64,000 nucleotides of DNA, from contig NC_135247.1 of the NCBI RefSeq assembly GCF_947623445.1, positions 19,036,501 to 19,100,500 on the forward strand, written 5' to 3'. The notes beneath the pieces are model-generated. The model ran no database searches. It saw only the letters and a program-made list of their open reading frames with translations, and had not been told where the DNA came from. How positions within the stretch are numbered: the stretch's first letter is position 1; each line of letters opens with the position of its first letter. The translations under genes and the position numbers were made by a program. Source of the DNA: Clavelina lepadiformis (taxonomy: Eukaryota; Chordata; Ascidiacea; Aplousobranchia; Clavelinidae). Shown one piece after another: positions 1 to 64,000 of the stretch.

Positions 1-1344
1 GAAAAAGTCAGAGAGTATTCCGACTAACGCAAAAGCACAGAACTCTTGGATCTCCGGAAAAAGAGAACAATATCCGAGTCCCACGAGCACCAGCTCAAGG
101 AGGAGGTTCTTCAGGATCGAACATCCTTCGTGGCTCAGACCAAAAGCAATTCTTTTCTCCACATCCATGTGCGTTGGCGTGGCAACCACTGATTTCGTTA
201 TAACCAGAATGTTTTCAAGGCCAATGAAACACACAAGGTATGGAAATATCTCCCCACCATTGAGAGTTGGCGTGAGTCCTATGAGAGAGCACAGACCAAC
301 CGCCATCATCAAGGAAGCCATGACACTGACAACTGCAGAGAAGGCCATACCAATCTTGCTTTTAACATAATTTATTTTTCGAACAGAAAAGTAAATGTAG
401 CAGCCCAGTATGAAATACGTTGAGAGAAGCGGAATCAGGTCGTTAAACCGCATCTGTGGTTTGTAGTAAATATGAGTCACAATCTGGGAAAGATTTGCGC
501 AAACCTTGTCGCTCCCTGCACCGATTTCAATGGCACAGTCGTGGTAGTAACGATCCAAGCTTGGAGTCGAATACAAATTATGCAAATGGTCACGAAGGCC
601 ATCAATTAACTGGGGGTTATACCTTTTAAGAACAAGTGTGATTGCAAAAGATCCTTTATACTGCTTGTCTTTGGCACGACTGACATCACTTTGCTTAGAA
701 GGAACACCAAATAAGAGGTCCTTCACAGAAGAGGTTCGTTTGATTGACTTTCCTTTGTACTGATTGATCGTCTGCTGAATGTTGAAATCTTTCACAAATA
801 CATCCTGGTGGTTGTTCCAGTAAGCAGCAGGGGAAAGTAAGAGGCAGCCATCCTGCGGAAATAAGCTCTTTATGATCTGCTTTGATTTTATGACTGTGTC
901 AGTTACAAAGTAACAATCTTCAGCAATGGAAATGTTCTCCGATTTCAGAGAAAATTTTTTTATTTCACTGATGACAGAGAAAACTGTTGACAGTGATATC
1001 CTAAAATCTTCACTTTTGTCAGCTGATTTTCTTTCAGTGTAAGATTTTATCAAAAATTGCTGGATGTAAGCAGTTTGATTGGAAAATGAAAACCATTCAG
1101 GTGGATCTTTGGCTAATTTTGACGGAAATTCCTCTCCAACCTTATGACTCCTACCATGCATGTCTTGAGTTAGGGTGAAGATCTGTGTTGGTTCACTTCC
1201 AGGCAGAGGAAGATTGAGAAGAGGATAGCAACTCAGCAACACCATCACCGATGAGAAGAAAATTATTGTTACTGGATGCCGGGAGGCAAACAGCCCATAT
1301 TTGAAGAATACCAACTCCACTTGGTCATAAAGCCGGATGACCAT
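1..1344 (-). CDS. SCAP: SREBP cleavage-activating protein (SCAP), N-terminal part, cut by window edge
   Basis: SCAP is the sterol-sensing escort of SREBP from ER to Golgi. The minus strand is open without an intron for 1344 bp. It starts with a hydrophobic first helix after MVIRLYDQVELVFFKYGLF, followed by CYPLLNLPLPGSEP, which matches the vertebrate CYPLLKLPLPG segment. A lumenal loop with DLLFGVPSK follows. The sterol-sensing domain begins around residue 330 (LIPLLSTYFILGCYIYFSVRK, then GLENILVITKSVVATP and PEIQEFCAFALVG), collinear with human SCAP. The ATG at 1342-1344 fits the vertebrate start; the frame stays open a little further upstream. The rest of the sterol-sensing domain and the WD40 region lie outside the window. 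A 1.3-kb uninterrupted coding stretch contrasts with the many short exons of neighbouring genes. Identification is by recalled family similarity and is strong. Confidence 0.93.
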   Translation of the reverse strand, partial: MVIRLYDQVELVFFKYGLFASRHPVTIIFFSSVMVLLSCYPLLNLPLPGSEPTQIFTLTQDMHGRSHKVGEEFPSKLAKDPPEWFSFSNQTAYIQQFLIKSYTERKSADKSEDFRISLSTVFSVISEIKKFSLKSENISIAEDCYFVTDTVIKSKQIIKSLFPQDGCLLLSPAAYWNNHQDVFVKDFNIQQTINQYKGKSIKRTSSVKDLLFGVPSKQSDVSRAKDKQYKGSFAITLVLKRYNPQLIDGLRDHLHNLYSTPSLDRYYHDCAIEIGAGSDKVCANLSQIVTHIYYKPQMRFNDLIPLLSTYFILGCYIYFSVRKINYVKSKIGMAFSAVVSVMASLMMAVGLCSLIGLTPTLNGGEIFPYLVCFIGLENILVITKSVVATPTHMDVEKRIAFGLSHEGCSILKNLLLELVLVGLGYCSLFPEIQEFCAFALVGILSDFF

Positions 1345-3234
1345 AATTAATGCACTGGCCAGCAAATCAACATCATAGAAATAATTAAAACAAATTAATT
1401 TTTAAATGTTATGTTATACTATTCAGTAACATTTTAAATATTCCTAACAAAAATTTTTAATGTTTAATCTACTAGCATGTTAAGGACTATACAAATATAT
1501 ATGTATGTATCATTTAATATAGAAATTAGTCAAGGTGAACCCACAACAGACAGATTTCAAAAAACAGTACCTATTAGCCTGGAAACTATATTTTGGTTAT
1601 TTTACATAAAATTTGGCCTTCATTTCAAACCATCCATCATGCAGCCAGACAGTTGGTGAAAAAACTAAACTGGTCTTAGCTTCTTGGGCTATTTACTTTA
1701 AGCCTAGCCTACTCGAAAAAACTAAAATTTCTCACAGCCATTCCAGCACTGACTCTCGTTACGCAGATGCTTATGTCTATCACACAAGTGCAGAAGTGAT
1801 CGGTCTAGGCTAGAAACATGATTTGAATATTTGCTGTTCGTTTCTTACTTTATGTAAAATTAAGGATCCGGTCGAAGTCTGTATCTATGGGAATAACAAA
1901 AGTGGTTGATCCCATGCACAATATTCCGTGTAACAATTGGCTCATATCTATTCATCACCAGCCGCGCATGATTTACGGTGCCCGACTGGAAAGTACCGTT
2001 ACGGTAGTTTTTGACAAAATATCGGGCATGCAACGACAGAAGTTAAGGCGTAACGGCGGGTAATAACGCTTCAATTCTTTCTTTAGTTATTAAAACTAGT
2101 ATGGCGTTCGCCGTTCATAGAAGATAGAAACAAACTTGAATTTTGCCTTGATTACCGGTATTCATTTTACATCGGTGTGAAGGTGAAAAAGTTTAGCCTA
2201 GCGCGAACATTGATGAGTCTCATGCCTTCATGAGTGCACGTGCCACGCTTTCCACTATGGACCCTATGTTATACTGTAGGTCTATACCGTAGGTGACTAG
2301 GCTAGTCTGTTCTTACGAAAGTGCAGAGCTACGTAATAGTGACGTCAGTGGGTTATAGACAGTTAATATAGTTTAGTTCACTGTGAATATGAGGGTGGCT
2401 TTCACTACTACTACACTAAAATCAGCGCTCTAGCAGCACTAAACTAACACGTTGTGTGCGAAATGAAAACGAAAGACACGCTCCGGTCACGCCAACTCGT
2501 GACCAACAACAATGCCACTGCCAACAGTGGTAAATTCCACTTTTTAGCTTTCATTTACAGTACATCTACCGCCACCACGCAGTATTGTTTTGTTCGTGTA
2601 CGTCGCCACGAACGGTCGCCAAAATGTTTACAACAAATGGAGCATTGCGTATTGAAGCTGCACATTGTTTTCTTGTTTGCTGCGACGAGTTAGGTGCTAG
2701 TCTCTTACCTTTTTTCAATGAAACTGATAGTTACCATTGACACAAAAATTTAAATCTTAAACAAAGATATTTGCGGTTCGAATTACAGTTTGAGCAATAA
2801 AGTCATTGCATGCGATTAGGATAAGTTTAATTATCATTAATGCGGCAAAATTAAGCCTCTAACCCACGTATTCGGATAGAAGCACCTCCAATTCTACTTA
2901 GAAGCAGGAATTTTAACAAAAAGGCGGTGAAAATTGTTGTTTGATATACAGAAGTGAGCTTCTGCTGTAGTTCTTTCCGACGTTGCTTGTTCTGCTTAAA
3001 TGACTCTGCTTCAGGTTTACGACGTTTATAAACATCGTATCATAACTTTTATTTTTCGTCATCGTCAGTGGGGGAACGAAAAATAAAATGCTAACCATTA
3101 TAACGTAGAAACATCACAGTTTAGCCAGCAGACAATTACTGGAAAAAGCTGCAAAACCCAGGACTTAAAACGTGCAAGAATGATGTACAAGATAAAGATG
3201 AATAATGTTTAGCACGGCCATTAAACCCAACGTG
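1345..3234. other. Intergenic region upstream of SCAP
   Basis: No coding exon could be supported. The stretch should hold the SCAP promoter and 5' UTR. One palindromic TGACGTCA (CRE-like) lies near 2340. A short piece near 1990-2040 with repeated TACCG words resembles the ends of the element at 3235-3760 and may be a transposon scrap. Confidence 0.4.
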
Positions 3235-3760
3235 CATAAGTGGGCAGTACCGCAGCACTATAGCACCGAATTACTCTACCGCGGTACGTTTTCAGTACCG
3301 ATATCGGTACCGTCGCTACTTTTGACAAAAAGTACCGAATCTCTGTACCGAATTAAGTTACTTTTTTCAGGAAATTTCAGCTGGTCCCGGTACTCGGAAA
3401 TTTTCTAATGATAATTTCAAAATTTTAACAAATATGCTTTCAATAATACATGTTAATTAATCTTTAGGACTAGTTTTAGCATCTGTTGATCTTTTTTAAT
3501 CTAGAAATGTCAAGTAAAATAGCAAGCGATTAACGTCACATATGTTTTGACCTGGAGTAACCTTTACCGGGGGCATAATAGCGGCAAATATTACTTTTGC
3601 AGCAAAATTTTTTACATAAAAAGTACCGGTACCGAGTACCGACAAAGTACCCAACTAGTTTTTTAAAATAGTACCGAATACCGGAACTGTCGGTGCATTT
3701 TTTGCTCCGTACCGACACCGTTACGGACGTTAGTTTCAAAGAACCGACTGTCCACCTCTG
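3235..3760. mobile_element. Non-autonomous hAT-like element (MITE)
   Basis: The left end reads CATAAGTGGGCAGT and the right end, reverse-complemented, CAGAGGTGGACAGT: similar inverted termini with the CAGAGGTG start typical of many hAT elements. The interior is rich in GGTACCG/CGGTACC words near both ends, arranged in inverted orientation. I see no transposase reading frame and no clear 8-bp target duplication, so the copy is old or one boundary is slightly off. Confidence 0.5.
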
Positions 3761-4024
3761 TCAGCGAGCAAATAATAATAAATAAAAACTAAGTGTCACA
3801 GATAATTTTGGACATTTGTACAAGGTGGTAATTAAAAGCTGATAGTAGAAATACGCATCTGACGCGTTACAAAGGGACTAAGGTCAAACTGGAGGTATCC
3901 AAAGTTTTATATTTATACTCATTAACAGATTTACAATACCGTCGGCCTCACTCTCTCTCAGCGCTTTTGGGCGCATGTGTCATTGCAGGTTGGCTTCCCT
4001 TTTCAGCGTAAGTTGGATAACTAG

Positions 4025-4791
4025 TTGTTATATAAGATATCTATGGTATGTGCTCGACCGGGGGGGCTTCCCGTAATCAACGACAGTGACGTAAGCACGG
4101 ATAGACTGGCTTTATGGCAAGATTACTGCATTAAAGTAGATGAGGCATACGAACATAAAGAAAAAGATGAGATTTTAGAACCATTTCTGGCCTACAACAT
4201 CAACACCGATTTCCAACTGTGGCCAATTGGCAAGTTATGGAAGAAAGAATAGTTGCAACTAACTACGTACAAGGCAACATCGGGCAGATTTTAAGGAGCA
4301 ATTCGTCTTTGGTGGAGCGCAGTTTCACGCAAGCCCTGAATCAACTTCTACCTCGGACGAAAGATCTAAAATGAATGAGAACAAACGAGTTGTCTGTTGT
4401 GAACATTGTCACCTCTATACACGACATCGTCACACTGAGCACCAACGATATATTCCGCGAGACGTGCATGTCGCTGATGGGCAGCGCCACCACCCACGGC
4501 CTTCAAGATGACCTGCACACAGCCTTGACCTCGATTGCGCAGGAGAAACTTGAGCGAAAGCGACGGAAGAGTGGAAATCACTAGAAGAATGCAGCCATCA
4601 TGGTTGCGAATGCTAGGTACTGTATGGGGCATTAATTTCAACGTCTTTCCTCTCGTTTCATGAGCATGAAACTGTTATTTTTGACATTTGTGGATGCTGC
4701 ATTGCCCACAATTTTATTATAATTTATTTTTACAGTTGACACGGGATATTCTCAGTTTGACCTTGAAAGGAAGTTCATAGAAATGAGGTAA
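4025..4791 (+). pseudogene. Broken plus-strand host-like gene, unknown family
   Basis: A protein-like reading frame starts with MLYKISMVCARPGG and runs through DEAYEHKEKDEILEP and FQLWPIGKLWK to a stop at about 4250. It continues in another frame (VATNYVQGNIGQILRSN, SLVERSFTQALNQLL), crosses a stop near 4372 and goes on through IVTLSTNDIFRETCMSLMG to about 4584. A third segment reads QPSWLRML, then an intron of about 120 bp with a good acceptor (TTTTTACAG ending at 4735), then VDTGYSQFDLERKFIEMR and a stop at 4789-4791. A polyadenylation signal AATAAA lies at 4854-4859. The retained intron argues against a processed copy. At least one frame change and one stop interrupt the frame, so it is a decayed gene or contains sequence errors. 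I do not recognise the family. Confidence 0.4.
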
Positions 4792-5246
4792 GTTCAGGAC
4801 ATCTCTACGTACAAACTACCAACGTAGGTTTATATTAAAAAACCTCAACAGTCAATAAAGTCGTTTCTTGAAGCCAGTTTGATCGTGTGCTTCATCCAAG
4901 CAACCAACACTACATGTGCCAAGTGCAAACACGCAATGTGATCTATAATTACAAAAAGTTTTTGGTTGTTTGTTCAAGTTTGTTCTTCACGTTTTCAGCC
5001 ATACACGCTCCTCTATTAATAGTACTTGGTGCCGATATTGCAAAGCGTTGGTTTCTATGCGCAGTTTATCGACGAGCTTTACTCGTTAAATGCTGCATAA
5101 TAATAAGCCAGGGTGCTATCACATGTCAAATGAAGTCTAATACAAAACTTTTACTTCAGAGCATTCACACAAAGCAGAATTACAACCCAGTCTCTCCTGC
5201 TTGCAACGCATAACCGACAGTTTAATTTGACCGAGTTACAACAAAG

Positions 5247-6350
5247 CTATGGTTTAACGCCACTTTCATCAAAGCAGGATTTAGCTTCAGTTTGTTCTGA
5301 GCTATGAGGAGGATTGGACGCTCGATCATGTACCGGGTCCATTGACGAATCGTCAATATAATCTTCGTACAAGAGTTGGTCATCCGCGATTAAAGTTTCC
5401 CTCTCTTTGGTTCCCTCGTCCTTCCCGTAGAGTCCGATGAGTTTGGCGTTTGCTTCTAACAATGTCGTATCTGTGTTGGAGCCTAAAAACCTTGAAATAT
5501 GATGAAAACAAAACATTAAATCATGTGCTTTAGATTCAGTTAAAACTAAAAAATAACACAAAATACTTTTAAATTGTTGTATTTTTAGGCTAATTATCCT
5601 GAACTATACAAGCATCTCGGTTGCTAATACCTTGCCGATTCCTCGAAATTATTCAAAATAATTACGACTTCCACTCCACGATGGTAATACTTATGGTCTT
5701 TTTTAGGTATTTTAAGCAATGAGCAAACAGCATAAAATTTTCCTCCAAAATCAACATAAACATTCTGTTCTTGCATCTGAAAAATTGTAATAATATAACT
5801 CAGATGGTGGAATACAAACAGGGGCAGACATTTTTTTTTACATACAAACTAAATAGTGTTAGGCAACAATCCATCAATTATTTTACTTTTTCGTCAAAAT
5901 ATAGGATAATAAGTTCTTCATTTTTAGTTTAACGTGAGTGGTTGAATGAAGTTAAGCGTCACTGGGATGTTATTACCCTTGTAGTTAAACAAATTGGAAT
6001 TCTTACTTCAACTATTTTTCCGATGAGTTTCAAATTGGTGTGTTCTCCGACTTGAACAAAAGCAGAATGTCTCAACATCGTTGCAAATGATTCTGGTTGT
6101 GTCTGTAAATATATACGATGCCAATTTACAGCAAATATACATTGCACCCACAGTTAAAGTGACAACAATGAAGCACCTCTCTAACGGAGGTAGCTCCAAG
6201 CTTCTCAAGCAGTCTTGATGAATCGTGGATGAAATGTGCAGGCCCATTATAATATTTCACTTGATGATTTCCAAATGATCCAACACACGTCCTACGTAAG
6301 AGACATGAAAGTCTTCGTGAATGATAGAGACAGTTTCTAAACACCGACAT
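5247..6350 (-). CDS. MRPS28: Mitochondrial small ribosomal subunit protein MRPS28 (bS1m)
   Basis: Four exons join in phase: 6177-6350, 6007-6102, 5631-5776 and 5247-5490. The N-terminus is basic and fits a mitochondrial presequence (SVFRNCLYHSRRLSCLLRR). The core matches MRPS28 throughout: ESFATMLRHSAFVQVG, then VYVDFGGKFYAVC (human LYIDFGGKFHCVC), then SRFLGSNTDTTLLEANAKLIG (human [21 protein letters not shown]). The C-terminus extends roughly 60 residues beyond the last conserved block and is acidic (DDQLLYEDYIDDSSMDP), longer than in human. The ATG lies only 21 bp after the stop of the upstream gene, suggesting co-transcription and spliced-leader addition. Identification is strong from several collinear motifs. 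Confidence 0.92.
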
Positions 6351-6371
6351 GTTGCCACTGTGTTGAAACTT
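6351..6371 (-). promoter_or_regulatory. Probable spliced-leader trans-splice acceptor between two cistrons
   Basis: Between the TGA of the upstream small gene (6372-6374) and the MRPS28 ATG (6348-6350) there are only 21 bases. On the minus strand they contain TTTCAACACAG, a usable 3' splice site, leaving a 7-nt leader before the ATG. No room remains for a promoter or a 5' splice site. Short gaps of this kind with an acceptor just before the second ATG are the known layout of Ciona SL operons. The role here is inferred from spacing and the acceptor-like sequence. Confidence 0.55.
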
Positions 6372-6878
6372 TCACATCAAAGCACACACTTTGGACACAG
6401 TTTCAGGTTTTGGTATTTTGCTCACGTCTCGGACTAAAACTTTCTGATTTCCATGCGATGAATAACTGCAAAAAATATATAAAAAATCGGGTTCTCAGAA
6501 GTTACAAATGACAAAGTGGTGCAACAAGACATTTCATAAACTACTGCAAGTGCCAATTTATCAAGATATCATTATCATCAGTTTCAAAAAACTCACTCTT
6601 GCGTTCGTGAGCGCAACAAATAGTTTGTCGAATTACTTCCTTCAGAATTCTTCTCTTGTTGCTCAACCCAAATACAAAGTGAGGTATCCTGTCACAAAAT
6701 GAAGTTATTACCAGCAACATAATGCAAAATTCTCTTTAAATATACAAATTTATTAAAACATATATCCTATGAATACTATCAAGTTAAGTTTGGCACAAAC
6801 CTTGTATCGATTCTCGATGAACTTTAGTTCACTGGCAGTGAATGAGTTGGAGTCGTCCTGAGGGTTCTCTTCGCTCAT
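6372..6878 (-). CDS. Small 87-residue protein of unknown function, first cistron of an operon with MRPS28
   Basis: Three exons join with matching phases: 6801-6878, 6597-6688 and 6372-6465, total 264 nt including the stop. The protein starts MSEENPQDDSNSFTASEL, continues FIENRYKDTSLCIWVEQQEK and NYLLRSRTQ, and ends KIPKPETVSKVCALM. It is hydrophilic, with no signal peptide, membrane segment or motif I recognise. Consistent phases, good donors (GTTTGT, GTGAGT) and acceptors (GTGACAG, TTTGCAG), and the position just upstream of MRPS28 support a real gene. An alternative frame in exon 2 (IPHFVFGLSNKRR) is also open but does not join in phase. Confidence 0.6.
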
Positions 6879-7303
6879 GCAGTAACAACAAATGCAAAGT
6901 CATCCATTTTAGTAAACCCTAATTGCTAGATACCTTGGCACCACAATTTGCAGCAGTTGTGAAATCTTTTCAACTTTAACAATTTTGCTAATTAAAGTAT
7001 CAAAAACAGCCATGAAAAGTTACCAAGGATTATAAATGAAAACTTCAGCAATATTTTTGCATAGCAGTGAAGAACAACTTGGCAAATAAAAACCTCCATG
7101 CAATACAGTTATACATTAAGGCAACATTCCGTATGAAATTGGCATAATTGCAAAATACATGATTGTCTAAAAAATCACCCAAATACTCAAACTTCAATAA
7201 CTCATTAAAATGGTAATAAAAACACCTCGTAGTAAAAGCACATAATGTTACTTGTCCTATAAATATATGTATATACAACAATTTATCTAGATTTATTAGA
7301 TTT

Positions 7304-7978
7304 CTAGTTGTTGAGTTCATCAATCAGTTGTTGGAATGATGTCACAAACCATTTTGCATTTTCTTTGACGGGATTTCGGACAACATTTCCACCGAATCCA
7401 ATAAAAGCATCAGCAGGTGGTGAAGCCTCAAGGTCAGTGACACCATCTCCAATCATGACCAAGTTCTTATAATTATGTCTTTCTTTTAATATTGACATCA
7501 CACGGGGCTTCCCGCCGGACCGCGAGGTTGGGCACGATTCATCAAAACCTGCAAAATCTCCATTGAAAAAATATTTCAACTTGTTTGCAAAAATATTTTC
7601 TACAGGAATATCCAGGATTTTTGCAACAGGTTCTATGATTTCTTGCATTCCACCAGACACAAGATACACCTGGCAATTTCGAGATTTCAGAATCTTAACA
7701 AGCGTCTCAACTCCAGGTGTGAGTTGAGGTTTATGAGTCTCAATAAAACTTTTCATTTTTTGCGCTGTTGGATTCAATATTCCTAAACGAGCTTTTAAAG
7801 ACTCCTGAAACGAGACTGATCCTCCCATGGCCCGATTGGTCCAATCCTTCACCTCCTTTCCAAGTCCACAAAAAGATGCGAAGACGTCTATGCCCTCATC
7901 TTGACAGACAGTGCTATCAACATCCAAACACACCGCATCAGCGCTCCTCCATATTTCTTTAACTCCATTTTCATCCAT
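7304..7978 (-). CDS. PSPH: Phosphoserine phosphatase
   Basis: A HAD-superfamily hydrolase for the last step of serine synthesis, O-phosphoserine to serine plus phosphate. Motif I DVDSTVCQDEG holds the nucleophile and acid aspartates; RAMGGSVSFQESL matches the cap region (human RAMGGAVPFKAAL); motif II VYLVSGG has the serine; IFANKLKYFFNGDFAGFDE and SGGKPRV follow; motif III is MIGDGVTDLEA; and PADAFIGFGGNVVRNPVKENAKW matches the C-terminus. The preferred start is the second ATG (7976-7978, MDENGVKEIWRSADAV), which aligns with the human N-terminus; an in-frame ATG nine codons upstream (8005) is possible. The coding region has no intron, unlike the vertebrate gene. All catalytic motifs are intact. 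Confidence 0.95.
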   Translation of the reverse strand: MDENGVKEIWRSADAVCLDVDSTVCQDEGIDVFASFCGLGKEVKDWTNRAMGGSVSFQESLKARLGILNPTAQKMKSFIETHKPQLTPGVETLVKILKSRNCQVYLVSGGMQEIIEPVAKILDIPVENIFANKLKYFFNGDFAGFDESCPTSRSGGKPRVMSILKERHNYKNLVMIGDGVTDLEASPPADAFIGFGGNVVRNPVKENAKWFVTSFQQLIDELNN

Positions 7979-10851
7979 TGTCACTTTGATGAACAGCAAA
8001 TCCACAAATTTATAGAATCATATAACACAGTGTCAGGGTCTTGTCAAAACCCTACATAAAAAATAGTTAAAGGGTTTTAAAACAATATATAAAAACAAAT
8101 ATTACAATTGTTCGTTGTTAGAAACAACTTAGTTCTTCTGTCGTTGTAATTAACTACAAATTGAAAAAAGATAACAAAGTTTTGTGTGTAGGTTGACAGT
8201 TTTATTTATGAAGTGCCAAACTTTGTTATGGTAGAGCCAGCCTTTGTAAAGTTACGATTGTCACACAAGTTTTATTTGTTTTTAAAATTTTCATATCACC
8301 TTTCCCGAATTTGGAATCATTCATCAGGGCCACTGAACAAGAGCAAGCATCGTAAATACGTCGTCGAAGGCCGTTACGTGATTTCTTTTCTATTATTTCA
8401 TAACTCCTTCCCATTCACACAACTGGAGAGTAAAAATTTTGGCCTGATGGTGTGCACGGAAGCAATTCTTTGTTTATTTATTATAAATTGACATGAAGAT
8501 AAAAACGTTTGGTAAAAACCTTTCCGCTATTTTAGGACCAGACTATATTTTTTGGCCTTTTCCAACAAGATCTAGGGAGCGTAAGTGCGCACTCACTGGT
8601 GAAAAACCTGCTATATAGAACTCATGTTCACCTTTTTGATGACGATTTGCACTTTTTAGTGTCACAAAAATCTCATCCGCATGTGATACAGTTAAAGCCG
8701 TAAAACATTTGGTAGGCTGGCAATTTTGTCATTCGTTCATTGCTTCTTGGAACTACTTATTGAAAGTAAATATTTTATAAAACAGACCGTACCAGAGTCT
8801 GTGTATCTGTCAGCATTTGTAATCTCAATTTGACCCACATGGAAACAAATTACAACACACTTATAAGCATAGTATTGAAACATTACGTAACAGTTTTACT
8901 TTGCTTTAAGCGCACGTTTACGCTGCAGTTAAACTACAGAAGGCCAAATGCTACCGGATTTGATTTCCAGTTGCGCTACCTTTTTAATTTTCTTGACCAT
9001 GGTGTGAACGATGCCAACGTTTGTTGAGTGATCTTGATGAACAATTCTTAAATCGGGTGATACAAAAAATGTTTGTGTTTATCGGAACTTGCACAAAGAC
9101 AAGATCAATTGACGAGGTTGGAGCGATGAGGAATCATCACAAGTTTAAGTTCTGGAAAAACTTTCCTCAATCCGAGAATAAAGTTTGTGACATTATACCA
9201 TAGTAGTTTATCGGGCGACTTTTCATGCTATTCACGTTACCGCAGTAAGGCCTATATTATAGGCTATATTGTCTGGTTAAACTCTTTCTTGTCGATTTTA
9301 TGGGTGTGTGATATGCTTCGTTTGAAAGCGAATGGAGTGTTACATTGCCAATATAATTAAAAATATTGACAAAAATTTGCTTTCAATCTTATTCACCACA
9401 CACCAGTGCGCGGAGTACAAGAATATCATATCCTGACCTACAGGTTATTTCAGGTCCTATTTGAAAATTTGTGATGCATTTGTTTTAAAATCGACCTTGG
9501 GATCCGGACAACACTAAGTGCAATCGTGAACAGGAACAATTCTTCTTTCTGTGATAAACTGACATTGTTTCTAACAAGGTACACCATGAATACTTGCATT
9601 AAACATTTGAAAACACAAACAAAGTCAATTTCATTTAAAATCAATCTCCGGACACGAAAAACAGAGAGTGGAATCGTGTACATTGTTTTGAACAAAATAC
9701 TTCTTTCTGTGCTTAAAATAAACACTTGTAAACGCAAGGGAGTCAACTTCTATTGTATTGTTTATTTTTCATCATTAACTGTGAGGAGCGAAAGTTAGGA
9801 TGTTAACCGTTGTAGTTATAGCACAATAAAACAAATGCTCACGAGCAGGTATTAGCCCAAAAAGAGTAACATAGAATATATGTGAGCCGCTCGGAAAGTT
9901 AAAAGACTCCGTGAGAACGAGTAAGGAAGGTCGCGTTTTTACCCAGTGAGCACAAGCTGTCTTCAGAATCCCAACTTCAATTGTTGAACTCGTCTGCTCG
10001 AACAACCAATACGTACGATATATATATAACGAGCAAATAACACGCGTAGCAGTAATCAACGCAGAGACGATTTAAAGTGATATGTCCAAATGAAGACAGA
10101 ACCCCCGCTTGGTGACCCCGTGGCCGCCACATATGTTTGACGATAAGGAAATTATGAAAAACTGCGATGGTGTTGTAGCTTATTACTAACCTCATAGTCT
10201 TATAGTTATTTTCGTACGCGCATATCTAAAACATGCAGTTTTCAGATCAGCAAAAGTCTTTGCAGCAACATTTTCACAATCACGCAACATATTGCTTGAA
10301 AGCAAGCACCAGTTGTAGTGAGAATGATAAAATTATTCAATGTTTGCTAAATTTTAATTGTTCCCTGCTACCTCTACGCAGTAGTTAAAATGAATTCAAA
10401 ATTTGCATCGGAAATGTTAAAAGTTTAGATGATATTGAATGCAAAATCTAAGCAAAATAATACCCCATAGAAGAGTGTCAGGTTGTTATTGGTTAATATG
10501 AGATCTCCTTTTTTTGGTCGGGTTCGATTGTTCTGTCTTTTATCAACAGAGCAGTCGAAACAGACCCAAACATTTGTGAGCAAATTTCACCGGAAATGTT
10601 TTGTGTGAAATTGTTCTTTGCATTAAGTGTTTATTTGTCAATTCAAAACTAATTTCTCAGGCGTACATTAGCACCATCTTGCGGCAGAAGTAAAATAAAT
10701 TCGACTTATTTCGTTTGCCAATGCACAGTGGAGCGGCGTTCTTTTGCATAATTTTCAAATGAATAGGCAGTATAGGCCAATTGCCAGCAGCTGAACGCCC
10801 ACTGTTGACCAGTGACTATCACTGCCATAGAACTATTAAGAAAGTTTAGGG
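7979..10851. other. Intergenic region with a diverged direct duplication
   Basis: No gene could be supported over about 2.9 kb. The open frames on either strand lack recognisable domains and splice partners. Around 9480-9770 two diverged copies of a segment of about 150 bp lie in tandem, sharing TCCGGACA, AATCGTG, CTTCTTTCTGTG and AGTCAA-TTC words in the same order. The remainder looks like plain AT-rich spacer and should contain the PSPH promoter. Confidence 0.4.
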
Positions 10852-11373
10852 CAATGCTTCTCAAACCGGGCCACTTGGCTCACTAAAGGAGGAATTTTTA
10901 GTTCTAGGGAGGAAATTTGCTCCAGAGAGGAATTGGGAAGGAAAAACTGAAGATGAAAAAAACCTTAATTTTTTAATTCAAATTAGCTATGGTGGCAGAG
11001 CAAAAACTTCTGCCATTTCCAACTACTTATTTAGTTGAATGTGCTTTTAGTGTCGTAACAGACATTCTGATGAAAAAAGAGGAACACTCGAAATTTGCAA
11101 GCGCGGAGACCTTCGAGCAAAACTCACACGATTTTCTTTATTAACTTCTCAACATGAGGCTGACGGTTCTCACTAACAATGAGCAACGATTTGTTTGTAA
11201 ATTTGTTTGGTTATTTTGTAAGAGCGTTCTTTTGCAATTTTGAATTTTATTCCTGAGATAAATCCTCAAAAGACATCATCCAGGGACAATATTCAGGTAG
11301 TGTAAAATTTTGGCAATTATTTTTTGTGATTTTTTTGGGGGGAGGAATCGGAAAAAAACTTTGAGAACCACTG
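10852..11373 (+). mobile_element. hAT DNA transposon remnant with 8-bp target duplication
   Basis: The element is flanked on both sides by the same 8 bp, GTTTAGGG (10844-10851 and 11374-11381), the target-site length of hAT transposons. The ends are CAATGCTTCTCAAAC and, reverse-complemented, CAGTGGTTCTCAAAG. Inside, on the plus strand, remnants of the C-terminal end of a ZBED/SCAND3-type hAT transposase can be read: LLPFPTTYLVECAFSVVTDI, then in a neighbouring frame KRGDLRAKLTRFSLLTSQHE. It is an internally deleted, non-autonomous copy that kept the end of the transposase gene. Confidence 0.85.
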
Positions 11374-11900
11374 GTTTAGGGTGTCGCGTTTAAGTCTTGT
11401 AAGACATTGATGTGTAAGAGACACATTCGCACTTGGAATTGAACAGGACAGAGCTTTTTAACGCATCTACTGGAGGCAAAACATGAACCTCTGGACATGA
11501 AGAGGCAAAGCAGCTTGTTTTTTAAGCTCACGGTCTTAATGTAGTAATATAACTGCCTTCTCAAGTTGGTCTCTTAGTTGCCTTCTCAAGGCTTGGTTGC
11601 ACGAAACCCATTATCCCTAACTTCCAGTTACATAGCTCACACTGCTCAGCATCTACTGCACAGGATCTAATTCCTTTTCTGAGTTAGCAAATAAAGCAAT
11701 GCACTGGGTGTATGATGCAAGTACCATTTCATTACCAATCGCTACAGAAAACATTGTAAACGAAGCTATGTAGAAAAATCACACAATTGCAGTAGAGAGA
11801 TGTGCAGGAGAAAGCAGTGAGATGATTTACAGAAGGTTATTAGTGCGGGGACCACGCTATTGCACGCTGCTTCACATGCTTGGCGTTGGGCTGTCGGTTA
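11374..11900. other. Spacer and 3' UTR of the RhoGAP gene
   Basis: About 520 bp between the hAT element and the RhoGAP stop codon at 11901-11903. No further gene is visible. The right part is expected to be 3' UTR of the minus-strand gene. Confidence 0.35.
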
Positions 11901-14900
11901 CTAGAAGGGAATGATTGGCACACGAGAACGTGGCTCTCTAGGTGTCGCCCGTTTCACTGGAGAATAATCCAGGAAATCGTTGTCGACGTTGACGTTGCGT
12001 ATCACGAGCGGCTTCCTCTTTAGCTTCATGCTCTTCGAGGGAGTCTTGATGCGGTTCTTTATTTTAATTCCGGATTTCGAAGCTGACTCGTCATCTCCAG
12101 CCTTAAAATCTTTGTCTAGACTTTTCGACTTTTTTCTTTTCGCTGCTCGCTCATTCTTACGTATCGGAGTTGTCACGTTTATCGGATTTATGTCAGTTTT
12201 GCATGGAGCCTTTTCGCCCCCTGGTGGTAGTGTATCTTGCACGTTTTCACAGGAAGAGATCACAGGTGAGTGGTCGTGGCAAGGAAGCGGAGGCAACTTC
12301 TTCATCTTTGGTTGGATTAGGTTGTCGAAGTGCTTCACAGTGGCTGAAACTTTTCCCGTTCTGTATCGAGGAATTCTGCTGAAAGACTGCACTTTACTCC
12401 TCTTCTGCATCCTGCGATCCTCGAACAGCTTTATCTTCTGTGTGGCTGTCAGTGATAATGCACGATCGTTGGATGGCAACCGAGATCTCATTTCGCACGT
12501 AGATAACAAAGGAGCTTGTGTGCTGGGAGCAGGCTGCCTTGAAAGAACAAAGCATTCTTCGATGTTGGATGCGCGTATCTCCTCCACAACAGTGGGAGCT
12601 TGAAGACTCGAAGTGCGAGTCGGTACAGGAGGAGGCAGCCCTCTGATGCACTTTCTTCCACATGACAAGCTCTGATCTGTCACCTCACCAACGAGTTTCA
12701 CTTTGTGTGAAGATGCTCCGTTAACTTCAGCATCTTCAACTGATGTTGGCTCTTTCTTGTCTCCTCTTCTTCGGATGTTGCATTCGTCCAGAATAATGAG
12801 GCCACTTCTTCTCGAAATAACCTTGGACCTTTTTACTCTGGGAGAGCTTTGATGGGAACGGCATCGGAACTTCACTTTGGAGGAGGAATCTATCCCTAAC
12901 ACGCGATCCTTAATCTTCCTGCTGGACGGTGCATCTGTGAACTTAGATGAAGTATTAGTTGTAATAGCAACAACTTGGTCGATAACATCCCATAAAGTTG
13001 ACTGGCATTGCTCCAAAACATCTTCATGCTCTTGTGCAGAGGTTGATAGACGACCATCATCAGTGAAAAGAGGTTCTTCTGATACATCTCTGGATGTCAC
13101 AATTTGAGCTGTTTCACTTGGCAATAAACTAGGAACGATCTCTTCCAAGCCACTAGATGCATTGGGGCAATCTTCCTTGGTTTCGTCAGTAATTGCAGAC
13201 AAATCCCCATCAGATTTAGTGAGGTTTTCTTCAAGTTCATCTTGGCAGGAAAGAGGAGCAGTTTCTTTACCTGGCTGATCCATGGAGGTATCATCACAAC
13301 AATGAAGAACCATGTCACAAACAACATGACCTTCTCCAACAAACTCCTCGCAAATACCACCAAGATCCTTCTCATTCTTGCATCTTCCAGGAGATTCACC
13401 GTATTTATCAGGAGTTGACGAAGAGCTGGTATCTTCACTTCCTGCCGGGAGAGCATCTTCACTGGGGGAAGCCTTATCAATAGGATGGATGTCAAGAAAT
13501 AATTCTTTTCTCCGATCTTCATCAGCATTAGCACTTGCAGAAGGATTTTCATTGTCGCTAAATCCCTTGTTCTTTGAGATCAAGGTTTCAATGCTCATGT
13601 CGAATATTGTGATGGAATCGTCAATAACCTCGCCTGGCTGTACTGCTTCGAAGTCACGATGAACTACGACTGGTGTGATCGGTGTGAGTGTGACTGAAGC
13701 TGTAAAATATGAAATAATATGAAGTCTGAGATAAACAATAAACATATTGCAAAACTGGTACTAACTGTCGGTTGGCGTAAGGAAAACATTCACACTATTG
13801 TCGACACTAAACTAAAATAACCCCATAAACACAAAACAAGATGTTTGACATAATTCCGATGATTGGCAGCAACCAACCTGATAAATATGAACGAGAGTTG
13901 GTTTTCAAATGATTGTGGCTTGGACCAGGAGTTTGCATTTTACCAGGAGGAAACAGAGGCGCTAAAAATGAAAATTTCTCAATAAACATTTTTTTTCACT
14001 TTGCCATATTCTCTCAACTTTTACTGACCTTTAATGAATGGTGCCGGGCTCTTTTGTGATAATAGCGAAGAATTTTCACCTTAAAATAAAAACTTCACTA
14101 AGAATTTCAAACCTCAATCAGCAATAAAGTTCAAGTTCACAGCAAGACAGTATTTTAAGAGAATCACAGCAATAAGCAAACACCAGTAATACAAGGCCGT
14201 ACGCCACCACGCAATACCAAATTCGCTTTCAACCTTTTTTCTTTGCTTTTGATCTTCTTCGAACAGCAGGAGACAGAAACGAGTTAGTGAGCTTCCCGAA
14301 AAAGCGACTTTTCCGGAGTTTCTCACCAACAGATGCTGGAGAAAAATTACATGTTTTGAATACTGAGCCGATAAGTCTCACATAAGCAGTAAATGCTTGA
14401 AACTTATCCAATCGTGTAAAATAAATGAAAGTTGAGAAACAGCTGGTAGACAACAGCAAAGAAATGAGTAATTGCCCTTGCCCTATTGACCATCACTTTA
14501 GTTCATGTGTGAGCAGGTTTTTACACCAATTCTAAGGAATACGGAATGTCCTTTGCAGTGGCGCTTAACATGGAATAAGGTTAATTGTGAGTGATAATAA
14601 CTGATGTATTCTCCCATAAGTTTTGGTAATTTGTAACATAATTAATGCGTTCGATACACATACTCTGTATGGCATTAGACATTTAGAACAGAATATTCAT
14701 GTTTGATGAATCGTCTGTTTCATTAACTGCTGTTTGGCCGGAATGATGTTTGTAAAACGACAAAGATCATACATTTAATAAAATATTCTACTTACTATTA
14801 GCACTGGAATCTGCGGCCAATGAACAATTGTGATTGGCTAATCTCTGACCAGTGACATTTTCTTTTCCTTTATCCTTATCTGTGATTGGATAACTGACTC

Positions 14901-17605
14901 GGTTCTCGAATGCCGCTGCAGGTTTACTTAATCTCATTGACCTTCGACAGCGGCGGGATTTTGCTTTATTCCCGAAGCAAGAAGTGCTGCCGGAATCGTG
15001 CCTGGTAGGAAAGTTTATTTGAGGTAAAACCAATGAAGAACCTTTTAAAAGATAGAATTTCATTACAAGTGTCCAACCATGCGCTACATCGTAAACATTT
15101 TGGTACAAACTCACTAAGCAAAGTGTAACCTGACACCGCTACCACTTAGTCATTTCTAAAGCAAGACAACAGAGCAGACAGAAGTGTACGGTGGCAAAAA
15201 AGCGTTCCTTGCTTTAAATCACATTAAAGAGATCTCGTTTACTTTAAAGTTGTCGTTAAATTACCTATCTGGCTTCTTTATGGGGTTGTAAGATGCCGAC
15301 TCATCTGGCACAAAGTTGATTACAGGGATTTCGCTTGTATTAGCTGTAAACAAAAGGGAACGTCAAAAAGCAAAAAATCAGAGCAATCAACAAATATCTT
15401 ACCGTTGAATGGGAAAGGCTCCAAATGTACCGACTCAGCTTTTCCTTGCAAGCTTCTTCTATAAAGAAAAAACTGAAGTTAATTCAAGTGCCGTGCGGCA
15501 TTCAAATTGCACACACAATATGTGATTATATGTCTATGTTAACAGAACTGGTTAGTTGGAACAACTTCTGTGCATGTAATCATTGATAATCATTTGTGAC
15601 TAAACTTCACTTTTCCTGTGTTCATGCATAAGCTGGTGGGATGTGAAACTGACCTCTTTGAAGGTTGATTATCATCCTCCATGGACACCTCCTCCTGCAA
15701 TCTCCGCTTCATGCACTGTTTCCTCAGCTCATCTTCGAGAACTGATAAGGATTTAAAATTTTCTGGTTTCATATCATTACTTCTTCACCGTGCATTATTT
15801 CACAAACCGCAAGAAACAAGGTTTATATATTTCAACAACATGCCGCACTAATCGATAAAATATCCTTTCTTGATTTTTACCTTCCTTTTTAACCACGGCG
15901 GATTGCTGTGAATCATCTGGTTTTCCACAGAATGCTTCATAGAGACGATCTGTTGTTGATGAAAAATCATATATGGCACGATATCAATGCGATGCCAGAC
16001 ACAGCGACATCAACTTACTTGCCAGACTCTTCCTACGATGATCGTGCTTCAGTTCTAACGACAGATGTGGGGAGGGTTCGGTCATGAGCAACCATTCTTC
16101 TCTGTGCACACACTTCCCTGCAGAGCACGCTTTCACTTCCAGCGAGCTGGTCACCTCACCTATGACATGAAAACAACTCGTTGTTTGCTCTTAAACACCT
16201 TGATGTCTATCATCTGTGTTGACGAATTCGATGATATTTGAGTGAGATTGAACAGACCAATCACTGAGCACTTCTCTATGAGAAGTCGCACAAAGCCGGT
16301 GTGCTGTAGCATTGAAGCGCGACCGTTTTCACTGATCTTGTTCTGAAGGTCGAGTTCAAGGACGTTTGGTGAAAGGATTGTCGCCAAACCCGATGACGAC
16401 ATTCTGTCATAATTGTTAAAATTATTGATATCTCAGCTATACACGCCTGAGGGCTAAAACAGAAAACTAAATTCTGAAAAAATTCTTAACTATTGGCAAC
16501 TTACGTCAACGTGTGCACAATACGCTGGGCCTTGATAAACATTAAAGAAATGAATAAATTACAGAGCAATGAATGGTGATTTACCTGTTTTTATCACAGT
16601 GCTGAGCAACTTTGTTGAAAAAGTTCATCACATAACTAAGTGCATGGATATGGACAAATGGCAGCATAAGACAGGAAAGCTGAATAGCCTGCAAATAAAT
16701 TACAACAGAAATTCACTCACAACTTGGACTAAACCAGCCTTAAAATTCGTATCCAGCCATTGCATTACTGTCAGTCGATCGTCATCATTTTCCAGGTTCA
16801 TCACATCGAGTATGGTGGAGTTGAGACACTTTGGGACGATGTGCACAGACAATTGGCGCAAGAACTGGGTCAAAATATTTGCCACGTCATGAGGATTTTC
16901 ATCGGTAAGCTGGAAATCTTCGTGATGCTGCAATTTCTCCTAGAACAGGAAACTAAAGATGTTGGTCAGATCAATACTGTCAAAGTCGAGTAAGAGATAA
17001 AATTACCTTTAAAGCAGAAATCCTTTTGCATGATCCCGATATTCGAAACAACCCTTCAGTGTTGAGCTTATAAAGGAGGTAGTCACAGATTTTTTGCACT
17101 AATTCTGGCGGCTCAACTGTAACCTGATTAACATGAACAATATATTGTCTTTATTGCAAAACAAACTTTTATGTAGACTCGATGCACATGGCGCAGAAAA
17201 TAAATAAAAAGACTGACTTTTCTGGCAGTGAATTCCTCAGGTTGTGAAGCTGAGCTTTCTCTTCTATTCAAGGTTACAGGAGTACACCTCAGGTTTTGCA
17301 AGGAAACTCCAACCCATTGATCAGTTGCACCAGGTACATCCTGCAATTAATATAAATTTTTTTGCAACTTTTAATCCACAGTTTGAACCATGCAGGTCAT
17401 AACCAAACACATTTTCTTAGAATAACCTTTTAGCATGTTTTGCAAAATAAAAATCACCATAAAAATATCTTACACTTGTGTTGTTGTTGGAAACAGACAA
17501 AAGTTCTCGAAATAAATCTTTTGAAAGTGTGATGCCGAATTTATCTCCTAATTCCTTGGCAGCGAAGCATCGTAAACAGAGCTCATCATGTTTAAAAAAT
17601 GTCAT
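11901..17605 (-). CDS. RhoGAP-domain protein, ARHGAP11A-like
   Basis: Sixteen exons join with consistent phases (17474-17605, 17218-17340, 17007-17123, 16721-16939, 16585-16688, 16199-16403, 16019-16154, 15881-15949, 15654-15741, 15403-15458, 15265-15343, 14796-15001, 14234-14335, 14029-14079, 13878-13961, 11901-13699), predicting about 1189 residues. The RhoGAP domain covers roughly residues 85-310: NTEGLFRISGS carries the arginine finger, then NILTQFLRQLSVHIVP, LSYVMNFFNKVA and LATILSPNVL. The short N-terminal lead, the position of the GAP domain and the long disordered, serine- and lysine-rich C-terminus (last exon about 600 codons, ending RVPIIPF) match ARHGAP11A, a RhoA GAP of dividing cells. 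Family assignment is by layout and GAP motifs; orthology is likely but not tested. The N-terminal ATG (17603-17605) is the only good start in exon 1. Confidence 0.85.
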
Positions 17606-18705
17606 ATTACAAAAAAAAACAACTAATAATAAACTATATAGCACGAGAATGAAATTCAGGAACTATAAATTGAATCAACAAGATTTCATTATAAACTGCA
17701 ACTGCGCCCAGATTGGGAAGTTTGCCAAGTGCACGAGGGATTTGAATTAATTTTGATTATAATGGTTATTGTTTCATTTTGTTGCTTTCTTACATGGGCA
17801 AACTTTCCAATCTGGGGTCCCCTAGGCCCTAGTGGAAAGTGTAGCAGTTGATCCCTGGAGATTCATTATCGTGCACGCTCAGTTTGTTACACTTCACGCA
17901 GTTTATAATAAATAAACAAAGAAAAGCTGGTTGTTTAAAAGCCAATTTATAATAAACAAAGAATTGACGATTCAGTGCGTGCCGTCACACCAGTGCGCAC
18001 TATTTCTCGTCGAAAACCTGATGGTTCTGGTGAAGTTAAAATTTCGGGCAGGACTGTATTGGAAGGAAATAAAACTATGTGTAAGTATCGGAACGTGCTT
18101 AAAGACAAGCTTGGCAACCGGCTCTCGAACGATGAGAAATCGTCGCTGAGTTTAAGTCGAGCGCGGCTCGTGCGGACTTCCTTCAGTTCAAGGATATATA
18201 TTCTGATAACATCCTGCACGCGAGAAAAATAGCCTAGACCCACTTAAAAACTTTGTGCTGCTTTGGCTAAATACAAGACTGCAATAAGTTTAGTGTTAAA
18301 ACCGCAACTTCAAAGTTCAAGATCCCATTTTGAAATTTCCGCCGAAAGAATCAAATCACATACTCAGCGCAGTTGCGACGTTAGGAACATTACATTAATA
18401 GACATCTTATATCATCTTGCCTTGTTCTTAGTTTTATTTATCTGACAAAAATAAGTAGGCAATTGAGAGCGGCGAGACCCGAGTGTTGAAGAATCATCGT
18501 CGAGTTTAAATCGGAAAAACTTCTTTTTCAGTCCAGCATAAGAACTCTGACGTCAAACCTGTTTAAACTTTAAAATTAGTGACGTAACTGACATTCTGAT
18601 TTTCCCTACCCGGCCACTCAAGTGTCGTATTGACGTCACACTTCTCTTTTTTCCTCTCCAACTTGGCTTTTAGCAAGCCATCCTTACTGTTGTGTCTGTC
18701 TAGTG
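17606..18705. other. Upstream region of the RhoGAP gene with an inverted repeat
   Basis: The segment should hold the promoter of the ARHGAP11A-like gene. At 17707-17726 and 17797-17816 lie two 20-bp arms that are inverted copies with one mismatch (CCCAGATTGGGAAGTTTGCC and its partner) around a 70-bp loop, possibly a small MITE. Two palindromic TGACGTCA sites occur near 18549 and 18631. No coding exon is supported; open frames at 17950-18240 overlap on both strands and show no known domain. Confidence 0.4.
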
Positions 18706-19050
18706 CAGGGGTTCCCAAACTGGGGTCCGCGGACGAACTGGGGTCCGTAAAGCAGTTTCAGAGGGTCAGCAATGAGAATTAGTCTTTAAAGTTTTAAAGC
18801 AGTTTCAAAGGGTGGATGTAGTACACGACATGAGAGTTGCGCTATCCAAAACCAAACCAGACATTGATGAGTTAATTGCAGCAAAACAAGTGCACCCTTC
18901 CCATTAAATGCTTACCGTATTTGATCGTTTTTGCTTTTTCTTTCATTAGTGTGGTTTTTGCATTTTTTGATTTTTATAGGGCCGCGAAATATCAAAATAA
19001 TTGCAAAGGGTCCACCAGGCAAAATTTTTAGAAAAGTTTGGGAGCCGCTG
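18706..19050 (+). mobile_element. hAT DNA transposon remnant with near-perfect target duplication
   Basis: The ends are CAGGGGTTCCCAAACT and, reverse-complemented, CAGCGGCTCCCAAACT, a typical hAT terminal inverted repeat. Flanking 8-mers GTCTAGTG (18698-18705) and GTATAGTG (19051-19058) differ at one base and look like the target duplication. Inside, the plus strand keeps the last part of a hAT transposase (VVHDMRVALSKTKPDIDEL and KQVHPSH, then stop). Only about 30 codons survive, so it is a deletion derivative. Confidence 0.85.
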
Positions 19051-20380
19051 GTATAGTGTCTACCTATTTACGTTCAAACTATTTTTCTCGAATACTTTTA
19101 ATATAACGTTGTGAATTGCTTCGTTCCAATACATTAACTGGCAAAAGTTTCCTCGCAAACCTACAACCTGTGGACAGCTGGCTGCAAGATTATCTTGTTC
19201 TGTTTGGAGATCGCAATTTTTCTCGAGATTCTTTTGCCGTTTTTGTAAAGTTTTACTGAAAATCCAAACGCATCTGCAAAGGTTTGATGAATAAAGATTT
19301 AACAAAATTTTAAGCCTATAGACTGTATAGAGTAACTACCGCATTTTATTCTGCTATTCAAGACGTTGTGTGATTGAAACGCGGATTGGTTTAGGTAATG
19401 AGCAAGCACGAAAGACGCAAAACGCTCATAAAAATCGAAATTGCTTTATTGGTTAACCTACAATAGAAACGTTGCATCACGTTGGAGTAACAAGTGTGGC
19501 GGATGTCATGCTGATAGAACCGTGCAACTCCGTTGTCATCTGACTCTTCAGGAGTTGTTCAGAAAAGCCAGAACATGACTACGTTGCCAAGTTAAAACTA
19601 AGCAAACAAAGATTGACAGATGGTTTACGAAAAGTCCAACGAACAGAGGTGACGCTGCGCCATATTGGGTGGCGTCGTGCCGCTAACAGAATACAACGCC
19701 AATAATGACTTGTGACGTCACACGGCAGACAGAAGCAGAGAACTCGAACAGTCGAAGTTAGTTGTGATTTCTTCTACCGTGTTGACGTGTTTCGATGCGT
19801 AGCTACAGATGTCTTAGTGCTGACTTACCAGTTAAACATTTTTTCTTGTCTGTTTGTGTCAATATTACACGCGAGTTGTTTTTATTGCTTGGTTATATTG
19901 AATGGCTAAACGTTCCAAGTGCCGCAAGTGTTCAATGGGAAGAACACGCCACCTCGAAAAACCAATCACATTCGCTAAAACACTGAACTAAAATGCTAGA
20001 AAAATTTATCCTCAGAGTAAGAAAGTTGTTCCGTGCAAACCAGTTCCGGCAGCACTTTAAACACGAGGCGTCATGGTGATGATGTACGTGGCATCAGACT
20101 TCAGACGAGGTTGACTTAACAACATCTCTCTTCTTGCATTCCTGCCATGCGCCTACCATGTCAGTTTGTCGGTACGGTTGGATCAGTTTGGCGTTACAAA
20201 TGCCAACTGCAATCTCCAAAAAAGGAGACACTTTTCGCTCTTTCGTCCAAACAAGAAAAAAACAGAAGAGCGAAGTGAATTTGCAGTTGCCATGGTTGCG
20301 CATAAAAGCGCACTTAGCTCCGTGTCACGGCTAGATCAAACCGAGTTTACACCGCTTGACAGTAGCTCCAAGCAGCGCGA
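19051..20380. other. Spacer downstream of the SPRY-pseudokinase gene
   Basis: No gene could be supported. The right end is expected to be 3' UTR of the minus-strand gene ending at 20381. One TGACGTCA palindrome lies at about 19714. Confidence 0.35.
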
Positions 20381-23112
20381 TTATCTCCGGGCTGAGCTGA
20401 TTTGACCAAGTGCAACACACTCGGCAGTGAAAGGGATCCATTTCAAGCCCATGCTCTCGCTTATATCAGCCACTGCATGCTGCATTTCACTCACATTTTG
20501 CTCAGTTGATAGTTTTAACGCAAGAGAATCACGAACTTGCTTAATCGATGGCCTTTGCTCGTGACTTGCCAGGCACGATATCATGACGTCTCGAAGATAC
20601 TTGTGAATGTTCACGCTTCTTTCGTCTCTTAATGTGTCTATGTAAGCGTTAACAGCCGATACAAGCTCGCTTGCCGCGCTTAGGGTTTCCCCGGGAACCT
20701 GGCGCAGAATCAATTCGTAGATGATCTTGCCCAGTTTCAAAACGAGCAGCTGTTGGGCTGTGCTTGGCCGGATATTACCGACATGGTCGTAGAACGTCGG
20801 ACACAGCTTGCAATTGAGGCTTTCAGACAGAAACATATTCCTGGTTGAAATCTGCTCTATCTGGCCCGCGGTGTGAATGAGCAGAGAGGCCATTCCTGTT
20901 GCAATCTCCGCGCACATGCGCAGTAGTAGAAATGTCGGGATGATTGGCACCCGGTATGTGTTGCCATGGCAACCATGCAACAAGTCAAATACACTTCCGC
21001 CACGCATTGGCTCCATGATCAAAGCCACGCCGTAAGGTAGAGTTGCCACACCATAGACTTGTGCCAGGTAGGGATTGGGCTTTCTTTGAATCATTCTAAG
21101 TAAAGAAGAAGACATGATCCAGGTGGAGCTGATGTCAGCATCAACAGAAATCTGATGTTTTAAGTAGTATTTCGCAAGAATTATCACAAAGAAATTGCAA
21201 CTGCAACTTGTTTGGCCACAACTAACATTGCTGATAAAAATTTTAAACACTAGCGGGGCAGTAGAAACTACATAGGCGGGATCAGCCAGTTTCTTACTCA
21301 TGTTTCTGCTTGATAAAGATATCCTGCCATCCTTGGTCATAGACTCCCACGGTAACTGGTGCATCATTTTCATCAAACCCATGATAATAATTTCCACTTC
21401 CTCCATGGGCCAATATCCCATCTTCTCCAGCGACAATGCGAAGTGCGGAATATGTCGCCAGAGTCTGAGTTGAAATAATAAAAACATAAATTACGATCTC
21501 AGAATTTAGTTGCTCGAAAAAGATTCAGAACTTGAGTTACACTTAATCTGCAATTTATAACATTTATGGCTTCACTACTTTTGGGAACAAAACGAGGCGT
21601 TATGCACTGGAACTATGTCAGAATTACGACTCCCAGTATATAGCACTTTAGTGATTCACATAAAGCATGAATTACCCACCTTTGGTCCTTTAAATTCCAA
21701 AATGCAGTAGGCCTGTGCTTTCTCACTTTGGTCAGATATGATCACCGGTCCGTTGAACTAAAATGACAAAGTTAGTTCTTTAAAAGGCCGGTACGCAATC
21801 TTAGGATAAGCGTTTCCTAACTTAAGTTATTTTAAGAGTCAACCTCTGCATGATCCTTGCTAAAGTAGATTTTAATGTTGTGTTTCGACTCTTCAACGTA
21901 TTCTATCTCAACACGACAACCAACCGTGTCATCAGGATTATACGGTGGGCCCCATCGCTTCACAGCAGAACAATCCGCCCTTTTTAAACTGTTACAAATA
22001 TAACTTTCAATTGAATATCGTGGCATTTAAGATGACCAGAAGCGCATCCAGGAAGTTTTGTGAGGTTCGTTTGTCAATTCCTTTCACCGTATTTGAATTC
22101 ACACTAACTTTCTTAAGCCACTCAATATCAACATGCGTTTGGGAAAACTTAATTGCTCCATAGATATATACCTCCCATCAGAGCAATATCCATACCACCA
22201 TTTACTTTTACCAAGCAATAGACAACCTCCGTTTTTTGGAATGCATGAATACAAGGTGATTTCCTCTGTGTAAAATAATATAGATGACATTCCAGCAATA
22301 AGCCTTTAAAAAATCCAACCAAATTTGTTTGTACGATACAACCTTGATATAGAAAACGAAAGTTGGATTACAATAAATTGCCGATACCATAATCATCCAT
22401 CATAGTTGTTTCAAAGTATTTCAGGGTTTTGACATTTCGTAACTTCTGCGTCAGCTCATAAGTTTGACTTGTGGTGTTTTCAAAAAGCTTAAGTTCAGCA
22501 TGAACTTGTGCAGATGATTCAATGCAAGGAAGTGTCTTTTCCACAACCTATTGTGATGTCAACATCAAACGAAGTGGTTTAGAATTGGCGGCAATGCTCT
22601 GACACAGTAAAAATCTAGGATAAATTTTAGTCATGGGAACCTTTTTAGAGTTCTTTGTAAAGTGAACAGTGATATCCTGAAGTTTATTTTCTTTATCAAA
22701 CCTTCGGACGAGCCAATATCCAACCCTATCCCCTGCTTTGTAACTCGGTCCTCGATCTTCCTCTAAGACCGGGCCGACTTTGAAACTTCACATGAAACAT
22801 TTGTAGGAAATAATTAATTTATTCAAGATTGATACAATTTTGTATCGAATTTCATCCTAAGCTCATCTCATTTAAGTGCATGGTTCCAAGCATAATGTTT
22901 TAAATCTTACAAGACACACAAACCATAGCAAACAAAGGATCTTAGTCTTACCTTCCATTAGAGATGTATTCTAAAGATGAAACAGGTACCGGTGCCTCCG
23001 AATGGGGAAATTCTTCTTTCACAACAACAATGCGCAACGAAACTATATCTAAACAATTCCAATTGCTTTTATAACAAAAATTTCTGCTTGAACCGATAAC
23101 AAGTGATGCCAT
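20381..23112 (-). CDS. SPRY-domain pseudokinase
   Basis: Eight exons join in phase (22952-23112, 22641-22785, 22388-22547, 22172-22265, 21844-21988, 21680-21757, 21298-21464, 20381-21128), predicting about 534 residues. Two SPRY-like modules come first; both show the pattern GP-Y-x(3)-D-x-VG followed by a beta strand and F-[TS]-K (GPSYKAGDRVGYWLV then VHFTKNSKK; WGPPYNPDDTVGCRVEIEY then IYFSKDH). A kinase fold follows: a loop like GEDGILAHGGSGNYYHGF, VALIMEPMRGGSVFDLL in the hinge, and AEIATGMASLL in helix E. The VAIK lysine is replaced (PVTVGVY), the HRD aspartate is absent (QISTRNMFL) and DFG is PTF, so catalysis is not expected. The start could also be an ATG two codons upstream (23118). 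The kinase part is similar to the active kinase of the next gene. A scaffold or decoy role is inferred. Confidence 0.75.
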
Positions 23113-25345
23113 TGTCATTATGACATTATAAACATGATATAACCTAAATACTATTAACACTATTGACACTTGTTATTGACAAGGTTAACTACCGTAACGT
23201 AGGGTTATTGATTCGTATATATCTGTGACGCTGTAACTTGGCAACAACATTACTGATGAAAGGCCGCGCATATCACGATTCCTGGTGCAAATAAAAACAT
23301 ATCAGTGTTACATCATAATGTGCAAACATGAAACACCCAAGACAATGTGCGTGAAATGCAATCAGTACCAGCATGCAAGATAAACATTTAAATGAGTTCA
23401 CACTCGCAATGTGTTTAAAAGTAAATAACACTGATAAACCAAGCATTCAAGAAATACCCGAGATTATTCTGCTCGAATGTGGTCTGGACGGCCATTTTCG
23501 TAATTTCGTAACAGATGACTAAATGAGAAATGAGTCTAATAAGTAACCTGAAAGCAAAAAACACGTTGATCAAACTAAAATGCTTTACTTAATAGGTTCA
23601 ACTTAACACAGTGTGGTTATTAAGGGGTCAAATTTTTTATCCTTGGACTAAAGAAAGTCTTTGCTAAACTAAACTTGGCAAAGACTCCATACCGCTTCAG
23701 TTTGGGTTCTAAGTTGCATGTTATTATTGCAGCACAACACGCTTTTTTGCTGTTTCAGTCAATGTGAACAAATATCCACTGTCGGAGGGGACAAGGACAA
23801 ATTTTCAGACTCTATGAAAATGTTGGATTCTCACATCTCAAGCTATTCTTCTTCAAAACCGCATTTGACCAGTCACTGGATAGTACGTTACGCATGTCAA
23901 TATGTTTTTTCAGCTTTGCAGATTTCATGTTTAAAATATCTAGGGCACATGCAGAATGTAGCTGCAAATGGTCAACAAAACTGGCAAACTGTGTAATTTT
24001 GAACAAGAGTTTAGTATTGACTCTATAAAGCTAATACAAGAGTTTGGGAAATCTCAGAGCACTTTATGAATTTATGGCCTAAAGCTGCTACCATGGGCAA
24101 AATATAATGAAGCCACATGCGGAACATAATGAAACTAAGAATTTGGACCATTTCTGATTTGTAATCAAACGAAGATGATGTTAAGGTATTCTGATGTCTC
24201 ATTACAAGCAGTTTCCATATGAGATGGTTTCCAGGTGGGAAGGATGGATTCAAAGCACAATACATAGAGTCGTAGACATATTGTAAGACTTTTAAAATCT
24301 GAATAATTTTAGAACTAAAAATCTCAACTCATTCTGGGAATTAAATTTGCAACCCAACTCAGTTATAAGCTTGCCCAATCACAACAGCACTTCAAGTGAC
24401 TTAACTTAAAAATCCTCGTAGAGCACGAATTTTAACAGTTAATTGCAATTAAACTCTTAATTACAGATATCTTAGAAGTAACTTGATTTATACTTACGGT
24501 ACACTGCTTGCTTGCTGGCAGAAAATGCAATTCCATAAAAGAAGAGACAGCACAAAGTTATTAGAAAAATATTAAATGAGTTTCTAAGAGTCTGTAACAC
24601 ACGAAAATCAGAATTAATTTTGCCCAATAACATAAAATGACAAGAAAACATTCCAACGACATCCGTGCTGCTACAAAAAACACAAGGTCAAGGCATAACA
24701 TTTAGCAACAACACAATGAAAACATTTTTATAAACCTCATTTTAGGTGTGAAAATACAGCACATGTGACATATAACATTGAAGTACAATATATGCTGGAT
24801 ACACACTATTGTTAAAACAATGAAAAATATTAACTCTTCTGCCAAGTCGGACAAAGTTTAAAGCTAGGGCTTGTCACTGAGTAACCGCCGCAACGATGAA
24901 GCATGTTGAAATTTTATGTCAATACGGACGGTGAGTAAGATGACAACACGCGTTATCTTGAAAGTTTGAACAGCTAGGCCTCTACTTTGCACACAATTAC
25001 AACACAAAACTTAGAATTTGAAAACTACTTTTGTGGTAGGCATCAGAAATGATGATTTTATCGTAAGATCACAACATATAGAATTGCGCCATAATAATAC
25101 AGTTTAGTTTAACATTATTGTATGAACAAGTGGGCAACTACAGGTATCCACACATCGTCTTATGTAGGTGGTTCATATATTTTTCAATTATCTGCCAAGT
25201 TCTTAATTCAGTTCATAAACGCAGGAAGTAATTTACAAGTGGAAATTTGGAGACCAAAATGGCTTCCATGATTTCATAATTAAAACAGAACGCCATTTTG
25301 ATAAATTAGTCCATAGTATTTTCCCAAGATCAATTTTTTGAATAT
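23113..25345. other. Spacer between the two kinase-like genes
   Basis: About 2.2 kb of AT-rich sequence without a supported exon. It should contain the 3' UTR of the NACHT-kinase gene (stop at 25346-25348) and the promoter of the SPRY-pseudokinase gene. I see no signal that would join the two genes: the upstream one ends in a clear stop. Confidence 0.4.
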
Positions 25346-28300
25346 TTACAACATCATTTTCATGGGACTGCCGGCATTAGCGAGTTCATTGATTGGCACA
25401 CAAGTGTATCGTTGAAAGAACGGCATATTCACTTTCAAGTACTTAGTGATATGAGCAACTTTGTGATGTAGCATAAGCAAAACACCCGCTTGTCTGAAAA
25501 TGGACGCATTTAGAATTCGATCCCTTATTTCTAAAATGCCAGGTCTTTCTGTGGGGTAATGGGCCCAGCACTTTGATATCAGCATCCTAAGTTCATTGAT
25601 GATTTTTTCATCTTGGGTTTGGTCCTGCTCGATGAAGCCATCTAGTGGTGGTCGACGACCAGCCAATACGTCCATCGGAGCAATGAACGGTTGCTTTTGA
25701 GTGAGTATTTCATACGAAATCAAGCCAAAACTGTAGACGTCCATGGCTTTGGTTGCAAATTGACGTGCATTCATCAATCTTTCGGGAGCGGCATAAGCAA
25801 CTGTGAAATGGGGGCTGGAATCCTTCTGAACCGTGGAAGAGACGAGTGCTCCACCAAAGTCGGCAATCTTGCATTGTAAGTCTGATGTTAGCAGAATATT
25901 AGGCGGTTTGAGGTCGCCATGGGTAATTCGACGATCATCAAATTTCTGATGAAGGTAGGCAAGCCCGGTGGCGATTTCTCCACAAAACTTGTATTTCAGA
26001 AGTGGTGAAAAATCTTCAGTCCGGACATTTTCCAAGAAGAGTTTCAGATTCCCCCCACTCATGTGCTCCATAATGACAGCAAGTCCGCCATGCCACGAAG
26101 TGTAGCCATAAATCTGCACCAGGTTGGGATGACGAATGCGACGAAGGCAAAGAGCTTCTTTAACAAATCTTGAAAAAAAAGCTTAGGATCATGCTTCTGT
26201 TTGTAGTTCGTAGTTCTGTAACTGTCTTACCTTGTAACTTCTTTCATAGGGATCCGAATTTTTGTAAATTTGACAGCAACGGGCGAGTGACTTTCATCAA
26301 AGGCAAGCTGGACATGCCCGAGCCTTCCCTTGCCCAAACAACCGTCTTTGTCATTAACAGCATAAATTTCTGAAGCTTCGTAGAATATCTGTCAAAATTT
26401 ATCAACAACAATAAACAAATGGCAAAAGTTATTACTTACGCAACTATATTTTCTAACGGTCGTTACAAACAACGTAACAACTCATAAAAAGCATTGTTAC
26501 AAAATAGAGATAAATGACTCACCCAGCTCTCAGGTGAACCAGTTTGCTGATGGATGACATCATCCAGTGGCATTTGTTGCAACCTGCTTATTGCATCATC
26601 TTGGCATGAAGTGAGATTCTCATCTTCCTCTTTCAGGTTTACATGTGGGAGGTGTTTGGAGCAAAATGCGTCTGTGAAGTCTTCCCTGTCAGCCTCTCTC
26701 AGCCAAGAAACAACCTCAGAGAATTTGTCGATCGAATATTTTCCTGAAATTTCTTTCGGTGTACACTGGACAGCATGTTGCTTAAGTAGCTTTATTTTCT
26801 CCCGAGTCTCATCAACATCATCAGGATGAATGACCTTCTTAAGGAGTTGCTGAGCTTGAAAGTTGCACAAGCCGTAGATGAACTTACCAACCAGTCGCCA
26901 TCTGCATCCTCCAAGTTTAGACAGAAACGGTCGAAATTTCGGCAGCTCCATGCCAAAAATTATGTGAGCTGCTGTCAAATATTCCTGAAAAATTTGATGA
27001 GAAAAAGAAAAAGAACCTTCTCCGTCAAACTTTGTGAGATCCTTATATGTCATGAATGGCATGGTATGGAAAAACTGCAAGTCATACTCATTGACATTAT
27101 GTCTTTGCAGAACCTGCTGTGTGAGAAGCATTCTACGACTTTGAGAAGCATCAAAAGCTAAGTTGGCTAACTTCATGAAGTAAATTCTTCTTTGAGCACA
27201 TTGCGGGTATTTCTCCATGACAAATCTCACGATTGCAAATGACATCACATTCGTAAATGATAAGGATGAGTTTAGTTTACCCTGCAAGGACAACTTTTGT
27301 AGACTGGAAAAAATGACAACACAAATATTGGGAGATCGACAAAATGCCAAAATATCAGGATGTTCACGCAAATAATGTTGAACTTTGTTGAACTCGCTTC
27401 CACAGATGTCCTCCAAGAGCTGTCTCTGGGAGCCTTTGCTAAGTCCTAAAATCTTGACAATAAATGAAGGCCGACAAGCTTTGTGGAGTTCAAAGAGCTG
27501 TTTCGGTCTCGATGTGAAAATTTTCTTCGCCGAAGGAAACAAGTTCCCGGCAAGAATATTCTTGATAAAAACTTCAGCAGTTGCTTTTGTTTGTGTCGAC
27601 CTTAGTGGTGTTAGCTGGTTTGGTGACCGCCAGACGGCTTCGTCCAACCCGTCAAAAATAAACATCACATCTGGGCTGTTGTTAAGATGCTCAAGCAACT
27701 CAGCTTCAGAGTTTTCAACAAGGTCCAAGGGGCAGGAGGAGGAGGAGGTGTTTTCCAATAACAACTGAAACAAATTTATTTCTTCTCTGAAGTTAACATT
27801 GCGCAGCTGAATATAGAAGAGGAAATCTGGATTATTTGAAAGTCTGTTACTCAAAATCTGTCTGGTTAGACGCTTTGCCAGAGTAGTCTTTCCACATCCA
27901 GCCATCCCTATCACACCAACAAAGTTCCTTGGACAAACGTAATTCTCCTTTTCTACGTTTTTGTCAAGAAAGTCAAGAATATGATTCTCATCAATCGTAC
28001 GGGGACAATTTTCTGGTTCTGGAATTATCTGACCCTTTTGAAAATCACAATGTTGTTGAAAAAGTTCAGTGCTTTGATGGGAAATTTCAAAATCCAATGA
28101 TAAAAACTGATGCGTGTTGTCACTTGTTTCTTCCAATCCAACTAACTCTTCCACACTCTTCTTTACTGCCTCTTTAACTTTCTGAAAAGGCGGTGGCACT
28201 GCAAATGTCAATTATTTGTCAATTAATTAAGTGAGAAGCCACAAATAAACATGATCTTTGTTAGATGGTAAATGTATCAAGGACAATCAGGTTTTATAAA

Positions 28301-28586
28301 ATTACATTTAAAAGCTCCGGTATCTAGTTAGGACCAAGGAAATATTTCTTTGATTGTGACGTTAATCACAATTTCAAACGTGGTAGAAAAAAATTAAATG
28401 CATTGAAAAAGCTACAACAAGAAAATATTTACCACAGTCTTTGGATGTCATCTTTCTTCTCTCGTTAGAAGCTTGACTCAATTTATTGCCGGGAAGTTGA
28501 TCACATCGAACTTCTTCTTGTTTCAAATCATGCTCAGAAATCTCCGCATTGGAATTGAAGGGGTGCATTGTTGCATTCAGGACAAC
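25346..28586 (-). CDS. NACHT (NLR-type) ATPase fused to a protein kinase; 5' end incomplete
   Basis: Four exons join in phase (28433-28586, 26523-28198, 26231-26388, 25346-26168), about 934 residues; a further 5' exon probably ends at 29412 (IQKLASSSKELCQPQTTAK) and joins in phase, so the true start is unknown. The NACHT ATPase has Walker A GMAGCGKTTLAKRL (about 27880-27915), Walker B FIFDGLDEA (about 27640-27666), TSRP, and the winged-helix signature FSFSHQIFQEYLTAAH (about 26985-27030), all typical of animal NLRs. The kinase follows: GKGRLGHV loop, VAVK lysine, RIRHPNLVQIYG, catalytic HGDLKPPN, DFG, AAPERL and DVYSFGLISYE, all intact and closest in style to RIPK/TKL kinases. The exon junction between ATPase and kinase is in phase (SPESW|IFYEAS) with a GTGAGT donor. 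No leucine-rich repeats are present. Probable cytosolic sensor with its own signalling kinase; the ligand is unknown. Confidence 0.82.
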
Positions 28587-31037
28587 CTACATAATAAAGC
28601 AGTTCGTAAGACTCAATGAAATTGTCTGTAATCAGTCACAACGTATTTTGATTGTGATAAGCTTGGAGTAAAAATGTAAATATTTTGTAGTATTATTTAA
28701 ACAAGTGTGCTAAATAGTACAGCAAATGCAGTTTCACCACAAAAGAAAAAGCTTCCCAGTTCATAGATCTGGGAATGCAAATTTAGAGATAAAGTCTGAT
28801 ACCACTGCCAAGTTGCAACCATGTGGGACACATCAAAATATTACATGAATGATATTACATTATACATCGAAGTATCTGAGTTAAAACTAAGTAATTGAGG
28901 GTTGGTGTTTGGGGATGTTCCTTTTACATGAGTACGTCATTGCCTTTGACCAAGGCATTAACAACATTCGAGCAAAATCAAATAACAAATCTTTCCAATA
29001 GAAAATACAGACATAGATACAAGCTGAGTAGCCAAGGTTTAGAAAATCGAGAACCATCAACGAGATTAAGTTGTGTAAAAGTATTTTCAAACAAACTGGA
29101 ATGTTTGCAAAGTTAGCAACTACTGCATAATTTCTTTAAAGAAAAATGTGCAGCTCGCAACCATCAAATGTCAAGTTTAAGCTGCCGGTAGTAATTTACT
29201 GTAGATAGGGTTTAGGTTGGCTTCAGAATAATCTGCAAATATGCAAATGTGTTTATATGCAAATGGAGCTATTTTTGTTTCAAAATAATGAATGTGCATA
29301 TACTGCTAATGAGACTAAAATGAGTGACTAATAATTCAGCCACACGTTGCAATTTTCCAGTCTAGCTGTTTTATGTAATATCATAGAAAAACATAGCATT
29401 CAAATTTTTACCTTTGCAGTTGTTTGTGGCTGGCAAAGTTCTTTGCTTGAAGAGGCAAGCTTTTGGATCGTTTCATCAGTTATAAAAAATTAGACATTAT
29501 CAAGAATAATAAGCTCATTAACCCTGGAACAAGTAAAAAGAACCTACTCTCGGGCCAGATAAGGTTCAACGGGATACACTGGTAACATGAAAACTTGCAA
29601 AAGATATGCATTAACATTAATGACGTTAACAACATTAATGGACAGTGAAAGTCATTTAGTCAATGGATTAGGATATAGTCAATGGATATGGATTAGGCTT
29701 ACTAAAACTTAGCAATAACTCCCGAAGAGCTCTATGTTGTTGCCATTTTGCAAGTTTTAAGCCATTGGCCTTGGGGCTTTGCTAAAGCATTTTCATTGTT
29801 GTTACAGGTAACTGTTTATGAGCATGTCCCCTATTGCGCTGCAACTAAACTGCTTAGCATCGTAATTGTTGTCCCAAGTGGTTAATCGCAAAAAATAAAT
29901 ATTTAGAGTTAGGTAAATCTGTTGATTTTCATGACTGATTGTGGCTTCTCCAAGTCCCATAAAATCAGGCAAGCTCTGTGTAGGTCGAGGTCAGTCAGTA
30001 ACTTATGTAATAATTTCGATGTTGGCGAATTCAATTCTTATATCCTGCATCTGTTAAAGTATTTCTTTGAGTAGATAAAACATTTATTGCTGGAAAATTG
30101 TTTCGTACTTGCAAGCTACCGTACAAGCGTAACTCGCCCACAAACTAACCCAACCTATATTTTCCTGTAAATTATCAAAATACTGACTACCTGAAAAATC
30201 ATACCAAACTTAAAATACTTTTCCAAAGTCTGGCCACGCCATAAAACGTTTTAATCTTCAAAAACAGGAACTAACAAGCCAGCATATGCAGACAGAAGGA
30301 GTTTGGTCTGAAAAAGATAGAGATCTCCCCGGGGGAATCACCCAAAAATATTAAGTCGATTTTCACCTAGGGGAGTTCCCTGGTGTATTTCTTGGGGGAA
30401 AAAACATTTCCTTTTTTTATTTTTGTGAATATTTTACTTCAGTAGTTTCTCTTTTAATGTTTAAAATACACTAATTATTATATTTCATCTCAAAAATAAT
30501 CTTTTCTGTCTTTAAAATCTATAGATTTTCATAGTTCATGACATTCCGGTACAAATCGAGCAGAATTGGAATTATATGCAGACTAACACATGACTTCGTT
30601 CGTAAACCAGCACACAGGCCTGTGCTAAGCAACAAATAGTCAGATGTTTGCCTTTTTCTATAAACCCACTGCTTGCACAATCGCGATAAGATCGTTGTAA
30701 TCATACATATCACTGTGTTACACTATGACATCACTATAAATTTTCCATTTCTTGAAACTATCGTGTGAAAATCCAATTCACTTAACAAAGTTCAGTGCGT
30801 TTTTATTCGAATATACAAGTGGTGGTAATGCAGGTTAAAATCTTGTCGCTAGAGAATGCTGTTAAGTATAATCACTATATTGTGTAATAACCAACAAAAA
30901 TAAATCGTATAAAGAAAATGAAAAACAAAATGTGCAAAATACTTTATACAGTGAACAGAGTGTTTGGCGATTGGCAAAACAACCAAAGTTTGATTTTCCA
31001 GCCAATCTCTGCAGGAATTGACAATAAAATTGAATGT
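28587..31037. other. Upstream part of the NACHT-kinase gene and spacer
   Basis: A likely exon lies at about 29412-29490 on the minus strand, ending in AAG with donor GTAAAA, open and in phase with the exon at 28433-28586; its 5' border could not be fixed. The rest shows no supported coding sequence. The right end is expected to be 3' UTR of array gene A. Confidence 0.4.
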
Positions 31038-34000
31038 TTATCTTTTAAACAGGTTTTGAGCTTTCGCGAGCCGCGAAGCGCGGAAATCATTCCGTGACGC
31101 GCCGTAGAAGAAAGGCGATGGAGCATCGAGAGCGCCAGAGTTAAGTTTCTCGACCTCATCGACAACGGAACGAACCTGAAATTTACGTTTCGGTCATTTT
31201 AAAAGTTGATACAATTGCGTGGCAATAAAATAAAGCTGTCGACAAAGCCTTCGCTGCAAACAGAAACAAATTAGAATCGTTCTTTCTTGATTTAACATAA
31301 ATTGATTTTAATTATTGGTGCGATGACTTCTCTTTACTTAGTTATTTAAACTTAAGTGAACTTACAAAGATGTAGAACAGCGCGAGCCCGTTGCTGATTT
31401 CTTTCACGTGATCGAGGTCAAATCTCTCGACAATTTCTTTTGCTTCTTGAGCCATCGCCATTTCGACCTTGCGAGGATCAACTGACGTGACCTGCGCCTT
31501 CAGACTCTCTTTGCCCGTCTTTCCCATCAACACCTTCACATTAATCCAATCCTGACAAAAAAACTTCTATTATTATGACATCTCCTGTATCGTGATGCTG
31601 GTTTTTTATTCGCTAGCATTAGGCTACACATCAGACGACACTGTGTGATGTAGCAATATACAACATCATGATTTTGCAATAAAATAATGTATAACATGAC
31701 ATCACCTCTAGAGCTGAGGGCGGATATCCAAGAATGATGTAGACGCACGTCATAACTTCTTGGACTCCGGCCGGGGGTTTTGAGTAACTTCTGATTTCAG
31801 CCACTTCTCTCTGATTCAAGCTCAAGACGTCATGGCGAACCTGAACAGCCACAAAGTCAAGCGTTTACTGTGTATAGGCCGCCTTCAATTTGACCAGCAC
31901 AAATGCATCGAAATCAAACATTCTTCAATTAGAAATACTATATTGGTTGCCACCAAGCGTATTATCAAGCTATACGAAGTTCTTCTGCTGTAATACAGAT
32001 TTTTCGGTCAAGTACCTCGTTTGATGAATCTAACCGGTAAAGATATATACCAAAGGCAAAAACATATGTCCTGTATTACACCAGACGAGCACAGAATTTC
32101 TTGTTTCTTCTATTCGATTTAAACACATAGGATCAATATTAGGGTTTTCATGCAATTATCACTACACGTTTTCTGCGAAACTTTGATTCGGATTGATCGA
32201 ATTTTTTGTTGATTTAAATTAAGCGATTTGCTGAATTAGGTTAAATTAACTGGGTTCTAATTCCACAGCGATCTTATATGAAACATTCAGACGATTGGTT
32301 TAGCGTTGTGGTCCTGCAAGACAATGCTTCCAAAGAGAGCTGACAACTGAAAAGAGTTCAAAGCAATCATTGTGCAAATTAGATTAAAATTGGTAATGCC
32401 GAAACTTTTTACCCTACACATCACGTCTAAATACATAGCCTTCATTCGGTATATCATCTCACTGAATTAAGAACTTCCGTATGATGGTGCTACGACAGGG
32501 GCGGACAACTTCTTCGGTCGGCGGGCCTGATATGAGAAAATGAAGTACTTGGCGGGCCGGATTCATGAATAGATTGGAACGCAGCTTTGTCTTATTAATG
32601 TTCATGGTCGAAAATGTTTGCTCAAAAATGTATGTAGACCCGAACAGAACAAGTAGATTCATGGTCATCTTTCTCAGATTGGCAAACTTGGACTTATTCA
32701 GTGACGCAATACAGGGATTGCGGCAGAATTTGGCCACAGGCCACATTATCATGTTAGACCGGAAACTGTCTGCGGGCCGGATCCGGGCCGCGGGCCGTAT
32801 GTTGCCCGCCCCTGTGCTATGGGTTTGTTTCTGCATGCAGCGTGCAAGCACTTCAAGAAAAACATGAAAGATGAAACGAGAAAGGAAGAGGAAGATGTCG
32901 CGGTTGAGATAAAAAGTTAGAAGTAAGATTGACAGGACCGCGCCATGGTACCAGGGACCAAATGAAAGTGAATGAAGGATTTTAAGAAATTATTTTTTCG
33001 AAGTTAATCTCCTAAATTTGAACGAATTATGTTGTCGATGTCGTGACGTTCTAAAATCTAAATTAAAGCGCTGGATCTGGTAATTTCCAAACGCTAAATC
33101 TCCATTTCTTAGAATTGAGAGATTCCAATTGCGATGATATGTTCACATCAGCTGAATGCCTCAGGAAAGATTCGCATACCGTCATACTTGTCACGCCAGC
33201 CGTTAAAAACCGGGTCTACCAAGTACCTGGTAGTACAATTACGTTAGCACTGACTTAGCCTGGTTACCACAGCGGAAGAAAAACACGTGGAGTGGCATGT
33301 TTTGGAAAGTTACTGCCACCGCATTGTCCTTATAAGGATGTCTTCAACCTAAACCTCAAGTTTTCAAGCAAATCAGCAAACCTTTTCCAGGTATTCTAGC
33401 TCCTTTTTCATCTTCCTAGCCTGTCTGACTTCCACCGGTATATCCTTCTCGTATCCTTTTTCTTCCACAACGTTCAGTGTTGTCGTCACCAGTTCCAGGT
33501 CGCGAGTTTTCATCGATCTTTCCAATTCTATGATTTAACCCATACGTAAATCTTGTTGTGCAAAACACATGACTCAAATAATGATGTCATAATTGACGTC
33601 ACAGATAACTTACTCTCGCGGCAGTCGTGGATTTCGAGCATTCTGTCGACGGTGGACTGGTCGTAGCCGTTCATAGCGCGAAGCTCGAAAGTAATGGACT
33701 CGACTGACTCGACATTGCCCGACGACAGAGCATGACTCAGTTTACTCATCATTTTCTGCAGGGGTCAATTGAGTGCATGAGCAAAAGAACGCCACTGAAA
33801 CAAATCGATTCCAACCTATGTCATAGTGACGTCACCTGTGAACTTTTAAGCTCTTTGAGCATTGCTTCCGCCAATCTAAGTTCATTTTTCAGCTCGTTCT
33901 CATAATTTTGTTGTTTTATGTTGAAGATCGCCCTCTCGAGATATTTCACGTTGCGCAGCTCCATTGCGTAGCTCAAGCCTAGAAAGTGGTCATGAAAGTT

Positions 34001-37000
34001 GAAAAGTATCCTGAATATTTACTAGAAATCCCGACACTGGACAGACCCTGTTTGCATTGGTTCAACCCAATCAAACGTTCCGCGCGAATGAGGTCACCAT
34101 CGACGTCATCAAGACCTAACGTCCGGAATTCCTTAACAGCAGTTATAGCGGCGTGCACGTCTGAATTCTCTACCGCTAGACGAAGCTGGAGACGCACGGT
34201 TGCTTCCACGTCATCGCTAGAGGAGATTCTGTGACAACATAAAATGATCACCGTGACGTCATTATTACTTAAACACGTCGGAATAGAGTTCACAATAGTA
34301 CTGAGCTAAAACAATATGAAAAATCGCAAACGTGGTGTAACCCGCCCATAACCCTACATACCAGGCACACCTCATAGCATACACGAATTGCATTACCCTC
34401 CGTTACTGCGAAATCTTTACACTTATAGCCAGGGTTGCCATACCGTCCTTATTTATAAGATTTGTCGTTATTTTAAAGGTCCGTGTCTTAGAAAATATGT
34501 TTGTCCTTCTTTCTAAGAAATGTCCTTATTTTCACTTTCGTCCTTATTTTTAGGGCGGAGGTGGGCACTTTTGTCCTTATTTTGGGCATTTTGTCACCTT
34601 TACGATACCATTTTGTACCAAAGAGATACCAAAATTATGAACATACAGATAGTGTCTTGTTTTTTTCTTCTTTTTAGGAACATTGGTTGCTTTCTCTTGT
34701 TGTACACTGTTTAAGGTGGTATTCGTTTTTCATTTTCTAGTCGTCCTTATTTTTGAGTTGAGACTGATGGCAACCCTGTTTATGGACAACACGTTTTGTT
34801 GAGTTCTTACCAAAAGCCGTTGTAAGCGATACTTATAATTACAATTTTGTTTTTGACAAAATTTCATACTGTACATCGCTAATTCCAAAAGCATTGTTTG
34901 CATAATGGCAAGGTCAGTTATCTCAATCCGTCAAAACGTTAGCTGTTAAAGTGTTCTGCTAACTCTACTCTAATGGGGAAACAACTTTAAAATTTTCCAA
35001 TTCCAGATGTCGGTTTATGAAAGATTTAGACAAGCGCGTGGATAGAAGTGAGACAACCAGGCCGCTTTACTCCATCTTAGTTGAAAACTTACGAATGTTT
35101 CAATTCAACTTGTTCCGGTGATAACTCAGCAGGATCGTCGCTTGCCATTTATAAGCAGCATGTAATAACAGTCTGGTATTAGCTTTGTACTGTATTTAGT
35201 TGGTTAGTGCAAAAGTTCTAAGAATACCAAAATTGTGTTATTCGTCTTAAGAAGAATTACGTAAATCAACCTGTTACACAAATCAACTTGCAGTATTTGT
35301 AGCACGATCAAAAAACAGCTAAAAACTTGCCAACCACGTCACAAAACATAAATAGCGAGCTTATAGACAGACTTACGTGGGAATTGACCGGTAAATGGCT
35401 TCTTCTGATGGAATTAGCACAGGTGCCACCGTGGCTTCTCTGCCATAAAGTTTAACATGTATTTTAAAGCAAATAAATGAGATTAATAAATGAGATCAAT
35501 CAATACTCACCGTGTGTTGGCTCCGGTTTTCACTGATCTTTCCTCAATATTTTTCACACTCTCCATGCTGTTGACAAAAAAATTACAATTTTTTGTACTT
35601 CATTGTTTTGCAGGGTTTGTGAAAAGGCAACTTTGATATCAAAGAGCGTTTCTTCCTAAATAAACTTGTCAAAGGACGCGGAAAACTGCAGCGGTTAGTT
35701 TCATGTAATAATAACAGTATTTCCTAAAAGGACATGCAGAGGCTAACTTATCTTATGTTAACATAAATTGGGTTAACTTATCTTATGTTAACCTAACTTA
35801 TGTTAACTTAATTTACCTGATGAATTATCTGACTCTATTGTTGCGTGCGGTTAGAATACTCTAGCCTCTTGTCAGCCGAAAGGTTTTAATATTACAACAG
35901 AAATAGTCTACAAGAAAGGGTTTTTATTGTTGGTGCTGTACTTTTTCTCAACATGACGCATAATCAAAAACAGAGTAATACCACTGCTTATAAGATGTCT
36001 ATTGAGTTGCAAACACCATGACTAGCATAGAAAGCTCATTTGCCTCTCTCTGCTCGCTGGTAGAATTGCGAGCTCATAAAACGTGAAGCGATGGGAGTAA
36101 AAATATTCGACAAGATAAACGCAGCATTTCACAACATGTGCAGCGAGGAAAACAGTGTTTTGGCAAGGGAAGTTACATGTAGTTGAAGCAGACACGTAGA
36201 TAAATTATCAGTATAAAATTAAAAAGCTGACATGATGATGTCATAATAAAAAAATGCTGCTTGACAAAAAGTCGTTCGCTTGAAGGTCGCCAGTATCAGT
36301 GCCGGCATTTTACTGCGCATGTTGCTTTGAACAAGCGGTTACATGCAGGGATAATGAGCTATAGGTGGTGATTAGTTGTGAAGCTGGAACATGTTGATTG
36401 AGTCGCTTTAGTTGTTAGTAACAAATCTATTTAGGACGCAACAGGAGCATATTTATATTAAGTTAGGCTATTTGCCATGTGCGGTCCGCTTACTGGCTGG
36501 GTTCTGATGGCATAAAATTGATGGACTGTGATAGAAGTGGTTGAAACAACGCTAAATTACCTTTGTAGTCAGACTGCAGTTCTGTTCCTAGTGTTAGGCT
36601 ACCTCGGTACATGTCATTACCGATTTATCGTTTTATGATCAGACTGATTAGGTCCTAATCATTAGGCTACTATAAGCTACTAGAAGTACCGAGTACAGTG
36701 AGCCACCGGGAGACGCGTTTATTTGTCAGTAGCAGAAGTATTTCATTGCTGGAATAAGTTTAAAATGATCCGAGTCATCAACTCAATCGAATAGCTTAAC
36801 TTATCATTGCTGTAACATGACCTGTTGTTCTTATTCCAATAATTAAGATTTTTTGATGTGATGGAATTAATTTGGGCGCTTGATACCGGTAGGTGGTGCT
36901 AGCACCAATTCCTGAACTTCAAGCTGACGACTTGTTGTCAAGAACGGGCTATATAGGCTACAGAACTTGTAATCAGCTTCGGGGCTGACCGTTAGATATT

Positions 37001-40000
37001 TTCTTTAGCGCCAACTTACGGCTGGTTTGCATAAAGAACTTCTTCTGGTGATTCGGCTGGCATGCTGATGGCACTGCAAGTGTAAATGTATCAGTGTAAA
37101 TAATTTGGTCGCTTGTCGTGATCTCATTTCGGTCAAAACATGAACCCGCTGATGTAACTGATTAGGATTAATCTTTCAACAATAATCTCTTTCCTGCATA
37201 TGAATTTTTTGTAAGGTTTTGTCTACTTTCTGATTTTGTCATAGAGTTACAAAAACTTATCGTTAAAAATTGCGATAGAACGTACGTGGCGGGTGGTTCT
37301 TCAGCGCTTATAACCGTAGCTCTGGATTCCCTGCCAAAATAACACGAGGCAAATTTTAAATGAAAACACTGACTAGCTTAGTGGTGAATATGAAAAGTTT
37401 GTAAGCAGGGAAACCAATGAAAGCCTCACCTGAGCGGTATATCAGAACTGAACTGGGTTTGCTGTGACGTAAAAGAGTATTTGTTAGATCTATTGACCTT
37501 AACCACCAAGTTCTCTAAATAATTAACTACCTGATGTTATTAAATACCTTTTCAACCCCATCCCTAATGGGTGCTCGTTTCGTCCAATAATAACCAATCG
37601 CGATGATAACCCCGCAAATAAAGATGAGGCAAGCGAGTACCACTCCGGCGATCTCTCCTTCAGACAAAGCCGTAATCGCTTGTGACGTCACAGTCGGTGC
37701 AGTAGCTTTAATGAAAGATAGATTTTGTTTTATCCAGAACAAGAAGCAAAAATAGTACTCGCTCAAAAATGCTTACTCGTTGCAACTGGCTCCCCGACGT
37801 CAAACTGAAACGAGGTAACCGTTGTTGAAGTGCTTTCTATCGTCCCATAAAGAACTGTCTCATTATTGCCCGACAATTGTTCGGAAGTTGGAACAAAGTA
37901 GTAAATGTTCACAATGTTCGGACTCGAAACAATTTGCCTAAAAGTAAAACATTGTGATGTGACAACAAGTTCTTGGAAAGTGAGTTCACAACATAGATAT
38001 CTTACTGGAAGTCGTAGATGGCACTGCTGGGCTTTTGGATTGTTGTGGAATAGTAACATGAAGCAGTGCCTTGAGTTGTTGAAAGTGATAAATTAGTCCC
38101 CGAAGCGTCAACCGTGAAGGAAAATGTCTGGGATTCCCCGGGATTGAGATTAAAACTCACTGAAGTGTTCACATCCAATAACACTGGTTCTATGAAGTAA
38201 AAAGCGTAATTAAGGATGTCACAATAATGCGAGCGACCCATGAAAAAAGATGATAAAATACAGAATCACCAACCATCGCAAATCGCGTTTTCTATATTTG
38301 ACGTCAGATCTGACAATAACGACGCACTACTGACGTTGAACACGTGACTTGAAGCTGATCCTGTCGCGATTTGGGCAAGCTCGCTCTAAACCAAAAAATT
38401 TTCTTTTAAAGTTGACTAACACTTGAATTATAAGCTGTTATTGAAGCATTCTAATTGCAAAGATACAGCCTACCTGAGCAACCGCGCTTGATGCGCCAAC
38501 CGCGATAATTCCAACATTATCCTTGATCGCTTGCTCGACAGCGGCTGTTACGTCATCTGTACTTCCCGTTGACGCCACCACGATCAAAACCTACGTCGTC
38601 ATAGATTCATTAACCTGTTCATGCGCAGACGTACTCAGAAGAAAGAGCTCAACGTGTTCTTTCTCCTTACCCTGGCCACTGCATTATCCACACCTCGTCC
38701 TCCGTATGCGCTTCCAAATAAAGCAACTCCCTGAGTTATCGCGAATCCTGTTTGGACGCCTGTAGTCGATGATTGCGTCATTGCAGTTATGGAATTAGTG
38801 ACGTCATCTAATGACGTGCCATCGTTCAATTCCAAGTCCACCTAAAAACGAGCAAATAAGGAACAACTAACACAGTTTTCATGTTTGAACGAGCTGTGAA
38901 CTGGTTTTATGATAAAAGTTTGATCAAAACCAACTATGACGGTTCATTACTTGTATAGCCAGTGTTTTATGACTTCAAGTAACTGGTTGTAATCAATCAA
39001 TCGCCAACTTTAAAACTACATTGCTCTAAATTTAAAGCACATTTGCCAACAGAACAGACTTCCTGAACGTTGGTGAAAGTGACGAGTCCAATGCGGGTCT
39101 TTGCTGAGCTGATGTCAAATTGAGCGACCACGACCCTCAAGAAGGATTTGATCGTTTCAAAGTCGCTGCTTGCAATCGGTGCTGAGTTGTCGACGAGAAA
39201 CATGACGTCACGATATACAGAGGTGCAGAGAGTGGCTGGAAAAGTGGTGTGACGTGTGTATGACGTATGGGGGAATAACGTAAGTGGCTGAGAGTTACAG
39301 ATTTTGATTAAAGTTAGCCTTACAGCTTATAATAGAGTTGACCAAGCTGATGAAAGTTGACTCGTCTATCGGGGCGACCTCTTCGCGGAAATAAAAATCC
39401 CAGATCAAATACTGAGAAGAATGACATTAAGTTAAACTAACAAGGATCAAGACGTTTTATTCTAACCCGTTACGAGCCAGAAAAACTATCGACTTACAAG
39501 GAATAGGGATCCGCGCATGCGCAGTGTGTAGCAAAGTAATTGACGACTCGAACCTGTTCAGGCAAAGTAGCGGGCAGAGCTGCAGTGCTGTTCAGTTCGA
39601 CGTGGGCAAGAACAAGACGAGCTGCCAACGCCGAGTAGAGCGGAATATCGAGGTCGTTGTAGGCGACCGATGTCCACGTGATGTTGAACTGACTGAGAAT
39701 CATCGGGTAATAGGTGCTAGCGTTGTAGGTTTCATCCATCAAATTGCTGAAGGCAATTGCTGAAATCTTTTGTGAGACACAAGAGTAGTTACAATGGACA
39801 TTTTTGCGTCATCGATCCACTTCTTAAAACTTATTTTCGAATTTTCCACATAATGCTCAATTGAATGATCGGTCGTTTATGCCTGATATTAAACAACTCA
39901 CAAACTAAGATAGTTTTTCTACAACCTTCCATATTCCGCCCTCTCCGGTCGCCGTTATGGCGACTCCATCGCTGGTTTCAACATAAGCAAGTCGTCTCAG

Positions 40001-40347
40001 GAAATCGTCGTCATCCGGGAAAATCTCTACAAAAAATCGGTACCGCAATTTTAGTCAAGAGACTTTGTCCTGGTGTTTGCCTTTTTTCAGACTTACTTTG
40101 AAATATCATACGACAAACGACGTCAAGGCGACAAATGTGCACAAGCCTACTTTTTGCGTTACGTAAAATTTTTTATTAAATTTCATAGTGATTTCTTTAA
40201 TTTACCTGATGACGTAATAAGATCGACGCATCTAAGAGTGACCACCGTCCCAGAGCTGCCAGAGACAAGCGCCAAGTCAGTCTGTTGCTGAGACGGTCGT
40301 GTCAGGCCACAAATAATAACGAGGACACACAGGGCGTGAGTCAGCAT
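31038..40347 (-). CDS. Array gene A: transmembrane VWA protein with cytoplasmic hairpin repeats and dynein MTBD-like domain
   Basis: Twenty-four exons join with unbroken phase, about 1014 residues. Signal peptide MLTHALCVLVIICGL; lysozyme/transglycosylase-like domain about 49-185 (RRLAYVETSDG with a candidate catalytic Glu, GEGGIWK, IPLYSALAARLVL, YLIWDFYF); VWA domain about 186-350 (DVMFLVDNSAP, RIGLVTF, ARVLIVVASTGSTDDV, GIIAVGAS) in which the MIDAS DxSxS is DNSAP and the usual second Asp is lost; a PPC/FN3-like beta module about 390-500; one transmembrane helix about 527-549 (GVVLACLIFICGVIIAIGYYW). Six small exons (37430-37461, 37286-37330, 37020-37073, 35511-35567, 35377-35439, 35093-35140) link to four helical hairpins (about 658-862). 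Exons 31706-31840 and 31366-31551 encode a domain like the dynein stalk MTBD (EVAEIRSYSKPPAGVQEVM, DWINVKVLMGK, ISNGLALFYIF). A basic tail ends at 31038. Function unknown; a surface protein tethered to microtubules is inferred. Confidence 0.8.
32496..32814 (-). mobile_element. Short hAT element in an intron of array gene A
   Basis: The ends are CAGGGGCGGACAAC and, reverse-complemented, CAGGGGCGGGCAAC. Flanking 8-mers TGCTACGA and TGCTATGG agree at 6 of 8 bases. The minus strand keeps the end of a hAT transposase with the dimerisation motif (LLVLFGSTYIFEQTFSTMN, then NKTKLRSNLFMNP). A second copy of the same family lies at 42177-42499. Non-autonomous; inserted between the last hairpin exon and the dynein-like exons. 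Confidence 0.8.
34430..34778. mobile_element. hAT-like MITE in an intron of array gene A
   Basis: Perfect 12-bp terminal inverted repeats CAGGGTTGCCAT bound a 349-bp segment. The interior repeats the word GTCCTTATTTT several times on the plus strand. Flanking 8-mers agree at 5 of 8 bases, so the target duplication has decayed. No protein remnant is visible. Confidence 0.65.
35745..35818. repeat. Short tandem repeat, TTAACTTATCTTATG units
   Basis: About 70 bp made of imperfect copies of a TTAACTTATCTTATG / TTAACATAA unit, within an intron of array gene A. It looks like a minisatellite without other content. Confidence 0.6.
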
Positions 40348-43232
40348 AATTATGTCTGATTTCTTACGGCTCTGGGTCTATTATTTATAAGTTTTCTGCG
40401 CCCTGCAAATCAAGGCATATTGCTTTGTGTATGTACAGGAATATATTGATCTTGAAACACTCGCTGAAGACTCGGCTTAATTAAACGTTATGATTTGAGA
40501 TGAAATACTCGAATCTTACGACAAATAACTGCCTCCGTTATGCCTGGAAAGCTACAGCGAATTTTCGCTTCTTTTCTAATTTAAACAATGTCGACAAACT
40601 TTCTTCTCTTTAAAACACAAATTCAAGAGTTTTGCTGCTTAGAAGTTCGCGATGACGTCAAATTCCACGTTTGTTGCCGCTCACTATGCACTATGCAGAG
40701 ACTTTGACTAAAGAAACTGGAATATTACTTCAAATCCTCTTTATAGCCTGCCCTGCGCAAACAAACGAGTTTTAAAACGTTGTAAAATATCACAAGCGCC
40801 GTGTGGTCAGTTGGCCGACCCACGATTGAGATTATTAAAATAGTATCTACAACAATAAGTACACAAACAACATTGTCTTTCAATACGAATCTACACGTCA
40901 CAATACAAAGATTATGCCAGCACACGGCACAAACAGCTTCCAGGTAATTCTAGACGTTTTTTAGGTATCAGCCAACAAAGGTGAAAATGAAAGGTTACAC
41001 AACTTCACAAAAGGTACAGAGAGAGGCCGCAACAGAATGGAAAATTAGTATCGCTACAAGGCCCAATGCGCAAAAGGGTTGTTATATAAAATTCTTTGAA
41101 CTGTATCTGTTTTACCTCCTTTTCAAAGATGTGTTCATTATTAAGTATAAGCCACTTCATGATCTGGAGGCGCTATCTTGGAATCGATGCTAGATTCTAC
41201 AGGAAAAACCAACGTATTGATCAGTATAGTCAAACAAAAAACACTTTTCTGGAATAGCGGTTTAACAAACGCAACTTACGTGACTGAAATATTGTGACGT
41301 CGTCATACAACATTGACGTAAGACATGCTGTTATGAAAATTCGAATCCCAAAAACCAACGCGTAATAAGTGAAAGTTTGTATCCAACACACTCAAAGATT
41401 ATTGTTCACTAAGATGTCTATTTAATATTAGTAAACAATAACAATTTTATTGATGTTCTCGAACCAGAGCACAGTTGCTACGCAATGCACGTTATTATAG
41501 AATAGGCCTTCCTTGGCTGAAAACGCAAGTGTGACGTCATTTTCGTTGCGCATGACTGGTTTTAGCTTCTTCAGCAAACCAATTTCTCCCAGTGGCTGCT
41601 GCACATGATGCTCTCTGTCCAGTTTCTTCTGAAATACCTTGGTGCGAATTTTATTTGCTACATTTTCCGATTTACGTGAATGCTTTCAAGACGTTTGTTG
41701 TATAATCTGCATAGAGACTATACTTCTGAAGCCTAATGGGCTTTTGTTTTCGCTTAAACAGCTATAAAATAACTATAAGCCAGTAAGTAGGTGTTGTACA
41801 TTGGGTACATGCCAAAGTGTGCAAGAAACGTAGAGGAAATGAAGCGCAGACGGTGAGTTACGGGATCGGATATATCGTAAGGTTGATATATCACACGAAA
41901 AATGAAGAAGTCAATGAACCTCTCACTATGTGAGGTTGTGATAATCGGCGCATTTTGTGCCGTATAAATTGATTATAAAGCATACTTTCTGATTTTGCAA
42001 ATCTGCCTAGCGAAGCTTAACCATTGTGTGCCAATGACATCCTGTTTATCGTTTTAGTTCGTGATTGAATATTGCGTCGCCTATTTATGACTTCATATTT
42101 ACCGTTGTAAATCGTGGCATTAAATATTGTGCCTATATTGCCTGAGTTATCTGTTCATTCATTCATTCGCCTAGCACAGGGGCGGGCAACTTCTTCGGTC
42201 GGCGGGCCTGATATGAGAAAATGAAGTACTTGGCGGGCCGGATTCCTGAATAGATTAGAACGCAGCTTTGTCTTATTAATGTTCATGGTCGAAAATGTTT
42301 GCTCATAAATGTATGTAGACCCGAACAGAACAAGTAGATTTATGGCCATCTTTCTTAGGTTGGCAAACTTGGACTTATTCAGTGACGCAATACAGGGATT
42401 GCGGCAGAATGTGGCCCCAGGCCACATTATCATGTAAGACCGGAAACTGTCTGCGGGCCGCTCAAAATCCCGTCGCGGGCCGTATGTTGCCCACCCCTGG
42501 CCTAGTAAGATCATAGCTGTAACATGTCGTCTTTATGCTGTTGCTGTGCTAATGATTTGTGAAAATGTAAACATTCAAAGAAGTTTAAATATAGGCCTAA
42601 TCAGTTTATACAGTTGTCATTCTTGTGACACTACTGTTAAATTCGATTTGAAGATGTTCAGTATCAAGTTAGACAACTTTGTTGTCATCTTCACAAGACA
42701 ATAATTCGTTAAGGTGAACAATTAAGTCTGAGGGTGAGAAAAGCAGACAACGACCTTATGAGACTCATATATCATCATCCGCAATAAACATTTCAACAAG
42801 GAAACATTGTAATGAAGTGGTCAACCTGTCAAGTTAAACTACCATACACACCCATTCCATTACAAGGTAAACGGAGTGAAAGCTGCAACAATTAAAATTG
42901 GGCAATTTCTGCCATACAACAATTGCTTGTGGAAACATTTGATTTATAATAGAAACTTAATTTCATACTAAACAGTCTCATGTTTTAAAAAAGGCATTCT
43001 TTCTTTTTCTCTGGCAACATGCAATTGATGGTGATTTTATTTAAACCTTAAAACCCTGTAGCTAGAGGGTGCTATTACACGCAATATATAGGATCGAAAA
43101 TAGACGAAAAAAAGTGTGCAAAATACTTAAAAAAGCGGACAACTGGATATATAATGTTTGGGAATTGGTAAAGCAAACCAAGTTTGATTTTCCAGCCAAT
43201 CTCTGCCTAGTCAAATAAACAGGAATTGGTCT
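40348..43232. other. Spacer between array genes A and B
   Basis: It should contain the promoter of gene A (left) and the 3' UTR of gene B (right). No exon could be supported. TGACGTCA palindromes occur near 40653 and 41533. A short hAT element sits at 42177-42499. Confidence 0.4.
42177..42499 (-). mobile_element. Short hAT element, second copy of the 32496 family
   Basis: Same family and length as the element at 32496-32814, with high visible identity. The ends are CAGGGGCGGGCAAC and, reverse-complemented, CAGGGGTGGGCAAC. Flanking 8-mers GCCTAGCA (42169-42176) and GCCTAGTA (42500-42507) differ at one base. It keeps the same transposase tail (LLVLFGSTYIYEQTFSTMN). Two copies with the same internal deletion show that the shortened form itself was mobilised. 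Confidence 0.85.
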
Positions 43233-46200
43233 TCATCTTTTAGAAGGCTTTTTAACCTTGGCCTGCTTCGAAGGCCGTTTGCTTTTCCGTGACGCGCCGT
43301 AGAAGAAAGGCGATGGAGCATCGAGAGCGCCAGAGTTAAGTTTCTCTACCTCATCGACAACGGAACGAACCTAAAATTTACGTTTCGGTCATTTTCAAAG
43401 TTGATACAATTGTGTGGCAACAATATAACGCTGTCAATAAAGCCTTCGCTGCGAGCAGAAACAAATTAGAATCGTTTTTTTATTTAAATGCAAACAGAAT
43501 TCATTCAAACAAAGGTTCACTTCTTCACTTACAAAGATGTAGAACAGAGCGAGTCCGTTGCTGATTCCTTTCACGTGATTGAGGTCAAATCTCTCGACAA
43601 TTTCTTTTGCTTTTCGCGCCATTGCCGTGTCGACCTTGCGAGGATCAACTGACGTGACCTGGGCCTTCAGACCCTCTTTGCCCGTCTTTCCCATCAGCAC
43701 CTTCACATTAATCCAATCCTGACAAAACAAACGTCTTTGTCATGAGCTCTCGTGTATCGTGATGTTCTTGGTTTGGTTCCAGGTCGATTCAACACATCCG
43801 TACGATGGCGTGATGGTGAATTGACCGGCCACCATCACCTATGTTCTATCGAGCGCAGACTTAATTGAGCCAGTTTATGCAGAAACTTATAAGCGTGCCA
43901 GCAAAGACTTGGATAGAGAGGGCGATTCTCTTCAGGCTTTTCTTTATGTAACTCGCCAACACACGACCTTGTGCTTTCAGTGAGCGTCGAACCGACAACT
44001 TTTGAAAGTCGGCCTAACACCCCACCGCTAGGATAAATGGCCGACGTCTTGTGACGTTATAATGTAGAATATTTTGTTTTTGTCATGTAACAATGTACAA
44101 CATGACATCACCTCGAGAGCTTTGGCTGGATATCCGAGAATGAGATAAGCGCAGGATATGACCTCGTGGACCCCGGCCGGTGGTTTAGTGTAACTTCTGA
44201 TCTCGGCGATATCTTTGTTCTTCAACTCGAGCACTTGACGGCGAACCTGAACAGCCACAAAGTGAAGCGTTTTCTCTGTATAGGCCGCCTTGAATTTGAC
44301 CAGTACAAATGCATCGAAATCAAACATTCTTCAATTAGAAATACTATATTGGTTGCCACCAAGCGTATTATCAAGCAATACAAAGTTCTTCTGCTGTAAA
44401 ACAGATTTTTCTGTAACAGTTTCGGGAAAGTACCGACCTGATCAAGCTGAACGGTTGGTGTAATGTTTTTTATGGAGTTAAAATATTTGAAGGACATTTG
44501 AGGGTTTACAACAGGCGATTTAGAAAATTATTTGAAATAATTTTGTTTCAATTCAATTTCAAACCTGTTCCAGGTATTCTAGCTCCGACGCCATTTTCTT
44601 AGCCTGGCTCACTTCCACCGGTAAGTCCTTCTCGAATCCTTTCTCTTCCACAACCTTCAGTGTTGTCGTCGCCAATTCCAGGTCGCGATTCTTCATCGAT
44701 CTTTCCAATCCTATGATTTAATCCATACGTAAGTGTTGTTGTGTAAAAACATGACGTATGCAGTGATGTCATCATTGACGTCACAGAAAACTTACTCTCG
44801 CGGCAATTGTAGACTTCGAGCATTCTATCGATGGTGGCCTGGTCGCAGCCGTTCATGGCACGTAGTTTCAAAGTGATGGATTTGATTTGTTCACGGTTGC
44901 CAGCCGCTATAGCTTCGATCAGTTCCCTCATCAAGTCCTGCCAAGTTGAAACAAATTTTTGCTCTTTAACAAACAACTCAGGAAGTGAAAAGGAGAGTTC
45001 CTTCTCCAGAATGGTGGAAAAATGCGAGGCTTGCCGGCCATAAGTTCAACGTCACTTGAACATAATCTTTTTCTCATTCGCACTTTGAATGGTGAGCGAA
45101 GAACGCCACCGAAACAATGAAACAAATCGATTCCAACCTATGTCATAGTGACGTCACCTGGGAGTTTTTGAGCTCTTTGAGCATCGCTTCCACCAATCTA
45201 AGTTCATCTTTCAACTCGTTTTCATAATTTTGTTGCTTTATGTTGAAGATCGCCCTCTCGAGGTATTTCACGTTGCGCTGCTCCACTGCGTACTTTAAGC
45301 CTAGAAAGTGGTCATGAAAGTTGAAAAGTATCCTGAATATTTACAAGAAATCTCGACACTGGACAGACCCTGTTTGCATTCGTTCAACCCAATCAAACGT
45401 TCCGCGCGAATGAGGTCACCATCTTCGTCATCAAGACCTAACTTCCGGAGTTCCTCAAGTAGGGTCGTAACGGCGTCAATGTCTCCATTTTCAACCGCTA
45501 GACGGAGCTGGAGACGGACGTTTTCTTCTTCTTTTTCGGTTTTTAACTTTTTAAAACAAAACACAGATTATTGTTCATGCTGAACGCATTCAATTAACTG
45601 CGTAGTAGCATCGAAATCTTCAACTTTTAATTCTTCACTTGCAAATCGATTGGTGGTTGCCATAGCGATGACAATTACACCAGTATTGGTCTGACCATGT
45701 CACGATATCGAAGGAGTCGTGACGTGGTGTATTTTCGAAAATGCTGCAGTACGGGAATGCCCCCGAAGAAGGCAGAGTGAAACAGGGAATTACACCGGGA
45801 ACCCAAGTTTGGATTGGACACCCAGTTGGTCATTAACGTTGGAGCAAGGACGTTACACTTTGTAGTTATAAGTTTCGATGCAAAGTACAACATATGCAAG
45901 GTAAGCCACAGGTTTTAAAACGAATCAACAAACCTTTTCCAGGTATTCTAACTCCGACGTCATTTTCTTAGCCTGGCTCACTTCCACCGGTAAATCCTTC
46001 TCGAATCCTTTCTCTTCCACGACCTTCAATGTTGTCGTCGCCGGTTCCAGATCGCGATTCTTCATCGATCTTTCCAATTCTATGATTTAACCCATACGTA
46101 AGTGTTGTTGTACAAAAAACATGACGTATGCAGTGATGTCATGATTGACGTCACATAAAACTTACTCTCGCGGTAGTCGTGGACTTCGAGCATTCTGTCG

Positions 46201-49200
46201 ATGGTCGCCTGATCCCAGCCGTTCATGGCGCGTAGTTTCAAAGTGATGGATTTGATTTGTTCACGGTTGCCAGCCGACATGGCTTCGATCAGTTGCCTCA
46301 TCAAGTCCTGCCAAGTTGAAACAAATTTTTGCTCTTTAACAAACAACTCAGGAAGTGAAAAGGAGAGTCCCTTCTCCAGAATGGTGGAAAAACGCGAGGC
46401 TTGCCGCCTTGCCGGCCATAGGTTCAACGTCACTTGAGCATAATATTTTTCTCATTAGCACTTTGAATGGTGAGCGAAGAACGCCACTGAAACAAATCGA
46501 TTCCAACCTATGTCATAGTGACGTCACCTGGGAGCTTTTGAGCTCTTTGAGCATTTCTTCCGCCAATCTAAGTTCATCTTTCAACTCGTTTTCATAATTT
46601 TGTTGTTTTATGTTGAAGATCGCCCTCTCGAGGTATTTCACGTTGCGCAGCTCCATTGCGTAGCTCAAGCCTAGAAAGTGGTCATGAAAGTTGAAAGCTA
46701 TCCTGAACATTTACAAGAAATCTCGACACTGGACAGACCCTGTTTGCATTCGTTCAACCCAATCAAACGTTCCGCGCGATTGAGGTCACCATAGACGTCA
46801 TCAAGACCTAACTTCCGGAGTTCCTCAAGTAGGGTCGTAACGGCGTCAATGTCTCCATTTTCAACCGCTAGACGGAGCTGGAGACGGACGTTTTCTTCTT
46901 CTTTTTCGGTTTTTAACTTTTTAAAACAAAACACAGATAATTATTGTTCATGCTGAACGCATTCAATTAACTGCGTAGTAGCATCGAAATGTTCAACTTT
47001 TAATTATTCATTTGCAAATCGATTGGTGGTTGCCATAGCGATGACAATTACACCAGTATTGGTCTGACCACGTCACGACATCGAAGGAGTCGTGACGTTG
47101 TGTATTTTCGAAAATGCTGCAGTACGGGAATGCCCCCGAAGAAGGCAGAGTGAAACAGGGAATTACACCGGGAACCCAAGTTTGGATTGGACACCCAGTT
47201 GGTCATTAACGTAGGAGGAAGGACGTTACACTTTGTAGTTATAAGTTTCGATGCAAAGTACAACATATGCAAGGTAAGCCACAGGTTTTAAAAACGAGTC
47301 AACAAACCTTTTCCAGGTGTTTAAACTCCGACGTCATTTTCTTAGCCTGGCTCACTTCCACCGGTAAATCCTTCTCGAATCCTTTCTCTTCCACGACCTT
47401 CAGAGTTGTCGTCGCCAATTCCAGGTCGCGATTCTTCATCGATCGTTCCAATTCTATGATTTAACCCATACGTAAGTGTTGTTGTACAAAAAACATGACG
47501 TATGCAGTGATGTCATGATTGACGTCACATAAAACTTACTCTCGCGGTAATCGTGGACTTCGAGCATTCTGTCGATGGTCGCCTGGTCCCAGCCGTTCAT
47601 GGCGCGTAGTTTCAAAGTGATGGATTTGATTTGTTCACGGTTGCCAGCCGCTATAGCTTCGATCAGTTCCCTTATCAAGTCCTGCCAAGTTGAAACAAAT
47701 TTTTGCTCTTTAACAAACAACTCAGGAAGTGAAAAGGAGAGTTTCTTCTCCAGAATGGTGGAAAAATGCGAGGCTTGCCGGCCATAGGTTCAACGTCACT
47801 TGAGCATAATCTTTTTCTCATTAGAACTTTGAATGGTGAGCGTAGAACGCCACTGAAACAAATTGATACCAACCTATGTCATAGTGACGTCACCTGGGAG
47901 TTTTTGAGCTCTTTGAGCATTGCTTCCGCCAATCTAAGTTCATCTTTCAACTCGTTTTCATAATTTTGTTGTTTTACGTTGAAGATCGCCCTCTCGAGGT
48001 ATTTCACGTTGCGCAGCTCCATTGCGTAGATCAAGCCTAGAAAGTGGTCATGAAAGTTGAAAAGTATCCTGAATATTTACTAGAAATCTCGACACTGGAC
48101 AGACCCTGTTTGCATTCGTTCAACCCAATCAAACGTTCCGCGCGATTGAGGTCACCATAGACGTCATCAAGACCTAACTTCCGCAGTTCCTCAAGTAGGG
48201 TCGTAACGGCGTCAATGTCTCCATTTTCAACCGCTAGACGGAGCTGGAGACGGACGTTCTCTTCTTCTTTTTCGCTGGAGGATATTCTGTGACGACAACA
48301 AAGGATCAGTGTGACGTCATTAGATAAAACGGTGTCTTTGAATTCCAGATAGATTTTTAATTAAGATTTATACGATAGACACGACGAGAGATCCTGCAGG
48401 TTGCTCCATCTTAGTTGAAAACTTACGAATGTTTCAACTCAATTTTTTTGATTTTTAGTAGGTTTGTGAAAAAAATTGAGCATATTTTTATTGCGGTATT
48501 GGTTCTTATTGAGCCTATTTTTGATGACATATATCAACCAGTTTCTGTAAACTTCTTGTACTACTCCTTTTTTTATGACAATTTTGTACCACTCTTTCTC
48601 ACTGGTGAAGAAATAATTTAAAAATAATATGAAATATCATCAACTCACGTCGTAGTACTTTTCGATGCGACATCGGGTTCGGTTTCGTATTCACTGCAAG
48701 TCGCATTATTTTATAGAACAAATATTAACGTAAGTCGATTGTAGATTGAATTAATAGCACACCAAAATAATTTAGAGAAACAGTAAAGATTTCCAGAGCA
48801 CGTCACAAAGCCCAATACTGTACATGCTGACTTACGTGGACAATAAAGGATATATGGCCTCTTCTGACGGAATAAACACCGGCTCCGGGATGATTTCTCT
48901 GCCATAAATTTTAAGTAAAAACTTCGAAGCGAATTCGTGAGATTAAAAACTTATCTTTAAATATTGCGATTGAATGTACGTGTCGGGTGAATTACGCAAG
49001 TAAATTTTAAATGAAAACACTGACTAGCTTAGTGGTGAATATGAAAAGTTTGTAAGCAGGGAAACAAATGAAAGACTCACCTGAGCGGTATATCAGAACT
49101 GAACTGGGTTTGCTGTGACGTAAAAGAGTATTTGTTAGATCTATTGACCTTAACCACCAAGTCTTCTAAATAATGAGCTACCTGATGTTATTAAATACCT

Positions 49201-52200
49201 TTTTAACCCTATCCAAGATGACTCCTCGCTCCGTCCAATAATAACCGATCGCGATGACAAGCCCGCAAATAAAGATGAGGCAAGCGAACACCACTCCGGC
49301 GATATTCGCCCCAGATAAGCTCGTTATTGGTTGTGACGTCACATTCCACGCGTAGGCTTCCAGAAAATATAGATTTTGTTGTATTCAGAACACAAAAATC
49401 GGAATCTCAGCTCGATCAAAATGCTCACATATTGCAACTGGTTCCCCGACGTCGAACTCAAACGAGGTGCCGACCCTTGAAGTGCTTTCTATCGTGCCGT
49501 AAAGAATGCACTCATTATTCTCGGACAATTGTTCGGAAGTTGGAACAAAGTGGTAATTGTTGTCGTTGTTGGGGCGCGAGATATTCAGCCTAAAATCGAA
49601 ATAAAACTATTGTGATGTCACAATAATGCCCTCGTAAGTGAGTGTATAACATGGACAATTTGTATATCTGACTTGAAGTCGTAGATGGCACTGCTGGGCT
49701 TTTTAACTGCTGTGGAATAGTAAGTTGAGGCGGTGCCTTGAGTTGTTGAAAGTGATAAATTGGTTCCTGAAGCGTCAACCTTGAACGCAAATGTCTGGGA
49801 TTCCCCGGGATTGAGATTAAAATTCACGGATGAGCCTGCATCCAATAACACTGGTTCTATGACGAAACAAACGTGACCATGTTAACGTCAAATTACTGTT
49901 GAAAAGCAAGAAGAGTTTTCAAGAATTTAGAACAACACAAAACTTTTATGACAAAGATGCTGGATCACCAACCATCGCAAATTGCGTCTGGCACGTTAGA
50001 CGTAAACTCAGTCAATAACGACGCAACGTCAGTCACTTGAAACATGTGTCTTGAGACAGACCCGGCCGCGATATGGGCAAGCTCGCTCTAAAGCAATCAA
50101 CTAGACTTCAACTTTGGCACATACTGTTGAATTATAAGATGTTATTGAGGCATTCTACGTGGGGAGATGCAACCTACCTGTGGGACCGCTCTTGATGCGC
50201 CAATCGCGATAATTCCAACATTATTTTTTATTGCTTGCTTCACAGCTGGTCTTACGTCATCCATACTTTCCGTTGACGACAACACGACCAAGACCTATGT
50301 CGTCATAGAGTAATTAGTAGGAGCTGACACATGCTCAGAGAAAAACGCATCGGGCATTTTCTCCTTACCCTGGCCACTCCACTCTCTACACCCCGTCCTC
50401 CGTACGCGCTTCCAAATAAAGCAACTCCCTGAGTTATCGCGAATCCTGTTTGGACGCCCGTAATCGATGATTGCGTCATTGCAGCTATGGAATTAGTGAC
50501 GTCATCTAGTGATGTACCATTGTTCAATTTCAAGTCCACCTGAAAACGAGCAAATAAGAAACAACTTACACAGTTTTCATTACAAATTGCTTGAACAAGC
50601 TGTGAACTGGTTCTATGATAAAATTTTGATCAAAAACAACTATGATGGTTCATTACTTTTATGACCAGTGTTTTATGACTTCAAGTAACTGGTTGTAATC
50701 AATCGCCAACTTTAAAGCTACATTGCTCTAAATTCAAAGCACATTTGCCGACAGAACAAACTTCCTGAACGTTGGTGAAGGTGACGAGTCCAATGCGGGT
50801 CTTTGATGAGCTGATGTCAAATTGAGCGACCACGACCCTCAAGAAGGATTTGATCGTTTCAAAGTCGCTGCTTGCAATCGGTGCTGAGTTGTCGACGAGA
50901 AACATGACGTCACGATAAACTGAGGCGCAGAGAGTGGCTGGAAAAGTGGTGTGACGTGTGTATGACGTATGGGGGATCATGGAGGTAGTAGACAAATAAA
51001 CTTCTAATTCAAGTTAGCCTTACAGCTTATAATAGAGTTGACCAAGCTGATGAAAGTTGACTCGTCTATCGGGGCAACCTCTTCGCGGAAATAAAAATCC
51101 CAGATCAAATACTGCGAAGAATGACAAGTAAGTTAAACGAACAAGGATCACGACGCTTTCTTCTAACCCGGTATCAGCCAGAAAAGTTATCGATTTACAA
51201 GGAATAGGGATCCCCGCATGCGCAGTCTATAGCAAAGTAATTGACGACTCGAACCTGTTCAGGCAAAGTAGCGGGCAGAGCTGCAGTGCTGTTCAGTTCG
51301 ACGTGGGCAAGAACAAGACGAGCTGCCAACGCCGAGTAGAGCGGAATATCGAGGTGGTTGTAGGCCACCGATGTCCACGTGATGTTGAACTGACTGAGAA
51401 TCATCGGGTAATAAGTGCTGGCGTCGTAGGACTTGTCCATCAAATTGCCCAAAGTTATCGCCGAAATCTGTTTGGTAATTGTTATTACAATATACCCATA
51501 CATGAGATAGATTTCCACCTTCTTGTTACTGTGTTAATTGTATAATCGACATGCTGCCACTGGCAACCGCACGGTCATGAACTAGGTGTTTTATTTTGTC
51601 AGCACCTAGCTTGATTTTTCGGGCCAATATACGCATAGCAACCAGCCATGACTATCCACAGGCGCGTTGAAATAACTGAAACTGAGACAAGCGCACAATC
51701 TCTATTTACGCAAATTTGTTCGCCAATTATTTTCTCATCCTTTTTAGTAGTGATTTTAATATTCTTGCATTATGTTCTCCTATTCTTATACGTCTTTACG
51801 TTCTGTACACATTAATAGCTTTGTATGGTTTAAATATTTTAGGTTAAGCATACGTCAGGGCTAACCGTGACCTGAGCCTCAAAATTGCAGACTGGCAGCA
51901 TGACCCGACCTCTATTGCTAAATTCCATGTGCTTAGAAAAAATGTAAGAAGTTTTTACCCAACCTTCCATATTCCGCCCTCTCCAGTCGCCGTTATCGCG
52001 GTTCCATCGCTGGTTTCGACATAAGCAAGTCGTCTCAGGAATGCGCCGTCGTACGGGAATATCCCTGCAAGAAGTCAGTACCACAGAAGACTTCAATTTC
52101 GAGTGTGTCGTGTTGCCATGGCGACATTTACGCACGAAGCGACAAGCTATAGTGCAGGGTGACCTTTGACTTTACAATTGCGCTTAAATTTGATAATGGA

Positions 52201-52352
52201 AACTCTGAATTACCTGATGACGTAATGAGATCGACGCATCTGAGAGTGACCACCGTTCCAGTGCTGCCAGAGACAAGCGCCAGGTCAGTTTGCTTAGAGA
52301 GCCGTGCCAGGCCACAAATAATGACGAGGACACACAGGGCGTGAGTCAGCAT
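43233..52352 (-). CDS. Array gene B: transmembrane VWA protein with amplified hairpin repeats and dynein MTBD-like domain
   Basis: Paralogue of gene A with the same exon order. Signal peptide from the ATG at 52350-52352; transglycosylase-like exon (LRRLAYVETSDGTA, GEGGIWK); VWA domain without a normal MIDAS; beta module; transmembrane helix (GVVFACLIFICGLVIAIGYYW, exon about 49199-49353). The linker is shorter than in A: exons about 49081-49112, 48838-48895 (IIPEPVFIPSEEAIY) and 48649-48691; remnants near 48950 and 48430 look like lost exons. The hairpin block of four helical hairpins is present three times (12 hairpins) because of a 1.37-kb tandem amplification. The dynein MTBD-like exons are 44112-44246 (DIAEIRSYTKPPAGVHEVI) and 43533-43718 (DWINVKVLMGK); the last exon ends in a strongly basic tail (SKRPSKQAKVKKPSKR). 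Total length about 1,350-1,400 residues by estimate; exon-intron phases were checked in the tail but not for every ectodomain exon. Confidence 0.77.
44570..48290 (-). repeat. Three tandem units of about 1.37 kb inside array gene B
   Basis: The same order of four hairpin exons plus introns recurs at about 48290-47305, 46930-45935 and 45560-44570, with a period close to 1.37 kb. Intron sequence is as similar as exon sequence: the block 45680-45900 reappears almost unchanged at 47050-47270. Each unit adds about 190 residues in frame because it enters and leaves in phase 0 (LEK|LKTEKEEENV). The high similarity indicates recent amplification or ongoing gene conversion. Confidence 0.88.
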
Positions 52353-54162
52353 AATTTGGTTTTGTCACTCGCTGCTCTAAGCTTATTGTTCACAAGTTCC
52401 ATGCACACATTTTCATCATCCATTCACACACTTCAAATCAGGAGATTTTGCTTGATAAATCCAAAAGAATTTCACGAAAAATAACTTTTAGGACACTCGC
52501 TGACTTGACATAAACAAATGCTATGATTTGGAAGAGAAAAACAATTTAATTGATGTAAAAATAGAATAATTACCGTCGTTGTAAAAACACACGGTCAATA
52601 CCAACACATCACATCAAAGCAACATTTATCTCTCTGAGGCGCTACAACTAATTGGTACTTCAAGGGCATATACAAAACGGTTTGTCGGCATAATATGTCG
52701 ACGACGATCTTGCGGTCCGGCTCACTTTTCGCGAACTTGTACGGTACATTGTGAATTTCTGTTCGAGGGTGAAATTTTACCTACTTTTAACAAAACACCA
52801 TTTTATGTGGGTAAAATTATCCATAGCAAGATGCGGGCGGGGTCAGATGCGGGATCCAGGCGTCAGGTATAAAAAGTTAAGGTTTTTTCTGTTCTGGGCC
52901 GACGGCAAAAATCATAATAGGGTAGCGCCAGTACCGGTTGCTTTTTCTCGACAGAAGATAGCCTAGGCTTTTGAACTTGGCTAGTACGGTGTCAAAAGCC
53001 CTTCATCAACACTCGAACCTAATTTTAACGCTCGTGAGGCGAGCGCCTTAACCAGCTGACCATGGGCTGATAACTCACAGATAACTTGGAACGCTTCAAG
53101 ACACAATTTATTACTATCAGTCCCAGTATCGCTAAACGCTTGGGAATGATAACAAACAGAACAATGCGAATTCCTGCAAGCATTTGCAACTGACTAAAAC
53201 TTAAAACTACTTCATAATTAGAACTAATTATCAACAATCAAAGTTCTTTGATACGTCATAAGAACAATGTTGCAATGAAATTTTCAAAATTGCACAAGGA
53301 CATACACGACAGAAAACATAGAAATCATAAATCAAAAGAAAATGCTCACCAGAAAAAAACATCAACTAGGCTACTGGCAAAAGTCACATAGTTGATTGTT
53401 AACGTCATAATCTGGCTGAAAAATAACGATCGATCGTCACGTGATTGCGCGCTAGAAAAATTTGAGGAAGGTCAAAGGTACAGCTGAAGGATTATATCCA
53501 ACGGATAAGCTCTTTACAATTTAAAAGCCAGTTAGCCATTAGCCAAAAATGTACAGTACAACTAGGTTATAAGTTTAGGAAAAGTTTTTGGTAAACCATC
53601 GACTCGCTGTCTCTTAATCATTTCATTGTTTAAATATTTTTTTCTTGATAAACTTTTGAGCCTAGCACGACATTGGTTGCTAATACAATGGGTTTTATCC
53701 GGACTCTGATGTATAAGTAACAGCTTTGCCTGCAATTAACAATGTAAATTGACAGTTAGCGACTATGGCAGTTAACGGCAAAAGAAAATAGTCTAAATAG
53801 CCCGTTCTAGTCAAACTTAAAAAGATATATTTTTATAAGTTATTACGACAATGCTTGGCTTATATATAGCGTGCAAGGGTCTTGCCGCAAGCCTACAACT
53901 GCAAAAGCTACAATTAATCACGCCCGAGCGTCAATTAAAACACTGAACGAACAATCGTTGTTGAAACCAGCCACCTGTCGTACTGTAAAGATTTTTTTTA
54001 AAAAGAGATTGTGGACTTGTTGTTGGCGCCGCCATTTCGCTGAATGAATACAGTTGGTTGTGAAGAAAGTGAATTAAATTATTCCTACGTTAGGATTTAG
54101 GTAGAGTAATAACCGCTTGAAAGAGGTTAAAACTCGGTTTGAAAACGCGGCATACTCTGTAT
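52353..54162. other. Spacer between array genes B and C
   Basis: It should contain the promoter of gene B and the 3' UTR of gene C. Apart from the tRNA-like segment at 52999-53068 nothing could be identified. Confidence 0.4.
52999..53068 (-). repeat. tRNA-derived SINE head or degenerate tRNA
   Basis: On the minus strand the segment starts GCCCATGGTCAGCTGGTTAA, resembling a tRNA acceptor strand plus box A, then has a 5-bp stem (CGCTC/GAGCG) with a 7-nt loop GCCTCAC at the anticodon position, and a box B-like GGTTCGAGTG. The T stem does not pair and loop position 33 is C rather than T, so a working tRNA is unlikely. A Pol III-type SINE head fits better. Confidence 0.5.
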
Positions 54163-57100
54163 TTATACATTTTGTAACCGAGGTAAGATCTGCAAAGCAA
54201 GCTCCAAGTTGAGTACGAGGTCACCGTCTGCCTCATCAAGACGTAACTTTCGAAATTCTTTGATTGCGATAACGGCGGCATCCGTGTCTGGATTGTCCTC
54301 CGCTAGACGGAGCTGAAGACGCATGGTTGCTTCTGCGTTGTCGCGGGAGGAGAAACTAAGATGAAAACAGTCTTGAATTTAAAAAGATTGGGTTATTGCT
54401 GAGGCTTCTCCGTGACCACCAACGCATGCAGAATCAGATGAAAGCACTTTGGTACTGGCTCTTTTAGAATTAATTACTAACCTGCATGTGGGCTTTTAAG
54501 CCACAAAGCTAAAAATACTTCTCGATTCTGTTAAAAATGAGCCAAAATTTAGCGTTAAACTTAAAATGAAACTCACGCAGATGGTATCTCAGTGGCCATA
54601 GCCCCAACTCTTGATTCGGTAATAAAAATTAATTAGGCAATTTAAAATGGAAACACTGCCTAGGTGGATTAAGTTACTAGATTACTAAAATAATGAGCTT
54701 GCTTTTAATTTCAAAGATGGACGACAGACTCACCTAAGCGAAACATCGGAGCCTTGTCCTTCTTTCTGCGGAGGAAAAAAGAAAGGTTTAGGCAGTTTAA
54801 ATCCAAATTATGCGCGAGCAACCTGCAACCCCAGCGACCTGATGCCAAGAGTCTCACCTTTTCAACACCGTCCCTGACCGCCGCCCGCTTCTTCCAGTAA
54901 ATGGTTAGCCCGATGGTAACCCCGCAGATGATGAACAGGCAAGCAAGCACCAACCCAACGATCTCTCCATCAGATAAACTCCCTGCTGATGATGACGGGG
55001 TGTCGGTTCCTGGATTTTCGCTGACTGGATTTTCGTCGACTGGATTCCCGATGTCAAACCGCAAGGAGGACACCGCCATTGACGTGCTTTGGACTGTCGC
55101 GAAAACAGCGACCTCATTATTACCTGACAATTGTTGGGAAGTTGGAACAAAGTTGTAAATATTCTTGGTATTTAGACGCGACACAACTTGCCTGAAACAA
55201 AATCATGATACCTCAATATGATCTCACAACTTCGAAGTGAGTTTACCACATAGATATCTTACTTGAAGTCGTAGATGGCGCTGCTGGGCTTTTTAACTGC
55301 TGTGGAATAGTAAGTTGAGGCAGTGCCTTGAGTTGTTGAAAGTGATAAATTAGTTCCTGAAGCGTCAACTTTAAAGGAAAATGTCTGGGATTCCCCGGGA
55401 TTGAGATTAAAACTCACAGATGAGTTTGCGTCCAATGACACTGGTTCTATGACGCAAAAACTTGATTAGTTACGCCACAGAAATACGTGAAAGCAAAAAT
55501 ACTTATTTCAGGATTTCAAGTAACACCAAAATTTTATGATAAAACGCTGAATCACCAACCATCGCATATCGCGTCTTGTACATCTGACATCAGCTGTGAC
55601 AATAACGTCGCACTACTGACGTTGAACACGTGACTGGAAGCCGATCCTGTCGCGATTTTTGCAAGCTCGCTCTAAAACAATCAACTTCACTTCAACTTTG
55701 GCACATACTGTTGAATTATAAGCTGTTATTGAAGCATTCTACTTGGGGAGATACAACCTACCTGTGGGACCGCTCTTGATGCGCCAATCGCGATAATTCC
55801 TACGTTATTGTTTATTGCGTCCTTCACAGCTGGTCTTACGTCATCCATACTTTCCGTTGACGTCAACACGACCAAGACCTATGTCGTCATAGAGTAATTA
55901 GCAAGTGCTGATGTATAAGCTCAGAGAAAAACGCATCGGGCATTTTCTCTTTACCCTGGCCACTCCACTCTCTATACCCCGTCCTCCGTACGCGCTTCCA
56001 AATAAAGCAACTCCCTGGGTTATCGCGAATCCTGATCGAGCTCCCGCATTCGATGATTGCGTCATTGCAGTTATGGAATTAGTGACGTCATCTAGTGACG
56101 TACCATTGTTCAATTCCAAGTCCACCTGAAAACGAGCAAATAAGGAACAACTTACACAGTTTTCATTTCATTTCAATTTTTCAACTTTAAAGCTACATTG
56201 CTCTAAATTTAAAGCACATTTGACAACAGAACAGACTTCCTGAACGTTGGTGAAGGTGACGAGTCCAATGCGGGTCCTTGATGAGCTGATGTCAAATTGA
56301 GCGACCACGACCCTCAAGAAGGATTTGATCATTTCAAAGTCGCTGGTTGCAATCGGTGCTGAGTTATCGACAAGAAACATGACGTCACGATAAACTGAGG
56401 CGCAGAGAGTGGCTGGAAAAGTGGTGTGACGTGTGTATGACGTAGGGGACGGAGGCAATGAAGAGTTAAACCACTATATGCAGTAATTAGTGTAAAGATA
56501 ACCTTACAGCTCGTAATAGAGTTGACCAAGCTGGCGAAAGTTGACCCTTCGATTGTGGAGGTGCTTTCGTGAAAATATTTGTTCCAGATCGAATACTGAG
56601 AAGATTGACAAGTAAGTTAAGGGGCTCCACACTTTATTGTGACCCAATGTCGGTGGAGGTTCATAGATATGGTAGGTACATGAAGATAATAATCAGTTTC
56701 ATATTCTTTAACATTTAATGCCAATGCAGAGTTCCAAAAGGTGGGATGTGTTTATCCGCGCATGCGCAGTCTATAGCAAAGTAATTGACGACTCGAACCT
56801 GTTCAGGCAAAGTAGCGGGCAGAGCTGCAGTGCTGTTCAGTTCGACGTGGGCAAGAACAAGACGAGCCGCCAACGCCGAGTAGAGCGGAATATCGAGGTC
56901 GTTGTAGGCCACCGATGTCCACGTGATGTTGAACTGACTGAGAATCATCGGGTAATAAGTGCTGGCGTTGTAGGTTCCGTCCATCAAATTGCCCAAAGTA
57001 TTTGAGGAAACCTATTACACGATTTATTACAATGCACACGTTGTATGTGGTCTCCTTCAGGCTAATAAACTAAGGCAGTGCATCCACGACCTTCCATATA

Positions 57101-57738
57101 CCGCCCTCTCCACCCGCTGTTATGTTTCTTCCATCTCTGGTTTCCACATACGCGATCCGTCTCAGTAGTTTGCTATCATCCGGGAAGATCTCTGCAAAAA
57201 AGTTGGAGCCGTCAGAATTATGCCAGTAGATTTTATTACGGAATGTGCTAGGTATGAAAATGCTGTCGGTGTAATAAAGAACCTTTATCCTCGAACTGAG
57301 GAAATTCTTTGAACGACTTAAAATAGAAAATGTTTCCTTATTGCTCGACTCCGTTCTACCGAGCTAAACTTTGTGCAAGTTCCCATAAACAAACACATTT
57401 CTTACTGTGCTATAATTATAACTGCTTTATGCCAAAGTTTGAAACCAGGACAACTGAACAGATCAGGCCTTGTTCAAGCCTTGCTCAACTTTTACCGTAC
57501 AACGGAATCGTTGTTGGGTAGCACAGGTCTGCAAATATTGTAATCTGACCTTTGGATTAAAACCTGACCTATGAACATAATTTGAATTTACAGTACCTGA
57601 TGACGTGATGAGATCCACACATCTAAGAGTGACTCCCATTCCAGAGCTGCCAGAGACAAGCGCCAAGTCAGTTTGTTGCTGAGAGGGTCGTGCCAGGCCA
57701 CAAATAATAACGAGGACACACAGGGCGTGAGTCAGCAT
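54163..57738 (-). CDS. Array gene C: transmembrane VWA protein with short cytoplasmic tail
   Basis: Third member of the array. Signal peptide from the ATG at 57736-57738; transglycosylase-like exons (RRIAYVETRDG, GEGGIWK, IPLYSALAARLVL, YSIWNKYFHES); VWA domain (DVMFLVDNSAP) with the same MIDAS loss; beta module; transmembrane helix (LVLACLFIICGVTIGLTIYW). The exon for the end of the beta module and the membrane helix is continuous (about 54850-55195) where A and B have an intron, and adds a stalk rich in N, P and E. The tail exons are short (KEGQGSDVSLR, then VGAMATEIPSA) and join in phase to one hairpin exon (NAEATMRLQLRLAEDNPDTD) that runs into a stop at 54163-54165. Neither the other hairpins nor the dynein-like domain is present downstream. 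The frame is open, so it looks like a working short form. Its ectodomain is highly similar to A and B. Confidence 0.77.
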
Positions 57739-59032
57739 AATTATGTCTGATTTCTTACAGCTCTGGGCCAATTATTTTTAAGTTCTCTGCGCATTTTTTA
57801 TCAAGGCATATTGCTTTGAATAGTAATCTTTAACAAGTATTGGAAAAAAATCTTATCAATTTACCTTCTCCATTGTTTGATCACTGATAGATTGTTACAT
57901 TTCCATGGCGACGTGGTACCCAATGGTACGTGTACAGTTAAAGGCTTCACGGCAGGTTTAATTTTAAGCTGTCGTCTTGAAGATTGATCGTTGTAACACG
58001 ATAACCTAAACTCAGTCTTTCCTTCAGAATTTCTCTTTATTGCAATCCTAAATAAATTAACTTGGCGCTGTACAGTTTCTTTCAAAACCCTAACCGCCCT
58101 TCTGTAGGAATGCGGTGTAAAATAGTCATTGCTTTGATTATAATTGGCTTTATTGGGTCATAAAAGACCAAAATTCATTAATACCAGAGGGACATTCTCG
58201 TCGAAGAGAATAAGGTGACGGAATAATGGCCAAACAAGTTAGGCGTTAATTCTAATCCAAGGAGAGCTGTCAATTCTGTGATAATATGTACTGGCAACGC
58301 ACGTTGTCATATTTGCAAAATCACTTGTGCCTGCCTATCCATAAAACTGGCGCAGCCGTAACCATCTGAGAGCTGATACTGGACCTTCAGGGTTAGAACG
58401 AGGCATCAAGAACATTCTTTTACACCTACAGACGCTCACCTCAAACTATGGAGTATCTTCTGAATACTCAAGCCTCGACACAAAGCACTCCTCCGAGCAT
58501 GCGTGGTGCTCCCAGCCTCAAATGTGGACGACGAGGCAGTAAGATAGAAGCAAAACTGTGACAGGTTTAAAATACTTTAATCCAATTGACTTGGAATTTG
58601 CAGGTTTAAAGGGCGATATAATTTATTCAAACTTCCCTTCTGGGCATGTCAAACCGGTAGGTTGGTGAATGACTTCTAGCCGGCACAACAATAACCAAAC
58701 TACAAAGACAAGATCGATCAGAGAGAGGAAGCGATAGAGAGATTTCAAGGACACACTTTCTCAGTTTTGATGAAGAGAACTCCAATATTGCCATTTAAAA
58801 ATATGTCCTTACAACAACATAATGTAAAAAATAACGAACATCTTGTATTGGCCATTATGTTTATGTTGAAAGCAAAAGTGTGGCAACAAAAATAGTCGGC
58901 GTGCAACATATACCGCGGATGTGACCTTTGTGATATCACAAGCACATCATTGTACCTAATAAATATGTCCATTCAGTGGACAAAGATAAACGCAAAATTT
59001 CCTGAAAAAAGTCCAGTGACATCTTCAAGTCG
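57739..59032. other. Spacer between array gene C and TSFM
   Basis: It should contain the promoter of gene C and the 3' UTR of TSFM. The 5' flank of gene C just upstream of the ATG (reading AAATCAGACATAATT on the minus strand) is shared with gene A. No other feature was identified. Confidence 0.4.
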
Positions 59033-61091
59033 CTACTTAACGTTTTCTCCAACTTGATATCTTATAAAGTCATGGATTTCCAACCCAGCCATCTCGAGCC
59101 AATGTTCAACTGAGATGTCTGTGTCGAGGAGGAAGGGCTGCCGCATCAGATGATCGCTCCGATCATTTGGAGGAGGATACTTCCGGACCTCATGCTCCTC
59201 CACAGTTCCACTCACTGAGTTCACATCCAGAGAATTTTCCTTGACTTTGGTCTCGTTTAAGACTTCAACTTTAAACATTAAGCAGAGGATTAACATTGAC
59301 GGCAACATGCAAGATGATGCCGATTCTGATTGGTTGATTCTAACCTCTTTTTTCTCCAATCACAGCAGGTTTCATTCCCACAATATGTTGGCAAAGGTCA
59401 CGACCTCTTAAGCGCACAGCGGTCGCAGAACTTTCAACTGTTTGAAATAAGTTTAAAGCTGTAATGTTAACATGACGATAACAGCAGATCGTGTTCACTG
59501 AAGTTCCACTCAACTTGAGAGCAACATAAAAAACTCAACCCATAATCCGATGGCACTTGAGGGAAAAATTTAGTCCATTATTCAACAGCACTAAGCAAAG
59601 GCTGAAAGATTTCAGAAATATAACAACAACAGTCTCATATTATTTAATATCAGTGATAAAAGTTGAACAATAACCAGAATGACCCAAAACCTCACCGTCG
59701 TGACAAGACATGGACGCGATAACAGCAAAACTCCCCAAAGTGAAACCCGGTCGTGTAGCCGAAACCAACACACTCGGATGAATGTATGATGCAATAAATC
59801 CACCAGGTGGTGCATTTAAAATACATCCTCTATTTATAACAATGTTTTCTTTCAATTTGCCTGCAATAAAACCCAGTCAAAGAGCATTCTATAGAAAATA
59901 TGCTGAGCATCGAAATGTGGACATGTCAGTCAGTCACAACATTTCGTATCTCTGGCACTTCAGTCACATGCTTTATTCCTATATATGCAGAAACCGAGTG
60001 CCACAAGGTGATATCTAATTCTTACAAACGATTTGACCGATTTGTGTTTGAATATTTGACAACGATATCTTAGCTCACATAGGAAGTAGAACTATATATG
60101 CAAATGAGACTGTCATCACGATTTGAATAAACTTTAGTGAAACCAAGATTGAATGCTCACCAATTGCAAGAGCAACTTCTTCCTGCAGCGTATCGTCCTT
60201 CCCTGGGATCTTCAATCTGAGGATCTCTTCCCCCATCAAGGAGATCTAATCGAAGAGAAGGATATGATTAGAAGTGAAATGAATGCATTGACTTAAAATG
60301 GTTACGAATGGGTCACATACTTTGTCTGTGTTTTCTGTGAAGGTCTTCAATGTAGTCTCGGCTGCGTCTTTCACTATTCGTTGAAACTCTGCTGTCTTCG
60401 CAACAAAATCACTGTTGCAGTTCACCTGAAACATAAAACAAGATATTTTGCAACACGACAATGCAGTAGATCAGCCATCATTGCGCAATGCAGTATTTTG
60501 TACACATAGACAACGCTAAACCATACACTGTAGAGTACATATACATCATGTCGAATACACTAATTAAAATATTCCAATATAAATAGAGCACAGTTACCTC
60601 AACAATCGCAGCAGTTGTCTTGCTTTTTGCCACAGCAATCAATCCTTGGTCTGCTTTCTTTCCCGTCGGATCTTGCATTTTGCTCCAGCCCTTTTCCCGG
60701 GCAATTTTAATGAGGTGCACCTCCGCCTGTTAACGAAGCACACACTGTAGTTAAGGCTGCAAAAATATAGTCAGCTCTGAACTAGTTTAAACGTATTTAG
60801 ACAAATCCAATGCTTGACGATCAACTTCAACTACCAACCAGTTACTTAGACATGATTGAAACCAAAGTAGTTGACTGAGCAAACACCCAGCTCACAGTAA
60901 ATCACCTTGTCCATGTCGTATTCTGTTGCTTTGAGAGCTTGTCGGCAGTTTATCAGCGGGTAACCCGTCTTGTTTCTCAACTTCATCAATTTCTGCTTGT
61001 CACTGATTGGTTCTTCCTGCGGGCGTGATGTCATAAACCTCCTACATGAGTTGTTCACTCCCACACGCAGCGTCACATAAAATCGCAGCAT
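59033..61091 (-). CDS. TSFM: Mitochondrial elongation factor Ts
   Basis: EF-Ts recycles EF-Tu by nucleotide exchange in mitochondrial translation. Seven exons join in phase: 60906-61091, 60598-60726, 60321-60425, 60161-60245, 59696-59860, 59345-59437 and 59033-59268. The N-terminus is arginine-rich and fits a mitochondrial presequence. The UBA-like start LMKLRNKTGYPLINCRQALK is followed by KIAREKGWSKMQ, QGLIAVAKSKTTAAIVEV and then VNCNSDFVAKTAEFQ, the EF-Tu-contacting TDFV-type motif. Later come ASYIHPSVLVSATRPG, VGMKPAVIG and QPFLLDTDISVEHWL, with the final DFIRYQVGE matching the family's VRFEVGE end. The penultimate intron is only 76 bp with a weak GTTAGA donor. Identification is strong. 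Confidence 0.93.
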
Positions 61092-63894
61092 GATTAAAGT
61101 TTCTATGTGAGAACTGGGTCAGAATGCAAAAGTATAAAACTGATATAACACTGCAGCCTAAACAATATATGAGACTATTGGCTCGACCAAATATCACTCA
61201 TAAAGTGGAAAATAATAAAAAAATGTGTCAAGACAACGAGAACAAATTATTGAGACAAGAAAATGGACTTTTGGGGAAAAATCCCTTATGCAAGAAGAAT
61301 CAAATGGGGTTCCATATCAATTCAACCCACAGACACTCCAAATAACATCCTTGACGACGAGCTCACTAACGTTTACGGATCTAATCTTTTAACTCTTCAC
61401 CAAAACTCCATTCTGATAGGGGTCTTATTTACTTTTCAATGAAAACATAATTTGTTGGAATTGGCATTCAAACAACCAACTTTTCCTTGCCTGTCAGCGT
61501 GAAGATATATCAAAATCTTTATCCTTGGATGGAAGAGTCATAAATAAGTCAAAATGATTAAAATTTCCCCGTAAGGAGGTAACATATCCCATAGTTAGTA
61601 ATAGGCGGTTAGGAGAATGGGTATTAAAAAGTCGATTTAAGTTATTCAGGGTTTAATTGAAGTTAGATTTAAGTTACTATGTTACAACATTTAAGTTAGG
61701 TTGACAAGAAACCATGAAAAATAACTTTGAATATACAATTTTTTTTGGTGAAATAGTGACAGCCTAAATAAATAATCGCTTACCAGTCTAAAGTTACCAT
61801 CTCACACGAGGTTCGTCCAAATGGAATATATATATTTCAGGTCTAGTGCAAAAAATGCACAACCAGATGACGTCACAATTTGAGTAGCTAGGGTCTGGTA
61901 TAAAGGCATCCTGTGATTGTTTACTTTGGCACAAAAGCCTATATTTCTATGCCACGACTTTGTGTTTGTGGTAACTATCAAAGCAAGACGCCACTTACAA
62001 CATTTGAACACTGTATGGTAAAAGCTTGCTTGCCGCTACCACTTTAAGAATGGGCCACAAGCGCAAAGTCTTTGCGGCTATTAGGATATATATTCGATTA
62101 TTGGTAATTTCTTTCAAGGTGTGAATTGGTCACAACTCTTTGCACAAATCACGAATTAAGAACACATCATAGCAGGTAAAGGTCACAAGGAATATTGTGA
62201 AAAATGTTTCGAGTTATCGAAGTGTGACGAAAGATCAAGGCCGACTCCTCTATTTATCTTTAAGGATTGGCCAAATTTGAATAAGAATCGAAAAAAATTT
62301 ATCTGGCCCACAGCATGTTTTGGTAGGGTGTTATCTACATGATAGTTAAAAGTGTTAGCTTAGAAAATTCACTGGAGAGATTGAATAGGTGTACGCCTGA
62401 GTTGGCAGATACGTACACCCGAGATCTCGGCAAATCCTGCCAAGAAATAGTGTTCCTGTTTTCGTACGCCGGCGTAAAACCTATAAATGGCGGGTAGAAA
62501 ATAGAAATAGGCCAATTAAACTTACAAATAGCCTATGTCCTACTCCCAACGACTGAGCGACGTTACATTTCAACGTTCTGCGCTTGTGGCAAGTAATTAA
62601 GTTTTTGAGCCAGCATCGCTGAAGTTTGTAATACACTGGCACGTAGAAAAATTTGTTTTTTTAATTTACCACTTTAGAATCAACTGTGTTTTGTAGAGAG
62701 TGTTCACACAAATACGGGCTACCTAAACCATAGATAGATTGTAAATTACAACATTGTGTAAAGCAATATCTGTGCTTTAACTGTATATTGCACAATAGTA
62801 ACAAGCCACAGAAAGGTTACCATCAGGATAATGATGCACGGTGCGTAATGCATTGCAAGCTACTGATGCTTATACGCCACTTCATCTAATACTCAGCGCG
62901 AGTGATCAATCACACATGTGCAAGGTGCGTTAGCCAGTGGGAGTAAAAACTACAACCCGTCTTAATGAAAAAAATCGGCAAATCTAGGAAATATCTATTT
63001 AGTTTATTTATTTAGAAGAGTAATTTCTATATATATATTTATATATATATATTTCTATATATAGCTGTAGAGTAATTCCAGGAGATGTTTTTAATAAAAG
63101 GTAGCATTTTGTATTTCAAGAAATATTTTAACTCGATTTATCAGCTAATTTCATTTAGGTATTTACGTAATTTCATTTAAGTGTTCATTAAGTATACTTA
63201 AATTATGCAAACTTCTTGTCTGCATAAATGGAAAAATTTTCTTTAACAAATCCACTCTATTAATTTGTGAAGAAAGTGAAAAATAACATTTGAAATTTGT
63301 TGCGGAATAAATCAAGATCTTTCAGCAAAAAAGATTGAAAATGAGTTAACAAGGTAGAAGTTATCAAACTTTTTTAATTGTTTGACTTCGGGAAATAAGA
63401 AAAAATTAAGAAAAAATAAACTTTTTGAGGTACTACGCTAACGAAAAACTTTAGATGAGACACTTGTTGTAACGAACTATCGCAATAAACATGATGAAAC
63501 CAAAATGTTGTTTATAAAATTAAATAAAAAAAAGATTAGTTGGCAGAAACAGAAACTGCAATAAATGTTTTCAATTAAGTATTTTTTTATTAACTTTTCA
63601 CAAAGCTGCCAAAGTTTTTCGGTTGTACTTTGGCGCTTACGGTGACAAACAAACCATGCCAAGTTTGCCGTACGATGGCGATAAGGTATGGAATGATTTC
63701 AGCTGAGTTGCAGGCTGGCTTACTGCAAATTCTACTGCACCATAATATAGGCCTATTGGCGTTCTTATGTCGGTACTTGATTCAATTGTTTACAGGCTTT
63801 ACATATATCCTGAAGCAATATTTGAATTAGTTATTGTGAAATAGATTAGCCTACTCAATAAGAAATTACCTTATCGGCGATCTGAAGCAGCAGA
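61092..63894. other. Shared upstream region of TSFM and DR1
   Basis: About 2.8 kb between two divergently oriented genes, so it should contain both promoters. No exon is supported. A TGACGTCA palindrome lies at about 61868. A short TATA-type dinucleotide run is listed separately. Confidence 0.4.
63025..63064. repeat. AT dinucleotide microsatellite
   Basis: About 40 bp of nearly pure TA repeat interrupted by TTT and TTTC. Simple repeat only. Confidence 0.8.
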
Positions 63895-63966
63895 ATGGCT
63901 GAAGATGACGATTTGAATCTCCCAAGAGCTGCCATTAACAAACTGATAAAAGAAACCTTACCGCAG
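63895..63966 (+). CDS. DR1: DR1 / NC2-beta, first coding exon (cut by window edge)
   Basis: DR1 is the histone-fold beta subunit of NC2, which binds TBP and represses or re-programmes Pol II core promoters. The exon encodes 24 residues, AEDDDLNLPRAAINKLIKET after the initiating Met, then LPQ, matching human DR1 (DDDLTIPRAAINKMIKETLP), the first helix of the histone fold. It ends CCGCAG with donor GTGCGT, phase 0. The ATG is preceded by GCAGCAGA and there is no earlier in-frame ATG nearby. The rest lies outside the window. Confidence 0.88.
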
Positions 63967-64000
63967 GTGCGTGCAAAAATTAATGAATTTTTACTGTAAT

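Follow-up and report, generated by a model that had tools for sequence, protein, structure and literature searches.

Motor-less homologues of the dynein microtubule-binding domain at the predicted cytoplasmic end of transmembrane VWA proteins in Clavelina lepadiformis

Two genes on chromosome 8 of Clavelina lepadiformis, here called A and B, very probably encode type I surface proteins that carry a VWA domain outside the cell and end, in the cytoplasm, in a domain homologous to the microtubule-binding domain (MTBD) of dynein. As read from the predicted proteins, this would be a known domain placed in a novel context, a motor-less MTBD on a transmembrane VWA protein; to our knowledge, no transmembrane protein with a dynein-type MTBD has been described. 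The reading that we prefer is that A and B act as a passive link between the cell surface and microtubules and not as motors, and we give it a probability of roughly 0.45. Positions are those of the window, the whole 64,000-nucleotide stretch of DNA that was analysed.

Gene models and domain order

The initial annotation had described an array of three genes. Exon chains assembled from manually chosen peptide seeds with the help of a splice-site score recovered all three on the minus strand, at the spans claimed for them. Gene A (coding span 31038..40347) has 23 exons encoding 981 aa and equals isoform X2 of NCBI LOC143468480 (P0002); gene B (43233..52352) has 29 exons encoding 1350 aa and equals isoform X1 of LOC143468472 (P0001). 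The translated chains matched P0002 and P0001, both listed by NCBI as uncharacterized, letter for letter; the donor of gene A exon 17, like those of gene B exons 15, 19, and 23, had been shifted by 24 bases on the basis of the NCBI proteins, both versions of this donor keep the frame, and all other boundaries were fixed independently, prior to the comparison. The 22 introns of gene A and the 28 of gene B were GT-AG throughout, and the phases in gene A were consistent from end to end, in agreement with the unbroken chain originally proposed. The count of 24 exons for gene A did not hold for isoform X2, nor did the six mini-exons of its juxtamembrane linker (35377..37461, exons 12−16), where we found five, of 32, 45, 54, 57, and 63 nt. 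Another isoform may hold one extra short linker exon. Because exons 13 to 16 (45, 54, 57, and 63 nt) are symmetric, each beginning and ending in one phase, skipping any of them would leave the reading frame intact.

Upstream of the linker, gene A encodes a leader and N-terminal domain (exons 1−4, 39324..40347), the VWA domain (exons 5−8, 38274..39235), a further module (exons 9−10, 37777..38189), and a membrane helix (exon 11, 37548..37705). In gene B the leader, N-terminal domain, VWA domain, and following module occupy exons 1−10 (49429..52352), and hydropathy placed the membrane helix in exon 11 (49199..49356). The VWA assignment was borne out by Pfam PF00092, which scored above its cut-off in all three genes (E 3.1e-29 for A, 1e-29 for P0001, and 2e-30 for C). 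We take the intact MIDAS motif of a VWA domain to be DxSxS...T...D. Read by eye against this motif, the metal site looks degenerate in both Clavelina and Ciona, with D-N-S-A-P in gene A, plus S-T-G at the expected D, and E-S-S-S-A in Ciona.

The other parts of the ectodomain were less readily named. The hydrophobic leader is a by-eye reading and exceeds the hydropathy limit of 1.6 in gene B only. The N-terminal domain had been called transglycosylase-like; neither this identity nor a lysozyme-like one was supported by Pfam and PDB searches. The domain of gene A had no Pfam match at E≤1 and a PDB match only at E 0.49, to an uncharacterized protein, and the sole Pfam match of the Ciona domain was unrelated (E 0.24). 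The module after the VWA domain owes its earlier label, beta-rich, to sequence pattern; a Pfam match in gene A, GBD_Hemicentin, was weak and below cut-off (E 0.016).

A single hydrophobic helix follows the VWA domain, as annotated, with a mean hydropathy above 3 (3.14 over 19 residues in gene A). The numbers of N-x-S/T sequons before and after this helix were 7 and 0 in A, 6 and 0 in B, and 7 and 3 in Ciona, so that the two sides differ cleanly in Clavelina and less so in Ciona. The distribution in gene A fits a type I membrane protein.

Behind the linker lie helical hairpins, which were assigned from sequence pattern. Gene A has four (exons 17−20, 33382..34228), and gene B has twelve (44565..48286), in three copies of a four-exon block (48286−47308, 46916−45934, and 45546−44565) with DNA identities of 94−95% and dN/dS values among the blocks of 0.34−0.39. 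The statement that gene B repeats the layout of gene A was thus correct for the order of domains but not for the hairpins, the four-exon block being tripled in B. Assignment of the hairpins to a known fold was considered and rejected; the hairpin profile had 4 PDB matches at E≤1, the best at only 0.084. Between genes A and B, dN/dS ranged from 0.31 to 0.41 over the four regions tested and was 0.33 for the MTBD-like part. Gene C (54163..57738) encodes the leader, N-terminal domain, VWA domain, module after the VWA domain, membrane helix, and one hairpin before its stop; its two linker exons (54761−54730 and 54609−54577) are weakly supported. It contained no MTBD match at E≤1e-3, as the initial annotation had said.

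The placement of an MTBD-like domain behind a transmembrane VWA ectodomain held in the single-gene models and in Ciona. A chimeric model, in which the ectodomain and the hairpin/MTBD exons belong to separate transcripts, would be suggested by the 1.5-kb intron between exons 20 and 21 of gene A and by the fact that the NCBI models for A and B are predictions. However, the phase-consistent GT-AG chains of both genes agree with those models, the same fusion is present in Ciona, and a like order of VWA domain, membrane helix, and MTBD is found in amphioxus; we consider a chimera very improbable.

Homology of the C-terminal domain to the dynein MTBD

The MTBD-like domain and C-terminus are encoded by exons 21−23 of gene A (31038..31840) and exons 27−29 of gene B (43233..44246). 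A phmmer search of the PDB with the single gene A sequence found 36 sequences at E≤10, with a best E of 0.0025. Most of these were named as dynein, and the rest were read as dynein chains from their length and the place of the match; every aligned stretch except one ended by residue 63 of the 125. A profile of 16 family members reached further, with 65 PDB matches at E≤10, a best E of 8.9e-9, and an alignment over positions 9−113 of 128. The best 60 of these 65 matches were all, on our reading, constructs of the MTBD or dynein heavy chains, although some entries carry odd names; a 4583-residue chain, for example, is called 'Radial spoke head protein 9 homolog'.

Comparison of the family profile with four dynein MTBDs by hhalign gave a probability of 98.6% over 108 columns and a score of 90.8. 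The best of 100 column shuffles scored 23.3 and the reversed profile 13.7, and the hairpin profile alone gave 0.1%. A chance or wishful alignment was rejected on the strength of the PDB profile search and of the shuffled, reversed, and hairpin controls. The resemblance first noticed by eye was thus upheld, and we take it as shown, at the level of sequence comparison, that the C-terminal domain of A and B and the dynein MTBD are distant homologues.

The Pfam MT profile (PF12777), which had been suggested as a check, did not give this result. The gene A domain reached only 14.7−14.8 bits against a cut-off of 24 (E 0.015−0.016), the gene B piece had no match, and the whole proteins P0001, P0002, and P0003 had none at E≤0.05. 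Twelve of the 16 family members matched the profile at E≤0.1, the best at 1.7e-9. A PF12777 search of the whole Clavelina genome (209,060,895 bases) yielded 47 matches, taken as dynein heavy chain exons, with none inside the window. A Pfam scan of P0001, P0002, and P0003 (E≤0.05) showed no motor domain, which is what the description of the MTBD as detached from its motor had implied.

Contact positions and proposed function

PMC7042235 places the tubulin salt bridges of the yeast MTBD at K3117, E3122, and R3124 in H1, R3152 and R3159 in H3, and R3201 in H6; it states that neutralising any basic contact lowers affinity more than twofold, and that mouse R3342 is the equivalent of R3159. These positions were compared in four dyneins and in 44 of the 46 family members collected, leaving out P0031, in which a stretch was missing, and P0044, which was not caught by the motif.

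Two of the H1 contacts were fully kept: E3122 was E, and R3124 was R or K, in 44 of 44 members. The positions of K3117 and R3201 were basic in all four dyneins and in none of the 44 members. K3117 is replaced by Q in gene A, and the residue after it (3118) is R or K in 30 of the 44; where dyneins have R3201, 38 members have D and 2 have E (gene A and Ciona carry E, gene B carries G), and the residue before it (3200) is R or K in 40. R3152 was R or K in 23 of 44 members and two of the four dyneins, with I in both A and B and G in Ciona. The 3159 column held G in every member, gene A included, and the adjoining column 3160 held K in every member. Because mouse R3342 aligns to this invariant lysine column, the third contact, that of R3159, may be kept via the lysine at 3160. 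At the six salt-bridge positions, gene A therefore retains E3122 and R3124, has Q for K3117, I for R3152, and E for R3201, and has G in the 3159 column.

A contact surface altered so consistently would mean either that the footprint is shifted or that tubulin binding is lost. Against binding stand the absence of a basic residue at K3117 and R3201 (0/44) and, in gene A, the I at R3152 and the G at 3159. The profile homology, the dN/dS of 0.33, and the full retention of E3122, R3124, and the lysine at 3160 argue for it. We judge direct binding of tubulin by the end domain of A and B to have slightly less than an even chance.

The main rival explanation is that the MTBD fold was kept while tubulin binding was lost, the end domain then capping the hairpins as a site of protein interaction or dimerisation. 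This is what one might expect of a family in which two contact positions, basic in every dynein compared, are never basic and 40 of 44 members have an acidic residue (D or E) at R3201; moreover, a tree built from 21 members and four dyneins set the family apart from the dyneins (support 98/96, with a long-branch warning). The intact H1 pair, the basic neighbours at 3118 and 3200, the lysine at 3160, and the strong overall conservation of the MTBD-like part speak for a domain that still binds, and PMC4987762 ranks long-range charge above single salt bridges. Loss of binding is a serious possibility, although the odds lean against it.

The same alignment bears on where such a protein would attach. 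The G in the 3159 column was shared with two dyneins read as axonemal and not with the two cytoplasmic dyneins compared, and the two best PDB profile matches were also read as axonemal dyneins (8glv is presumably an axoneme entry). Animals carrying family members have much ciliated epithelium. These points favour a protein of the ciliary membrane that would fasten this membrane to axonemal doublets and not to cytoplasmic microtubules; however, the third to fifth PDB matches were cytoplasmic dynein, and we regard this alternative as unlikely.

Returning to the passive link between surface and microtubules, we envisage the following arrangement. Outside the cell, the N-terminal domain, VWA domain, and further module probably bind a matrix or cell-surface ligand, as the VWA domain suggests. 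One helix, recognised by hydropathy and the sequon split only, would cross the membrane. Inside, the variable linker and the run of hairpins, four in A and twelve in B, would act as a spacer holding the end domain, which would attach to the lattice of microtubules or to ciliary doublets close to the membrane. Because there is neither an ATPase nor a long stalk, A and B should be unable to step, and the switch in stalk registry described for dynein in PMC6629372 and PMC7042235 should not work. The affinity of the end domain would then be constant or controlled in some other way, and the simplest reading is a tether, either static or regulated.

Surface receptors usually connect to microtubules via adaptors. 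A direct link from receptor to microtubule, or from membrane to doublet, would if true be a new mode of cytoskeletal anchoring. The family would also offer MTBDs that evolved naturally in the absence of a motor and have two contact charges changed throughout. Which MTBD residues serve binding and which serve motor coupling is a question that could be tested directly in Ciona.

Relatives and comparison with known systems

Database searches for the tail returned 5, 27, and 34 proteins (E≤0.001, 0.01, and 0.01, respectively, queries included). Tail-bearing proteins were found in Clavelina, Ciona, amphioxus, molluscs, a brachiopod, the sponge Sycon, and the coral Porites; because the searches require shared five-letter words and were of limited length, absence from vertebrates, insects, or protists does not follow from this list. 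The order of domains in Ciona (LOC104266065) was the same as in Clavelina; a search in other tunicates had been proposed earlier as a check. The MTBD-like part was the best conserved domain between the two, with 76 of 126 residues kept (60%), compared with 50% for the hairpins, 39−42% for each of the three parts of the ectodomain, 31% for the final residues, and 27% for the linker; the short membrane segment reached 61%. Two hairpins occupy the equivalent place in the aligned coral, amphioxus EF-hand, brachiopod, and molluscan relatives, and, by eye, the sponge relative also has two.

Amphioxus has three forms: a CLCA-VWA form with a membrane helix, an EF-hand-like form, and one without Pfam domains. 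In the free tree the membrane forms of tunicates and amphioxus were apart, and they were joined in 0% of 200 bootstrap trees. Forcing them into one clade, as a single origin of the fusion of VWA, membrane helix, and MTBD in tunicates and amphioxus would require, cost only 1.05 log units and was not rejected (p-AU 0.206).

The initial annotation knew of no family with this order of domains. That claim stands in part: our searches of the open-licence literature turned up no description of a motor-less or transmembrane dynein-MTBD protein, the hits PMC5549309 and PMC6264045 being Pfam enrichment tables, but the amphioxus CLCA-VWA proteins have a similar succession and the tail occurs elsewhere. 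We tentatively suggest, with the odds somewhat against us, an undescribed metazoan-wide family of motor-less MTBDs, from which transmembrane VWA receptors would have arisen in chordates; these would grip microtubules or doublets from the membrane itself by means of a rod, longer or shorter according to the number of hairpins (four versus twelve in the neighbouring genes A and B).

The closest known system is the dynein MTBD itself. Profile homology covers most of the domain, and both have E-[IV]-[RK] in H1 followed by PP, an LLG-like segment, a W, and in H6 a serine with W or F. In contrast to dynein heavy chains, the family tail has no motor, and a short helical base replaces the coiled-coil stalk. 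The family also differs in the non-basic residues at the K3117 and R3201 positions, in having three additional residues at the GKTGK segment and a loop before the W that is 3−4 residues longer, and in lacking the 18-residue flap described in PMC6629372.

Among the relatives, the amphioxus CLCA-type proteins (P0025−P0031) share the VWA domain, a helical region, and the MTBD-like end with A and B, and the three that were checked have one strong membrane helix. Several of them bear the source name calcium-activated chloride channel regulator. Unlike the tunicate proteins, six of the seven contain the CLCA N-terminal domain (PF08434), plus a charged stretch; this domain was present in P0025 and absent from P0001, P0002, and P0003 at E≤0.05, and BLAST gave no clear alignment with the gene A ectodomain (best E 0.40). 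The molluscan and brachiopod KY/transglutaminase-like proteins (P0004, P0006−P0024, and others) are alike in their two hairpins and C-terminal MTBD-like domain but have KY-type Ig and, mostly, transglutaminase domains in front; of the two checked, P0004 has no membrane helix and P0023 has one weak peak (1.62). The EF-hand proteins of sponge and coral (P0005 of Sycon and P0046 of Porites) likewise combine two hairpins with the MTBD-like domain; they differ in what precedes this tail, a long charged stretch and EF-hands, the latter scoring above the Pfam cut-off only in Porites.

Intron positions in the amphioxus and tunicate genes

Comparison of the amphioxus CLCA-type proteins that carry the dynein-MTBD-like tail showed that the record ends of P0027–P0030 diverge from those of P0025 and P0026 directly after the residues FYVW. 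The tunicate genes have an intron at FYIF, the site matching FYVW. Another member of this group, P0031, lacks one stretch, whose end lies at Q-NW, and at the matching E-DW the tunicate genes again have an intron. These coincidences suggest that intron positions are conserved between the amphioxus and tunicate genes encoding this tail.

In the record of P0043 (Branchiostoma lanceolatum Hypp8934), an amphioxus EF-hand-like family member, precomputed annotation shows the protein interrupted by a reverse transcriptase domain (PF00078), which is likely to be an intronic retroelement absorbed into the gene model.

Other genes and open frames in the window

Pfam searches identified several minus-strand open frames. 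Within 25346–28211, a 582-aa open frame contains a NACHT domain (E 9.6e-22), and shortly downstream a 257-aa open frame (25346–26119) contains a protein kinase domain (E 8e-31). The two could belong to a single NACHT-kinase gene or to two innate-immunity-like genes. A second, weaker kinase-like open frame at 20381–21487 (E 5.8e-7) is perhaps related to the kinase frame at 25346–26119. The open frame at 7304–8005 is of the HAD-type hydrolase kind (E 1.7e-16) and by eye resembles phosphoserine phosphatase.

Near the right end of the window, minus-strand exons at about 59000–61100 resemble, by eye, mitochondrial elongation factor Ts; on the plus strand, what by eye is presumably a POLE3/4-type histone-fold subunit begins at 63.9 kb.

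Repeat copies and the module after VWA in gene A

A repeat of ~325 bp occurs in two copies with 93.5% identity. One (32495–32814) lies inside gene A, within the 1.5-kb intron that separates exon 20 from exon 21, and the other (42176–42499) lies between genes A and B.

The gene A module that follows VWA (37777–38189, minus strand) gave a weak match (E 0.016, below the cut-off) to PF23560, the galactose-binding-like domain of hemicentin. Hemicentin has the order VWA-GBD; if the likeness to PF23560 is true, gene A would have a hemicentin-like VWA-GBD order.
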